Translations under genes and position numbers: made by a program
Assembly (NCBI RefSeq): GCF_028858725.1
Contig: NC_084769.1
Coordinates: 67,001 to 131,000, forward strand
Reading direction: 5' to 3'
DNA from: Colius striatus
Lineage: Eukaryota; Chordata; Aves; Coliiformes; Coliidae
Length of the DNA stretch: 64,000 bases
Notes under the pieces: generated by a model
Seen by the model: the letters and a program-made list of their open reading frames with translations, nothing else
What the model was told of the DNA's origin: nothing
The model's database searches: none
Shown here: in pieces, positions 1 through 64,000 of the stretch
Numbering within the stretch: position 1 is the stretch's first letter
Layout of the letters: every line of letters starts with the position of its first letter

Positions 1-390
1 TCCCCCTGGGGACACCCATCTTGGGATCCCCTCTCACCCTGGGGACCCTCCCTCCCTACTTTGGGGACACCCCCACCTTAGTGACACCCACCTTGGGGAC
101 CCCCCCCACTCAAGGACTCCCACTTTGGGGACGCCTCCCTTCACTTTGGGGACCCCTCACCTTAAGGACACCCTCCCATTCAGTGACCCCCCCCCCCCCT
201 TCCACCTTGGAGACATCCCCCTCAACTTTGGGGACCCTTCCCACCTTAAGAACTCCCACTTTGGGGACCCCTCCCTGGGGACACCCACCACTTTGGGGAC
301 CCCCTTCCTTGTGACACCACCTTGAGACCCTCCACTTTGGGGACCCCCCCCCTTCCCTCCATGGCCCCCCCAACCCCGAGGAGAATCAGC
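1..390. repeat. Minisatellite, CTTTGGGGACMCC type
   Basis: Degenerate tandem units of about 17-20 bp built on 'ctttggggacccc' and 'caccttggggacaccc'. The same block recurs at 44560-44945 in the second half of the window. Open frames across it are repeat-derived, and no exon is seen. Confidence 0.85.
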
Positions 391-470
391 ATCTGGATTG
401 ATAATTAGGGGCTTCTAATTAATAACTCTCTTTATACATCTCTGGACTCTGATGGGTGTCCTGTCCCACC
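391..470. other. Non-repetitive AT-rich island between minisatellites
   Basis: About 80 bp of unique sequence containing 'cttctaattaataactctc' and 'tttatacatctctggactc'. It is almost unchanged at 44950-45030, where its neighbours are also repeats. It has no convincing coding frame or splice-site pair, and its function is unknown. Confidence 0.5.
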
Positions 471-569
471 CCACCCCCTCCCCACCCATGGGTGCTCCTG
501 GGGTGCCCCTCCCCTGTGGTGCCCCCCACCCTCACCGTCCCATGTCACCCGAAGGCACTTGGAGAAAGC

Positions 570-2345
570 ATTATTCTTCTCCTCTCACCATCCCCGTGTC
601 CCCACACCATCCACTTCTCCCCTCACCATCCTCTTCTCCCTCACCCCCCCCCGTCCCCCTCACCAGCCCCATGTCCCCTCATATCCCCTTCTCCCCTCAC
701 CACCCCCGTGTCCCCTAACCATCCCGTTCTCCCCTCACCATCCCCTTATCCTCTCACCATACCGGTGTCGCCTCACCATCCCCTTCTACCCTCACCACCC
801 CCGTGTCCCCTCACAATCCCATTCTCCCCTCAACATCCCCGTGTCCCCTCACCACCCCCGTGTCCCCTTACCATCCCTTTCTCCCCTCACCATCCCCTCC
901 TCCCCTCACCATCCCCGTGTCCACTCACCCCTCCCATGTCCCCTCACCACCTCCTGGTCCCCTCACCATCGCCTTTTCCCCTCACCACCCACGTGTCCCC
1001 TCACCCCCCCTGTGTCCCCTCACCGTCCCCGTGTCCCCTCACCTCCCCCATGTCCACTCACCGCCCCCGTGTCCCCTGACCCCCCCATGTATCCCCTCAG
1101 AAACCCCTTCTCCCATCACCACCCCCTTCTCCCCTCACCCTCCCCGTGTCCCATCACCACCCCCTTCTCTCGTCACCACCCCCGTGTCCCCTCACTCCCC
1201 CCGTGTCCCCTCACCACCCCCTTCTCCCCTCACCACCCCCCTATCCAATCACCCCCCCCGTGTCCCCTCACCAGCCCCATGTCCCCTCAGCAACTCCTTC
1301 TCCCCTCACCCCCCCGTGTCCTCTCACCAGCCCCATGTCCCCTCAGCAACTCCCTCTCCCCTCACCACCCCCATGTCCCCTCACCGCCCCTGTATCCCTT
1401 CACCCCCCCCCCGTGTCCTCTCAGAAACCTCTTCTCCCCTCACCACTCCCGTGTCCCCTAACAACCCCCGTGTCCCCTCACCGCCCCCGTGTCCCCTCAG
1501 AAACCTCTTCTCCCATCACCACCCCCTTCTCTCCTCACAACCCCCGTATCTCCTCACCCTCCCCGTGTCTTCTCACCTTCCCCTTCTCCCATCACCATCC
1601 CCTTCTCCCCTCACCATCCTGGTGTCCCCTCACCATCCCCGTGTCCCCTCAACATCCCCATGTCCCCTCACCCCTGCCGTGTCCCCTCAACCCCCCGTAT
1701 CCCCTCACCACCCCCGTGTCCCCTGACCATCCCCTTCTCCCCTCACCACCCCTTTCTCCCCTCACCATCCCAATGTCACCTCACCACCCCCTTCTCCTAT
1801 CACCAACCCCTTATCCCCTCACCCCCCCGTGTCCCCTCACCGTCGCCATGTCCCCTCACCCCCCCCGTATCCCCTCACCAGCCCCTTCTCCCCTCACCAC
1901 CCCCTTGTCCCCCCACCACCCCTGTGTCCCCTCACCGTCGCCGTGCCCCCTCACCATCCCCATGTTCCCTCACCCCCCCCATATCCCCTCAGAAACCCCT
2001 TCTCCCCTCACCACTCCCGTGTCCCCTCACCACTCCCGTGTCCCCTCACCGTCCCCGTGTCCCCTCACCGTCCCATTCTCCCCTCACCGTTCCCTTCTCC
2101 CCTCACCGTCGCGTGCCCCCTCACCATCCCCATGTCCCCTCACCAGCCCCTTCTCCCGTCACCACCCCCGTATCCCATCACCAGCCCCTTCTCCCCTCAC
2201 CAGCCCCATGTCCCCTCACCAGCCCCGTCTCCCCTCACCATCCCTATGCCCACACTGTTCCCCACACCATCCCTGTGCCCACATCGTGTCCCCTCACCGT
2301 CCCTGTGCCCTCACCATTGTGTCCTCTCACCATCCCATTCTCCCC
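570..2345. repeat. C-rich minisatellite upstream of GPT exon copy 1
   Basis: Units of about 18-19 bp of the form 'cctcaccacccccgtgtcc' and 'cctcaccatccccttctcc'. The plus strand is almost purine-free. As intronic RNA this would be a very long pyrimidine-rich stretch before the exon acceptor. Its long Pro/Ser/His-rich open frames in several frames at once are a composition effect. Confidence 0.9.
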
Positions 2346-2421
2346 GCACCATCCCCGTGTCCCCCCTCATCGTGTCCGCAGCCCCCCGTCGCCCTCCATC
2401 ATGCCATGCCTGTGCCCTCAG

Positions 2422-2665
2422 ACAATCCTGAAGCTGCTGGTGACGGGCTGGGCGCCCTCTCGCACGCGGGTGCTGATGCCCATCCTGCAGTACCCGCTGT
2501 ACTCGGCCACCATCGCCGAGCTGGGGGCCGTGCAGCTCGGCTACTACCTGGACGACGAACGCTGCTGGGCACTGGCGCTGAGTGAGCTGCGGCGGGCGCT
2601 GGCCGAGGGCCGCCGGCACTGCTGCCCACGGGTGCTGTGCATCATCAACTCCGGCAGCCCCACCA
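2422..2665 (+). pseudogene. GPT: GPT mid-gene exon, copy 1 (acceptor kept, cofactor motif altered)
   Basis: This 244-nt exon (81 codons plus 1 base) encodes part of the large, PLP-binding domain of alanine aminotransferase (L-alanine + 2-oxoglutarate to pyruvate + L-glutamate). It starts with TILKLLVTG and carries [16 protein letters not shown] and [11 protein letters not shown], which match vertebrate GPT closely. The acceptor CAG at 2419-2421 is present and the frame is open. The conserved INPGNPTG has become INSGSPTS, which loses the asparagine that in fold-type I aminotransferases contacts the PLP ring. The donor (cca|gtaccc) keeps GT but is weak. The exon could in principle be spliced but would give a cofactor-impaired enzyme, so it is more likely a decayed duplicate. 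Copies 1 and 2 share 'VTGWAPS'; copies 3-6 have 'VTGSAPS'. Confidence 0.8.
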
Positions 2666-2689
2666 GTACCCTGCGGCACCAAGGGCTGG

Positions 2690-4244
2690 GACGGGACCCC
2701 AGGAGTGGGATGGATCCCCAGGGGTGGGATGGGATGGGACCCCAGGGGTGGGATGGGATGGGACCCCAGGGGTGGGATGGGATGGAATGGGATGAGATGG
2801 GACTGGATGGGACCCCAGGGGTGGGATGAGATGGGACCCCAGGGGTGGGACCTCAGGGGTGGGATGGGATAGGACTACGATGGGACTCCAGGGGTGGGAT
2901 AGCACTGGGATGGGACCCTGAGGTTGGGATGGGACCCCAGGGATGGGACTTCACGGGTGGGATGGGACCCCAGGGTTGGGATGGGACTGGATGGCACCCC
3001 AGGGGTGGGATGGGATGGGATAGGACTGGATGGGACCCCAGGGTTGGGATGGGACCCCAGGGGTGGGACCTCAGAGGTGGGATGGGATAGGACTGGGATG
3101 GGACTCCAGGGGTGGGATGACACTGGGATGGGACCCTGAGGTTGGGATGGGACCCCAAGGATGGGAGTTCAGGGATGGGATGGGACCCCAGGATTGGGAT
3201 GGGACTGGATGGGACCCCAGGGGTGGGATGGGACCCCAGGGTGGGATGGGATGGAATGGGATGGGACCCCAGGGTTGGGATCGAATGGGATGGGATGGGA
3301 CTTGATTGGACCCAAGGGTTGGGATGTGATGGGACCCCAGGGGTGGGACCTCAGATGTGGGATGGGATAGGACTGCGATGGGACTCCAGGGGTGGGATGA
3401 GACTGGGACGGGACCCCAGGGGTGGGAGCCAGGGGTGGGATGGGACCCGGAGGTTGGGATTGGACCCCAGGGATGGGAACTTAGGGGTGGGATGGGACCC
3501 CAGGGGTGGGATGGGATGGGACCCCAGGGGTGGGATGGGATGGGACCCCAGGGGTGGGATGGGATGGGACTGGATGGAACCTCAGGGTTGGGATAGGATG
3601 GGACCGAAGGGGTGGGATGGGATGGGTTGGGATGGGACCCTAGGGTTGGGATGGGTCCCAAGGGGTGGGGTGGGATGGGACCCCAGGGGTGGGATGGGAC
3701 CCCAGGGGTGGGATGGGATGGGACTGGATTGGACCCAGGGGTAGGATGGGATGGGACCCCAGGGGTGGGATGAGTCCCCAGGGGTGAGGTAGGATGGGAC
3801 CCCAGGGGTGGGATGGGACCCCAGGGGTGGGATGGGATGGGACCCCAGGGGTGGGATGAGTATCCAGGGGTGGGGTGGGATGGGACCCCAGGGGTGGGAT
3901 GGGATGGGACCCCAGGGGTGGGATGGGACTTCAGGGGTGCTATGGGACCCCAATGGTGGGATGGGATGGGACCCCAGGGTTGGGATTGGATGCGACCCCA
4001 GGGGTGGGATGAGTCCCCAGGGGTGGGATGGGATGGGACCCCAGGGGTGGGATGGGACTGGATTGGACCCCAGGGGTGGGATGGGTCCCTAGGGATGGGA
4101 TCGGACCCCAGGGGTGGGATGGGATGGGACTGGATGGGACCCTAGGGTTGGGATGGGATGGCACCCCAGGGGTGGGACCTCAGGGGTGGGATGGCATAGG
4201 ATTGGGATGGGACTGCAGGGGTGGGATGAGACTGGGATGGGACC
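2690..4244. repeat. G-rich minisatellite downstream of GPT exon copy 1
   Basis: Tandem 20-bp units (ggggtgggatgggaccccag) and 25-bp variants with an extra 'gggat', some with 'acttcagg', 'acctcagg' or 'ccctgagg' substitutions. Runs such as gggg-t-ggg-at-ggg-at-ggg satisfy the G-quadruplex pattern on the plus strand throughout. No exon is seen. Confidence 0.95.
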
Positions 4245-4860
4245 CTCATTGTTCCTGTGCCCACATCATGTCCCCTCACCATCCCTGTGCCCACATTGTC
4301 TTCCCTTATTTTCCCTGTGCCAACACTGTGCCCCTCACCATCCCTGTGCCCACACCGTGTCCCACATCATCCTTGTGCGCACATCGTGTCCCACACCATC
4401 GCTGTGCCCACACCTTGTCCCACACCATCCCTATGACCACACCATGTCCGACGCAGTCCCTGTGCCCACACCGTGTCCCCTCACCATCCCTGTACCCGGA
4501 CACCATGTCCCCTCACCGTCCCTGTACCCACACCGTGTCCCCTCATTGTCCCTGTGCCCACACCGTGTCCCCCCACCTTACCTATGCCCACACTGTGTCC
4601 CCTCACCATCCATGTGCCCACACCATGTCCCCTCATGATCCCTGTGCTGACACCATGTCCCTCACCATCCCTGTGCCCACACTGTGTCCCCACACCGTCC
4701 CTATGCCCACACAATGTCCCCTCATTGTCCATGTACAGTGTCCCACACCATCCCTGTGCTCACACCGTGCTCCACACCATCCCTGTGCCCATACCATGTC
4801 CCCTCACCATCCCTGTGCCCACACTGTGCCCCTCACAATCCCTGTGCCCACACCTTTGTG
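4245..4860. repeat. CACCATCCCTGTGCCCACAC minisatellite
   Basis: Units of about 29-30 bp built on 'ccatccctgtgcccacac' plus 'cgtgtcccctca'. It begins abruptly after the G-rich array at 'gaccctcattgttcctgtg'. The same junction recurs at 13720, 49085 and 57615, so it marks the start of each exon-repeat module. Confidence 0.88.
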
Positions 4861-5865
4861 TCCTCTCACTATCCCCTTGTCCCCTAACCATCCCCGTGTC
4901 CCCTCACCACCCCGTTCTCCCCTCACCATCCCCATCTCCCCTCACCAACCCCCGTGTCCCCTCACCACCCGCTGTGTCCCCTCACCAGTCCCATGTCCCC
5001 TCACCATCCCTGTGCCCACACTGTACCCGTCACCATCCCATTGTCCCCTCACCATCCCCGTGTCCATTCACCATCCCCGTGTCCATTCACCACCCCAGTG
5101 TCCCCTCACCATCCCAGTGTCCCCTCACCCCCGCCGTGTCCCCTCACCACCCCCTTCTCCCCTCACCATCCCAGTGTCCCCTCAACCCGCCGTGTCCCCT
5201 CACCAGCCCCGTGACCCCTCACGACCCCCGTGTCCCCTCACCTGCCAAATGTCCCCTCACCACCCCCTTGTCCCCTCACCTTCCCCTTCTCCCCTCACCA
5301 CCCCCGTGTCCCCTCAACTGCCCCGTGGCCCCTCACGAGCCCCTTTTCCCCTCACCCCCCCCGTGTCCCCTCACCACCCCCATGTCCCCTCACCATCCCC
5401 TTCTCCCCTCACAACCCTTCTCCCCTCACCACCCCTGTGTCCCCTCACTATCCCCTACTCCCTTCACCGTCCCCGTGTCCCCTCACCCCCCCATGTCCCC
5501 TCACGCCCCCCGTGTCCCCTCACTAACCCATTTTCCCCTCACCACCCCTGTGTCCCCTCACCAACCCTTTTACCCTCACCACCCCCTGTCCCCTCACCAA
5601 CCCCGTTTTCCCCTCACCATCCCTGTGTCCCCTCACCACCCCCTTCTCCCCTCCAAAACCCCCGTGTTCCCTCACCAGCCCCGTGTTCCCTCACCAGCCC
5701 CATGTTCCCTCACCAGCCCCGTGTTCCCTCACCAGCCCCATGTTCCCTCACCATCTCGATGTCCCCTCATCTCCCCCGTGTCCCCTCCCCACCCCCTTCT
5801 CCCCTCCACAATCCCCGTGTCCCCTCACCATCACCTTCTCCCCTCACCATCCTCGTGTCCCCCCC
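4861..5865. repeat. C-rich minisatellite upstream of GPT exon copy 2
   Basis: Same 18-19-bp 'cctcaccacccccgtgtcc' family as 570-2345. It ends in a conserved single-copy flank ('catcgtgtccgcagcc' up to the exon) found before all six exon copies. Confidence 0.9.
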
Positions 5866-5919
5866 CATCGTGTCCGCAGCCCCCCGTCACCCTCCATCAT
5901 GCCATGCCAATGCCCTCAG

Positions 5920-6163
5920 ACAATCCTGAAGCTGCTGGTGACGGGCTGGGCGCCCTCTCGCACGCGGGTGCTGATGCCCATCCTGCAGTACCCGCTGTAC
6001 TCGGCCACCATCGCCGAGCTGGGGGCCGTGCAGCTCGGCTACTACCTGGACGACGAACGCTGCTGGGCACTGGCGCTGAGTGAGCTGCGGCGGGCGCTGG
6101 CCGAGGGCCGCCGGCACTGCTGCCCACGGGTGCTGTGCATCATCAACCCTGGCAACCCCACCG
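5920..6163 (+). CDS. GPT: GPT mid-gene exon, copy 2 (only fully intact copy)
   Basis: This 244-nt exon of alanine aminotransferase 1 (cytosolic, PLP-dependent) is the most plausible functional copy of the six. It has the AG acceptor (5918-5919), an uninterrupted frame starting TILKLLVTG, the motif INPGNPTG whose NPTG asparagine contacts PLP, and a GT donor (accg|gtaccc, weak because +5 is not G). The exon ends in codon phase 1. Joined to the exon at 26144 it restores a glycine and reads [15 protein letters not shown], as in vertebrate GPT. AELGAVQ and the RECQL4-side synteny favour GPT over GPT2. [10 protein letters not shown] carries Leu where mammalian GPT has Pro, in all six copies. The next exon is 20 kb away across minisatellite. 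Upstream exons lie outside the window or are missing. Confidence 0.85.
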
Positions 6164-6184
6164 GTACCCTGCAGCACCAAGGGC

Positions 6185-9100
6185 TGGGACGGGACCCCAG
6201 GGGTGGGATGGCATGGGATGGTACTGGATGGGACACCAGGGTTGGGATGGGATGGGACCCTAGGGATGGAACCCCAGGGGTGGGATGGGACCCTGAGGTT
6301 GGGATGGGACCCCAGGGATGGGACTTCAGGGGTGGGATGGGACCCCAGGGTTGGGATGGGACTGGATGGGACGGGTTGGGACCCCAGGGGTGGGATGGGA
6401 CGGGATGGGAAACCAGGGTTGGGATGGGATGGGTCCCCAGGGGTGGGATGGGATGGGACCCCAGGGGTGGGATGAGTTCCCAGTGGTGGGATGGGATGGG
6501 ACCCCAGGGTTGGGATGGGACCTCAGGGGTTGGATGGGACTGGAAGGGACCCCAGGGTTGGGATGGGACCACAGGGATGGGATGGGACCCCAGGGATGGG
6601 ATGGGACCTCAGGGGTGGGATGGGACCCCAGGGGTGGGATGGGACCCCAGGGGTGGGATGGGATGGTACTGGATGGGACACCAGGGTTGGGATGGGATGG
6701 GACCCTAGGGATGGAACCCCAGGGGTGGGATGGGATGGGACTCCAGGGGTGGGATGGGACACCAGGGGTGGGATGGGACCCCAGGGGTGGGATGGGATGG
6801 AATGGGATGGGATGGGCCTGGATGGGACCCCAGGGGTGGGATGAGATGGGGCCCCAGGGGTGGGACCTCAGGGGTGGGATGGGATAGGACTACGATGGGA
6901 CTCCAGGGGTGGGATGACACTGGGATGGGACCCTGAGGTTGGGATGGGACCCCAGAGATGGGACTTCAGGGGTGGGATGGCACCCCAGGGTTGGGATGGG
7001 ATGGGACCCCAGGGGTGGGACCTCAGAGGTGGGATGGGATAGGACTGGGATGGGACTCCAGGGGTGGGATGAGACCCCAGGGGTGGGACTCCAGAGGTGG
7101 GATGGGACCCTGAGGTTGGGATGGGACCCCAGGGATGGGAGTTCAGGGATGGGATGGGACCCCAGGATTGGGATGGGACTGGATGGGACCCAGGGGTGGG
7201 ATGGGACCTCAGGGGTGGGATGGGACCTCAGGGGTGGGATGGGATGGAATGGGATGGGACCCCAGGGTTGGGATCGAATGGGATGGGATGGGACTTGATT
7301 GGACCCAAGGGTTGGGATGTGATGGGACCCCAGGGGTGGGACCTCAGATGTGGGATGGGATAGGACTGCGATGGGACTCCAGGGGTGGGATGAGACTGGG
7401 ATGGGACCCCAGGGGTGGGATGGGACCCCAGGGGTGGGAGCCAGGGGTGGGATGGGACCCCAGGGGTGGGATGGGATGGGATGGGTTGGGATGGGACCCT
7501 AGGGTTGGGATGGGTCCCAAGGGGTGGGATGGGATGGGACCCCAGGGGTGGGATGGGATGGGACCCCAGGGGTGGGATGGGATCCTTGGGGTGGGATGAG
7601 TCCCCAGGGGGGGGATGGGTCCCCAGGGGGGGGATGGGTCCCCAGGGGGGGGATGGGACCCCAGGGGTGGGATGGGATGGGATGGGACTGGATTGGACCC
7701 CAGGGGTAGGATGGGATGGGACCCCAGGGCTGGGATGAGTCCCCAGGGGTGAGATAGGATGGGACCCCAGGGGTGGGACCTCAGGGGTGGGATGGGATAG
7801 GACTGGGATGGGACCCCAGGGGTGGGATGCGACCCCAGGGTTGGGATGGGACTGGATGGGACGGGTTGGGACCCCAGGGGTGGAATGGGATGGGACCCCA
7901 GGGGTGGAATGGGATGGGAACCCAGGGTTGGGATGGAACCCCAGGGTTGGGATGGGACGGGATGGGAACCCAGGGTTCGGATGGGATGGGTCCCCAGGGG
8001 TGGGATGGGATGGGACCCCAGGGCTGGGATGAGTCCCCAGGGGTGAGATAGGATGGGACACCAGGGTTGGGATCGGACCCCAGGGGTGGGACCTCAGGGG
8101 TGGGATGGGATAGGACTGGGATGGGACCCCAGGGGTGGGATGCGACCCCAGGGGTGGGACTCCAGAGGTGGGATGGGACCCTGAGGTTGGGATGGGACCC
8201 CAGGGATGGGAATTCAGGGCTGGGATGGGACCCCAGGGTTGGGATGGGACTGGATGGGACGGGTTGGGACCCCAGGGGTGGAATGGGATGGGACCCCAGG
8301 GGTGGAATGGGATGGGACTCCAGGGTTGGGATGGGATGGGAACCCAGGGTTGGGATGGGACGGGATGGGAACCCAGGGTTGGGATGGGATGGGATGGTAC
8401 TGGATGGGACACCAGGGTTGGGATGGGATGGGACGTTAGGGGTGGGACCTCAGGGGTGGGATGGGATAGGACTGGGATGGGACTCCAGGGGTGGGATGAG
8501 ACTGGGATGGGACCCCAGGGTGGGATGCGACCCCAGGGGTGGGACCCCAAGGGTGGGATGGGACCCTGAGGTTGGAATGGGACCCCAGGGATGGGACTTC
8601 AGGGGTGGGATAAGACCCCAGGGGTGGGATGGGACTAGATGGGACCTCAGGGTTGGATAGGTCCCCAGGGGTGGGATGGGATGGGACCCCAGGGGTGGGA
8701 TGGGACGGGATGGGAAACCAGGGTTGGGATGGGATGGGTCCCCAGGGGTGGGATGGGATGGGATGGGACCCCAGGGGTGGGATGAGTTCCCAGTGGTGGG
8801 ATGGGATGGGACCCCAGGGTTGGGATGGGACCTCAGGGATTGGATGGGACTGGAAGGGACACCAGGGGTGGGATGCGACCCCAGGGGTGGGACCCCAAGG
8901 GTGGGATGGGACCCTGAGGTTGGAATGGGACCCCAGGGGTGGGATGGGACCCCAGGGGTGGGATGGGATGGGATGGTACTGGATGGGACACCAGGGTTGG
9001 GATGGGATGGGACCCTAGGGATGGAACCCCAGGGGTGGGATGGGATGGGACTCCAGGGGTGGGATGGGACCCCAGGGGTGGGATGGGATGGGACTCCAGG

Positions 9101-12100
9101 GGTGGGATGGGACCCCAGGGGTGGGATGGGATGGAATGGGATGAGATGGGACTGGATGGGACCCCAGGGGTGGGATGAGATGGGGCCCCAGGGGTGGGAC
9201 CTCAGGGGTGGGATGGGATAGGACTACGATGGGACTCCAGGGGTGGGATGACACTGGGATGGGACCCTGAGGTTGGGATGGGACCCCAGAGATGGTACTT
9301 CAGGGGTGGGATGGCACCCCAGGGTTGGGATGGGATGGGACCCCAGGGGTGGGATGGGATGGGATCCCAGGGGTGGGATGGGACCCCAGGGATAGGATGG
9401 GATGGGACTGGATGGGACCCCAGGGGTGGGACCTCAGAGGTGGGATGGGATAGGACTGGGATGGGACTCCAGGGGTGGGATGAGACCCCTGGGGTGGGAC
9501 TCCAGAGGTGGGATGGGACCCTGAGGTTGGGATGGGACCCCAGGGATGGGAGTTCAGGGATGGGATGGGACCCCAGGATTGGGATGGGACTGGATGGGAC
9601 CCCAGGGGTGGGATGGGACCTCAGGGGTGGGATGGGACCTCAGGGGTGGGATGGGATGGAATGGGATGGGACCCTAGGGTTGGGATCGAATGGGATAGGA
9701 TGGGACTTGATTGGACCCAAGGGTTGGGATGTGATGGGACCCCAGGGGTGGGACCTCAGATGTGGGATGGGATAGGACTGCGATGGGACTCCAGGGGTGG
9801 GATGAGACTGGGATGGGACCCCAGGGGTGGGATGGGACCCCAGGGGTGGGAGCCAGGGGTGGGATGGGACCCGGAGGTTGGGATGGGACCCCAGGGATGG
9901 GAACTAAGGGGTGGGATGGGACCCCAGGGGTGGGATGGGACCCCAGGGGTGGGATGGGATGGGACCCCAGGGGTGGGATGAGTCCCCAGGGGTGAGATAG
10001 GATGGGACCCCAGGGGTGGGACCTCAGGGGTGGGATGGGATAGGACTGGGATGGGACCCCAGGGGTGGGATGCGACCCCAGGGGTGGGACTCCAGAGGTG
10101 GGATGGGACCCTGAGGTTGGGATGGGACCCCAGGGATGGGAATTCAGGGCTGGGATGGGACCCCAGGGTTGGGATGGGACTGGATGGGACGGGTTGGGAC
10201 CCCAGGGGTGGAATGGGATGGGACCCCAGGGGTGGAATGGGATGGGACTCCAGTGTTGGGAAGGGATGGGAACCCAGGGTTGGGATGGGACGGGATGGGA
10301 ACCCAGGGTTGGGATGGGATGGGATGGTACTGGATGGGACACCAGGGTTGGGATGGGATGGGACGTTATGGGTGGGACCTCAGGGGTGGGATGGGATAGG
10401 ACTGGGATGGGACTCCAGGGGTGGGATGAGACTGGGATGGGACCCCAGGGTGGGATGCGACCCCAGGGGTGGGACCCCAAGGGTGGGATGGGACCCTGAG
10501 GTTGGAATGGGACCCCAGGGATGGGACTTCAGGGGTGGGATGAGACCCCAGGGGTGGGATGGGACTGGATGGGACCTCAGGGTTGGATAGGTCCCCAGGA
10601 GTGGGATGGGATGGGACCCCAGGGGTGGGATGGGATGGCATGGGATGGGACTGGATGGGACCCTAGGGTTGGGATGGGATGGGACCTTAGGGGTGGGACC
10701 TCAGAGGTGCAATGGGATAGGACTGGGATGGGACTCCAGGGGTGGGATGAGACTGGGATGGGACCCCAGGGGTGGGATGCGACCCCAGGGGTGGGACCCC
10801 AAGGGTGGGATGGGACCCTGAGGTTGGAATGGGACCCCAGGGGTGGGATTTCAGGGGTGGGATGGGACTCCAGGTTTGGGATGGGACTGGATGGAACCCC
10901 AGGGTTGGGATGAGTCCCCAGGGGTGGGATGGGATGGGACCCCAGGATTGGGATGGGACTGGATGGGTCCCCAGGGGTGGGATGGGATGGGACCCCAGGG
11001 GTGGGATGAGTCCCCAGGAGTGGGATGGGACCCCAGGGGTGGGATGCGACCTCAGGGGTGGGATGGGATCCCAGGGTTGGGATGGGACTGGATGGGACCC
11101 CAGGGTTGGGATGGGATGGGACCCTAGGGGTGGGATGAGTCCCCAAAGGTGGGATGGGATGGGACCCCAGGGGTGGGATAGGACCCCAGGGGTGGGATGG
11201 GATGGGACTGGATTGGACCCCAGGGTTGGGATGGGTCCCCAGGGGTTGGATGGGATGGGACCCCAGGGGTGGGATGGGATGGGATCCCAGGGGTGGGATG
11301 GGATGGGATGGGACTGGATGGGACCCTAGGGTTGGGATGGGATGGGACCCCAGGGGTGGGATGGGATAGGATTGGGATGGGACTCCAGGGGTGGGATGAG
11401 ACTGGATGGGACCCCAGGGGTGGGATGCGACCCCAGGGGTGGGACCCCAAGGGTGGGATGGGACCCTGAGGTTGGAATGGGACCCCAGGGGTGGGACTTC
11501 AGGGGTGGGATGAGACCCCAGGGGTGGGATGGGACTGGATGGGACCCCTGGGGTGGGATGGGACTGGATCGGACACCAGGGTTGGATAGTTCCCCAGGGG
11601 TGGGATGAGTCCCCAGGGGTGGGATGAGTCTTCAGGGGTGGGATGGAATGGGACCCCAGGGGTGGGATGGGATTGGATTGGACCCCAGGGTTGGGATGGG
11701 ACCCCAGGGGTGGGATGGGATGGGACCCCAGGGTTGGGATGGGACCCCAGGTGTGGGATGGGATGGGACCCCAGGTGTGGGATGGGATGGGTACCCAGGG
11801 GTGGGATGGGATGGGACCCCAGGTGTGGGATGGAATAGGATGGGATGGGACTGGATGGAACCCTAGGGTTGGGATGGGATGGGACCTGGATTGGGACTCC
11901 AGGGGTGGGATGAGACTGGGATGGGACCCCAGGGGTGGGATGCGACCCCAGGTGTGGGAGCCAGGGGTGGGATGGGACCCGGAGGTTGGGATGGGACCCC
12001 AGGGATGGGAACTTAGGGGTGGGATGGGACCCCAGGGGTGGGATGGGACTGGATGGGTCCCCAGGGGTGGGATGGGATGGGACCCCAGGGGTGGGATGCG

Positions 12101-13719
12101 ACCTCACGGGTGGGATGGGATCCCAGGGTTGGGATGGGACTGGATGGGACCCCAGGGTTGGGATGGGATGGGACCCCAGGAGTGGGATGGGAACTGGATC
12201 GGTCCCCAGGGGTGGGATGGGATGGGACCTCAGGGGTGGGATGGGATCCCAGGGTTGGGATGGGACTGGATGGGACCCCAGGATTGGGATGGGATGGGAC
12301 CCCAGGGGTGGGATGGGTTCCCAGGCATGGGATGAGTCCCCAGGGGTGGGATGAGTCCCCAATGGTGTGATGGGATAGGACCCCAGGGGTGTGATGGGAC
12401 CTCAGGGTTGGGATGGGACCCCAGGGGTGGGATGGGATGGGTCCCCAGGGGTGGGATGGGACCCCAGAGGTTGGATGGGACCCCAGGTGTGGGATCGGAC
12501 CCCAGGGGTGGGATGGGATGGGACCCCAGGGGTGGGATGGGATGGGATGGGACTGGATGGGACCCTAGGGATGGGATGAGAGTGGGATGGGACCCCAGGG
12601 GTGGGATGTGACCCCAGGGGTGGGACCCCAAGGGTGGGATGGGACCCTGAGGTTCGAATGGGACCCCAGGGATGGGATGGGACTGGATGGTACTCCAGGG
12701 GTGGGATGAGTCCCCAGGAGTGGGATGGGATGGGACCCCAAGGGTGGGATGCGACCTCAGAGGTGGGATGGGATCCCAGGGTTGGGATGGGACTGGATGG
12801 GATCCCAGGGTTGGGATGGGACCCTAGGGGTGGGATGAGTCCCCAGGGGTGGGATGGGATGGGACCCCAAGGGTGGGATGGGACCCCAGGGGTGGGATGG
12901 GATGGGACTGGATGGGACCCCAGGGTTGGGATGGGTCCCCAGGGGTGGGATTGGACCCCAGGGGTGGGATTGGACCCCAGGGGTGGGATGGGACTGGATG
13001 GGACCCCAGGGTTGGGATGGGATGATACCCCAGGGGTGGGATGGGATAGGACTGGGATGGGACTCCAGGGGTGGATTGAGACTAGGATGGGACCCCAAGG
13101 GTGGGATGCGACCACAGGGGTGGGATGGGATGTGACCCCAGGGTTGGGATGGGATGGGAACCCAGGGGTGGGATGGGATGTGACCCCAAGGGTGGGATGA
13201 GTCCCCAGGGGTGGGATGGGAGGGGACCGCAGGGGTGGGATGCGACCTCAGAGGTGGGATGAGACCCCAGGGTTGAGATGGGATGGGACCCCAGGGGTGG
13301 GATGGGACCCCAGGGGTGGGATTGGATGGGACCCCAGGGTTGGGATGGGACCCCAGGGTTGTGGTGGGATGGGATGGGAACCCAGGGGTGTGGTGGGATG
13401 GGATGGGAACCCAGGGGTGTGGTGGGATGGGATGGGAACCCAGGGGTGGGATGAGTATCCAGGGGTGGGGTGGGATGGGACCCCAGGGGTGGGATGGGAC
13501 CCCAGGGGTGGGATGGGACCCAATGGTTGGGGTGGGATGGAATGGGACCCCAGGGGTGGGATGAGTCCCCAGGGGTGGGATGGAATGGGATGGGATGGGA
13601 CTGGATGGGACCCTAGGGTTGGGATGGGATAGGATCCCAGGGGTGGGACCTCAGGGGTGGGATGGGATGGGATAGGACTGGGATGGGACTCCAGGGGTGG
13701 GATGAGACTGGGATGGGAC
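6185..13719. repeat. G-rich minisatellite, 7.5 kb
   Basis: Continuous array of the 20/25-bp ggggtgggatgggaccccag family, with higher-order blocks (for example the segment near 8067-8560 reappears near 10000-10490). Long Gly/Trp/Asp- and Pro/His-rich open frames occur in all frames because the units lack stop codons; they are not genes. Confidence 0.95.
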
Positions 13720-14455
13720 CCTCATTGTTCCTGTGCCCACACTGTGATCCTCACCATCCCTGTGCCCACACTGTGTCTCACACCATCCCTGTGCCCACAG
13801 CGTGTCCCCTCATTGTCACTGTGCCCACACCGTGTCCCACACCATCCTTGTACCGACATCGTGTCCCACACCATCGCTGTGCCCACACCTTGTCCCACAC
13901 CATCCTTATGCCCACACCATGTCCGACACCATCCCTGTGCCCACACCGTGTCCCCTCATTGTCCCTGTGCCCACAGTGTGCCCTCACCATCCCTGTGCCC
14001 ACACCGTGTCCCCTCATTGTCCCTGTGCCCACAGTGTGCCCTCACCATCCCTGTACCCACACCATGTCCCACACCATCCCTATGACCACACTGTGCCCCT
14101 CCCAATCCATGTGCCCACACTGTGGCCCCCCACCATCCCTGTGCCCGGACACCATGTCCCCTCACCATCCCTGTACCCACACCGTGTCCCCTCATTGTCC
14201 CTGTGCCCACACCGTGTCCCCCCACCTTACCTATGCCCACACTGTGTCCCCTCACTATCAATGTGCCCACACCATGACCCATAACATCCCTGTGCCGACA
14301 CCATGTCCCTCACCATCCCTGTGCCCACACTGTGCCCCCACACTGTCCCTATGCCCACACAATGTCCCCTCATTGTCCATGTACAGTGTCCCACACCATC
14401 CCTGTGCCCACACCGTGCTCCACACCATCCCTATGCCCATACCATGTCCCCTCAC
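13720..14455. repeat. CACCATCCCTGTGCCCACAC minisatellite, second block
   Basis: Same 29-30-bp family as 4245-4860, starting at the same 'gaccctcattgttcctgtg' junction. The closest counterpart is 57615-58290. Confidence 0.88.
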
Positions 14456-15262
14456 CGTCCCCTTCTCCGCTCACCACCCCCGTGTCCCCGCACCTGCCCC
14501 ACGCCCCGTCACCACCCCCTTGTCCGCTCACCACTCCCTTGTCCCCTCAACCTCCCCTTCTCCCCTCACCATCCCCATCTCCCCTCACCAGTCCCATGTC
14601 CCCTCACCATCCCCTTCTCCGCTCACCATCCCCGTGTCCATTCACCATACCATTCTCCCCTCACTACTCCCTTGTACCCTCACCATCCCAGTGTCCCCTC
14701 ACCAGCCCCGTGGCCCCTCACCTGCCCCATGTCCCCTCACCACCCCCTTTTCCCCTCAACCTCCCCTTCTCCCCTCACCATGCCCGTCTCCCCTCACCAT
14801 CCCCATGTCCCCTCACCATCCCCGTCTCCCCTCACCATCCCCTTATCCCCTCACCCCACCCGTGTCCCCTCACCATACCCTTGTCCCCTCACCAGCCCCG
14901 TGTCCCCTCCACAACGCCTTGTACCCTGACCCGCCCATGTCCCCTCACCACCCCCGTGTCCCCTCACCATCCCCTTCTCCCCTCACCACCCCGGTATCCC
15001 CTCATCATCCCTTTCTTCCCTCACCACGCCCTTGTCCCCTCACCAGCCCCGTGTCCCCTCACAATCCCCGTGTCCCCTCAACATGCCCTTATCCCCTCAC
15101 CACCCCCATGTCCTCTCATCTTCCCCTTCTCCCCTCACCACCCCCGTGTCCCCTCACCAGCCGCATGTCCCCTCACCCCCCCCGTGTACCATCACCATCC
15201 CTGTGCTCACACTGTGCCCCTCACCACCCCCTTCTCCCCTCACCATCCTCGTGTCCCCCCCC
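14456..15262. repeat. C-rich minisatellite upstream of GPT exon copy 3
   Basis: The 18-19-bp 'cctcaccatccccttctcc' family again, running up to the conserved flank before exon copy 3. Confidence 0.9.
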
Positions 15263-15315
15263 ATCGTGTCCGCAGCCCCCCGTCGCCCCCCATCATGCCA
15301 TGCCTGTGCCCTCAA

Positions 15316-15559
15316 ACAATCCTGAAGCTGCTGGTGACGGGCTCGGCGCCCTCTCGCACGCGGGTGCTGATGCCCATCCTGCAGTACCCGCTGTACTCGG
15401 CCACCATCGCCGAGCTGGGGGCCGTGCAGCTCGGCTACTACCTGGACGACGAACGCTGCTGGGCACTGGCGCTGAGTGAGCTGCGGCGGGCGCTGGCCGA
15501 GGGCCGCCGGCACTGCTGCCCACGGGTGCTGTGCATCATCAACCCTGGCAACCCCACCG
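15316..15559 (+). pseudogene. GPT: GPT mid-gene exon, copy 3 (acceptor lost)
   Basis: This 244-nt copy has an open frame and intact INPGNPTG, but the acceptor CAG has become CAA (15313-15315), so the normal splice junction is unavailable. An upstream 'gtgtccgcag' lies 40 nt before the exon; using it would add 40 nt and shift the frame by one base. The copy reads VTGSAPS instead of VTGWAPS. Its donor is identical to copy 2. It is inferred to be a silenced duplicate unless a cryptic acceptor is used. Confidence 0.8.
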
Positions 15560-18500
15560 GTACCCTGCGGCACCAAGGGCTGGGACGGGACCCCAGGGGT
15601 GGGATGGGATGGGATGGTACTGGATGGGACACCAGGGTTGGGATGGGATGGGACCCTACGGATGGAACCCCAGGGGTGGGATGGGACCCTGAGGTGGGGA
15701 TGGGACCCCAGGGATGGGACTTCAGGGGTGGGATGGGACCCCAGGGTTGGGATGGGACTGGATGGGACGGGTTGGGACCCCAGGGGTGGGATGGGATGGG
15801 TCCCCAGGGGTGGGATGGGATGGGACCCCAGGGGTGGGATGAGTTCCCAGAGGTGGGATGGGATGGGACCCCAGGGTTGGGATGGGACCTCAGGCGTTGG
15901 ATGGGACTGGAAGGGACCCCAGGGTTGGGATGGGACCCCAGGGGTGGGATGGGACCCCAGGGGTGGGATGGGACCCCAGGGGTGGGATGGGATGGGACCC
16001 CAGGGGTGGGATGGGATGGGACTGGCTGGGACGCCAGGGTTGGGATGGGATGGGACTCCAGGGTTGGGATGGGATGGGACCCCAGGGGTGGAACTTCAGG
16101 GGTGGGATGGGACTCCAGGGTTGGGATGGGACTCCAGGTTTGAGATGGGACCCCAGGGGTGGGATGGGATGGGAGTGGATGGGACCCAGGGGTGGGATGG
16201 GATGGGACCCCAGGGGTGGGATGGGATGGGACTGGATGGGACCCCAGGGTTGGAATGGGACCCCGAGGGGTGGGATGTGATGGGACCCCAGGGCTGGGAT
16301 GGGACCCCAGGGGTGGGATGGGACCCCAGGGGTGGGATGGGATGGGACTGGATGGGACGGGATGGGACCCCAGGGGTGGGATGGGACCCCAGGGGTGGGA
16401 TGGGATGGGACCCCAGGGGTGAGATGGGATGGGACTGGATGGGACGGGATGGGACCCCAGGGGTGGGATGGGACCCCAGGGGTGGGATGGGACTGCGTGG
16501 GACCCCAGGGGTGGGATGGGACCTCAGGGGTGGAACCCCAGGGGTGGGATGGGACCCTAGGTTGGGATGGGACCCCAGGGATGGGACTTCAGTGGTGGGA
16601 TGTGACTCCAGGGTTGGGATGGGACCCCAGGGGTGGGATGGGACCCCAGGGGTGGGATGGGATGCGACCAAAGGGGTGGGATGGGATGCGACCAAAGGGG
16701 TGGGATGGGATGCCAGGAGTGGGATGGGATGGGACCCCAGGGTTCGGATGGGACCCCAGGGGTGGGACCTCAGGAGTGGAATGGGATAGGACTGGGATGG
16801 GAATCCAGGGGTGGGATGAGACTGGGATGGGACCCCAGGGGTGGGATGAGTCCCCAGGGGTGGGATGGGAGGGGATGGGATGGGACCCCAGGGGTGGGAT
16901 GGGAGGGGACCCCAGTGGTGGGATGGGACCGCAGGGGTGAGATGGGATGGGACCCCAGGGGTGGGATGGGACCCTAGGGCTTGGACCTCAGGAGTGGGAT
17001 GGGATAGGACTGGGATGGGAATTCAGAGGTGGGATGAGACTGGGATGCGACCCCAGGGGTGGGACGGGACCCTGAGGTTTGATGGGACCCCAGGGATAGG
17101 ACTTCAGGGGTGGGATGGGTCTCCAGGGTTGGGATGGGATGGGACCCCAGGGGTGGGATGGGATGGGATTGGATGGGACTGGATGGGACCCCAGGGTTCG
17201 GATGGGACCCCAGGGGTGGGATGGGAGGGGATGGAATAGGACCCCAGGGGTGGGATGGGAGGGAACCCTAAGGGAGGGATAGGATGGATGGGATGGGATC
17301 CCACGGGTGGGATGGGACCTCAGGGATGGGATGAGACCCCAAGGGTGGGATGGGATGGGACCCCAGGGGTGGGATGGGATGGGACTGGCTGGGACCCCAG
17401 GGTTGGGTGGGACCCCAGGGGTGGGATGGGACCCCAGGGGTGGGATGGGATGGGACCCCAGGGGTGGGATGGGATGGGACTGGATGGGACCCCAGGGGTG
17501 GGATGGCATGGGACCCTAGGGGTGGGATGGGATGTGATGGGACCCCAGGGCTGGGAGGAGTCCCCAGGGGTGGGATGGGATGTGATGGGACCCCAGGGTT
17601 GGGATGAGTCCCCAGGGGTGGGATGGGATGGGATTGGATGGGACTGGATGGGACCCCAGGGCTGGGATGGGACCCCAGGGGTGGGATGGGATGGGACCCC
17701 AGGGGTGGGATGGGATGGGATGGGAATGGATGGGACCCCAGGCTTGGGATGGGACCCCAGATGTGGGATGCGTCTCCAGTGGTGGGATGGGACCCCAGGG
17801 GTGGGATGGGATGGGACCTCAGGGGTGGGATGGGATGGGACCTCAGGGGTGGGATGGGACCCCAGGGGTGGGACCTGAGGAGTGGGATCGGATAGGACTG
17901 GGATGGGAATCCAGGGGTGGGATGAGACTGGGATGGGACCCCAGGGGTGGGATGCGACCCCAGGGGTGGGATGGGACCCTAGGTTGGGTTGGGACCCCAG
18001 GGATAGGACTTCAGGGGTGGGATGGGTCTCCAGGGTTGGGATGGGACCCCAGGGGTGGGATGGGATGTGATGGGACCCCAGGGATGGGATGGGATGGGAC
18101 CCCAGGGGTGGGATGGGATGGGACCCCAGGGGTGGGATGGGAGGGGATGGAATGGGACCCCAGGGGTGGGATGGGAGGGGACCCTAGGGATGGGATGGGA
18201 TGGATGGGATGGGATCCCACGGGTGGGATGGGACCTCAGGGATCGGATGGGACCCCAGGGGTGTGGTGGGATGGGACTGGCTGGGACCCCAGGGTTGGGA
18301 TGGGACCCCGAGGGGTGGGATGTGATGGGACCCCAGGGCTGGGATGGGACCCCAGGGGTGGGATGGGATGGGAGTGGATGGGACCCAGGGTTGGGATGGG
18401 ACCCCAGGGGTGGGATGGGATGGGAGTGGATGGGACCCAGGGTTGGGATGGGACCCCAGGGGTGGGACCTCAGGAGTGGGATAGGATAGGACTGGAATGG

Positions 18501-19944
18501 GAATCCAGGGGTGGGATGAGACTGGGATGGGACCCCAGGGGTGGGATGCGACCCCAGGGGTGGGACAGGACCCTAGGTTGGGATGGGACCCCAGGGATAG
18601 GACTTCAGGGATGGGATGGGTCTCCAGGGTTGGGATGGGATGGGACCCCAGGGGTGGGATGGGATGGGACCCCAGGGGTGGGATGGGATGGGACTGGCTG
18701 GGACCCAAGGGTTGGGAGGGGATGGGACCCTAGGGGTGGGATGGGATGTGATGGGAAACCAGGGGTGGGAAGGGATGAGTCCCCAGGGGTGGGATGGGAC
18801 CCCAGGGGTGGGATGGGACCCCAGGGGTGGGATGGGACTGGATGGGATCCCAGGGGTGGGATGAGTCCCCAGGGGTGGGATGGGATGGGACCCCAGGGCT
18901 GGGATGGGATGGGACCCCAGGGCTGGGATGAGTCCCCAGGGGTGGGATGGGATGTGATGGGACCCCAGGGCTGGGATGAGTCCCCAGGGGTGGGATGGGA
19001 TGGGACCCCAGGGGTGGGATGGCATGGGACTGGATGGGACCCCAGGGTTGGAATGAGTCCCCAGGGGTGGGATGGAACCCCAGGTTTGGGATGGGATGGG
19101 ACTGGTTGGGACCCCAGGGGTGGGATGGGACCCCAGGGGTGGGATGGGATGGGACCCTATGGATGGGATGGGGCCTCAGGGGTGGGATGGGATGGGACCC
19201 TAGGGATGGGATGGGGCCTCAGGGGTGGGATGGGGCCCCAGGTTTGGGATGGGACTGGTTGGGACCCCAGGGGTGGGATGGGATGGGACCCCAGGGGTGG
19301 GGTGGGATGCGACCTCAGGGGTGGGATGGGATGGGACCCCAGGGGTGGGATGGGATGGGACTGGCTGGGACCCCAGGGTTGGGATCGGACCCCAGGGGTG
19401 GGATCGGTTGGGACCCTAGGGGTGGGATGGAATGGGACTGGATGGGAAATCAGGGGTGGGATGGGATGGGACCCCAGGGGTGGGATGGGATGGGATGGGA
19501 TGGGACCCCAGGGCTGGGATGAGTCCCCAGGGGTGGGATGGGATGGGACCCCAGGGGTGGGATGGGATGTGATGGGTCCCCAGGGGTGGGATGGCATGGG
19601 ACTGGATGGGACCCCAGGGTTGGGATGAGTCCCCAGGGGTGGGATTGGATGGGATGGGGCCCCAGGGGTGGGATGGGGCGCCAGGGGTGGGATGGGGCGC
19701 CAGGGGTGGGATGGGATGGGACTGGTTGGGACCCCAGGGGTGGGATGAGTCTCCAGGGGTGGGATGGGACCCCAGGGGTGGGGTGGGATGGGACAGGATA
19801 GGATGGGACCCCAGGGGTGGGATGAGTCTCCAGGGGTGGGATGAGTCCCCAGGGGTGGGATGGGACCCCAGGGGTGGGATGGGACCCCAGGGGTGGGATG
19901 GGATAGGACTGGGATGGGACTCAAGGGGTGGGATGAGATGGGAT

Positions 19945-20135
19945 CCATCCCATCCCACCCCTAGGGACCCATCCCATGCCATCCCTGGGGTCCCATCCCA
20001 TGCCACCCCTGGAAACTCATCCCACCCCTGGGGTCCCATCCCATCCCACCCCTGGGGTCCCATCCCACCCCTGGGGTCCCATCCAGTGCCATCTCACCCC
20101 TAAGGTCCCATCCGACCCCTGGCGTCCCATCCGGG
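19945..20135 (-). repeat. Inverted segment of the G-rich minisatellite, first copy
   Basis: For about 190 bp the repeat appears as its reverse complement ('catcccacccctggggtccc'), entered through the palindromic junction 'gggatccatccc'. The array then returns to the normal orientation at 'ggggatggaatgcgacc'. Confidence 0.85.
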
Positions 20136-22887
20136 GATGGAATGCGACCCCAGGGGTGGGACCCCAGGGGTGGGATGGGACCCTGAGGTTTGGATGGGAC
20201 CCCGAGGATTGAAGTTCAGGGGTGGGATGGGACCCCAGGATTGGAATGGGACTGGATGGGATCCCAGGGGTGGGATGGGGCGCCAGGGGTGGGATGGGAC
20301 CCCAGGGGTGGGATGGGATGGGACTGGTTGGGACCCCAGGGGTGGGATGGGATGGGACCCCAGGGATGGGATGAGTCTCCAGGGGTGGGAAGGGACCCTA
20401 GGTTGGGATGGGACCCCAGGGATAGGACTTCAGGGATGGGATGGGTCTCCAGGGTTGGGATGGGATGGGACCCCAGGGGTGGGATGGGATGGGACTGGAT
20501 GGGACCCAAGGGTTGGGAGGGGATGGGACCCTAGGGGTGGGATGGGATGTGATGGGACACCAGGGGTGGGATGGGATGAGTCCCCAGGGCTGGGATGGGA
20601 TGGGACCCCAGGGCTGGGATGGGATGGGACCCCAGGGCTGGGATGGGATGGGATTGGATGGGACTGGATGGGACCCCAGGGGTGGGATGGGACCCCAGGG
20701 GTGGGATGGGATGGGACTGCTGGGACCCCAGGGTTGGGATCGGACCCCAGATGTGGGATGCGTCTCCAGTGGTGGGATGGGACCCCAGGGGTGGGATGGG
20801 ATGGGACCTCAGGGGTGGGATGGGATGGGACCTCAGGGGTGGGATGGGACCCCAGGGGTGGGACCTGAGGAGTGGGATCGGATAGGACTGGGATGGGAAT
20901 CCAGGGGTGGGATGAGACTGGGATGGGACCCCAGGGGTGGGATGCGACCCCAGGGGTGGGATGGGACCCTAGGTTGGGTTGGGACCCCAGGGATAGGACT
21001 TCAGGGGTGGGATGGGTCTCCAGGGTTGGGATGGGACCCCAGGGGTGGGATGGGATGTGATGGGACCCCAGGGATGGGATGGGATGTGATGGGACCCCAG
21101 GGGTGGGATGGGAGGGGATGGAATGGGACCCCAGGGGTGGGATGGGAGGGGACCCTAGGGATGGGATGGGATGGATGGGATGGGATCCCACGGGTGGGAT
21201 GGGACCTCAGGGATCGGATGGGACCCCAGGGGTGTGGTGGGATGGGACTGGCTGGGACCCCAGGGTTGGGATGGGACCCCGAGGGGTGGGATGTGATGGG
21301 ACCCCAGGGCTGGGATGGGACCCCAGGGGTGGGATGGGATGGGAGTGGATGGGACCCAGGGTTGGGATGGGACCCCAGGGGTGGGATGGGATGGGAGTGG
21401 ATGGGACCCAGGGTTGGGATGGGACCCCAGGGGTGGGACCTCAGGAGTGGGATAGGATAGGACTGGAATGGGAATCCAGGGGTGGGATGAGACTGGGATG
21501 GGACCCCAGGGGTGGGATGCGACCCCAGGGGTGGGACAGGACCCTAGGTTGGGATGGGACCCCAGGGATAGGACTTCAGGGATGGGATGGGTCTCCAGGG
21601 TTGGGATGGGATGGGACCCCAGGGGTGGGATGGGATGGGACCCCAGGGGTGGGATGGGATGGGACTGGCTGGGACCCAAGGGTTGGGAGGGGATGGGACC
21701 CTAGGGGTGGGATGGGATGTGATGGGAAACCAGGGGTGGGAAGGGATGAGTCCCCAGGGGTGGGATGGGACCCCAGGGGTGGGATGGGACCCCAGGGGTG
21801 GGATGGGACTGGATGGGACCCCAGGGGTGGGATGAGTCCCCAGGGGTGGGATGGGATGGGACCCCAGGGCTGGGATGGGATGGGACCCCAGGGCTGGGAT
21901 GAGTCCCCAGGGGTGGGATGGGATGTGATGGGACCCCAGGGCTGGGATGAGTCCCCAGGGGTGGGATGGGATGGGACCCCAGGGGTGGGATGGCATGGGA
22001 CTGGATGGGACCCCAGGGTTGGAATGAGTCCCCAGGGGTGGGATGGAACCCCAGGTTTGGGATGGGATGGGACTGGTTGGGACCCCAGGGGTGGGATGGG
22101 ACCCCAGGGGTGGGATGGGATGGGACCCTATGGATGGGATGGGGCCTCAGGGGTGGGATGGGGCCCCAGGGGTGGGATGGGATGGGACCCTAGGGATGGG
22201 ATGGGGCCTCAGGGGTGGGATGGGGCCCCAGGTTTGGGATGGGACTGGTTGGGACCCCAGGGGTGGGATGGGACCCCAGGGGTGGGGTGGGATGCGACCT
22301 CAGGGGTGGGATGGGATGGGACTGGCTGGGACCCCAGGGTTGGGATCGGACCCCAGGGGTGGGATCGGTTGGGACCCTAGGGGTGGGATGGAATGGGACT
22401 GGATGGGAAATCAGGGGTGGGATGGGATGGGACCCCAGGGGTGGGATGGGATGGGATGGGATGGGACCCCAGGGCTGGGATGAGTCCCCAGGGGTGGGAT
22501 GGGATGGGACCCCAGGGGTGGGATGGGATGTGATGGGTCCCCAGGGGTGGGATGGCATGGGACTGGATGGGACCCCAGGGTTGGGATGAGTCCCCAGGGG
22601 TGGGATTGGATGGGATGGGGCCCCAGGGGTGGGATGGGGCGCCAGGGGTGGGATGGGGCGCCAGGGGTGGGATGGGATGGGACTGGTTGGGACCCCAGGG
22701 GTGGGATGAGTCTCCAGGGGTGGGATGGGACCCCAGGGGTGGGGTGGGATGGGACCCCAGGGGTGGGATGAGTCTCCAGGGGTGGGATGAGTCCCCAGGG
22801 GTGGGATGGGACCCCAGGGGTGGGATGGGACCCCAGGGGTGGGATGGGATAGGACTGGGATGGGACTCAAGGGGTGGGATGAGATGG

Positions 22888-23037
22888 GATCCATCCCATC
22901 CCACCCCTGGAAACTCATCCCACCCCTGGGGTCCCATCCCATCCCACCCCTGGGGTCCCATCCCATCCCACCCCTGGGGTCCCATCCAGTGCCATCTCAC
23001 CCCTAAGGTCCCATCCGACCCCTGGCGTCCCATCCGG
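22888..23037 (-). repeat. Inverted segment of the G-rich minisatellite, second copy
   Basis: About 150 bp in reverse-complement orientation with the same 'gggatccatccc' entry and the same exit as the 19945 block. It is a duplicate of that block lacking about 40 bp. Confidence 0.85.
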
Positions 23038-25689
23038 GGATGGAATGCGACCCCAGGGGTGGGACCCCAGGGGTGGGATGGGACCCTGAGGTTTGGATGG
23101 GACCCCGAGGATTGAAGTTCAGGGGTGGGATGGGACCCCAGGATTGGAATGGGACTGGATGGGATCCCAGGGGTGGGATGGGGCGCCAGGGGTGGGATGG
23201 GACCCCAGGGGTGGGATGGGATGGGACTGGTTGGGACCCCAGGGGTGGGATGGGATGGGACCCCAGGGATGGGATGAGTCTCCAGGGGTGGGATGGGACT
23301 CCAGGGGTGGGATGGGATGGGACCCCAGGGGTGGGATGGCATGGGACCCTAGGGGTGGGATGGGATGTGATGGGACCCCAGGGCTGGGAGGAGTCCCCAG
23401 GGGTGGGATGGGATGTGATGGGACCCCAGGGTTGGGATGAGTCCCCAGGGGTGGGATGGGACTCCAGGGGTGGGATGGGATGGGACCCTAGGGATGGGAT
23501 GGGGCCTCAGGGGTGGAATGGGGCCCGAGGGGTGGGATGGGATGGGACCCCAGGTTTGGGATGGGATGGGACCCCAGGGGTGGGATGGGAACCCAGGGGT
23601 GGGATGGGACCCCAGGGGTGGAGTGGGATGGGACCCCAGGGGTGGGATTGGTCCGTAGGGGTGGGATGGGACTCCAGGGGTTGGATGGAATGGGATGGGA
23701 TGGTACTGGATTGGACCCCAGGGTTGGGATAGGATGGGAACCCAGGGGTGGGATTGGATGGGATGGGACCCCAGGGGTGGGATGAGTCCCCAAGGGTGGG
23801 ATGGGATGGGACCCAAGGGGTGGGATGGGATGGAATGGGATGGGACTGGATGGGACCCCAGGGGTGGGATGGGACCCCAGGGGTGGGACCTCAGGGGTGG
23901 GATGGGATAGGACTGGGATGGGACCCCAGGGGTGGGATGTGACCACAGGGCTGGGACCCCAGGGGTGGGATTGGACCCTGAGGTTTGGATGGGACCCCAA
24001 GGATTGGAGTTCAGGGGTGGGATGGGACCCCAGGATTGGGATGGGACTGGATGGGATCCCAGGGGTGGGATGGGATGGCATGCGACCCCAGTGGTGGGAT
24101 GGGATGGGACCACAGGGATGGGATGAGTCCCCAGGGGTGGGATGGGACCCCAGGGGTGGGATGGGATGGGACCCTAGGGATGGGATGGGGCCTCAGGGGT
24201 GGGATGGGGCCCCAGGGGTGGGATGGGGCCCCAGGGGTGGGATGGGATGGGACCCCAGGGTTGGGATGGGTTGGGACTGGTTGGGACCCCAGGGGTGGGA
24301 TGGGATGGGAACCCAGGGATGGGATGGGACCCCAGGGGTGGGGTGGGATGCAACCCCAGGGGTGGGGTGGGATGGGAACCCAGGGATGGGATGGGACCCC
24401 AGGGGTGGGATGGGATGGGACCCCAGGGGTGGGGTGGGATGCGACCCCAGGGGTGGGACGGGACCCTAGGTTGGGATGGGACCCCAGGGATAGGACTTCA
24501 GGGATGGGATGGGTCTCCAGGGTTGGGATGGGATGGGACCCCAGGGGTGGGATGGGATGGGACTGGATGGGACCCAAGGGTTGGGAGGGGATGGGACCCT
24601 AGTGGTGGGATGGGATGTGATGGGACACCAGGGGTGGGATGGGATGAGTCCCCAGGGCTGGGATGGGATGGGACCCCAGGGCTGGGATGGGATGGGACCC
24701 CAGGGCTGGGATGGGATGGGATTGGATGGGACTGGATGGGACCCCAGGGGTGGGATGGGACCCCAGGGGTGGGATGGGATGGGACTGCTGGGACCCCAGG
24801 GTTGGGATCGGACCCCAGGGGTGGGATGGGATGGGACCCCAGGGGTGGGATGGGATGGGACTGCTGGGACCCCAGGGTTGGGATCGGACCCCAGGGGTGG
24901 GATGGGATGGGACCCCAGGGTTGGGATGGGATGTGATGGGTCCCCAGGGGTGGGATGGGATGGGACTGGATGGGACCCCAGGGTTGGGATGAGTCCCCAG
25001 GGGTGGGATGGGATGGGATCCCAGGGGTGGGATGGGGCGCCAGGGGTGGGATGGGACCCCAGGTTTGGGATGGGATGGGACTGGTTGGGACCCCAGGGGT
25101 GGGATGGGATGGGACCACAGGGATGGGATGAGTCTCCAGGGGTGGGATGGGACCCCAGGGGTGGGGTGGGATGGGATGGGACAGGATGGGATGGGACCCC
25201 AGGGGTGGGATGGGACCCCAGGGGTGGGACGGGATAGGACTGGGATGGGACTCCAGGGGTGGGATGAGACTGGGATGGGACACCAGGGGTGGGATGCGTC
25301 CCCAGGGGTGGAACTCCAGGAGTGTGATGGGACCCTGAGGTTGGGATGGGACCCCAGGGATGGGACTTCAGGGGTGGGATGGGATGGGACCCCAGGGATG
25401 GGATGGGACTCCAGGGATGGGATGGGACCCTGAGGTTAGGATGGGACCCCAGGGATGGGATGGGATGGGACTGGGATGGGACCCCAGGGGTGGGATTGGA
25501 CCCCAGGGGTGGGATATCAGGGATGGGATGGGATCCTGGGACTGGGATGGGACCCTGGGGATAGGACCCTGGGGCTGGGATGGGACCCTGAGGTTGGGAT
25601 GGGACTTCTGGTACCAGGGCTGTGAGCTCCCAGTGCCCTCCCAGTCCCATTCTGAGACCCCCAGTGCTTTACTGGTCCTACTAAGACCT

Positions 25690-26110
25690 CCAAAACATAC
25701 CCAAGAACTGGGTTGAGACCCTCCAAAAGCCATAGGAAGTGGGACTGAGTCCCCTCAAATCCATCAGGAGTGGGGTGAAGGCCCCAAAACCCATCAGGAG
25801 CAGGGGCTAAGCCCCCCCAAACCCATCAGGAGTGGGGATGACTCTCCTCCCAAATCTATAGGGAGGCAGTTTGGGTCCCCCAAACCTATCAGGAGAGGGG
25901 GTCTAAGCCCCCCCATACCCATGGGAAACTAGACTGAGTCCCCTAAAACCCATCAGGAGTGGGGCTGAGCCCATACCCCAAACCCATAGGGAGCAAGACT
26001 GGGCCCCCAAACCTATCAGGAAAAGGGATTGAGCCCCCCAAAACCCATCAGGAGCAGGACTGGGCCCCCCAAACCCATGGTGGGAGTGGGACTGGACCCC
26101 CCCACTCCGC
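25690..26110. repeat. Minisatellite, AACCCATCAGGAGTGGGG type
   Basis: About a dozen degenerate units of roughly 35-40 bp built on 'ccccaaacccatcaggag' plus 'tggggctgagcc', in the intron just before the next GPT exon. The 90 bp to its left (25600-25690) is unique sequence without a recognisable feature. Confidence 0.8.
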
Positions 26111-26143
26111 TATGCCAACCTCCCCCCTTCTCCCCCCTCCCAG

Positions 26144-26223
26144 GGCAGGTCCAGAGCCGTCAGTGCATTGAGGCCGTCATCAAATTCGCCTTCGAGGAGA
26201 GGCTCTTCCTCATGGCTGACGAG
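26144..26223 (+). CDS. GPT: GPT exon encoding [11 protein letters not shown]...LFLMADE
   Basis: This 80-nt exon has a good acceptor (cccctcccag) and donor (gag|gtgagt). With the single base carried from the previous exon it encodes 27 residues: [27 protein letters not shown]. This is the stretch of alanine aminotransferase following the NPGNPTG loop. The aspartate of MADE belongs to the conserved aminotransferase motif whose Asp pairs with the PLP pyridine nitrogen. It lies 83 bp before the next exon, which fits a compact avian gene, whereas the intron on the 5' side is 20 kb of minisatellite. It is present once in the window. Confidence 0.93.
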
Positions 26224-26306
26224 GTGAGTGGGACCCTCAGACTCGGGGGGTATGTGAGGTGGACCCCAACATCTAGGTAACCCCACCAGTTTCCCCCCTC
26301 CTCCAG

Positions 26307-26443
26307 GTGTACCAGGACAACGTGTATGCTGAGGGTTCGGCCTTCCACTCCTTCAGGAAGGTGCTGACAGAGATGGGGCCGCCCTACCTGGACTCGGTGG
26401 AACTCACCTCCTTCCACTCCATCTCCAAAGGCTTCACGGGCGA
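26307..26443 (+). CDS. GPT: GPT exon with the active-site lysine (SFHSISKG)
   Basis: This 137-nt exon has acceptor ctccag (26301-26306) and donor ga|gtgagt (26444-26449). It encodes [20 protein letters not shown] then [25 protein letters not shown]. The lysine in SISKG aligns with the PLP Schiff-base lysine of alanine aminotransferase. Mammalian enzymes read STSKGYMGE; here it is SISKGFTGE. The split codon at the 3' end should be completed to Glu-Cys by an exon starting CGYRGG, but no such exon exists in the window. Downstream comes a 39-bp minisatellite and then the 3' end of an unrelated minus-strand gene. GPT is therefore truncated here. Confidence 0.93.
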
Positions 26444-26559
26444 GTGAGTGACCTCCCACGGCCAGCCCCACCCCAAGGTGGCCACCACAGGTCCTGGGGA
26501 GCCACAGAGTGGGGATGAGGATGGTGGAACCCCATGGGCCTCAAGGGTGGTGATGGAAA

Positions 26560-26800
26560 GAGGCTGGAGGTCCCGTGGGGTTGGGATGGTGATGCCATGG
26601 TCCTCTGGAGCCTATGGGATGGGGATGGTGATGCCATGGTCCTGTGGAGCCCACGGGGTGGGGATGGTGATGCCATGGTTCTGTGGAGCCCACGGGGTGG
26701 GGATGGTGATGCCATGGTCCTGTGGAGCCCACGGGGTGGGGATGGTGATGCCATGGTCCTGTGGAGCCTATGGGATGGGGATGGTGATGCACAAAGGGGC
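26560..26800. repeat. 39-bp minisatellite after the last GPT exon
   Basis: About five near-perfect 39-bp units containing 'gatgccatggtcctgtggag'; the word 'gatgccatgg' recurs at 26591, 26630, 26669, 26708 and 26747. The unit length is a multiple of three, so an open frame runs through it, but it lies past the GPT donor and has no start or splice context. Confidence 0.9.
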
Positions 26801-26812
26801 CCCGTGGGGATG

Positions 26813-26818
26813 TTTATT
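26813..26818 (-). terminator. Polyadenylation signal AATAAA (minus strand)
   Basis: TTTATT on the plus strand reads AATAAA on the minus strand, 100 nt beyond the stop codon of the fucolectin-like exon. The position fits its 3' end. Confidence 0.7.
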
Positions 26819-26917
26819 AGGGTGGTTCTGACGACAGGGAGCCTCCAGGGGCATCTGATGTCAGAGGGTCCTGGTGCCAGGGGGGAAACTCCTCACCTTG
26901 TCCCCCTTAAAAGCCCC

Positions 26918-27071
26918 TCATGGCTCGGGGTGGACAGTGTAGACCTCGACCTCACAGAGAGTGAACTGCTCCTCCCGGCCCAGGATAGTGACGGTGACGT
27001 AGCGGCCGCGGAGGCCGTGGCAGCAGATGGTGCTGAGCGACCCAGGACTGGCATCTGTGATGATGCCACAG
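26918..27071 (-). CDS. Terminal exon of a fucolectin-like (FTP/F5-8C lectin) gene
   Basis: On the minus strand an acceptor ccctgcag is followed by a frame reading CGIITDASPGSLSTICC, GLRGRYVTVTILGREEQFTL and CEVEVYTVHPEP, then TGA at 26918-26920. The GRYVTV...LTLCEVEVY-type ending is the signature of the C-terminal part of the fucolectin/tachylectin-4/pentraxin-1 (FTP) domain, a secreted fucose-binding beta-sandwich. The cysteines in CGI, ICC and LCEVE correspond to the disulfide positions of the family. Only the last ~50 residues are present. Immediately upstream lies a CR1 insertion and then minisatellites, with no other FTP exon in view. It is either the 3' end of a gene whose 5' exons are lost or misassembled, or a pseudogene fragment. 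A lectin gene here is not part of the human 8q24.3 order. Confidence 0.75.
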
Positions 27072-27087
27072 CTGCAGGGAGCAAACC

Positions 27088-27400
27088 ACAGAATCATTTG
27101 AGTTAGAAAAGCCCTTTGAGCTGCTGGAGCCCAGCCCTGAGCCCTCACCCTGCCACGGCCACCACTGACCCACAGCCCTCAGCACCTCAGCTCCAGGGCT
27201 TTGGGGTCCCTCCAGGGCTGGGCACTCCCCCAGCTCCCGGGCAGCCTGGCACAGGGGCTGACACCCCTCTCAGGGAAACAGTTCTGCCTCAGCTCCAGCC
27301 TCAGCCTCCCCTGGGGCACCCTGAGCCCCTTTCCTCTTGGCCTGTCACTCACTAGCTGGGAGCAGAGACCGACCTCCAGCTCACTGCAGCCTCCTGGTAG
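27088..27400 (-). mobile_element. CR1 LINE fragment, reverse orientation
   Basis: The plus strand reads as the reverse complement of the CR1 3' region: 'agaatcatttgagttag' at the 3' end, then the words 'agcctggcacaggggctgac', 'ctcagggaaacagttctgcc', 'ctcttggcctgtcactcac' and 'gagcagagaccgacctccag'. It is 5'-truncated, as is usual for CR1. A longer relative lies at 38846. Confidence 0.88.
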
Positions 27401-27414
27401 AGATTTCACCACCA

Positions 27415-28067
27415 AAACCCCAATATTCTATCTTTTTGTCCAAACACCACCACAAAAACACTACTTTTTTTCCCTCAAATCACCTCCCCAATTTTCCCCT
27501 CAGAACTCCACCAAAATCCCACTTTTTCCCCCTTAAAACTCCACCAAACCCCAACATTTCCCTTCAAAACTCACAAAAAGCTCACTTTTCCCCTCAAAAC
27601 TACACCAAAGCCCAACTTTTTCATCAGAACCCCACCAAAGCACCACTTTTCCCCTCAACACTCCACAAAAACCCATCTTCCCCTCAGAACCCCAACAAAA
27701 ACCCACCTTTGCCCTCAAATATCCACCAACCCCCCACTTTTTCACTCCAAAATCCACTAAAAGCACACTTGTCATCTGAAAACACCAACAAAACTCCACT
27801 TTTCCCCTCAAAGCTCCCCCAAAATCCCACTGGTGCCTCAGAACCCCACCAATCTGCATCTTTTCCAACTCAGCAGAACTCCAACGTCCCTCTTTTCTCC
27901 TTAAAACTCTACAAAAAAACCTTTTTCTCCTCAGAATCCCACAAAAAACGCACTTTTGCCCTCAAAAACCCACCAAATCTCCACTTTTTCACTCCAAGGT
28001 CCACTAAAGCCACACTTTTCCCCTCAACACTCCACCAAAACTCCACTTTTCATCTGAAAACTCCACC
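27415..28067. repeat. Minisatellite, AAAACTCCACCAAAACCCCACTTTTCCCCTC-type (first block)
   Basis: Degenerate ~31-bp units built on 'ctccaccaaaaccccac' plus 'ttttcccctcaaaa'. The position, 3' of the minus-strand RECQL4 exon, suggests that it derives from RECQL4 intron 1. Confidence 0.9.
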
Positions 28068-28343
28068 TCCCGGAGCCGCGCAGGGACCGCAGCGTCTGGG
28101 GCTCAGATCGAACTTCCCGCTGCCGCCGCCCTTCAGCCAATAAGAAGGGAGGAAGCGATGACAGACACGGCGGCAGCCAATGGGCGGGCGAGGATGGCAG
28201 GCGGCACCTAGTAACGACGCCGGGCCCGCCTTGCGTGGTGAAACTCTCGCTCTGATTGGCGGAGGGGCGGTGCCGGGGTGCAGTGCCAATGCCTGGAAGC
28301 GCGGCCGTGAGGGGCCCGGCGGGAGCGGGGCGGCGGGCGGGAG
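28068..28343. promoter_or_regulatory. RECQL4/LRRC14 bidirectional promoter, copy 1 (without RECQL4 exon 1)
   Basis: This copy starts abruptly at 'ctcccggagccgcgcaggg' inside the A/C-rich minisatellite and so lacks the RECQL4 start exon found in copies 2 and 3. It keeps CCAAT at 28137-28141, a second CCAAT with adjoining GC box, the reversed CCAAT (attgg) and the LRRC14-side donor gggag|gtgagc (exon end 28343). The word at 28284-28292 is tgccaatgc instead of copy 2's NRF1-like tgcgcatgc. Confidence 0.75.
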
Positions 28344-28757
28344 GTGAGCTGAGGGGTCCCCGGGGACTGGGGGGCGTGAGGGCAGCTGAGGGGTCCCCGG
28401 AGACTGGGGGGCGTGAGGGCAGCTGAGGGGTCCCCGGGGACTGGGGGGCGTGAGGGCAGCTGAGGGGTCCCCGGGGACTGGGGGCGTGAGGGCAGCTGAA
28501 GGGTCCCCGGGGACTGGGGGGCGTGAGGGCAGCTGAGGGGTCCCCCGGGATTGGGGGCGTGAGGGGAGCTGAGGGGTCCCCGGGAATTGTGGGGGGCGTG
28601 AGGGCAGCTGAGGGGGACCCCGGGGATTGGGGGGCGTGAGGGGAGCTGAGGGGGACCCCGGGGATTGGGGGGGCGTGAGGGCAGCTGAGGGGGGCCTCAG
28701 GGATTGGGGGGCGTGTGGGCAGCTGAAGGGGACCCCGGAGATTGGGGGGGCGTGAGG
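28344..28757. repeat. Minisatellite, GGTCCCCGGGGACTGGGGGG type (first block)
   Basis: Units of about 37 bp built on 'ggggtccccggggactgggg' plus 'ggcgtgagggcagctga', starting directly at the donor GTGAGC of the LRRC14 leader exon. It is inferred to be an expanded start of LRRC14 intron 1. Confidence 0.92.
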
Positions 28758-30715
28758 GCAGCCAAAACTCCACTTTTCATCTGAAAACTCCACCAAAACT
28801 GCATTTTTCATCTTAAAACCCCACCAAAACCCCACTTTTCCCCTTAAAACTCCACAAAAACTCATTTTCCTTTCAGTGGACCACCAAACCCTCTCTTTTT
28901 CCCTCAGAACCACAAGACACCCCGCTTTTGCCCCAAATATCCACCAAACCCACACCTTACCACTCCAAAGTCCACAAAATCCCACATTTGCCCTTAAAAA
29001 TACACCAAACCCACACTTTTAATCTAAAAACCCCACCAAAACTCCACTTTTCCCCTCAAAGCTCCTCCAAAATCCCACTTGTTCCTCTTAAGTCCACCAA
29101 ATCCTCACTTTTCTTCTCAAACCTCCACTTTTCCACTTAAAACTCCACCAAAAAAATCCATTTTCCCCCTCAGAATCCCATCAAAAATCCACTTTCGCCC
29201 TCAAAAACCCATTGAACAGCCAATTTTAACTCCAAGCTCCACCAAAACCCCACTTTTTCCCTCAACACTCCACCAAAACTTCACTTTCCCCCTCAAAGTT
29301 CCTCCTAATTCCCACTTGTTCCTCAGAAGTCCACAAATCCCCCACTTTTGCCCTCAAAACTCTGCCAAAACCCAGTTTTCCTCTCAAGACTACACCACAA
29401 TCCCACTTTCTCCCCACAACACCATCAAAACCCAATTCTTTCCTCTCAGAATCTCACCAAAACCCCACTTTTGCCCTCAACACTCCACCAGAACCTTACT
29501 TTTCCCCTTAAAACCCCACAAAAACTCATTTTCACCTCAGATCCACACCGAAAACCTACTTTTACTCTCAAAAATTCATCAAATCCCCACTTTTTCACTC
29601 CAAACTCCAGTAAAACCCACTGTTCTTCTCAACACTCCACAAAAAACCCCACTTTTCATCTGAAAACTCCACCAAAACTCCACTTTTCCCCTCAGAACCC
29701 CATCAAAAACCCACTTTCGCCCTCAAAACCCCACCGAACCTCCACTTTTCAACTCCAGACTCCACCAAGCCCGCACTTTTCCCCTCAGAACCCCACCAAT
29801 CTCCACTGTTCCCCCTCACCAGACAACCAACCCCACTCTTTTCTCCTTAAAACTCCACCAAAACCCATTTTTCCCCTCAGAACCACACCAAAAACCTACT
29901 TTTACCCTCAAAAATCCACCAAATCGCCACTTTTTCACTCCAAACTCCACTAAAACCCCTTTTCCCCTCAACACTCCACCAAAACCCTCACTTTTTCATT
30001 CCAAACTCCAGTAAAACCCACTGTTCTTCTCAACACTCCACAAAAAAAACCCACTTTTCCCCTCAACACTCCACCAAAACTCCACTTTTCCCCTCAGAAC
30101 CCCATCAAAACCCCACTTTCACCCTCAAAACCCCACCGAACCTCCACCTTTCCACTCCAGACTCCACCAAGCCCGCACTTTTCCCCTCAGAACCCCACCA
30201 ATCTCCACTGTTCCCCCTCACCAGACAACCAACCCCACTCTTTTCTCCTTAAAGCTCTACAAAAACCTTTATTCCCCTCAGAACCCCACAGTAAAACACT
30301 TTTCCCCTCAAAACCCCACCAAACCCCCACTTTTCCCCTCAAAACTCCAGTAAAACCCACTGTTGCCCTCAAAACTCTGCCAAAATCCATTTTTCCCCTC
30401 AGAACCGCATCAAAAACTTACTTTTACCCTCAAAAATCCTCCAAATCGCCACTTGTTCACTCAGAACTCCACTAAAACCCCTTTTCTTCTCAACACTCCA
30501 CAAAACCCCCACTTTTCCCCTCACAGCTCCACTCAAATCCCACTTGTATCTCAGAAATCCACCAAACCCCCACTTTTCCCCTCAACACTCCACCAAAACC
30601 CCACTTTTCCCCTCCAAGCTCCTCCCAATTCCCACTTGCTCCTCAGAAATTCACAAAACCCCTCACTTTTCCTCTCAAAACTCCACCTTTCCCCTCAGAA
30701 CCCCATTAAAACCCC
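28758..30715. repeat. A/C-rich 31-bp minisatellite (second block)
   Basis: Same 'ctccaccaaaaccccac' family. Its left edge ('gcagccaaaactccac') is identical to the left edge of the third block at 31585 (shift 2827), showing that the promoter and repeat were duplicated together. No exon is seen. Confidence 0.9.
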
Positions 30716-30762
30716 ACTTTGCCCCGCCGCCCCTCCCCATCCCCGCCCCCCGCAGCGGGCAC

Positions 30763-30846
30763 CTGGCCGGGCTTCCTCCGCTGCTCCCGGACAAAAGCCG
30801 CTTCCCAGCTCTTCAGCAGGGCCTTGACCTCCCGCTGCCGCTCCAT
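30763..30846 (-). CDS. RECQL4: RECQL4 coding exon 1, copy A
   Basis: The minus strand encodes MERQREVKALLKSWEAAFVR then EQRRKPGQ, 28 residues, followed by donor CAG|GTGCCC. Human RECQL4 begins with a 28-residue exon of the same pattern (MERLRDV...W..AF.R...RRP.Q), so length, phase and splice position all agree. RECQL4 is a nuclear and mitochondrial RecQ helicase whose N-terminus is related to yeast Sld2 and helps start DNA replication. The ATG lies at 30844-30846 and faces a CpG-rich promoter shared with LRRC14. No helicase-domain exon is found to the left, where only minisatellite, a promoter remnant and a CR1 lie before an unrelated gene. The exon is therefore an orphan in this window. Confidence 0.85.
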
Positions 30847-31168
30847 GGCGTGCGGAGCGGGGCCGTTCCCCGGCCCGGGGCGATCCGAGACCTCCCGGAG
30901 CCGCGCAGGGACCGCAGCGTCTGGGGCTCAGACCGAACTTCCCGCTGCCGCCGCCCTTCAGCCAATAAGAAGGGAGGAAGCGATGACAGACACGGCGGCA
31001 GCCAATGGGCGGGCGAGGATGGCAGGCGGCACCTAGTAACGACGCCGGGCCCGCCTTCCGTGGTGAAACTCTCGCTCTGATTGGCGGAGGGGCGGTGCCG
31101 GGGTGCAGTGCGCATGCCTGGAAGCGCGGCCGTGAGGGGCCCGGCGGGAGCGGGGCGGCGGGCGGGAG
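30847..31168. promoter_or_regulatory. RECQL4/LRRC14 bidirectional promoter, copy 2, with LRRC14 leader exon
   Basis: CpG-rich, TATA-less region between the RECQL4 ATG (minus) and a plus-strand donor gggag|gtgagc (exon end 31168). Visible sites: CCAAT at 30962-30966 and 31002-31006, GC box 31007-31014, reversed CCAAT 31080-31084 with an adjacent GC box, and the NRF1-like palindrome TGCGCATGC at 31109-31117. Head-to-head RECQL4 and LRRC14 is the known mammalian arrangement. This is the only one of three copies with the NRF1-like site. Confidence 0.8.
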
Positions 31169-31584
31169 GTGAGCTGAGGGGTCCCCGGGGACTGGGGGGC
31201 GTGAGGGCAGCTGAGGGGTCCCCGGGGACTGGGGGCGGGAGGTGAGCTGAGGGGTCCCCGGGGATTGGGGGGGCGTGAGGGCAGCTGAGGGGTCCCCGGG
31301 GATTGGGGGGCGTGAGGGCAGCTGAAGGGGATCCCGGAGATTGGGGGGCGTGAGGGCAGCTGAGGGGTCCCCGAGGACTGGGGGGCGTGAGGGCAGCTGA
31401 GGGGTCCCCGGGGATTGTGGGGGGTGAGGGCAGCTGAGGGGGGCCTCAGGGATTGGGGGAGTGTGAGGGCAGCTGAGGGGGATCCCGGGGATTGGGGGGG
31501 CGTGAGGGCAGCTGAGGGGGGCCTCAGGGATTGGGGGGGGTGTGGGCAGCTGAAGGGGACCCCGGAGATTGGGGGGGCGTGAGG
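31169..31584. repeat. GGTCCCCGGGGACTGGGGGG minisatellite (second block)
   Basis: About 37-bp units following the leader-exon donor. The phrase 'ggcgggaggtgagctgag' recurs inside it, so the splice donor itself is repeated. Confidence 0.92.
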
Positions 31585-34280
31585 GCAGCCAAAACTCCAC
31601 TTTTCATCTGAAAACTCCACCAAAACTGCATTTTTCATCTTAAAACCCCACCAAAACCCCACTTTTCCCCTTAAAACTCCACAAAAACTCATTTTCCTTT
31701 CAGTGGACCACCAAACCCTCTCTTTTTCCCTCAGAACCACAAGACACCCCGCTTTTGCCCCAAATATCCACCAAACCCACACCTTACCACTCCAAAGTCC
31801 ACAAAATCCCACATTTGCCCTTAAAAATACACCAAACCCACACTTTTAATCTAAAAACCCCACCAAAACTCCACTTTTCCCCTCAAAGCTCCTCCAAAAT
31901 CCCACTTGTTCCTCTTAAGTCCACCAAATCCCCACTTTTCTTCTCAAACCTCCACTTTTCCACTTAAAACTCCACCAAAAAATCCATTTTCCCCCTCAGA
32001 ATCCCATCAAAAATCCACTTTCGCCCTCAAAAACCCATTGAACAGCCAATTTTAACTCCAAGCTCCACCAAAACCCCACTTTTTCCCTCAACACTCCACC
32101 AAAACTTCACTTTCCCCCTCAAAGTTCCTCCTAATTCCCACTTGTTCCTCAGAAGTCCACAAATCCCCCACTTTTGCCCTCAAAACTCTGCCAAAACCCA
32201 GTTTTCCTCTCAAGACTACACCACAATCCCACTTTCTCCCCACAACACCATCAAAACCCAATTCTTTCCTCTCAGAATCTCACCAAAACCCCACTTTTGC
32301 CCTCAACACTCCACCAGAACCTTACTTTTCCCCTTAAAACCCCACAAAAACTCATTTTCACCTCAGATCCACACCGAAAACCTACTTTTACTCTCAAAAA
32401 TTCATCAAATCCCCACTTTTTCACTCCAAACTCCAGTAAAACCCACTGTTCTTCTCAACACTCCACAAAAAACCCCACTTTTCATCTGAAAACTCCACCA
32501 AAACTCCACTTTTCCCCTCAGAACCCCATCAAAAACCCAATTTCGCCCTCAAAACCCCACCAAACCTCCACTTTTCCACTCCAGACTCCACCAAGCCTGC
32601 ACTTTTCCCCTCAGAACCCCACCAATCTCCACTGTTCCCCCTCAGCAGACCACCAATCCCACTCTTTTCTCCTTAAAACTCTACAAAAAACCCATTTTCC
32701 CCTCAAAACCCCACCAAAACCCCACTTTTACCCTCAAAAACCCACCAACCCCCCACTTTTTCACTCCAAGCTCTACCAAAACCCCACTTTTTCCCTCAAC
32801 ACTCCACCAAAACTCCACTTTTCATCTGAAAACTCCACCAAAACCTCATTTATACCCTCAAAGCTCCTCCAAATTCCCACTTGTTCCTCAGAAGTCCACA
32901 AACCCTCCACTTTTGCCCTCAAAACTCTGCCAAAATCCATTTTTCCCCTCAGAACCACATCAAAAACTTACTTTTACCCTCAAAAATCCTCCAAATCGCC
33001 ACTTGTTCACTCAGAACTCCACTAAAACCCCTTTTCTTCTCAACACTCCACAAAACCCCCACTTTTCCCCTCAGAGCTCCACTCAAATCGCACTTGTATC
33101 TCAGAAATCCACCAAACCCCTACTTTTCCCCTCAACACTCCACCAAAACCCCACTTTTCCCCTCCAAGCTCCTCCCAATTCCCACTTGTTCCTCAGAAAT
33201 TCACAAACTCCCCTCTTTTCCTCTCAAAACTCCACCAAAACTCCACTTTTCCCCTCAGAACCCCATCAAAAACCCACTTTCGCCCTCAAAACCCCACCGA
33301 ACCTCCACTTTTCAACTCCAGACTCCACCAAGCCCGCACTTTTCCCCTCAGAACCCCACCAATCTCCACTGTTCCCCCTCACCAGACAACCAACCCCACT
33401 CTTTTCTCCTTAAAACTCCACCAAAACCCATTTTTCCCCTCAGAACCACACCAAAAACCTACTTTTACCCTCAAAAATCCACCAAATCGCCACTTTTTCA
33501 CTCCAAACTCCACTAAAACCCCTTTTCCCCTCAACACTCCACCAAAACCCTCACTTTTTCATTCCAAACTCCAGTAAAACCCACTGTTCTTCTCAACACT
33601 CCACAAAAAAAACCCACTTTTCCCCTCAACACTCCACCAAAACTCCACTTTTCCCCTCAGAACCCCATCAAAACCCCACTTTCACCCTCAAAACCCCACC
33701 GAACCTCCACCTTTCCACTCCAGACTCCACCAAGCCCGCACTTTTCCCCTCAGAACCCCACCAATCTCCACTGTTCCCCCTCACCAGACAACCAACCCCA
33801 CTCTTTTCTCCTTAAAGCTCTACAAAAACCTTTATTCCCCTCAGAACCCCACAGTAAAACACTTTTCCCCTCAAAACTCCACCAAACCCCCACTTTTCCC
33901 CTCAAAACTCCAGTAAAACCCACTGTTGCCCTCAAAACTCTGCCAAAACCCATTTTTCCCCTCAGAACCGCATCAAAAACTTACTTTTACCCTCAAAAAT
34001 CCTCCAAATCGCCACTTGTTCACTCAGAACTCCACTAAAACCCCTTTTCTTCTCAACACTCCACAAAACCCCCACTTTTCCCCTCAGAGCTCCACTCAAA
34101 TCCCACTTGTATCTCAGAAATCCACCAAACCCCCACTTTTCCCCTCAACACTCCACCAAAACCCCACTTTTCCCCTCCAAGCTCCTCCCAATTCCCACTT
34201 GCTCCTCAGAAATTCACAAAACCCCTCACTTTTCCTCTCAAAACTCCACCTTTCCCCTCAGAACCCCATTAAAACCCCAC
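31585..34280. repeat. A/C-rich 31-bp minisatellite (third block)
   Basis: Same family as 28758-30715 and nearly identical to it over long stretches, but longer because of an internal expansion. No coding exon is recognised on either strand. Confidence 0.9.
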
Positions 34281-34325
34281 TTTGCCCCGCCGCCCCTCCC
34301 CATCCCCGCCCCCCGCAGCGGGCAC

Positions 34326-34409
34326 CTGGCCGGGCTTCCTCCGCTGCTCCCGGACAAAAGCCGCTTCCCAGCTCTTCAGCAGGGCCTTGACCTCCCGCTG
34401 CCGCTCCAT
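34326..34409 (-). CDS. RECQL4: RECQL4 coding exon 1, copy B
   Basis: This 84-nt exon is identical in sequence to 30763-30846, with the same ATG (34407-34409) and donor CAG|GTGCCC, 3563 bp further right. It is the copy nearest to LRRC14 and so is adjacent to the gene that normally shares the promoter. As with copy A, no later RECQL4 exon is found in the expected direction. The perfect identity means recent duplication, ongoing conversion, or an assembly duplication. Confidence 0.85.
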
Positions 34410-34731
34410 GGCGTGCGGAGCGGGGCCGTTCCCCGGCCCGGGGCGATCCGAGACCTCCCGGAGCCGCGCAGGGACCGCAGCGTCTGGGGCTCAGATCGAA
34501 CTTCCCGCTGCCGCCGCCCTTCAGCCAATAAGAAGGGAGGAAGCGATGACAGACACGGCGGCAGCCAATGGGCGGGCGAGGATGGCAGGCGGCACCTAGT
34601 AACGACGCCGGGCCCGCCTTCCGTGGTGAAACTCTCGCTCTGATTGGCGGAGGGGCGGTGCCGGGGTGCAGTGCCAATGCCTGGAAGCGCGGCCGTGAGG
34701 GGCCCGGCGGGAGCGGGGCGGCGGGCGGGAG
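34410..34731. promoter_or_regulatory. RECQL4/LRRC14 bidirectional promoter, copy 3
   Basis: Same architecture as copy 2 (three CCAAT/ATTGG elements, GC boxes, donor gggag|gtgagc with exon end 34731). The NRF1-like word is replaced by tgccaatgc at 34672-34680, as in copy 1. This copy is the one directly linked to the LRRC14 body. Confidence 0.8.
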
Positions 34732-35510
34732 GTGAGCTGAGGGGTCCCCGGGGACTGGGGGGCGTGAGGGCAGCTGAGGGGTCCCCGGGGACTGGGGGCG
34801 GGAGGTGAGCTGAGGGGTCCCCGGGGACTGGGGGGCGTGAGGGCAGCTGAGGGGTCCCGGGGGACTGGGGGCGGGAGGTGAGCTGAGGGGTCCCCGGGGA
34901 CTGGGGGGCGTGAGGGCAGCTGAGGGGTCCCCGGGGACTGGGGGGCGTGAGGGCAGCTGAGGGGTCCCCCGGGATTGGGGGCGTGAGGGGAGCTGAGGGG
35001 TCCCCGGGGACTGGGGGGCGTGAGGGCAGCTGAGGGGTCCCCCGGGATTGTGGGGGGTGAGGGCAGCTGAGGGGGATCCCGGGGATTGGGGGCGTGAGGG
35101 CAGCTGAGGGGGATCCCGGGGATTGGGGGCGTGAGGGCAGCTGAGGGGGACCCCGGGGATTGTGGGGAGTGAGGGCAGCTGAGGGGTCCCCGGGGATTGG
35201 GGGGGCGTGAGGGGAGCTGAGGGGTCCCCGGGGACTGGGGGCGTGAGGGCAGCTGAGGGGGATCCCGGGGATTGGGGGGCGTGAGGGCAGCTGAGGGGGG
35301 CCTCGGGGATTGGGGGGCGTGAGGGCAGCTGAAGGGGTCCCCAGGGACTGGGGGATTGAGGGCAGATGAAGGGGGCCCCGGGGATTGGGGGGGGTGAGGG
35401 CAGCTGAAGGGGACCCTGGGGATCGAGGGGGGGTGAGGGCAGCTGAGGGGGGTCGAGGGGTGTGAGGGCAGCACAGGGGGGCCCAGGGAGGGAAGGGGGG
35501 TGTTGGAGAT
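34732..35510. repeat. GGTCCCCGGGGACTGGGGGG minisatellite (third block)
   Basis: About 37-bp units, the longest of the three blocks, grading into unique sequence near 35480-35510. It is inferred to be LRRC14 intron 1. Confidence 0.92.
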
Positions 35511-36815
35511 CCTGCTGTAGGCTTCCTTTATGGGGTGCTGGGGGTACCCCTCATTAAGAGGGGTCCTGCCCTGGAGTTCCCTATTGATGGGGAGCTGGGT
35601 TAGGAGTGCTATAGGGTGCCCTATTAATGGGGGATAGGGTTAGGAGTGCTATGGGAGGTCCTATTGAGAGAGGGCTGGGTTAGGGGTACCCTATTGATGA
35701 GGTGCAGATCTAGGGGTGCTGTGGGGTGCCCTATTGATGGGGGGCTGGATTAGAGGTGCTATAGGATGCCCTATAGATAAAGAGCTGGGTTAGGGGTGCT
35801 CTAAGATGCCCTATTGATGGGGTCTGGGTTAGGGGTGCTATAGGATGCCCTATTGATGGGGTCTGGGTTAGGGGTGCTCTAAGATGCCCTATTGATGGGG
35901 TCTGGGTTAGGGGTGCTATAGGATGCCCTATTGATGGGGGCTGGCTTAGGGGTGCTATAGGATGCCCTATAGATAGAGGGCTGGGTTAGGGGTGCTATAG
36001 GATGCCCTATTGATGGGGTCTGGGTTAGGGGTGCTATAGGATGCCCTATTGATGGGGGCTGGGTTAGGGGTGCTCTAAGATGCCCTATTGATGGGGTCTG
36101 GGTTAGGGGTGCTACAGGATGCCCTATTGATGGGGGCTGGCTTAGGGGTGCTATAGGATGCCCTATTGATGGGGGCTGGCTTAGGGGTGCTATAGCATGC
36201 CGTATTGATGGGGGCTGGCTTAGGGGTGCTATAGGATGCCCTATAGATAGAGGGCTGGGTTAGGGGTGCTATAGGATGCCCTATTGATGGGGTCTGGGTT
36301 AGGGGTGCTACAGGATGCCCTATTGATGGGGTCTGGGTTAGGGGTGCTATAGGATGCCCTATTGATGGGGGCTGGCTTAGGGGTGCTATAGGATGCCCTA
36401 TTGATGGGGGCTGGCTTAGGGGTGCTATAGGATGCCCTATTGATGGGGTCTGGGTTAGGGGTGCTATAGGATGCCCTATTGATGGGGGCTGGCTTAGGGG
36501 TGCTATAGGATGCCCTATTGATGGGGGCTGGCTTAGGGGTGCTATAGGATGCCCTATTGATGGGGGCTGGGTTAGGGGTGCTATAGGATGCCCTATTGAT
36601 GGGGGCTGGCTTAGGGGTGCTATAGGATGCCCTATTGATGGGGGCTGGCTTAGGGGTGCTATAGGATGCCCTATTGATGGGGGCTGGGTTAGGGGTGCTA
36701 TAGGATGCCCTATTGATGGGGGCTGGCTTAGGGGTGCTATAGGATGCCCTATTGATGGGGGCTGGCTTAGGGGTGCTATAGGATGCCCTATTGATGGGGG
36801 CTGGCTTAGGGGTGC
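35511..36815. repeat. 39-bp minisatellite running into LRRC14
   Basis: About 33 units of 39 bp containing 'tgctataggatgccctattg' and 'atgggggctggcttagggg'. The last unit stops within the LRRC14 coding sequence without any recognisable splice acceptor between them, so the array occupies the place where about 200 N-terminal codons of LRRC14 should be. Confidence 0.93.
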
Positions 36816-37208
36816 CCTATTGCTACGCGCCTATTGCTGCGCGCCGCCCTCCGCTCGCCCTGCGCCCCCCTGCGCCTGCTCTGCCGCGACTTCCACGCCG
36901 AGGAGCTCTCCGTCTCCACCGTCGTCTCCCTGCTGGACTCCCTGGAGCCTGCCGCCGTCCGCAGAGTTGTTTCACGCTTCAACAACCTGGGGCTGGCGGG
37001 GCTGTGCGCAGTGCTGCCTCACCTCGGCCGCTTCCCCGCGCTGCGCAGCCTCAAGCTGCCCTACAGCAACGTGGACGTGCGCCGCACGGCCCCCGGGCAC
37101 GGACGCCGGCATCCGCTGCTTGGCCGCTCACCTCCGGGCCCTGCCTGCCCTCAAGGAACTCGATTTGTACTCCTCCAGGCTTTCTGGGAGACTCAGGCAG
37201 CTCCTGGG
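36816..37208 (+). CDS. LRRC14: LRRC14 penultimate coding exon, 5'-truncated and frameshifted
   Basis: The sequence reads LLRAALRSPCAPLRLLCRDF, HAEELSVSTVVSLLDSL and RFNNLGLAGLCAVLPHLGRF, matching the leucine-rich PRAME-like protein LRRC14 from roughly residue 200. LRRC14 has been reported to dampen NF-kB signalling by binding the IKK complex. After VDVRRTAP the homology moves to the +1 frame (GTDAGIRCLAAHLRALPALK then ELDLYSSRLSGRLRQLLG). A single extra G in the GGG run at 37095-37097 would account for this. The exon ends at donor ctgg|gtaagc (37209), codon phase 2. The 5' edge is a chimera of repeat sequence ('ccctattg') and coding sequence, with 'cctattg' appearing twice. There is no start codon or N-terminal part in the window. 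Either a pseudogene, or a real gene with assembly errors. Confidence 0.8.
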
Positions 37209-38084
37209 GTAAGCTGCCCGCTGGGGGAGGGACTCCAAAACCTTCACACGCTGCAGCGGGAGGGAATGTGTGTGTGTGGGGGGGGGTGGCATTGGGGTAT
37301 CACCCACACCCTGTGGGGGCAGATTTAAGAGGGGCTGGAGTCCAACAGTAGCTCTGCACTACCTCAGGGGTTGGTCTCAGGGGGTTTTGGGGACAGGGTT
37401 TGGAAGGTTTGGCATTTGCCCTGTGAGCAAAGATTTAAGAGGGGATGGAGTCCCACAGCAGCTCTGCCTCAGCTCAGGGGGCTGGTCTCAGGGGGTTTTG
37501 GGGGGGCTCAGGGTGTTTTGGGGGGAAGGTTTGGAAGGTTTGGCATTTGCCCCTTGGGCAAAGATTTAAGAGGGGATGGAGTCCCACAGCAGCTCTGCCT
37601 CGGCTCAGGGGAGGCATAAAAGAGGGGTTTGGGGTGCCTGAAGATGTTTTGGGCAGCCTCAGGGTGTTTTGGGGTTGGGGTTTGGCATTGGGGAACTGTC
37701 TACACCCTGTGGGCAAAGATTTAAGAGGGGATGGAGTCCCACAGCAGCTCTGCCTTGGCTCAGGGGGTTTTAGGGGAGTTGCCCAGTTTGGCACTGTGCA
37801 ACTGTCTACACTTATGAGGAGATGGAGTCCCAGAGCAGCTCTGCCCCAGCTCAGGGGTCTGGTCTCAGGAGCTTTGGGGATACCTCACGGGGGTTGGGGG
37901 AGACTTTGAGGGAGCTGAGGGATTTTGGGGGATCCTGGGGGTGGAATTTGGGCAGCCTCAGGGTTTTAGGGGTCTGTGGCTGGTTTGGGGAGGGCCTCAG
38001 GGGATTTGGAGGTGGGGGAGCCTCGTGGTGGTTTGGGGGTGCTTTGGGGGTTCCCCACTCTGCCACCCCACCCTGTCCTCCCAG
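37209..38084 (+). other. LRRC14 last intron, with internal direct repeats
   Basis: GT (gtaagc) to AG (tgtcctcccag) intron of 876 bp. It contains degenerate repeats of roughly 110-140 bp built on 'aagatttaagaggggatgga' and 'gtcccacagcagctctgcct', and is G/T-rich thereafter. No alternative exon is evident. Confidence 0.8.
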
Positions 38085-38616
38085 CGAGCTGCAGACTCCC
38101 CTGGAGAGTCTGGCGCTGGCCTTCTGCTGCCTGCTCCCCTCCGACCTCATCTTCCTGTCCTCGAGCCTCCACGCGCCCTCCCTGCTCCAGCTGGACCTGA
38201 GCGGCCACAACCTCACGTCCCCCAGCCTCCTGCAACCCTTGCGGACGCTGCTGGAAGCCGCTTCGTGCTCGCTGCTGCAGCTGGAGCTGCTGGAGTGTCA
38301 GCTGGGGGACACGGAGCTGGAGCTGCTGCTGCCGGCGCTGCGCCGCTGCCGCCGCCTGCGCTGCCTCGGTCTCCTCGGCACCCCCCTGAGCGCGGCGGCG
38401 CTGGGCGGCCTGGCCCGGCCCTGCGCGGCCCTGCCCGACCTGCGCCTCGTGGGCTACTCGCAGCCGCCGCGGGGCTCCGGCCACCACACCCCCACGCAGG
38501 GGGAGGAGGGTTTCCCGGCGGAGCTGTGCCGGCTGCTGGCGAGCGCGGGTAGAGCAGACGCCGTGTGGGCGACCAGCCTCCAGCGCTACGGAGCCATCGA
38601 CTACTTCAGCTTGTAG
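38085..38616 (+). CDS. LRRC14: LRRC14 last coding exon
   Basis: This 532-nt exon begins after tcctcccag and completes the split codon so that LLG-ELQTPLESLALAF matches LRRC14 across the junction. Leucine-rich repeats follow: LQLDLSGHNLTSPSLLQPL, LLQLELLECQLGDTELELLL and LRCLGLLGTPLSAAALGGL. The end, SAGRADAVWATSLQRYGAID then YFSL and TAG, matches the family's conserved ...DYFSL C-terminus. The frame is intact here, so only the upstream exon is damaged. The segment between the last repeat and the C-terminus (SQPPRGSGHHTPTQGEEGFP) is shorter than in human LRRC14. Confidence 0.92.
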
Positions 38617-38693
38617 CATCCCCCCCCCAGGGAAGCTTCACCTCGGGGCGCTGTGCCGGGCTCTGGGCTGTGCCACTCGGTTATGGTGAGTTC

Positions 38694-38699
38694 ATTAAA
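38694..38699 (+). terminator. LRRC14 polyadenylation signal ATTAAA
   Basis: ATTAAA lies 78 nt after the stop codon in a short 3' UTR, the common variant signal at a typical distance. Confidence 0.75.
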
Positions 38700-38845
38700 G
38701 CCAACCCCACCTTGCCCGATTAACCCAAGTCCTCCTGGGATGCTTGGCAGGAGGAAGTGGCAGAGCTCAGCGGAGGGGATGGAGCTCTTCTGCTTTTAAT
38801 GGACCAAGGAGAGAGCTGGCTGCTGTTCTGGCACACAGGGCACTG

Positions 38846-39435
38846 ACCAGAGAATTACAGATGGAAAAGCCCTTTGAGCTGCTGGAGTCCAACCCTGACC
38901 CCACAGTGCCACAGGCACCACTGAGCCACGGCCCTCAAGCACCTCAGCCCCACGGCTCTGGGACCCCTCCAGGGCTGGGCACTCCCCCAGCTCCCTGGGC
39001 AGCCTGGCACAGGGGCTGACACCCCTCTCAGGGAAACAGTTCTGCCTCAGCTCCAGCCTCAACCTCCCCTGGGGCACCCTGAGCCCCTTTCCTCTTGGCC
39101 TGTAGCTTTTAACTTGGGAGCAGAGACCGACCCTCTCAGCCACAGCCAGGGAGTCAGAGTGATCAGGTCTCCTCTGAGCCTCGTTCTCTGCAGACTGAAC
39201 CTTTGCCTCAGGTACCCTCATTTAGCCCAGAGCTTCCCAGTGCATCTTCTCTCCCTGCAGCCCCTCAGTGTCCCTGTGGCAGTGAGTGAGGGGCCCAGCA
39301 CTGAGCACAGCCCTGGGGCTGCTGCCACCCCACTGCTCAGCCCAGCCAGGCTGCCACTGGCCTTCTTGCCCCCTTGGGCACGCTGCTGGCTCCTTGCCCT
39401 CGGACAACCTCAGCCCATGGCCACATCCCTCTGAA
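38846..39435 (-). mobile_element. CR1 LINE fragment, longer copy, reverse orientation
   Basis: It shares most of its first ~280 bp with the 27088 copy and extends further into the element: 'agtgaggggcccagcactga', 'ggccttcttgcccccttggg' and 'cacgctgctggctc' are CR1 words read in reverse complement. LRRC24, which lies between LRRC14 and C8orf82 in human, is not seen in this interval. Confidence 0.88.
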
Positions 39436-39660
39436 GAACCTCCCTTCCCTCTACACACCAGCCAACATCACCACAGTGGCACCCACAGTGTGGCAGCAAC
39501 ACTGTCACCGTGGCAGCACCCGTGGGGACACCCACACTGTGGCAGTAGCACCGTGTGTCACCCACCACAGCTGCACCAACCTCACCATAGCAGCACCAAC
39601 CTCTCCACAGCTGCACCCACACTGCTGCAGTGGCACCCATCACCTCTAGGCTCATTTCAA
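39436..39660. repeat. CACAGTGGCACCCACACTGTGGCAG degenerate repeats
   Basis: Short, imperfect repeats of 'caccacagtggcacccac' and 'actgtggcagcaacac', partly self-complementary. They lie between the CR1 element and the C8orf82 3' UTR. Confidence 0.6.
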
Positions 39661-39672
39661 TTGCCAGAGACC

Positions 39673-39678
39673 TTTAAT
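39673..39678 (-). terminator. Probable C8orf82 polyadenylation signal ATTAAA (minus strand)
   Basis: TTTAAT on the plus strand reads ATTAAA on the minus strand, 160 nt beyond the C8orf82 stop codon. Confidence 0.6.
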
Positions 39679-39837
39679 ATCACAGTGGGGGGACCCACAC
39701 ACAACACCCACATCCCTGGCACCAGCAACGCTCACCTCACCACAGCATCAGCCACACGGTGTGGCTGAGCACCAGCTCTGCCTCCTCCTCCTCCTCGCCC
39801 GGGGCCATGCAATGCCCCTTCCCACCCCCTCCAAGCC

Positions 39838-40343
39838 TCACCCCCGCCCCGCGGCTCCGCCGCTCTCCGCCTCCCCCGCCCCTTCCCCTCCCCGCAGCAG
39901 CTGCACCAGCTCCCCCGTGAGCCGATACCTCTTCCCCTCCCACCAAAAGTGAGTCGGGGGCTGCTCCGGCCCCTGCTCGTACTCCAAGCGGGACCCCCAC
40001 TCCAGAGCCAGCGCCGAGCGCACCGGCCCCGCGCCCCCCGCCCGGCCCGGCGCCGGGTGGTACAAGCGCCCGTTCTCCGGCAGCATCACCAGCGCCTCGG
40101 GCCGGAGCGGCGCGGCCAGCCGCTCCCCGCCGCCGCAGAACGACAGCACGGCGCGGCGGGAGCAGGAGGAGGCTGAGGAGGAGGCGTCCGGGGGCAGGAG
40201 GCGGGTGAAGACGATGGGTCTGTGCTCGCAGCGCAGGAGGTTGCGCTCCGCGCCGCAGCGGGACACGAACGGGAATTCGCGCTCGTAGCGGCCGCTGCGG
40301 TTCCGCTCCAGCCGCGTGAAGAAGAACGTGAGGAAGGTCACGT
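39838..40343 (-). CDS. C8orf82: C8orf82 (UPF0598) last exon
   Basis: The acceptor cccggcag is followed on the minus strand by (G)ACGTGACC, reading DVTFLTFFFTRLERNRSGRY, EREFPFVSRCGAERNLLRC, EHRPIVFTRLLPPD, LSFCGGGERLAAPL, ENGRLYHPAPGRAGGAGPVR and SALALEW, and ending ELVQLLRGG... with TGA at 39838-39840. These blocks align one for one with vertebrate C8orf82, a small UPF0598 family protein of unknown biochemical function with a probable mitochondrial location. The only visible expansion is a Ser-rich insertion (DASSSASSCSRRA) after LLPPD. The gene is antisense to and downstream of LRRC14, as in mammals. Confidence 0.93.
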
Positions 40344-40369
40344 CTGCCGGGATGGACCCTCATTAACCC

Positions 40370-41225
40370 GCGCCTCTCCTTAATTAACAGCCCCCCCTTT
40401 TAATTAAGCCGCATCGCCGCTCGTGGTTAGCCCGCTGGGAACGGCCGCTGCGGGGCTGCGAAGGGAGGGTGAGGAAGAAGAGGAGGAGGAAGGCAACGTC
40501 TGCTGGGATAAACCATCATTAACCCCTTCCCACAATTAACTCCGTGTGCTCCTAATTAACCTCCAACCCTCCTAATTAACCTCCAGCCCCCCTAACTAAC
40601 CCCCAGTGTCCCCATGATTAACCCACTTGGAACAACTGCGGTTCTAAGGGAGGGTGAGGAAGAAGAAAATGAGGAGGAGGAAGGCAACGTCTGCTGGGAT
40701 AAACCATCATTAACCCCTTCCCTGAATTAACTCCCTGTGCTCCTAATTAACCTCCAATCCCCCTAATTAACCTCCAACGCCCCTAACTAACCCCCAGTCC
40801 CCCCATGGTTAACCCCCTCAAAACAACCACTGCGATTCTAAGGGAGGGTGAGGAAGAAGAAGATGTGAAAGGCAACGTCTGCTGGGATAACCCCTTCCCA
40901 CAATTAACCCCCAGTGCTCTTAATTAACCCCAACCCTCCTAATTTAACCTCCAACCCTCCTAATTAACCTCCAACCCTCAGTCCTCTCATGATTAAAGCT
41001 GCTCAGAACAACCACTGCTAAGGGAGTGAGGAAGAGGAAGGTGATACCTGCCAGGATGGACCCTAAGTAACCCCACTAATTAACCCCTAAACCTCCTAAT
41101 TAACTCCCACCCTCCTAATTAACCCCAACCCTCCTAACTAACCCCCAATTCTCCATAATGAACCCTCCCATAGAGGCTGCCGGGGTTCAGCTCCAGGTGA
41201 GTGAGGAAGGCAACGTTAATTAACC
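40370..41225. repeat. Intronic tandem copies of the C8orf82 exon edge and splice acceptor
   Basis: Five diverged units of about 160-200 bp, each repeating the exon 5' edge and acceptor ('ggcaacgtctgctgggat', compared with 'ggtcacgtctgccgggat' at the real junction) plus TTAATTAACCTCC-rich intron. The acceptor-like words lie near 40490, 40690, 40875, 41040 and 41215. Minus-strand reading gives 'atcccagcag|acgttgcc', a usable-looking 3' splice site. Confidence 0.75.
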
Positions 41226-41579
41226 TCACACCCTCGTTAATTAACCCTCCCCTAATTAACACCGGAGAAAGGGGGGTGTTCCTTAATGGGAAAGCGAATT
41301 GAAGGGGCTGAGGGAGGTTTGGGGGACGGGGGGGGGGGGGGGGTGAGTAGGGATCAGTGTTACCAAGTGCCTGGGAGCAATTAAGGGCAGGAAGTGGTTA
41401 ATTAAGGCGGTGATTAATATGCAAATTAGGTTGAGAGGAGGATGTTTTGGCACCTACGAAGGCCATGAAGGGGATGAGAGTATCTTCTCCCCACTCCACA
41501 GCCCCCCCAATACAGATGAGACCCCAAATAAAGATGAGTCTCTAATTAAAGACCCTAATTAAGGCTAAAACGCTACTGA

Positions 41580-42180
41580 ATGGTGATGGGGAGGAGGGAT
41601 TTTGGGGTGATTTGGTTTTTTGGAGGGGTTCTGAGGAGATTTGGGGGGGTTGGGGGGATTTTGATTGCTTTTGGAGAGAGTTGGAGGGGATTTGGGGTTT
41701 TTTGGGGGGGATTTGGGGGCTTTGGGGATTTTCGGGGGATTTATTTTGGGGGGGCTGGAGAGGATTTGGGGGTTTCTGGGGGGCTTTTGTGTTTTTTGGG
41801 GTGATTTGAGGGGATTTGGAGACTTTGGGGATTGTTTGGGGGGATATTTTGGGGGGTTTGGGTGGATTTTGACATTTTTTGGGGGGTTGGAGAGAATTTG
41901 GAGGCTTTTTGGGGGGGATTTGGGAGGTTTTGGGATGCTCTGGGGGGATTTGAGGGGGATTGTTGGGATTTGGGGGCTTTTGAGGTCAGGGGGAGTTGGG
42001 GTTTGGTTTTTTGGGGGGATTTGGGAGGCTTATTTGTGGGGGTTTTAGGGTGGGATTTGGGTCTTTGGAAGGGGTCAGAGAGGATCTGGGGGATAATTTT
42101 GGGAGGATTTTGGTTTTTGGGGGCATTTTGAGGGGTCATTTTTGAGGGGGAGGATTTGGGGGGCTTTTGGGGGGATCCCA
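41580..42180. repeat. G/T-rich minisatellite in the C8orf82 intron
   Basis: Degenerate units of 'ttttggggggatttgggggc'. The stretch between 41226 and 41580 is mostly unique and includes a 16-base G run near 41330. Open frames on either strand reflect composition only. Confidence 0.85.
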
Positions 42181-42184
42181 GTAC

Positions 42185-42233
42185 CTTTGAAGCAAGTGAT
42201 GAAGTTCTTCACTTTGGTGTCATCCAGGAAAAG
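42185..42233 (-). CDS. C8orf82: C8orf82 internal exon (LFLDDTKVKNFITCFK)
   Basis: This 49-nt exon on the minus strand lies between acceptor tctgcag and donor CAAAG|GTAC and reads LFLDDTKVKNFITCFK plus one base. Joined to 40343 it gives CFK-DVTFLTFF, which matches human ...LFLDDSKMKNFITCFKDPQ-type sequence. The first exon, which would carry the start codon and the YFYYVDH-type segment, is not found to the right, where only minisatellites lie before 44050. Confidence 0.93.
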
Positions 42234-42259
42234 CTGCAGAAAAAAAGGGGAAAAGCCTC

Positions 42260-43095
42260 AAAATCCCAAAGCAGGTGCAAGGGCCAAATGGGATCTGGCT
42301 GGGATCCATCCAGGGGTCATCCAGGCTCTGCCCTGGGTCCATTTAGAGTCTTTCTGTGGGGGTTTTGTCCAGGATCCGTTTTGTCTCTGGGCTGGGATCC
42401 ATCCAGGTTGTGTCCTGGGTCCATTTAGAGCCTTTTGGGGAGGGGGGAGGGGTTGTCTGGGATCCATCGAGGCTCTGCCCTGGGTCCATTTAGGGTCTTT
42501 TGGGGGGAGGGTTGTCCGGGATCTATTTTGTCTCTGGGCTGGGATCCATCCAGGTTGTGTCCTGGGTCCATTTAGGGTCTTTTTGGGGGGGTTTATCCTG
42601 GATCTGTTTTGTTTCTGGGCTGGGATCCATCCAGGTTGTGTCCTGGGTCCATTTAGAGCCTTTTGGGGAGGGGGGGGTTTGTCTGGGATCCATCCAGGCT
42701 CTGCCCTGGGTCCATTTAGGGCCTTTTTGGGGGGGTTTTGTCCAGGATCTGTTTTGTCTCTGGGCTGGGATCCATCCAGGTTGTGTCCTGGGTCCATTTA
42801 GGGTCTTTTTGGGGAGGTTTATCCAGGATCTGTTTTGTCTCTGGGCTGGGATCCATCCAGGCTATATTCTGGGTCTATTCAGAGCCTTTTGGGGAGGGGG
42901 AGGTTGCCTGGGATCCATTTGGGATCCATCCAGCCTCTGCTCTGGGTCCATTTAGGTCTTTTTGGGGGAGACTGTCCAGGATCTGTTTGGGTTCTGTGCT
43001 GGGATCCGGTTGGGATCCATCCAGCATCCATCCAGCCTCTGTCCTGGGTCCGTTGAGGTCTTTTTTGGGGGGTTCTGCCCAGGATCCATTGGGGA
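42260..43095. repeat. Minisatellite, GGGATCCATCCAGG/CCTGGGTCCATTTAG type
   Basis: Units of about 65-85 bp containing 'ctgggatccatccaggttgt', 'cctgggtccatttagggtct' and a G-rich segment. It lies in the 5' part of the C8orf82 intron or beyond the gene. Confidence 0.9.
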
Positions 43096-43515
43096 TCCTC
43101 TCGGATCCTTACAGACACCCCTTTAACCCTATAGACACCCACATATATCCCTAGAGACATCCCATAACTGTACTGACACTCATACAGACACCCCCTTAAC
43201 CCTATAGACACCCACATGTATCCCTACAGACACCCCCATAACCCTACTGACACTCCTACGTACCCCTAGAGACACTCCCATAACCTTACAGACACCCCCT
43301 TAACCCTATAGACACCCCCATAGATCCCTATAGGCATCCCCCATAACCATATAGGCACCCACATATATCCCTATAGACACCCCCATAACCCTACTGACAC
43401 ACACACACGTATCCCTATAGACACACACATGACCATACAGACACCCCCATAACTCTGTAGGCACCCACATATATCCCTATAGGCATCCCCGAAGCCTATA
43501 GACACCATATATATC
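43096..43515. repeat. Minisatellite, CCTATAGACACCC type
   Basis: Units of about 30 bp built on 'ccctatagacacccccataa' and 'cccacatatatccctatag'. No gene is seen. Confidence 0.9.
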
Positions 43516-44045
43516 CCCCCATAGCCTTCTCATAGCCCCTATAGCCTCCTCATAGCCCCCCATAGCCTTCTCATAGTCCCTATAGCCCCTTCATAGCCCC
43601 CCACAGCCTTCTCATAGTCCCTATAGCCCCTTCATAGCCCCCCATAGCCCCTATAGCCCCCATAGCATCCTCATAGCCCCTATAGCCCCCTCATAGCCCC
43701 CCATAGTCTCTTCATAGCCCCTATAAACCCCTCATAGCTCCCATAGCCCCCATAGCATCCTCATAGCCCCTATAGCCCCTTATAGCCCATATAGCCCCCC
43801 ATAGCCCATATAGCCCCTTCATATCCCCTATAACCCCTTCATAGCCCCCCATAGCCTCCTTATAGCCCATATAGCCCCCCATAGCCTCCTCATATCCCCC
43901 TCATAGCCCCCCATAGCCTCCTCATAGCCCCCATAGTATCTTGGTAGCCCCCCATAGCCTCAGCATAGCCCCTACAGCCCCCCATAGCCCCCTTATAGCC
44001 CATATAGCCCCCCATAGCCCATATAGCCCCCCGTAGCCCCCCACT
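43516..44045. repeat. Minisatellite, CCCCATAGCC type
   Basis: Short 9-10-bp units ('catagcccc', 'tatagcccc', 'catagcctcct') repeated over 530 bp. No gene is seen. Confidence 0.93.
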
Positions 44046-44049
44046 GACG

Positions 44050-44330
44050 GGCTCCAGAGGGAACGAGCAGCACCAGCCAGACGCTTTTTATTCACACGCC
44101 GTGGGGGGAGGGGCGGGGGGTGGTGCCTCTGGACCCCCCCCCCCCCCCACGCCCCCGGCCCACGCGCGGGGAGGGTCCCACAGCCGCGGGGGTGGGGGGG
44201 CTCGGGGAGATGCTCGGAGTCGGCTTCATAATAAATAAAAGGCTGAAACGGAAAAAAAGGGGGAAAAAGGGGAAAAAGAGAGAGGGGAAATACAAAAGCT
44301 GAGGGGGTGAAGGGTTAAATGGGAACAGAG
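44050..44330 (-). other. Possible 3' untranslated region of an unidentified minus-strand gene
   Basis: Unique sequence between two repeat families. The minus strand shows 'cagccttttatttattatga' and, about 130 nt later, gtgtgAATAAAaagcg (signal at about 44086-44091), which resembles a 3' UTR with its polyadenylation signal. The plus strand also has AATAAA near 44230. No coding frame can be assigned. By human gene order ARHGAP39 would be the next minus-strand gene, but nothing in the sequence proves it. Confidence 0.35.
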
Positions 44331-44339
44331 GAAGTGGGG

Positions 44340-44945
44340 ACCCCTCCCGGCCCTGGGGGACCCCCCCACACACCGGTGTCACCCCCCACTCTCCCCCTGT
44401 GCCCCCTCCCCCCCACGCCTGGCAGTGAGCAGAGCTGGGAGGTAGCGCTGGGGGTCCCCCCACCCCGGGACCCCCCTCACCCTGTGACATCCACCTCGGG
44501 GACCCCCTGCGCCTTGGGGACCCCCCCCACCTCGGTGACCCACGTTGAGGACCTCCCCTCCCCCTGGGGACACCCATCTTGGGGATCCCCTCTCACCCTG
44601 GGGACCCTCCCTCCCTACTTTGGGGACATCCCCACCTTAGTGACACCCACCTTGGGGACCCCCCCCACCTCAAGGACTCCCACTTTGGGGACGCCTCCCT
44701 TCACTTTGGGGACCCCTCACCTTAAGGACACCCTCCCATTCAGTGACCTCCCCCCCCCTTCCACCTTGGAGACATCCCCCTCAACTTTGGGGACCCCTCC
44801 CACCTTAAGAACTCCCACTTTGGGGACCCCTCCCCTGGGGACACCCACCACTTTGGGGACTCCCTTCCTTGTGACACCCACCTTGAAGACCCTCCACTTT
44901 GGGGACCCCCCCCCCCTTCCCCTCCATGGCCCCCCCAACCCCGAG
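44340..44945. repeat. CTTTGGGGACMCC minisatellite, second copy
   Basis: From 44560 it is nearly identical to 1-390. The left part (44340-44560) is related but not represented at the window start. It is followed by the AT-rich island at 44950-45030. Confidence 0.85.
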
Positions 44946-45149
44946 GAGAAATCAGCATCTGGGTTGATAATTAGGGGCTTCTAATTAATAACTCTCTTTA
45001 TACATCTCTGGACTCTGATGGGTGTCCTGTGCCACCCCACCCCCTCCCCACCCATGGGTGCTCCTGGGGTGCCCCCTCCCCTGTGGGTGCCCCCCACCCT
45101 CACCGTCCCATGTCACCCGAAGGCACTTGGGAAAAGCATTTTTCTTCTC

Positions 45150-46045
45150 CTCTCACCATTCCCGTGTCCCCACACCATCCCCTTCTCCCCTCACCATCCT
45201 CTTCTCCCCTCACCCCCCCCCGTCCCCTCACCAGCCCCATGTCCCCTCAATATCCCCTTCTCCCCTCACCACCCCCGTGTCCCCTAACCATCCCGTTCTC
45301 CCCTCACCATCCCCTTATCCTCTCACCATACCGGTGTCGCCTCACCATCCCCTTCTACCCTCACCACCCCCGTGTCCCCTCACAATCCCATTCTCCCCTC
45401 AACATCCCCGTGTCCCCTTACCATCCCTTTCTCCCCTCACCATCCCCTCCTCCCCTCACCGTCCCCGTGTCCACTCACCCCTCCCATGTCCCCTCACCAC
45501 CTCCTGGTCCCCTCACCATCGCCTTTTCCCCTCACCCCCCCCGTGTCCCCTCACCGTCCCCGTGTCCCATCACCACCCCCGTGTCCCCTCACCCCCCCCC
45601 GTGTCCCCTCACCACCCCCTTCTCCCCTCACCACCCCCTTGTCCCCCCACCGTCGCCGTGTCCTCTCACCGTCGCCGTGCCCCCTCACCATCCCCATGTT
45701 CCCTCACCCCCCCCATATCCCCTCAGAAACCCCTTCTCCCCTCACCACTCCCGTGTCCCCTCACCGTCCCATTCTCCCCTCACCGTTCCCTTCTCCCTCA
45801 CCGTCGCGTGCCCCCTCACCATCCCCATGTCCCCTCACCAGCCCCTTCTCCCGTCACCACCCCCGTATCCCATCACCAGCCCCTTCTCCCCTCACCATCC
45901 CTATGCCCACACTGTTCCCCACACCATCCCTGTGCCCACACCGTGTCCCCTCACCGTCCCTGTGCCCTCACCATTGTGTCCTCTCACCATCCCCTTCTCC
46001 CCGCACCATCCCCTTCTCCCCTCACCATCCCCGTGTCCCCCCCCA
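45150..46045. repeat. C-rich minisatellite upstream of GPT exon copy 4
   Basis: The 18-19-bp 'cctcaccacccccgtgtcc' family, about 900 bp shorter than its counterpart at 570-2345. Confidence 0.9.
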
Positions 46046-46097
46046 TCGTGTCCGCAGCCCCCCGTCGCCCCCCATCATGCCATGCCTGTGCCCTCAA

Positions 46098-46340
46098 ACA
46101 ATCCTGAAGCTGCTGGTGACGGGCTCGGCGCCCTCTCGCACGCGGGTGCTGATGCCAATCCTGCAGTACCCGCTGTACTCGGCCACCATCGCCGAGCTGG
46201 GGTCGTGCAGCTCGGCTACTACCTGGACGACGAACGCTGCTGGGCACTGGCGCTGAGTGAGCTGCGGCGGGCGCTGGCCGAGGGCCGCCGGCACTGCTGC
46301 CCACGGGTGCTGTGCATCATCAACTCCGGCAGCCCCACCG
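46098..46340 (+). pseudogene. GPT: GPT mid-gene exon, copy 4 (frameshift, acceptor lost)
   Basis: This copy is 243 nt, one base short. At about 46203 'ctgggggccgtg' has become 'ctggggtcgtg', so the frame breaks after AELG. The acceptor is CAA instead of CAG, and INPGNPTG reads INSGSPTG once the shift is ignored. It has three independent defects, so this copy cannot contribute to a normal alanine aminotransferase. Confidence 0.88.
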
Positions 46341-46364
46341 GTACCCTGCGGCACCAAGGGCTGG

Positions 46365-49085
46365 GACGGGACCCCAGGGGTGGGACGGGACCCCAGGGGT
46401 GGGATGGGATGGGATGGGACTCCAGGGGTGGGATGGGATGGGACCCCAGGGGTGGGATGGGGTGGAATGGGATGGGATGGAATTGGATGAGATGGGACTG
46501 GATGGGACCCCAGGGGTGGGATGAGATGGGACCCCAGGGGTAGCACCTCAGGGGTGGGATGGGATAGGACTACGATGGGACTCCAGGGGTGGGATAGCAC
46601 TGGGATGGGACTCTGAGGTTGGGATGGGACCCCAGGGATGGGACTTCACGGGTGGGATGGGACCCCAGGGTTGGGATGGGACTGGATGGCACCCCAGGGT
46701 TGGGATGGGACTGGATGGCACCCCAGGGGTGGGATGGGATGGGATAGGACTGGATGGGACCCCAGGGTTGGGATGGGACACCAGGGGTGGGACCTCAGAG
46801 GTGGGATGGGATAGGACTGGGATGGGACTCCAGGGGTGGGATGACACTGGGATGGGACCCTGAGGTTGGGATGGGACCCCAAGGATGGGAGTTCAGGGAT
46901 GGGATGGGACCCCAGGATTGGGATGGGACTGGATGGGACCCCAGGGGTGGGATGGGACCTCAGGGGTGGGATGGGATGGAATGGGATGGGACCCCAGGGT
47001 TGGGATCGAATGGGATGGGATGGGACTTGATTGGACCCAAGGGTTGGGATGTGATGGGACCCCAGGGGTGGGACCTCAGATGTGGGATGGGATAGGACAG
47101 CGATGGGACTCCAGGGGTGGGATGAGACTGGGACGGGACCCCAGGGGTGGGATGCGACCCCAGGGGTGGGAGCCAGGGGTGGGATGGGACCCGGAGGTTG
47201 GGATTGGACCCCAGGGATGGGAACTTAGGGGTGGGATGGGACCCCAGGGGTGGGATGGGACCCCAGGGGTGGGATGGGATGGGACCCCAGGGGTGGGATG
47301 GAATGGGACTGGATGGAACCTCAGGGTTGGGATAGGATGGGACCCAAGGGGTGGGATGGGATGGGTTGGGATGGGATGAGACCCTAGGGTTGGGATGGGT
47401 CCCAAGGGGTGGGGTGGGATGGGTCCCCAGGGGTGGGGTGGGTCCCCAGGGGTGGGATGGGACCCCAGGGGTGGGATGGGACCCCAGGGGTGGGATGGGA
47501 TGGGATGGGATGGGACTGGATTGGACCCAGGGGTAGGATGGGATGGGACCCCAGGGGTGGGATGAGTCCCCAGGGGTGAGATAGGATGGGACCCCAGGGG
47601 TGGGATGGGACCCCAGGGGTGGGATGGGATGGGACCCCAGGGGTGGGATGAGTATCCAGGGGTGGGGTGGGATGGGACCCCAGGGGTGGGATGGGACTTC
47701 AGGGGTGCTATGGGACCCCAATGGTGGGATGGGATGGGACCCCAGGGTTGGGATTGGATGCGACCCCAGGGGTGGGATGAGTCCCCAAGGGTGGGATGGG
47801 ATGGGACCCCAGGGGTGGGATGGGACTGGATTGGACCCCAGGGGTGGGATGGGTCCCTAGGGATGGGATCGGACCCCAGGGGTGGGATGGGATGGGACTG
47901 GATGGGACCCCAGGGGTGGGATGACACTGGGATGGGACCCTGAGGTTGGGATGGGACCCCAAGGATGGGAGTTCAGGGATGGGATGGGACCCCAGGATTG
48001 GGATGGGACTGGATGGGACCCCAGGGGTGGGATGGGACCCCAGGGTGGGATGGGATGGAATGGGATGGGACCCCAGGGTTGGGATCGAATGGGATGGGAT
48101 GGGACTTGATTGGACCCAAGGGTTGGGATGTGATGGGACCCCAGGGGTGGGACCTCAGATGTGGGATGGGATAGGACAGCGATGGGACTCCAGGGGTGGG
48201 ATGAGACTGGGACGGGACCCCAGGGGTGGGATGCGACCCCAGGGGTGGGAGCCAGGGGTGGGATGGGACCCGGAGGTTGGGATTGGACCCCAGGGATGGG
48301 AACTTAGGGGTGGGATGGGACCCCAGGGGTGGGATGGGACCCCAGGGGTGGGATGGGATGGGACCCCAGGGGTGGGATGGAATGGGACTGGATGGAACCT
48401 CAGGGTTGGGATAGGATGGGACCCAAGGGGTGGGATGGGATGGGTTGGGATGGGATGAGACCCTAGGGTTGGGATGGGTCCCAAGGGGTGGGGTGGGATG
48501 GGACCCCAGGGGTGGGATGGGTCCCCAGGGGTGGGATGGGACCCCAGGGGTGGGATGGGACCCCAGGGGTGGGATGGGATGGGATGGGATGGGACTGGAT
48601 TGGACCCAGGGGTAGGATGGGATGGGACCCCAGGGGTGGGATGAGTCCCCAGGGGTGAGATAGGATGGGACCCCAGGGGTGGGATGGGACCCCAGGGGTG
48701 GGATGGGACCCCAGGGGTGGGATGAGTATCCAGGGGTGGGGTGGGATGGGACCCCAGGGGTGGGATGGGACTTCAGGGGTGCTATGGGACCCCAATGGTG
48801 GGATGGGATGGGACCCCAGGGTTGGGATTGGATGCGACCCCAGGGGTGGGATGAGTCCCCAAGGGTGGGATGGGATGGGACCCCAGGGGTGGGATGGGAC
48901 TGGATTGGACCCCAGGGGTGGGATGGGTCCCTAGGGATGGGATCGGACCCCAGGGGTGGGATGGGATGGGACTGGATGGGACCCCAGGGTTGGGATGGGA
49001 TGGCACCCCAGGGGTGGGACCTCAGGGGTGGGATGGTATAGGATTGGGATGGGACTGCAGGGGTGGGATGAGACTGGGATGGGAC
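46365..49085. repeat. G-rich minisatellite downstream of GPT exon copy 4, with a 1.08-kb duplication
   Basis: 20/25-bp units as elsewhere. The block 46861-47900 is repeated at 47941-48980 with a shift of 1073-1080 bp and very few differences. Confidence 0.93.
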
Positions 49086-49735
49086 CCTCATTGTTCCTGT
49101 GCCCACATCATGTCCCCTCACCATCCCTGTGCCCACATTGTCTTCCCTTATTTTCCCTGTGCCAACACTGTGCCCCTCACCATCCCTGTGCCCACACCGT
49201 GTCCCACATCATCCTTGTGCGCACATCGTGTCCCACACCATCACTGTGCCCACACCTTGTCCCACACCATCCTTATGCCCACACCATGTCCGATGCAGTC
49301 CCTGTGCCCACACCGTGTCCCCTCATTGTCCCTGTGCCCACAGTGTGCCCTCACCATCCCTGTACCCACACCGTGTCCCCTCACCATCCCTGTACCCACA
49401 CCGTGTCCCCTCATTGTCCCTGTGCCCACACCGTGTCCCCCCACCTTACCTATGCCCACACTGTGTCCCCTCACCATCCATGTGCCCACACCATGTCCCC
49501 TCATGATCCCTGTGCCGACACCATGTCCCTCACCATCCCTGTGCCCACACTGTGTCCCCACACCGTCCCTATGCCCACACAATGTCCCCTCATTGTCCAT
49601 GTACAGTGTCCCACACCATCCCTGTGCCCACACCGTGCTCCACACCATCCCTGTGCCCATACCATGTCCCCTCACCATCCCTGTGCCCACACTGTGCCCC
49701 TCACAATCCCTGTGCCCACACCTTTGTGTCCTCTC
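49086..49735. repeat. CACCATCCCTGTGCCCACAC minisatellite, third block
   Basis: Counterpart of 4245-4860, entered through the same 'gaccctcattgttcctgtg' junction. Confidence 0.88.
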
Positions 49736-50895
49736 ACTATCCCCTTGTCCCCTAACCATCCCCGTGTCCCCTCACCACCCCGTTCTCCCCTCACCATCCC
49801 CATCTCCCCTCACCAACCCCCGTGTCCCCTCACCACCCGCTGTGTCCCCTCACCAGTCCCATGTCCCCTCACCATCCCTGTGCCCACACTGTACCCGTCA
49901 CCATCCCATTGTCCCCTCACCATCCCCGTGTCCATTCACCATCCCCGTGTCCATTCACCACCCCCTTGTCCCCTCACCATCCCAGTGTCCCCTCACCCCC
50001 GCCATGTCCCCTCACCACCCCTTTTTCCCCTCAACCTCCTTCTCCCCTCACCACCCCCTTCTCCCCTCACCACCCCCTTCTCCCCTCACCATCCCCTTCT
50101 CCCCTCACCACCCCCTTCTCCCCTCACCATCCCAGTGTCCCCTCACCCCCGCCGTGTCCCCTCACCACCCCTTTTTCCCCTCAACCTCCTTCTCCCCTCA
50201 CCACCCCCTTCTCCCCTCACCATCCCCGTGTCCCCTCACCATCCCCATGTCCCCTCACCCCCGCCGTGTCCCCTCAACCCCCCGTGTCCCCTCACCAGCC
50301 CCGTGACCCCTCACGACCCCCGTGTCCCCTCACCTGCCAAATGTCCCCTCACCACCCCCTTGTCCCCTCACCTTCCCCTTCTCCCCTCACCACTCCCGTG
50401 TCCCCTCAACTGCCCCGTGTCCCCTCACGAGCCCTTTTCCCCTCACCCCCCCCGTGTCCCCTCACCACCCCCATGTCCCCTCACCATCCCCTTCTCCCCT
50501 CACAACCCTTCTCCCCTCACCACCCCTGTGTCCCCTCACTATCCCCTACTCCCTTCACCGTCCCCGTGTCCCCTCACCCCCCCGTGTCCCCTCACGCCCC
50601 CCGTGTCCCCTCACTAACCCATTTTCCCCTCACCACCCCTGTGTCCCCTCACCAACCCTTTTACCCTCACCAACCCCGTTTTCCCCTCACCATCCCTGTG
50701 TCCCCTCACCACCCCCTTCTCCCCTCCAAAACCCCCGTGTTCCCTCACCAGCCCCGTGTTCCCTCACCAGCCCCATGTTCCCTCACCATCTCGATGTCCC
50801 CTCATCTCCCCCGTGTCCCCTCCCCACCCCCTTCTCCCCTCCACAATCCCCGTGTCCCCTCACCATCCCCTTCTCCCCTCACCATCCCCATGTCC
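49736..50895. repeat. C-rich minisatellite upstream of GPT exon copy 5
   Basis: Counterpart of 4861-5865. A local block around 49980-50160 is itself duplicated in tandem. Confidence 0.9.
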
Positions 50896-50954
50896 CCCCC
50901 CATCGTGTCCGCAGCCCCCCGTCGCCCTCCATAATGCCATGCCAATGCCCTCAA

Positions 50955-51198
50955 ACAATCCTGAAGCTGCTGGTGACGGGCTCGGCGCCCTCTCGCACGC
51001 GGGTGCTGATGCCCATCCTGCAGTACCCGCTGTACTCGGCCACCATCGCCGAGCTGGGGGCCGTGCAGCTCGGCTACTACCTGGACGACGAACGCTGCTG
51101 GGCACTGGCGCTGAGTGAGCTGCGGCGGGCGCTGGCCGAGGGCCGCCGGCACTGCTGCCCACGGGTGCTGTGCATCATCAACTCCGGCAGCCCCACCA
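50955..51198 (+). pseudogene. GPT: GPT mid-gene exon, copy 5 (acceptor lost, cofactor motif altered)
   Basis: 244 nt and open, but the acceptor is CAA (50952-50954) and the PLP motif reads INSGSPTS as in copy 1. The donor is cca|gtaccc. By position it pairs with the intact copy 2 (shift 45035), yet its motif resembles copy 1 and its VTGSAPS resembles copy 3, a mosaic that suggests sequence exchange between copies. Confidence 0.82.
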
Positions 51199-51224
51199 GT
51201 ACCCTGCGGCACCAAGGGCTGGGA

Positions 51225-54200
51225 CGGGACCCCAGGGGTGGGATGGCATGGGATGGTACTGGATGGGACACCAGGGTTGGGATGGGATGGGACCCTAGGG
51301 ATGGAACCCCAGGGGTGGGATGGGACCCTGAGGTGGGGATGGGACCCCAGGGATGGGACTTCAGGGGTGGGATGGGACCCCAGGGTTGGGATGGGACTGG
51401 ATGGGACGGGTTGGGACCCCAGGGGTGGGATGGGACGGGATGGGAAACCAGGGTTGGGATGGGATGGGTCCCCAGGGGTGGGGTGAGTTCCCAGTGGTGG
51501 GATGGGATGGGACCCCAGGGTTGGGATGGGACCTCAGGGGTTGGATGGGACTGGAAGGGACCCCAGGGTTGGGATGGGACCACAGGGGAGGGATGGGACC
51601 CCAGGGGTGGGATGGGACCCCAGGGGTGGGATGGGATGGGATGGGACTGGCTGGGACGCCAGGGTTGGGATGGGATGGGACCCTAGGGATGGAACCCCAG
51701 GGGTGGGATGGGATGGGACTCCAGGGGTGGGATGGGACCCCAGGGGTGAGATAGGATGGGACACCAGGGTTGGGATCGGACCCCAGGGGTGGGACCTCAG
51801 GGGTGGGATGGGATAGGACTGGGATGGGACCCCAGGGGTGGGATGAGATGGGACCCCAGGGGTGGGACCTCAGGGGTGGGATGGGATAGGACTACGATGG
51901 GACTCCAGGGGTGGGATGACACTGGGATGGGACCCTGAGGTTGGGATGGGACCCCAGAGATGGGACTTCAGGGGTGGGATGGCACCCCAGGGTTGGGATG
52001 GGATGGGACCCCAGGGGTGGGATGGGATGGGACCCCAGGGATGGGACCCCAGGGGTGGGACCTCAGAGGTGGGATGGGATAGGACTGGGATGCGACCCCA
52101 GGGGTGGGACTCCAGAGGTGGGATGGGACCCTGAGGTTGGGATGGGACCCCGGGGATGGGAGTTCAGGGATGGGATGGGACCCCAGGATTGGGATGGGAC
52201 TGGATGGGACCCCAGGGGTGGGATGGGACCTCAGGGGTGGGATGGGACCTCAGGGGTGGGATGGGATGGAATGGGATGGGACCCCAGGGTTGGGATCGAA
52301 TGGGATGGGATGGGACTTGATTGGACCCAAGGGTTGGGATGTGATGGGACCCCAGGGGTGGGACCTCAGATGTGGGATGGGATAGGACTGCGATGGGACT
52401 CCAGGGGTGGGATGAGACTGGGATGGGACCCCAGGGGTGGGATGGGACCCCAGGGGTGGGATGGGACCCGGAGGTTGGGATGGGACCCCAGGGATGGGAA
52501 CTTAGGGGTGGGATGGGACCCCAGGGGTGGGATGGGATGGGACCCCAGGGGTGGGATGGGATGGGACTGGATGGAACCTCAGGGTTGGGATAGGATGGGA
52601 CCCAAGGGGTGGGATGGGATGGGTTGGGATGGGATGGGACCCTAGGGTTGGGATGGGTCCCAAGGGGTGGCATGGGATGGGACCCCAGGGGTGTGATGGG
52701 ATGGGACCCTAGGGATGGGATGGGATCCTTGGGGTGGGATGAGTCCCCAGGGGGGGGATGAGTCCCCAGAGGTGGGATGGGTCCACAGGGGTGGGATGGG
52801 TCCACAGGGGTGGGATGGGATGCGATGGGACTGGATTGGACCCCAGGGGTAGGATGGGATGGGACCCCAGGGCTGGGATGAGGCCCCAGGGGTGAGATAG
52901 GATGGGACACCAGGGTTGGGATCGGACCCCAGGGGTGGGACCTCAGGGGTGGGATGGGATAGGACTGGGATGGGACCCCAGGGCTGGGATGCGACCCCAG
53001 GGGTGGGACTCCAGAGGTGGGATGGGACCCTGAGGTTGGGATGGGACCCCAGGGATGGGAATTCAGGGCTGGGATGGGACCCCAGGGTTGGGATGGGACT
53101 GGATGGGACGGGTTGGGACCCCAGGGGTGGAATGGGATGGGACTCCAGTGTTGGGATGGGATGGGATGGGAACCCAGGGTTGGGATGGGATGGGATGGTA
53201 CTGGATGGGACACCAGGGTTGGGATGGGATGGGACCTTAGGGGTGGGACCTCAGGGGTGGGATGGGATAGGACTGGGATGGGACTCCAGGGGTGGGATGA
53301 GACTGGGATGGGACCCCAGGGTGGGATGCGACCCCAGGGGTGGGACCCCAAGGGTGGGATGGGACCCTGAGGTTGGAATGGGACCCCAGGGGTGGGATTT
53401 CAGGGGTGGGATGGGACTCCAGGTTTGGGATGGGACTGGATGGAACCCCAGGGATGGGATGAGTCCCCAGGGGTGGGATGGGATGGGACCCCAGGGGTGG
53501 GATGAGTCCCCAGGAGTGGGATGGGACCTCAGGGGTGGGATGGGATCCCAGGGTTGGGATGGGACTGGATGGGACCCCAGGGTTGGGATGGGATGGGACC
53601 CTAGGGGTGGGATGAGTCCCCAAAGGTGGGATGGGATGGGACCCCAGGGGTGGGATAGGACCCCAGGGGTGGGATGGGATGGGACTGGATTGGACCCCAG
53701 GGTTGGGATGGGTCCCCAGGGGTTGGATGGGATGGGATGGGACCCCAGGGTTGGGATGGAATGGGATGGGATGGGACTGGATGGGACCCTAGGGTTGGGA
53801 TGGGATGGGACCCCAGGGGTGGGACCTCAGGGGTGGGATGGGATAGGATTGGGATGGGACTCCAGGGGTGGGATGAGACTGGATGGGACCCCAGGGGTGG
53901 GATGCGACCCCAGGGGTGGGACCCCAAGGGTGGGATGGGACCCTGAGGTTGGAATGGGACCCCAGGGGTGGGACTTCAGGGGTGGGATGAGACCCCAGGG
54001 GTGGGATGGGACTGGATGGGACCCCTGGGGTGGGATGGGACTGGATGGGACACCAGGGTTGGATAGTTCCCCAGGGGTGGGATGAGTCCCCAGGGGTGGG
54101 ATGAGTCTTCAGGGGTGGGATGGAATGGGACCCCAGGGGTGGGATGGGATTGGATTGGACCCCAGGGTTGGGATGGGTCCCCAGGGGTGGGATGGGATGG

Positions 54201-57200
54201 GATGGGACCCCAGGGTTGGGATGGGACCCCAGGTGTGGGATGGGATGGGTACCCAGGGGTGGGATGGGATGGGTACCCAGGGGTGGGATGGGATAGGATG
54301 GGATGGGACTGGATGGAACCCTAGGGTTGGGATGGGACCTGGATTGGGACTCCAGGGGTGGGATGAGACTGAGATGGGACCCCAGGGGTGGGATGCGACC
54401 CCAGGGGTGGGATGGGATGGGGTGGGATGGGACCCGGAGGTTCGGATGGGACCCCAGGGATGGGAACTTAGGGGTGGGATGGGACCCCAGGGGTGGGATG
54501 GGACTGGATGGGTCCCCAGGGGTGGGATGGGACTGGATGGGTCCCCAGGGGTGGGATGCGACCTCAGGGGTGGGATGGGATCGGATGGGACCCCAGGGTT
54601 GGGATGAGATGGGACCCCAGGGGTGGGATGGGTTCCCAGGCATGGGATGAGTCCCCAGGGGTGGGATGAGTCCCCAATGGTGTGATGGGATAGGACCCCA
54701 GGGGTGTGATGGGACCTCAGGGTTGGGATGGGACCGGAGGTGTGGGATGGGATGGGTCCCCAGGGGTGGGATGGGACGGGACCCCAGGGTTGGGATGAGT
54801 CCTCAGGGGGTGATGGGATGGGTCCCCAGGGGTTGGATGGGATGGGACCCCAGGGGTGGGATGGGATGGGACCCCAGGGGTGGGATGGGATGGCATGGGA
54901 TGGGACTGGATGGGACCCTAGGGTTGGGATGGGATGGGACCTTAGGGGTGGGACCTCAGAGGTGCAATGGGATAGGACTGGGATGGGACTCCAGGGGTGG
55001 GATGAGACTGGGATGGGACCCCAGGGGTGGGATGCGACCCCAGGGGTGGGACCCCAAGGGTGGGATGGGACCCTGAGGTTGGAATGGGACCCCAGGGGTG
55101 GGATTTCAGGGGTGGGATGGGACTCCAGGTTTGGGATGGGACTGGATGGAACCCCAGGGATGGGATGAGTCCCCAGGGGTGGGATGGGATGGGACCCCAG
55201 GGGTGGGATGAGTCCCCAGGAGTGGGATGGGACCTCAGGGGTGGGATGGGATCCCAGGGTTGGGATGGGACTGGATGGGACCCCAGGGTTGGGATGGGAT
55301 GGGACCCTAGGGGTGGGATGAGTCCCCAAAGGTGGGATGGGATGGGACCCCAGGGGTGGGATAGGACCCCAGGGGTGGGATGGGATGGGACTGGATTGGA
55401 CCCCAGGGTTGGGATGGGTCCCCAGGGGTTGGATGGGATGGGATGGGACCCCAGGGTTGGGATGGAATGGGATGGGATGGGACTGGATGGGACCCTAGGG
55501 TTGGGATGGGATGGGACCCCAGGGGTGGGACCTCAGGGGTGGGATGGGATAGGATTGGGATGGGACTCCAGGGGTGGGATGAGACTGGATGGGACCCCAG
55601 GGGTGGGATGCGACCCCAGGGGTGGGACCCCAAGGGTGGGATGGGACCCTGAGGTTGGAATGGGACCCCAGGGGTGGGACTTCAGGGGTGGGATGAGACC
55701 CCAGGGGTGGGATGGGACTGGATGGGACCCCTGGGGTGGGATGGGACTGGATGGGACACCAGGGTTGGATAGTTCCCCAGGGGTGGGATGAGTCCCCAGG
55801 GGTGGGATGAGTCTTCAGGGGTGGGATGGAATGGGACCCCAGGGGTGGGATGGGATTGGATTGGACCCCAGGGTTGGGATGGGTCCCCAGGGGTGGGATG
55901 GGATGGGATGGGACCCCAGGGTTGGGATGGGACCCCAGGTGTGGGATGGGATGGGTACCCAGGGGTGGGATGGGATGGGTACCCAGGGGTGGGATGGGAT
56001 AGGATGGGATGGGACTGGATGGAACCCTAGGGTTGGGATGGGACCTGGATTGGGACTCCAGGGGTGGGATGAGACTGAGATGGGACCCCAGGGGTGGGAT
56101 GCGACCCCAGGGGTGGGATGGGATGGGGTGGGATGGGACCCGGAGGTTCGGATGGGACCCCAGGGATGGGAACTTAGGGGTGGGATGGGACCCCAGGGGT
56201 GGGATGGGACTGGATGGGTCCCCAGGGGTGGGATGGGACTGGATGGGTCCCCAGGGGTGGGATGCGACCTCAGGGGTGGGATGGGATCGGATGGGACCCC
56301 AGGGTTGGGATGAGATGGGACCCCAGGGGTGGGATGGGTTCCCAGGCATGGGATGAGTCCCCAGGGGTGGGATGAGTCCCCAATGGTGTGATGGGATAGG
56401 ACCCCAGGGGTGTGATGGGACCTCAGGGTTGGGATGGGACCGGAGGTGTGGGATGGGATGGGTCCCCAGGGGTGGGATGGGATGGGACCCCAGAGGTTGG
56501 ATGGGACCCCAGGTGTGGGATGGGACCCCAGGGGTGGGATGGGATGGGACCCCAGGGGTGGGATGGGATGGGATGGGACTGGATGGGACCCTAGGGATGG
56601 GATGAGAGTGGGATGGGACCCCAGGGGTGGGATGTGACCCCAGGGGTGGGACCCCAAGGGTGGGATGGGACCCTGAGGTTCGAATGGGACCCCAGGGATG
56701 GGACTTCAGGGGTGGGATGGGACCCCAGGGTTGGGATGGGACTGGATGGGACCCCAGGGTTGGGATGGGACCCTAGAGGTGGGATGAGTCCCCAGGGGTG
56801 GGATGGGATGGGACTGGATGGGACCCCAGGGTTGGGATGGGTCCCCAGGGGTGGGATTGGACCCCAGGGGTGGGAGGGGTCCACAGGGGTAGGATGGGAC
56901 TGGATGGGACCCCAGGGTTGGGATGGGATGGAATGGGATGGGATCCCAGGGGTGGGATGGGATGGAATGGGATGGGATAGGACTGGGATGGGACTCCAGG
57001 GGTGGATTGAGACTAGGATGGGACCCCAAGGGTGGGATGCGACCACAGGGGTGGGATGGGATGTGACCCCAGGGTTGGGATGGGATGGGAACCCAGGGGT
57101 GGGATGGGATGTGACCCCAAGGGTGGGATGAGTCCCCAGGGGTGGGATGGGAGGGGACCGCAGGGGTGGGATGCGACCTCAGAGGTGGGATGAGACCCCA

Positions 57201-57615
57201 GGGTTGAGATGGGATGGGACCCCAGGGGTGGGATTGGATGGGACCCCAGGGTTGGGATGGGACCCCAGGGGTGTGGTGGGATGGGATGGGAACCCAGGGG
57301 AGGGATGAGTCTTCAGGGGTGGGATGGAATGGGACCCCAGGGGTGGGATGGGACCCCAGGGTTGGGATTGGATGCGACCCCAGGGTTGGGGTGGGATGGG
57401 ACCCCAGATTTGGGATGGGACCCAATGGTTGGGATGGGATGGAATGGGACCCCAGGGGTGGGATGAGTCCCCAGGGGTGGGATGGAATGGGATGGGATGG
57501 GACTGGATGGGACCCTAGGGTTGGGATGGGATAGGATCCCAGGGGTGGGACCTCAGGGGTGGGATGGGATAGGACTGGATGGGACTCCAGGGGTGGGATG
57601 AGACTGGGATGGGAC
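51225..57615. repeat. G-rich minisatellite, 6.4 kb, downstream of GPT exon copy 5
   Basis: Same 20/25-bp family, counterpart of 6185-13719. It includes a nearly perfect 1706-bp tandem duplication (listed separately). Confidence 0.95.
53321..56480. repeat. Near-identical 1706-bp tandem duplication in the G-rich array
   Basis: 53321 to about 54773 is repeated at 55027 to about 56479 with a constant shift of 1706 bp. Over at least 850 bp every translated frame is identical between the two copies, so they are very recent or an assembly duplicate. Confidence 0.88.
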
Positions 57616-58290
57616 CCTCATTGTTCCTGTGCCCACACTGTGACCCTCACCATCCCTGTGCCCACACTGTGTCTCACACCATCCCTGTGCCCACAGCGTG
57701 TCCCCTCATTGTCACTGTGCCCACACCGTGTCCCACACCATCCTTGTACCGACATCGTGTCCCACACCATCGCTGTGCCCACACCTTGTCCCACACCATC
57801 CTTATGCCCACACCATGTCCGACACCATCCCTGTGCCCACACCGTGTCCCCTCATTGTCCCTGTGCCCACAGTGTGCCCTCACCATCCCTGTACCCACAC
57901 CATGTCCCACACCATCCCTATGACCACACTGTGCCCCTCCCAATCCATGTGCCCACACTGTGGCCCCCCACCATCCCTGTGCCCGGACACCATGTCCCCT
58001 CACCATCCCTGTACCCACACCGTGTCCCCTCATTGTCCCTGTGCCCACACCGTGTCCCCCCACCTTACCTATGCCCACACTGTGTCCCCTCACTATCAAT
58101 GTGCCCACACCATGACCCATAACATCCCTGTGCCGACACCATGTCCCTCACCATCCCTGTGCCCACACTGTGCCCCCACACTGTCCCTATGCCCACACAA
58201 TGTCCCCTCATTGTCCATGTACAAACAGTGTCCCACACCATCCCTGTGCCCACATCGTGCTCCACACCATCCCTATGCCCATACCATGTC
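57616..58290. repeat. CACCATCCCTGTGCCCACAC minisatellite, fourth block
   Basis: Counterpart of 13720-14455 with only scattered substitutions. Confidence 0.88.
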
Positions 58291-59125
58291 CCCTCACCAT
58301 CCCCGTGTCCCCTCACCGTCCCCTTCTCCGCTCACCACGCCCGTGTCCCCGCACCTGCCCCACGCCCCGTCACCACTCCCTTGTCCCCTCAACCTCCCCT
58401 TCTCCCCTCACCATCCCCATCTCCCCTCACCATCCGCTGTGTCCCCTCACCAGTCCCATGTCCCCTCACCATCCCCTTCTCCGCTCACCATCCCCGTGTC
58501 CATTCACCATACCATTCTCCCCTCACTACTCCCTTGTACCCTCACCATCCCAGTGTCCCCTCACCAGCCCCGTGGCCCCTCACCATCCCCGTGGCCCCTC
58601 ACCACCCCCTTTTCCCCTCAACCTCCCCTTCTCCCCTCACCATGCCCGTCTCCCCTCACCATCCCCATGTCCCCTCACCATCCCTGTCTCCCCTCACCAT
58701 CCCCTTATCCCCTCACCCCATGTGTCCCCTCACCTGCCCAATGTCCCCTCCACAATGCCTTGTACCCTGACCCGCCCATGTCCCCTCACCATCCCCTTCT
58801 CCCCTCACCATCCCCGTGTCCCCTCACCACCCCGGTATCCCCTCATCATCCCTTTCTTCCCTCACCACGCCCTTGTCCCCTCACCAGCCCCGTGTCCCCT
58901 CACAATCCCTGTGTCCCCTCAACATGCCCTTATCCCCTCACCACCCCCATGTCCTCTCACCTTCCCCTTCTCCCCTCACCACCCCCGTGTCCCCTCACCA
59001 GCCGCATGTCCCCTCACCCCCCCCGTGTACCATCACCATCCCTGTGCTCACACTGTGCCCCTCACCACCCCCTTCTCCCCGCACAACCCCCTTCTCCCCT
59101 CACCATCCCCATGTCCCCCCCCATC
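58291..59125. repeat. C-rich minisatellite upstream of GPT exon copy 6
   Basis: Counterpart of 14456-15262. Confidence 0.9.
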
Positions 59126-59175
59126 GTGTCCGCAGCCCACCGTCGCCCCCCATCATGCCATGCCTGTGCCCTCAA

Positions 59176-59419
59176 ACAATCCTGAAGCTGCTGGTGACGG
59201 GCTCGGCGCCCTCTCGCACGCGGGTGCTGATGCCCATCCTGCAGTACCCGCTGTACTCGGCCACCATCGCCGAGCTGGGGGCCGTGCAGCTCGGCTACTA
59301 CCTGGACGACGAACGCTGCTGGGCACTGGCGCTGAGTGAGCTGCGGCGGGCGCTGGCCGAGGGCCGCCGGCACTGCTGCCCACGGGTGCTGTAAATCATC
59401 AACCCTGGCAACCCCACCG
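59176..59419 (+). pseudogene. GPT: GPT mid-gene exon, copy 6 (stop codon, acceptor lost)
   Basis: 244 nt. The cysteine codon in RVLCIIN has become TAA (59392-59394), ending the frame just before an otherwise intact INPGNPTG. The acceptor is CAA rather than CAG. By position it is the counterpart of copy 3, which shares the acceptor loss but not the stop, so the stop arose after the two diverged. Confidence 0.88.
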
Positions 59420-59444
59420 GTACCCTGCGGCACCAAGGGCTGGG

Positions 59445-62400
59445 ACGGGACCCCAGGGGTGGGATGGCATGGGATGGTACTGGATGGGACACCAGGGTTG
59501 GGATGGGATGGGACCCTAGGGATGGAACCCCAGGGGTGGGATGGGACCCCAGGGTTGGGATGGGACTGGATGGGACGGGTTGGGACCCCAGGGGTGGGAT
59601 GGGACGGGATGGGAAACCAGGGTTGGGATGGGATGGGATGGGACCCCAGGGGTGGGATGGGATGGGATGGGATGGGACCCCAGGGGTGGGATGAGTTCCC
59701 AGGGGTGGGATGGGACGTCAGGGGTTGGATGGGACTGGAAGGGACCCCAGGGTTGGGATGGGACCACAGGGGAAGGATGGGACCCCAGGGGTGGGATGGG
59801 ACCCCAGGGGTGGGATGGGATGGGACCCCAGGGGTGGGATGGGATGGGACTGGCTGGGACACCAGGGTTGGGATGGGATGGGACTCCAGGGGTGGGATGG
59901 GATGGGACCCCAGGGGTGGGATGGGACCTCAGGGGTGGAACTTCAGGGGTGGGATGGGACTCCAGGGTTGGGATGGGACCCCAGGGGTGGGATGGGATGG
60001 GAGTGGATGGGACCCAGGGGTGGGATGGGATGGGACCCCAGGGGTGGGATGGGATGGGACTGGATGGGACCCCAGGGTTGGGATGGGACCCCGAGGGGTG
60101 GGATGTGATGGGACCCCAGGGCTGGGATGGGACTGGATGGGATGGGACCCCAGGGGTGGGATGGGATGGGACCCCAGGGGTGGGATGGGACCCCAGGGGT
60201 GGGATGGGACTGGATGGGACCCCAGGGGTGGGATGGGATGGGACCCCAGGGGTGGGATGGGATGGGACTGGATGGGACGGGATGGGACCCCAGGGGTGGG
60301 ATGGGACCCCAGGGGTGGGATGGGACCCCAGGGGTGGAACCCCAGGGGTGGGATGGGACCCTAAGTTTGGGATGGGACCCCAGGGATGGGACTTCAGTGG
60401 TGGGATGTGACTCCAGGGTTGGGATGGGACCCCAGGGGTGGGATGGGATGGGACCCCAGGGGTGGGATGGGACCCCAGGGGTGGGACCTCAGGAGTGGGA
60501 TGGGATAGGACTGGGATGGGAATCCAGGGGTGGGATGAGACTGGGATGGGACCCCAGGGGTGGGATGAGTCCCCAGGGGTGGGATGGGAGGGGATGGGAT
60601 GGGACCTCAGGGGTGGGATGGGAGGGGACCCCAGGGGTGGGATGGGACCCCAGGGGTGGGACCTCAGGAGTGGGATGGGATAGGACTGGGATGGGAATCC
60701 AGAGGTGGGATGAGACTGGGATGGGACCCAGGGGTGGGATGCGACCCCAGGGGTGGGACAGGACCCTGAGGTTTGATGGGACCCCAGGGATAGGACTTCA
60801 GGGGTGGGATGGGACCCCAGGGGTGGGATGGGATGGGATTGGATGGGACTGGATGGGACCCCAGGGTTCGGATGGGACCCCAGGGGTGGGATGGGAGGGA
60901 ACCCTAAGGGTGGGATAGGATGGATGGGATGGGATCCCAAGGGTGGGATGGGACCTCAGGGATGGGATGAGACCCCAAGGGTGGGATGGGATGGGACCCC
61001 AGGGGTGGGATGGGATGGGACCGGCTGGGACCCCAGGGTTGGGTGGGACCACAGGGGTGGGATGGGATGGGACCCCAGGGGTGGGATGGCATGGGACCCT
61101 AGGGGTGGGATGGGATGTGATGGGACCCCAGGGCTGGGATGGCATGGGAACCCAGGGATGGGATGGGACCCCAGGGGTGGGGTGGGATGCGACCCCAGGG
61201 GTGGGACCTCAGGAGTGGGATGGGATAGGACTGGGATGGGAATCCAGAGGTGGGATGAGACTGGGATGGGACCCAGGGGTGGGATGCGACCCCAGGGGTG
61301 GGACAGGACCCTGAGGTTTGATGGGACCCCAGGGATAGGACTTCAGGGGTGGGATGGGACCCCAGGGGTGGGATGGGATGGGATTGGATGGGACTGGATG
61401 GGACCCCAGGGTTCGGATGGGACCCCAGGGGTGGGATGGGAGGGGATGGAATAGGACCCCAGGGGTGGGATGGGAGGGAACCCTAAGGGTGGGATAGGAT
61501 GGATGGGATGGGATCCCAAGGGTGGGATGGGACCTCAGGGATGGGATGAGACCCCAAGGGTGGGATGGGATGGGACCCCAGGGGTGGGATGGGATGGGAC
61601 CGGCTGGGACCCCAGGGTTGGGTGGGACCACAGGGGTGGGATGGGATGGGACCCCAGGGGTGGGATGGCATGGGACCCTAGGGGTGGGATGGGATGTGAT
61701 GGGACCCCAGGGCTGGGATGGCATGGGAACCCAGGGATGGGATGGGACCCCAGGGGTGGGGTGGGATGCGACCCCAGGGGTGGGGTGGGACCTCAGGGGT
61801 GGGATGGGATGGGACCCCAGGGGTGGGATGGGATGGGACTGGCTGGGACCCCAGGGTTGGGATCGGACCCCAGGGGTGGGATCGGTTGGGACCCTAGTGG
61901 TGGGATGGGATGGGACTGGATGGGAAACCAGGGGTGGGATGGGATGGGACCCCAGGGGTGGGATGGGATGTGATGGGACCCCAGGGCTGGGATGAGTCCC
62001 CAGGGGTGGGATGGGATGGGACCCCAGGGGTGGGATGGGATGTGATGGGTCCCCAGGGGTGGGATGGCATGGGACTGGATGGGACCCCAGGGTTGGGATG
62101 AGTCCCCAGGGGTGGGATTGGATGGGATGGGGCCCCAGGGGTGGGATGGGGCGCCAGGGGTGGGATGGGGCGCCAGGGGTGGGATGGGATGGGACTGGTT
62201 GGGACCCAGGAGTGGGATGAGTCTCCAGGGGTGGGATGGGACCCCAGGGGTGGGATGGGATGGGACCCCAGGGGTGGGATGGCATGGGACCCTAGGGGTG
62301 GGATGGGATGTGATGGGACCCCAGGGCTGGGATGAGTCCCCAGGGGTGGGATGGGATGGGATTGGATGGGACTGGATGGGACCCCAGGGCTGGGATGGGA

Positions 62401-64000
62401 CCCCAGGGGTGGGATGGGATGGGACCCCAGGGGTGGGATGGGATGGGATTGGATGGGAATGGATGGGACCCCAGGGGTGGGACCTCAGGAGTGGGATAGG
62501 ATAGGACTGGGATGGGAATCCAGGGGTGGGATGAGACTGGGATGGGACCCCAGGGGTGGGATGCGACCCCAGGGGTGGGACAGGACCCTAGGTTGGGATG
62601 GGACCCCAGGGATAGGATTTCAGGGATGGGATGGGTCTCCAGGGGTGGGATGGGATGGGACCCCAGGGGTGGGATGGGATGGGACCCCAGGGGTGGGATG
62701 GGATGGGACTGGATGGGACCCAAGGGTTGGGAGGGGATGGGACCCTAGGGGTGGGATGGGATGTGATGGGACACCAGGGGTGGGAAGGGACCCCAGGGGT
62801 GGGATGGGATGGGATTGGATGGGACTGGATGGGACCCCAGGGGTGGGATGAGTCCCCAGGGGTGGGATGGGACCCCAGGGGTGGGATGGGATGGGACTGG
62901 ATGGGAAACCAGGGGTGGGATGGGATGGGACCCCAGGGCTGGGATGAGTCCCCAGGGGTGGGATGGGATGGGATCCCAGGGGTGGGATGGGATATGATGG
63001 GACCCCAGGGCTGGGATGAGTCCCCAGGGGTGGGATGGGATGGGACCCCAGGGGTGGGATGGCATGGGACTGGATGGGACCCCAGGGTTGGGATGAGTCC
63101 CCAGGGGTGGGATGGGATGGGACCCCAGGTTTGGGATGGGATGGGACTGGTTGGGACCCCAGGGGTGGGATGGGATGGGACCACAGGGATGGGATGAGTC
63201 TCCAGGGGTGGGATGGGACCCGAGGGGTGGGGTGCGATGGGATGGAACCCCAGGGTTGGGATGAGTCCCCAGGGGTGGGATGAGTCCCCAGGGGTGGGAT
63301 GGGATGGGACCCTAGGGATGGGATGGGGCCCCAGGGGTGGGATGGGGCCCCGGGGGTGGGATGGGGCCCCGGGGGTGGGACCACAGGGGTGGGATGGGAT
63401 GGGAACCCAGGGGTGGGATGGGATGCGACCCCAGGGGTGGGATGGGATGCGACCCCAGGGGTGGGACGGGACCCTAGGTTGGGATGGGACCCCAGGGATA
63501 GGACTTCAGGGATGGGATGGGTCTCCAGGGTTGGGATGGGATGGGACCCCAGGGGTGGGATGGGATGGGACCCCAGGGGTGGGATGGGATGTGATGGGAC
63601 ACCAGGGGTGGGATGGGATGAGTCCCCAGGGGTGGGATGGGATGGGACCCCAGGGGTGGGATGGGATGGGACCCCAGGGGTGGGATGGGATGGGATGGGA
63701 CTGGATGAGACCCCAGGGTTGGGATGGGACCCCAGGGGTGGGATGAGTCCCCAGGGGTGGGATGGGAGGAGATGGGATCGGACCCCAGTGGTGGGATGAG
63801 ATGGGACCCCAGGGGTGGGATGGGACCTCAGGGGTGGGATGGGATGGGACCCCAGGGGTGGGATGGGATGGGACTGGCTGGGACCCCAGGGTTGGGATCG
63901 GACCCCAGGGGTGGGATCGGTTGGGACCCCAGGGATGGGATGGCATGGGACTGGATGGGAAACCAGGGGTGGGATGGGATGTGATGGGACCCCAGGGCTG
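59445..64000. repeat. G-rich minisatellite downstream of GPT exon copy 6, continuing past the window
   Basis: 20/25-bp units, counterpart of 15590 onward. A 545-579-bp block is duplicated in tandem (60656-61200 against 61201-61780). No inverted segment like those at 19945 and 22888 is reached before the window ends. Confidence 0.94.

Follow-up and report, generated by a model that had tools for sequence, protein, structure and literature searches.

Gene-bearing tandem units near chromosome ends are known from human subtelomeric duplicons and from D4Z4, whose unit measures 3.3 kb. Coding VNTRs such as LPA KIV-2 multiply an exon through a tandem repeat that takes in introns, and the KIV-2 copies are spliced into one protein. 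In birds, the accessible part of PMC12954441 describes sequence or exon stuttering as a local process on chicken dot chromosomes, with 1 to 44 copies per expansion, in which the copies are partial exon ends and the gene itself stays intact. Avian subtelomeric segmental duplications are biased towards interchromosomal copies, according to the accessible part of PMC13431229, in whose main text the terms GPT, LRRC14 and gene fragments are absent. Our searches of a collection of open-licence articles, without their supplementary files, brought up no article on a GPT/RECQL4/LRRC14 repeat in birds.

Here we analyse a window of 64,000 nucleotides from Colius striatus (C13:67001-131000). It begins 67 kb and ends 131 kb into a contig of 30 Mb, in an assembly of 1.21 Gb. 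With a probability that we put at roughly 0.85, the window is part of a subtelomeric macrosatellite, a repeat of relic genes that is exchanged among chromosome ends and in which exon modules carried by minisatellites are nested. It resembles human subtelomeric duplicons and D4Z4-type macrosatellites in having kilobase tandem units with gene sequence that appear to be exchanged between ends, but its unit is about ten times longer than that of D4Z4 and is a broken-up block of several genes in which exon modules are nested. Duplication here is both tandem and interchromosomal, which differs from the bias described for other birds in the accessible part of PMC13431229. With the chicken dot chromosomes it shares, as far as that account (PMC12954441) is accessible, an avian host, minisatellite-filled introns and extra exons with splice sites; unlike stuttering, it presents whole exons in relic gene pieces near many chromosome ends.

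Six exon copies in two repeat units

The first-pass annotation had described six occurrences of a single 244-nt exon of GPT (alanine aminotransferase), each with a C-rich array before it, about 50 bp of flank upstream and a G-rich array after it. BLAST and reading of the sequence confirmed the exons at all six starts, together with this arrangement around each, the flank being shared between copies (Table 1). Against the first copy, the other five show 97.5-99.6% identity over 243-244 nt (BLAST E ≤ 1e-117), and the base skew flips sign across the copies. We call this exon n and the two that follow n+1 and n+2, the latter being the last GPT exon found in the unit. Copy A2 aligns with human ALAT2 (PDB 3ihj) over 81 of 81 residues (E 6e-32), and the Pfam family Aminotran_1_2 scores 17.3 bits on exon n, just under its cut-off of 19.7.

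The proposal that the exon and the minisatellite arrays on either side of it were duplicated together as a module, to a high copy number and not by duplication of a whole gene, is supported. That the six copies belong to one GPT locus is not: three modules lie in each of two head-to-tail units of about 44 kb, which belong to a repeat family. Exons n+1 and n+2 had been taken as single-copy, which is correct within the window but not beyond it, as both recur 100% identical past base 64000 (C13:134154-134233 and C13:134317-134453); they are seen once in the window because its edge cuts unit B.

Only copy A2 is intact in acceptor, frame, motif and donor. The AG acceptor is lost in four of the six copies, one is frameshifted and one carries a stop, so that, counting changes in the conserved motif, five are damaged. 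Searched by tblastn, the window extended by 16 kb downstream contained nothing that matches ALAT2 residues 1-192 and 347-523, and no GPT exons other than n, n+1 and n+2. Given this damage and the absence of these residues, we read the locus as relic DNA and not as a working GPT gene. The splice sites, the frames and the missing exons speak against a single GPT gene that carries the exon six times, and we reject that reading. As in LPA KIV-2, an exon has been multiplied by a tandem repeat that takes in its introns; here, in contrast, five of the six copies in the window carry damage, and 244 nt cannot be divided by three.

Table 1 Features of the window (positions counted from its first base)
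Feature	Position	Strand	Details
Unit A of the probable subtelomeric macrosatellite	1..44558	+	colinear with 44559 onward; phase arbitrary, position 1 = 44559
Unit B, cut by window edge	44559..64000	+	continues in C13:131001-147000
C-rich minisatellite upstream of A1	580..2336	.	19-bp units, then ~29-bp units
Like C-rich arrays	4254-5862; 13730-15258		upstream of A2; upstream of A3
GPT exon n, copy A1	2422..2665	+	AG acceptor, open frame, NPGNPT -> SGSPT, donor A/GT
G-rich minisatellite downstream of A1	2683..4232	.	TGGGATGGGACCCCAGGGG type
Like G-rich arrays	6180-13718; about 15645-25515		after A2; after A3
GPT exon n, copy A2	5920..6163	+	AG acceptor, open frame, NPGNPT motif, G/GT donor
GPT exon n, copy A3	15316..15559	+	acceptor AA, open frame
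GPT exon n+1, 80 nt	26144..26223	+	ALAT2 tblastn; 100% identical in unit B
GPT exon n+2, 137 nt	26307..26443	+	3ihj match E 1e-13; SISK at lysine motif
Terminal exon, fucolectin-type-lectin-like	26921..27073	-	translation; 99.3% copy in unit B
CpG-rich promoter-like block, copy 1 of 3	28065..28350	.	CpG observed/expected 0.86-0.94
CpG-rich block, copies 2 and 3	about 30890-31170; 34453-34730		adjoin RECQL4 exon 1
RECQL4 first-exon piece, human residues 1-28	30763..30846	-	tblastn E 4e-5, 50% identity
RECQL4 first-exon piece, second copy	34326..34409	-	tblastn E 4e-5, 50% identity
LRRC14 3' part, human residues 176-493, two exons	36822..38613	+	tblastn; frame shift near 37085
C8orf82 (DUF4505) last exon	39841..40359	-	Pfam PF14956 E 1.3e-47
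C8orf82 short upstream exon	42186-42236
GPT exon n, copy B1	46098..46340	+	acceptor AA; 1-nt deletion = frameshift, end one base short
GPT exon n, copy B2	50955..51198	+	acceptor AA, SGSPT motif, donor A/GT
GPT exon n, copy B3	59176..59419	+	acceptor AA, in-frame stop

Gene pieces in the unit

The unit would derive from one ancestral neighbourhood, GPT - RECQL4 - LRRC14 - C8orf82, now reduced to fragments: three GPT exons, RECQL4 exon 1, the 3′ part of LRRC14, and C8orf82. A tblastn search of the window and of C13:131001-147000 did not find residues 1-175 of LRRC14. Beyond the window, the gene pieces of unit A return in unchanged order in unit B, as far as LRRC14, where the examined stretch ends. 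The CpG-rich promoter-like block is present in three copies in each of the two units read, with two of the three beside RECQL4 exon 1, and on C13 the RECQL4 pieces point toward the telomere. It is conceivable, if unlikely, that function keeps the unit at chromosome ends, with the CpG block as a former gene promoter that now drives a telomere-ward, TERRA-like RNA, and the repeat as a shared end element.

A repeat family near chromosome ends

An internal 31-mer of exon n gave 138 matches genome-wide at up to three mismatches (places listed for 100 of them; backwards-pattern control, 0), and exact copies numbered 78 with an AG and 34 with an AA acceptor. For exon n+2, 60 exact 28-mer copies fall into 25 contig/strand groups; their spacing, and with it that of the units, is about 41 kb (median 40,970 bp over 35 intervals, 33 of which measure 26-60 kb). 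The modules of C-rich array, exon n and G-rich array number one to four upstream of exon n+2 where counted; of the 112 exact exon-n copies, 97 are followed on the same strand by an n+2 exon at a distance of 4.5-43 kb. One or the other of these exons is present on 21 contigs. Not every end has the repeat: the exact-match lists of these two exons contain nothing on C1, C2, C4, C5, C9 and C10, and C1, C4 and C9 are long contigs. C8orf82 gave 61 candidates, of which the 40 scored all match at 99-100% and lie near contig ends. All copy numbers refer to one assembly.

At its start, the C13 contig has 5 kb of N followed by CCCTAA repeats to about 8.9 kb, and telomere repeats are present at four of the seven contig ends examined. 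Nearly all exon n+2 copies (58/60) lie within 222.5 kb of a contig end. For 55 of the 60, on long contigs, the near end is known, and all of these point away from it; the other five (C16, C26, C39, C42, C45) were left out of this count, the end of C42 being uninformative because the contig measures only 57.5 kb. Exceptions to the orientation are two minus-strand exon-n copies on C15 (320707 and 361122), far from the start. Kilobase tandem units near the telomeres of several chromosomes, in a single orientation to the telomere and with probable exchange between ends (see below), are what characterises subtelomeric macrosatellites and duplicons.

Local exon stuttering would offer another history, in which a GPT intron expanded and copied the neighbouring exon while the gene remained otherwise functional. 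The minisatellite-filled introns holding exon copies in the accessible part of PMC12954441 are a likeness, and stuttering may well describe the inner step, that is, the one to four modules per unit. As a full account it is quite unlikely, being contradicted by the genome-wide copies of C8orf82, exon n+2 and exon n. What is repeated here on 21 contigs is the entire 244-nt exon together with some 50 bp of intron, against exon parts of 20-187 bp in adjacent introns in the accessible part of that article; the copies are not confined to an adjacent intron, in the window and the 16 kb after it no intact gene coding region accompanies them and only exons n+1 and n+2 of GPT stand alongside, and the neighbouring gene pieces are repeated too.

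Coding constraint and parental genes

Among 42 sampled copies of exon n, 30 of which were picked for AG, so that the sample is AG-enriched, 23 have acceptor, donor, frame and motif all intact. In the sampled copies, a rough tally of distinct changes gave 23 nonsynonymous to 13 synonymous, against a neutral ratio of about 2.05:1. For C8orf82, 21 copies (20 of them taken from the 40 top-scoring among 61 candidates, a choice biased towards conserved copies) showed 17 nonsynonymous to 4 synonymous changes (neutral 2.2:1) and two indels, and 18 had neither stop nor indel. These simple counts show no coding constraint on either exon among the sampled copies. Exon n+2 is unusually uniform, with 33 of 40 scored copies (from 65 candidates) 100% identical, which could also come from constraint. 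Exon n+1 is variable at 5 of 80 positions, compared with 8 of 544 in its upstream intron (6 sequences), and differs in two of the five other copies compared. We set aside purifying selection as the cause of the uniformity, since exon n+1 beside it is not conserved and the four compared loci had been chosen as the best exon n+2 matches.

The intact fractions just given, 23/42 and 18/21, are what might be expected if GPT or C8orf82 were a working multi-copy gene, expressed and selected, with AG copies used and AA copies silenced; the 244-nt length of exon n also fits, as including two copies would shift the frame. This reading is nevertheless highly improbable, because nonsynonymous to synonymous counts are not below neutral for either exon and GPT here lacks its first and last exons. 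A tandem-exon gene of the KIV-2 type would keep splice sites and frame in its copies and be under coding constraint. Here one of the six window copies is fully intact, as are 23 of 42 in the AG-enriched sample, and no such constraint is seen. Queries with the N- and C-terminal parts of ALAT2 found one gene only in the assembly, a GPT2-like gene on C16. A human RECQL4 helicase query of the assembly gave seven matches from 24 candidates, all short and at most 58% identical, which are probably other RecQ genes; no full RECQL4 was visible with this query, and the absence of GPT1 may therefore reflect incompleteness of the assembly and not loss.

Probable exchange between copies and proposed formation of the repeat

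The AA-acceptor variant occurs in nine contig/strand groups, seven of which also have AG. Across 42 exon-n copies, 99 of 351 site pairs show all four gametes, giving a minimum of nine recombination events in about 300 bp, although recurrent mutation could account for some of these pairs. Within the window, the closest exon pair is A3-B3 (3/334 differences), while A1 differs from B2 at 6 positions and from B1 at 7; the distances follow the unit pairing poorly, which we read as exchange. The shared and reassorted variants point to exchange between chromosome ends, as judged from sequence.

On C13, the acceptor pattern AG,AG,AA / AA,AA,AA occurs twice, offset by about 87.3 kb. The two A1 regions differ by no substitutions in 3225 bp and by 3 indels, and the two B2 regions by 6 substitutions in 3242 and 2 indels. 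That haplotypes or collapsed reads were wrongly joined end to end, a suspicion raised by this almost identical A-B pair and by the status of false duplications as a known error class (accessible part of PMC9516828), is very improbable as the source of the whole family, although it might inflate a few copies: unit markers in the 25 contig/strand groups vary in spacing, variants and module number, and over their first 580 bp, outside the main arrays, 18 of 571 aligned bases are mismatched between units A and B, with 9 gaps besides.

For the macrosatellite, we envisage that the exon modules arose when minisatellite arrays of the same kind crossed over unequally or slipped during repair, with exon n riding as a passenger. 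Whole-unit unequal crossing-over would then have built the tandem stacks, including the ~87-kb A-B pair found twice on C13, and ectopic exchange between chromosome ends may have spread and partly homogenised the units. A vertebrate gene neighbourhood would in this way have turned into a chromosome-end repeat, with at least 60 units in one assembly and exon modules multiplying inside them. Such a repeat could lead gene predictors to false GPT, LRRC14 and C8orf82 paralogues and may bear on bird genes that seem missing or multiplied. Its uniform orientation and reassorted variants would make end-to-end exchange between chromosomes measurable in a bird.

Apart from DUF4505, nothing passed the Pfam cut-off on nine window pieces, and an Rfam scan of the window at gathering scores returned no family. 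The terminal exon at 26921..27073, also without a Pfam match, resembles a fucolectin-type lectin, and a polyadenylation-like AATAAA was seen by eye beside it at about 26815. The sequence also contains pieces, recognised by eye, that are presumably CR1-like.

Exon copies in two related units

The first-pass annotation had claimed six copies of a 244-nt GPT exon (exon n) in this window, and the multiplication proved both real and larger than claimed, with 138 matches genome-wide. A BLAST search of the window with the first exon returned six full-length matches at the claimed starts, 2422, 5920, 15316 (A1–A3), 46098, 50955 and 59176 (B1–B3), with the other five 97.5–99.6% identical to the first. 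Six further matches of 13–40 nt (E 0.15–6.4) were taken as chance-level. The translated exon is alanine aminotransferase, and A2 aligned with human ALAT2 across all 81 residues. Every copy has a C-rich array on one side and a G-rich array on the other, where strand composition flips sign. Opposite-strand G-rich units at 20018–20084 and 22916–22969 are short inversions within the array.

Of the six, A2 alone has AG at the acceptor, G/GT at the donor, the conserved NPGNPT motif and an open frame. The acceptor is AA instead of AG in A3, B1, B2 and B3; B1 also lacks one base and B3 has an in-frame stop. SGSPT is encoded by A1 and B2, and B1 carries the same altered bases out of frame. At 244 nt, the exon would throw off the reading frame if two copies were spliced in.

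The longest matches within the window make 1–16.5 kb colinear with 44.6–60.4 kb, pairing copies 1–4, 2–5 and 3–6. Over 1.4–2.8 kb of array plus exon, paired copies are 87–91% identical, compared with 80–86% in cross pairs. The exons obey this pairing in part: A3 and B3 are closest (3/334 differences), while A1 is closer to B2 than to B1. Unit B continues on the same contig (C13:131001–147000). There the two following GPT exons, n+1 and n+2, are both 100% identical to those of unit A and a lectin exon is 99.3% identical, and the CpG block is present three times and RECQL4 exon 1 twice. The stretch ends inside the LRRC14 piece, whose first part (270 of 369 bp) matches at 98.1%.

Gene pieces within the unit

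An ALAT2 query against the window and the next 16 kb found only residues 193–346, GPT ending after n+2. Downstream follow a lectin-like terminal exon, CpG-rich blocks, RECQL4 exon 1, a frame-shifted 3′ part of LRRC14, and C8orf82.

Features of the repeat unit downstream of the exon n copies
Feature	Position	Remark
GPT exon n+1	26144-26223	
GPT exon n+2	26307-26443	
Block of 2.8-3.6 kb containing a CpG-rich, promoter-like stretch, three in tandem	28065-35480	Two copies adjoin RECQL4 exon 1

A 39-bp minisatellite at 35579–36815, its unit with GGGTTAGGGG or GGCTTAGGGG (telomere-like, by eye), leads into the truncated LRRC14 sequence. Pieces at 27080–27360 and 38850–39120 look alike by eye and are presumably parts of CR1-like retroelements.

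GPT, RECQL4, LRRC14 and C8orf82 are neighbours on human 8q24.3, which gives the block the look of an ancient stretch of synteny, now fragmented. N- and C-terminal ALAT2 queries found four exons each in one gene on contig C16 (74–91% identical), evidently GPT2. These queries found no GPT1 end exons in the assembly, nor was a full RECQL4 found there; the parental block is therefore lost, too diverged for the queries, or unassembled.

A subtelomeric macrosatellite

The repeat is a subtelomeric macrosatellite built from broken-up genes, and within it lie exon modules borne by minisatellites. Its structure is observed in one assembly (1.21 Gb, 191 contigs; window C13:67001–131000); the exchange mechanism behind it we infer. 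Across the assembly, an internal exon n 31-mer gave 138 matches with up to three mismatches (100 places listed), and its backwards control none. Exact 24-mers across the acceptor identified 78 AG and 34 AA copies. For exon n+2, 60 exact copies fall into 25 contig/strand groups with a median spacing of 40,970 bp, the 58 measurable copies lying within 222.5 kb of a contig end. Orientation could be read for 55 of the 60, those on long contigs with a known near end, and all 55 face away from it; the other five are on C16, C26, C39, C42 and C45. The distribution of C8orf82 matches that of n+2, at 99–100% identity (40 of 61 candidates scored). Telomere repeats stand at four of seven contig ends examined, including that of C13. 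Contigs C1, C2, C4, C5, C9 and C10 have no exact exon n or n+2 match.

Most exact exon n copies (97/112) precede a same-strand n+2 exon by no more than 45 kb; 15 fall outside any unit assignment. Units hold one exact copy in 14 cases, two in 20, three in 13 and four in one, and 12 units have none. Two minus-strand copies (C15:320707 and 361122), 0.32–0.36 Mb from the contig start, break the orientation rule, which we read as an inversion or mis-join. Among the first 100 places listed, a GAG/CGG form of exon n, which we take to encode DEER as in human GPT, comprises most copies on C3 and at the starts of C6, C8 and C12; a GAC/CGC form is carried by C13 and most of C11, and also at the right-hand ends of C8 and C12. 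Subfamilies thus defined appear partly end-specific.

No description of this GPT/RECQL4/LRRC14 unit turned up among the open-licence articles searched. Interchromosomal duplication close to chromosome ends is reportedly favoured in birds (PMC13431229). The nearest likeness for the inner exon modules is the sequence stuttering described in 2026 on chicken dot chromosomes (PMC12954441), where the copies are local, consist of partial exons and lie in genes that still work; GPT, RECQL4 and LRRC14 are absent from the main text of that paper.

Probable exchange and a check for coding constraint

Crude change counts gave no sign of constraint on exon n (42 copies) or C8orf82 (21 copies), so the gene pieces look like passengers. 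In exon n the distinct changes number 23 nonsynonymous to 13 synonymous (neutral ratio 2.05), six of 42 copies have indels and 23 are intact; C8orf82 has 17 to 4 (neutral 2.2), one of the 17 a stop, and two indels besides. Speaking against this, exon n+2 is almost uniform: of the 40 copies scored among 65 candidates, 33 are identical. We attribute that uniformity to recent exchange, but constraint would look the same.

Along C13 the acceptor pattern AG,AG,AA / AA,AA,AA occurs twice, offset by ~87.3 kb, and is a higher-order A–B pair. Between its two A1 regions there are three indels and no substitution in 3225 bp, and between its two B2 regions two indels and six substitutions in 3242 bp; A2 and B2, in contrast, differ at 90 of 2946 positions. 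Among 42 distinct exon n copies (45 found less three duplicates; 30 of the 42 picked via the AG pattern), 351 pairs of sites are informative and 99 of them have every one of the four combinations, suggesting at least nine recombinations within ~300 bp, barring repeated mutation of sites.
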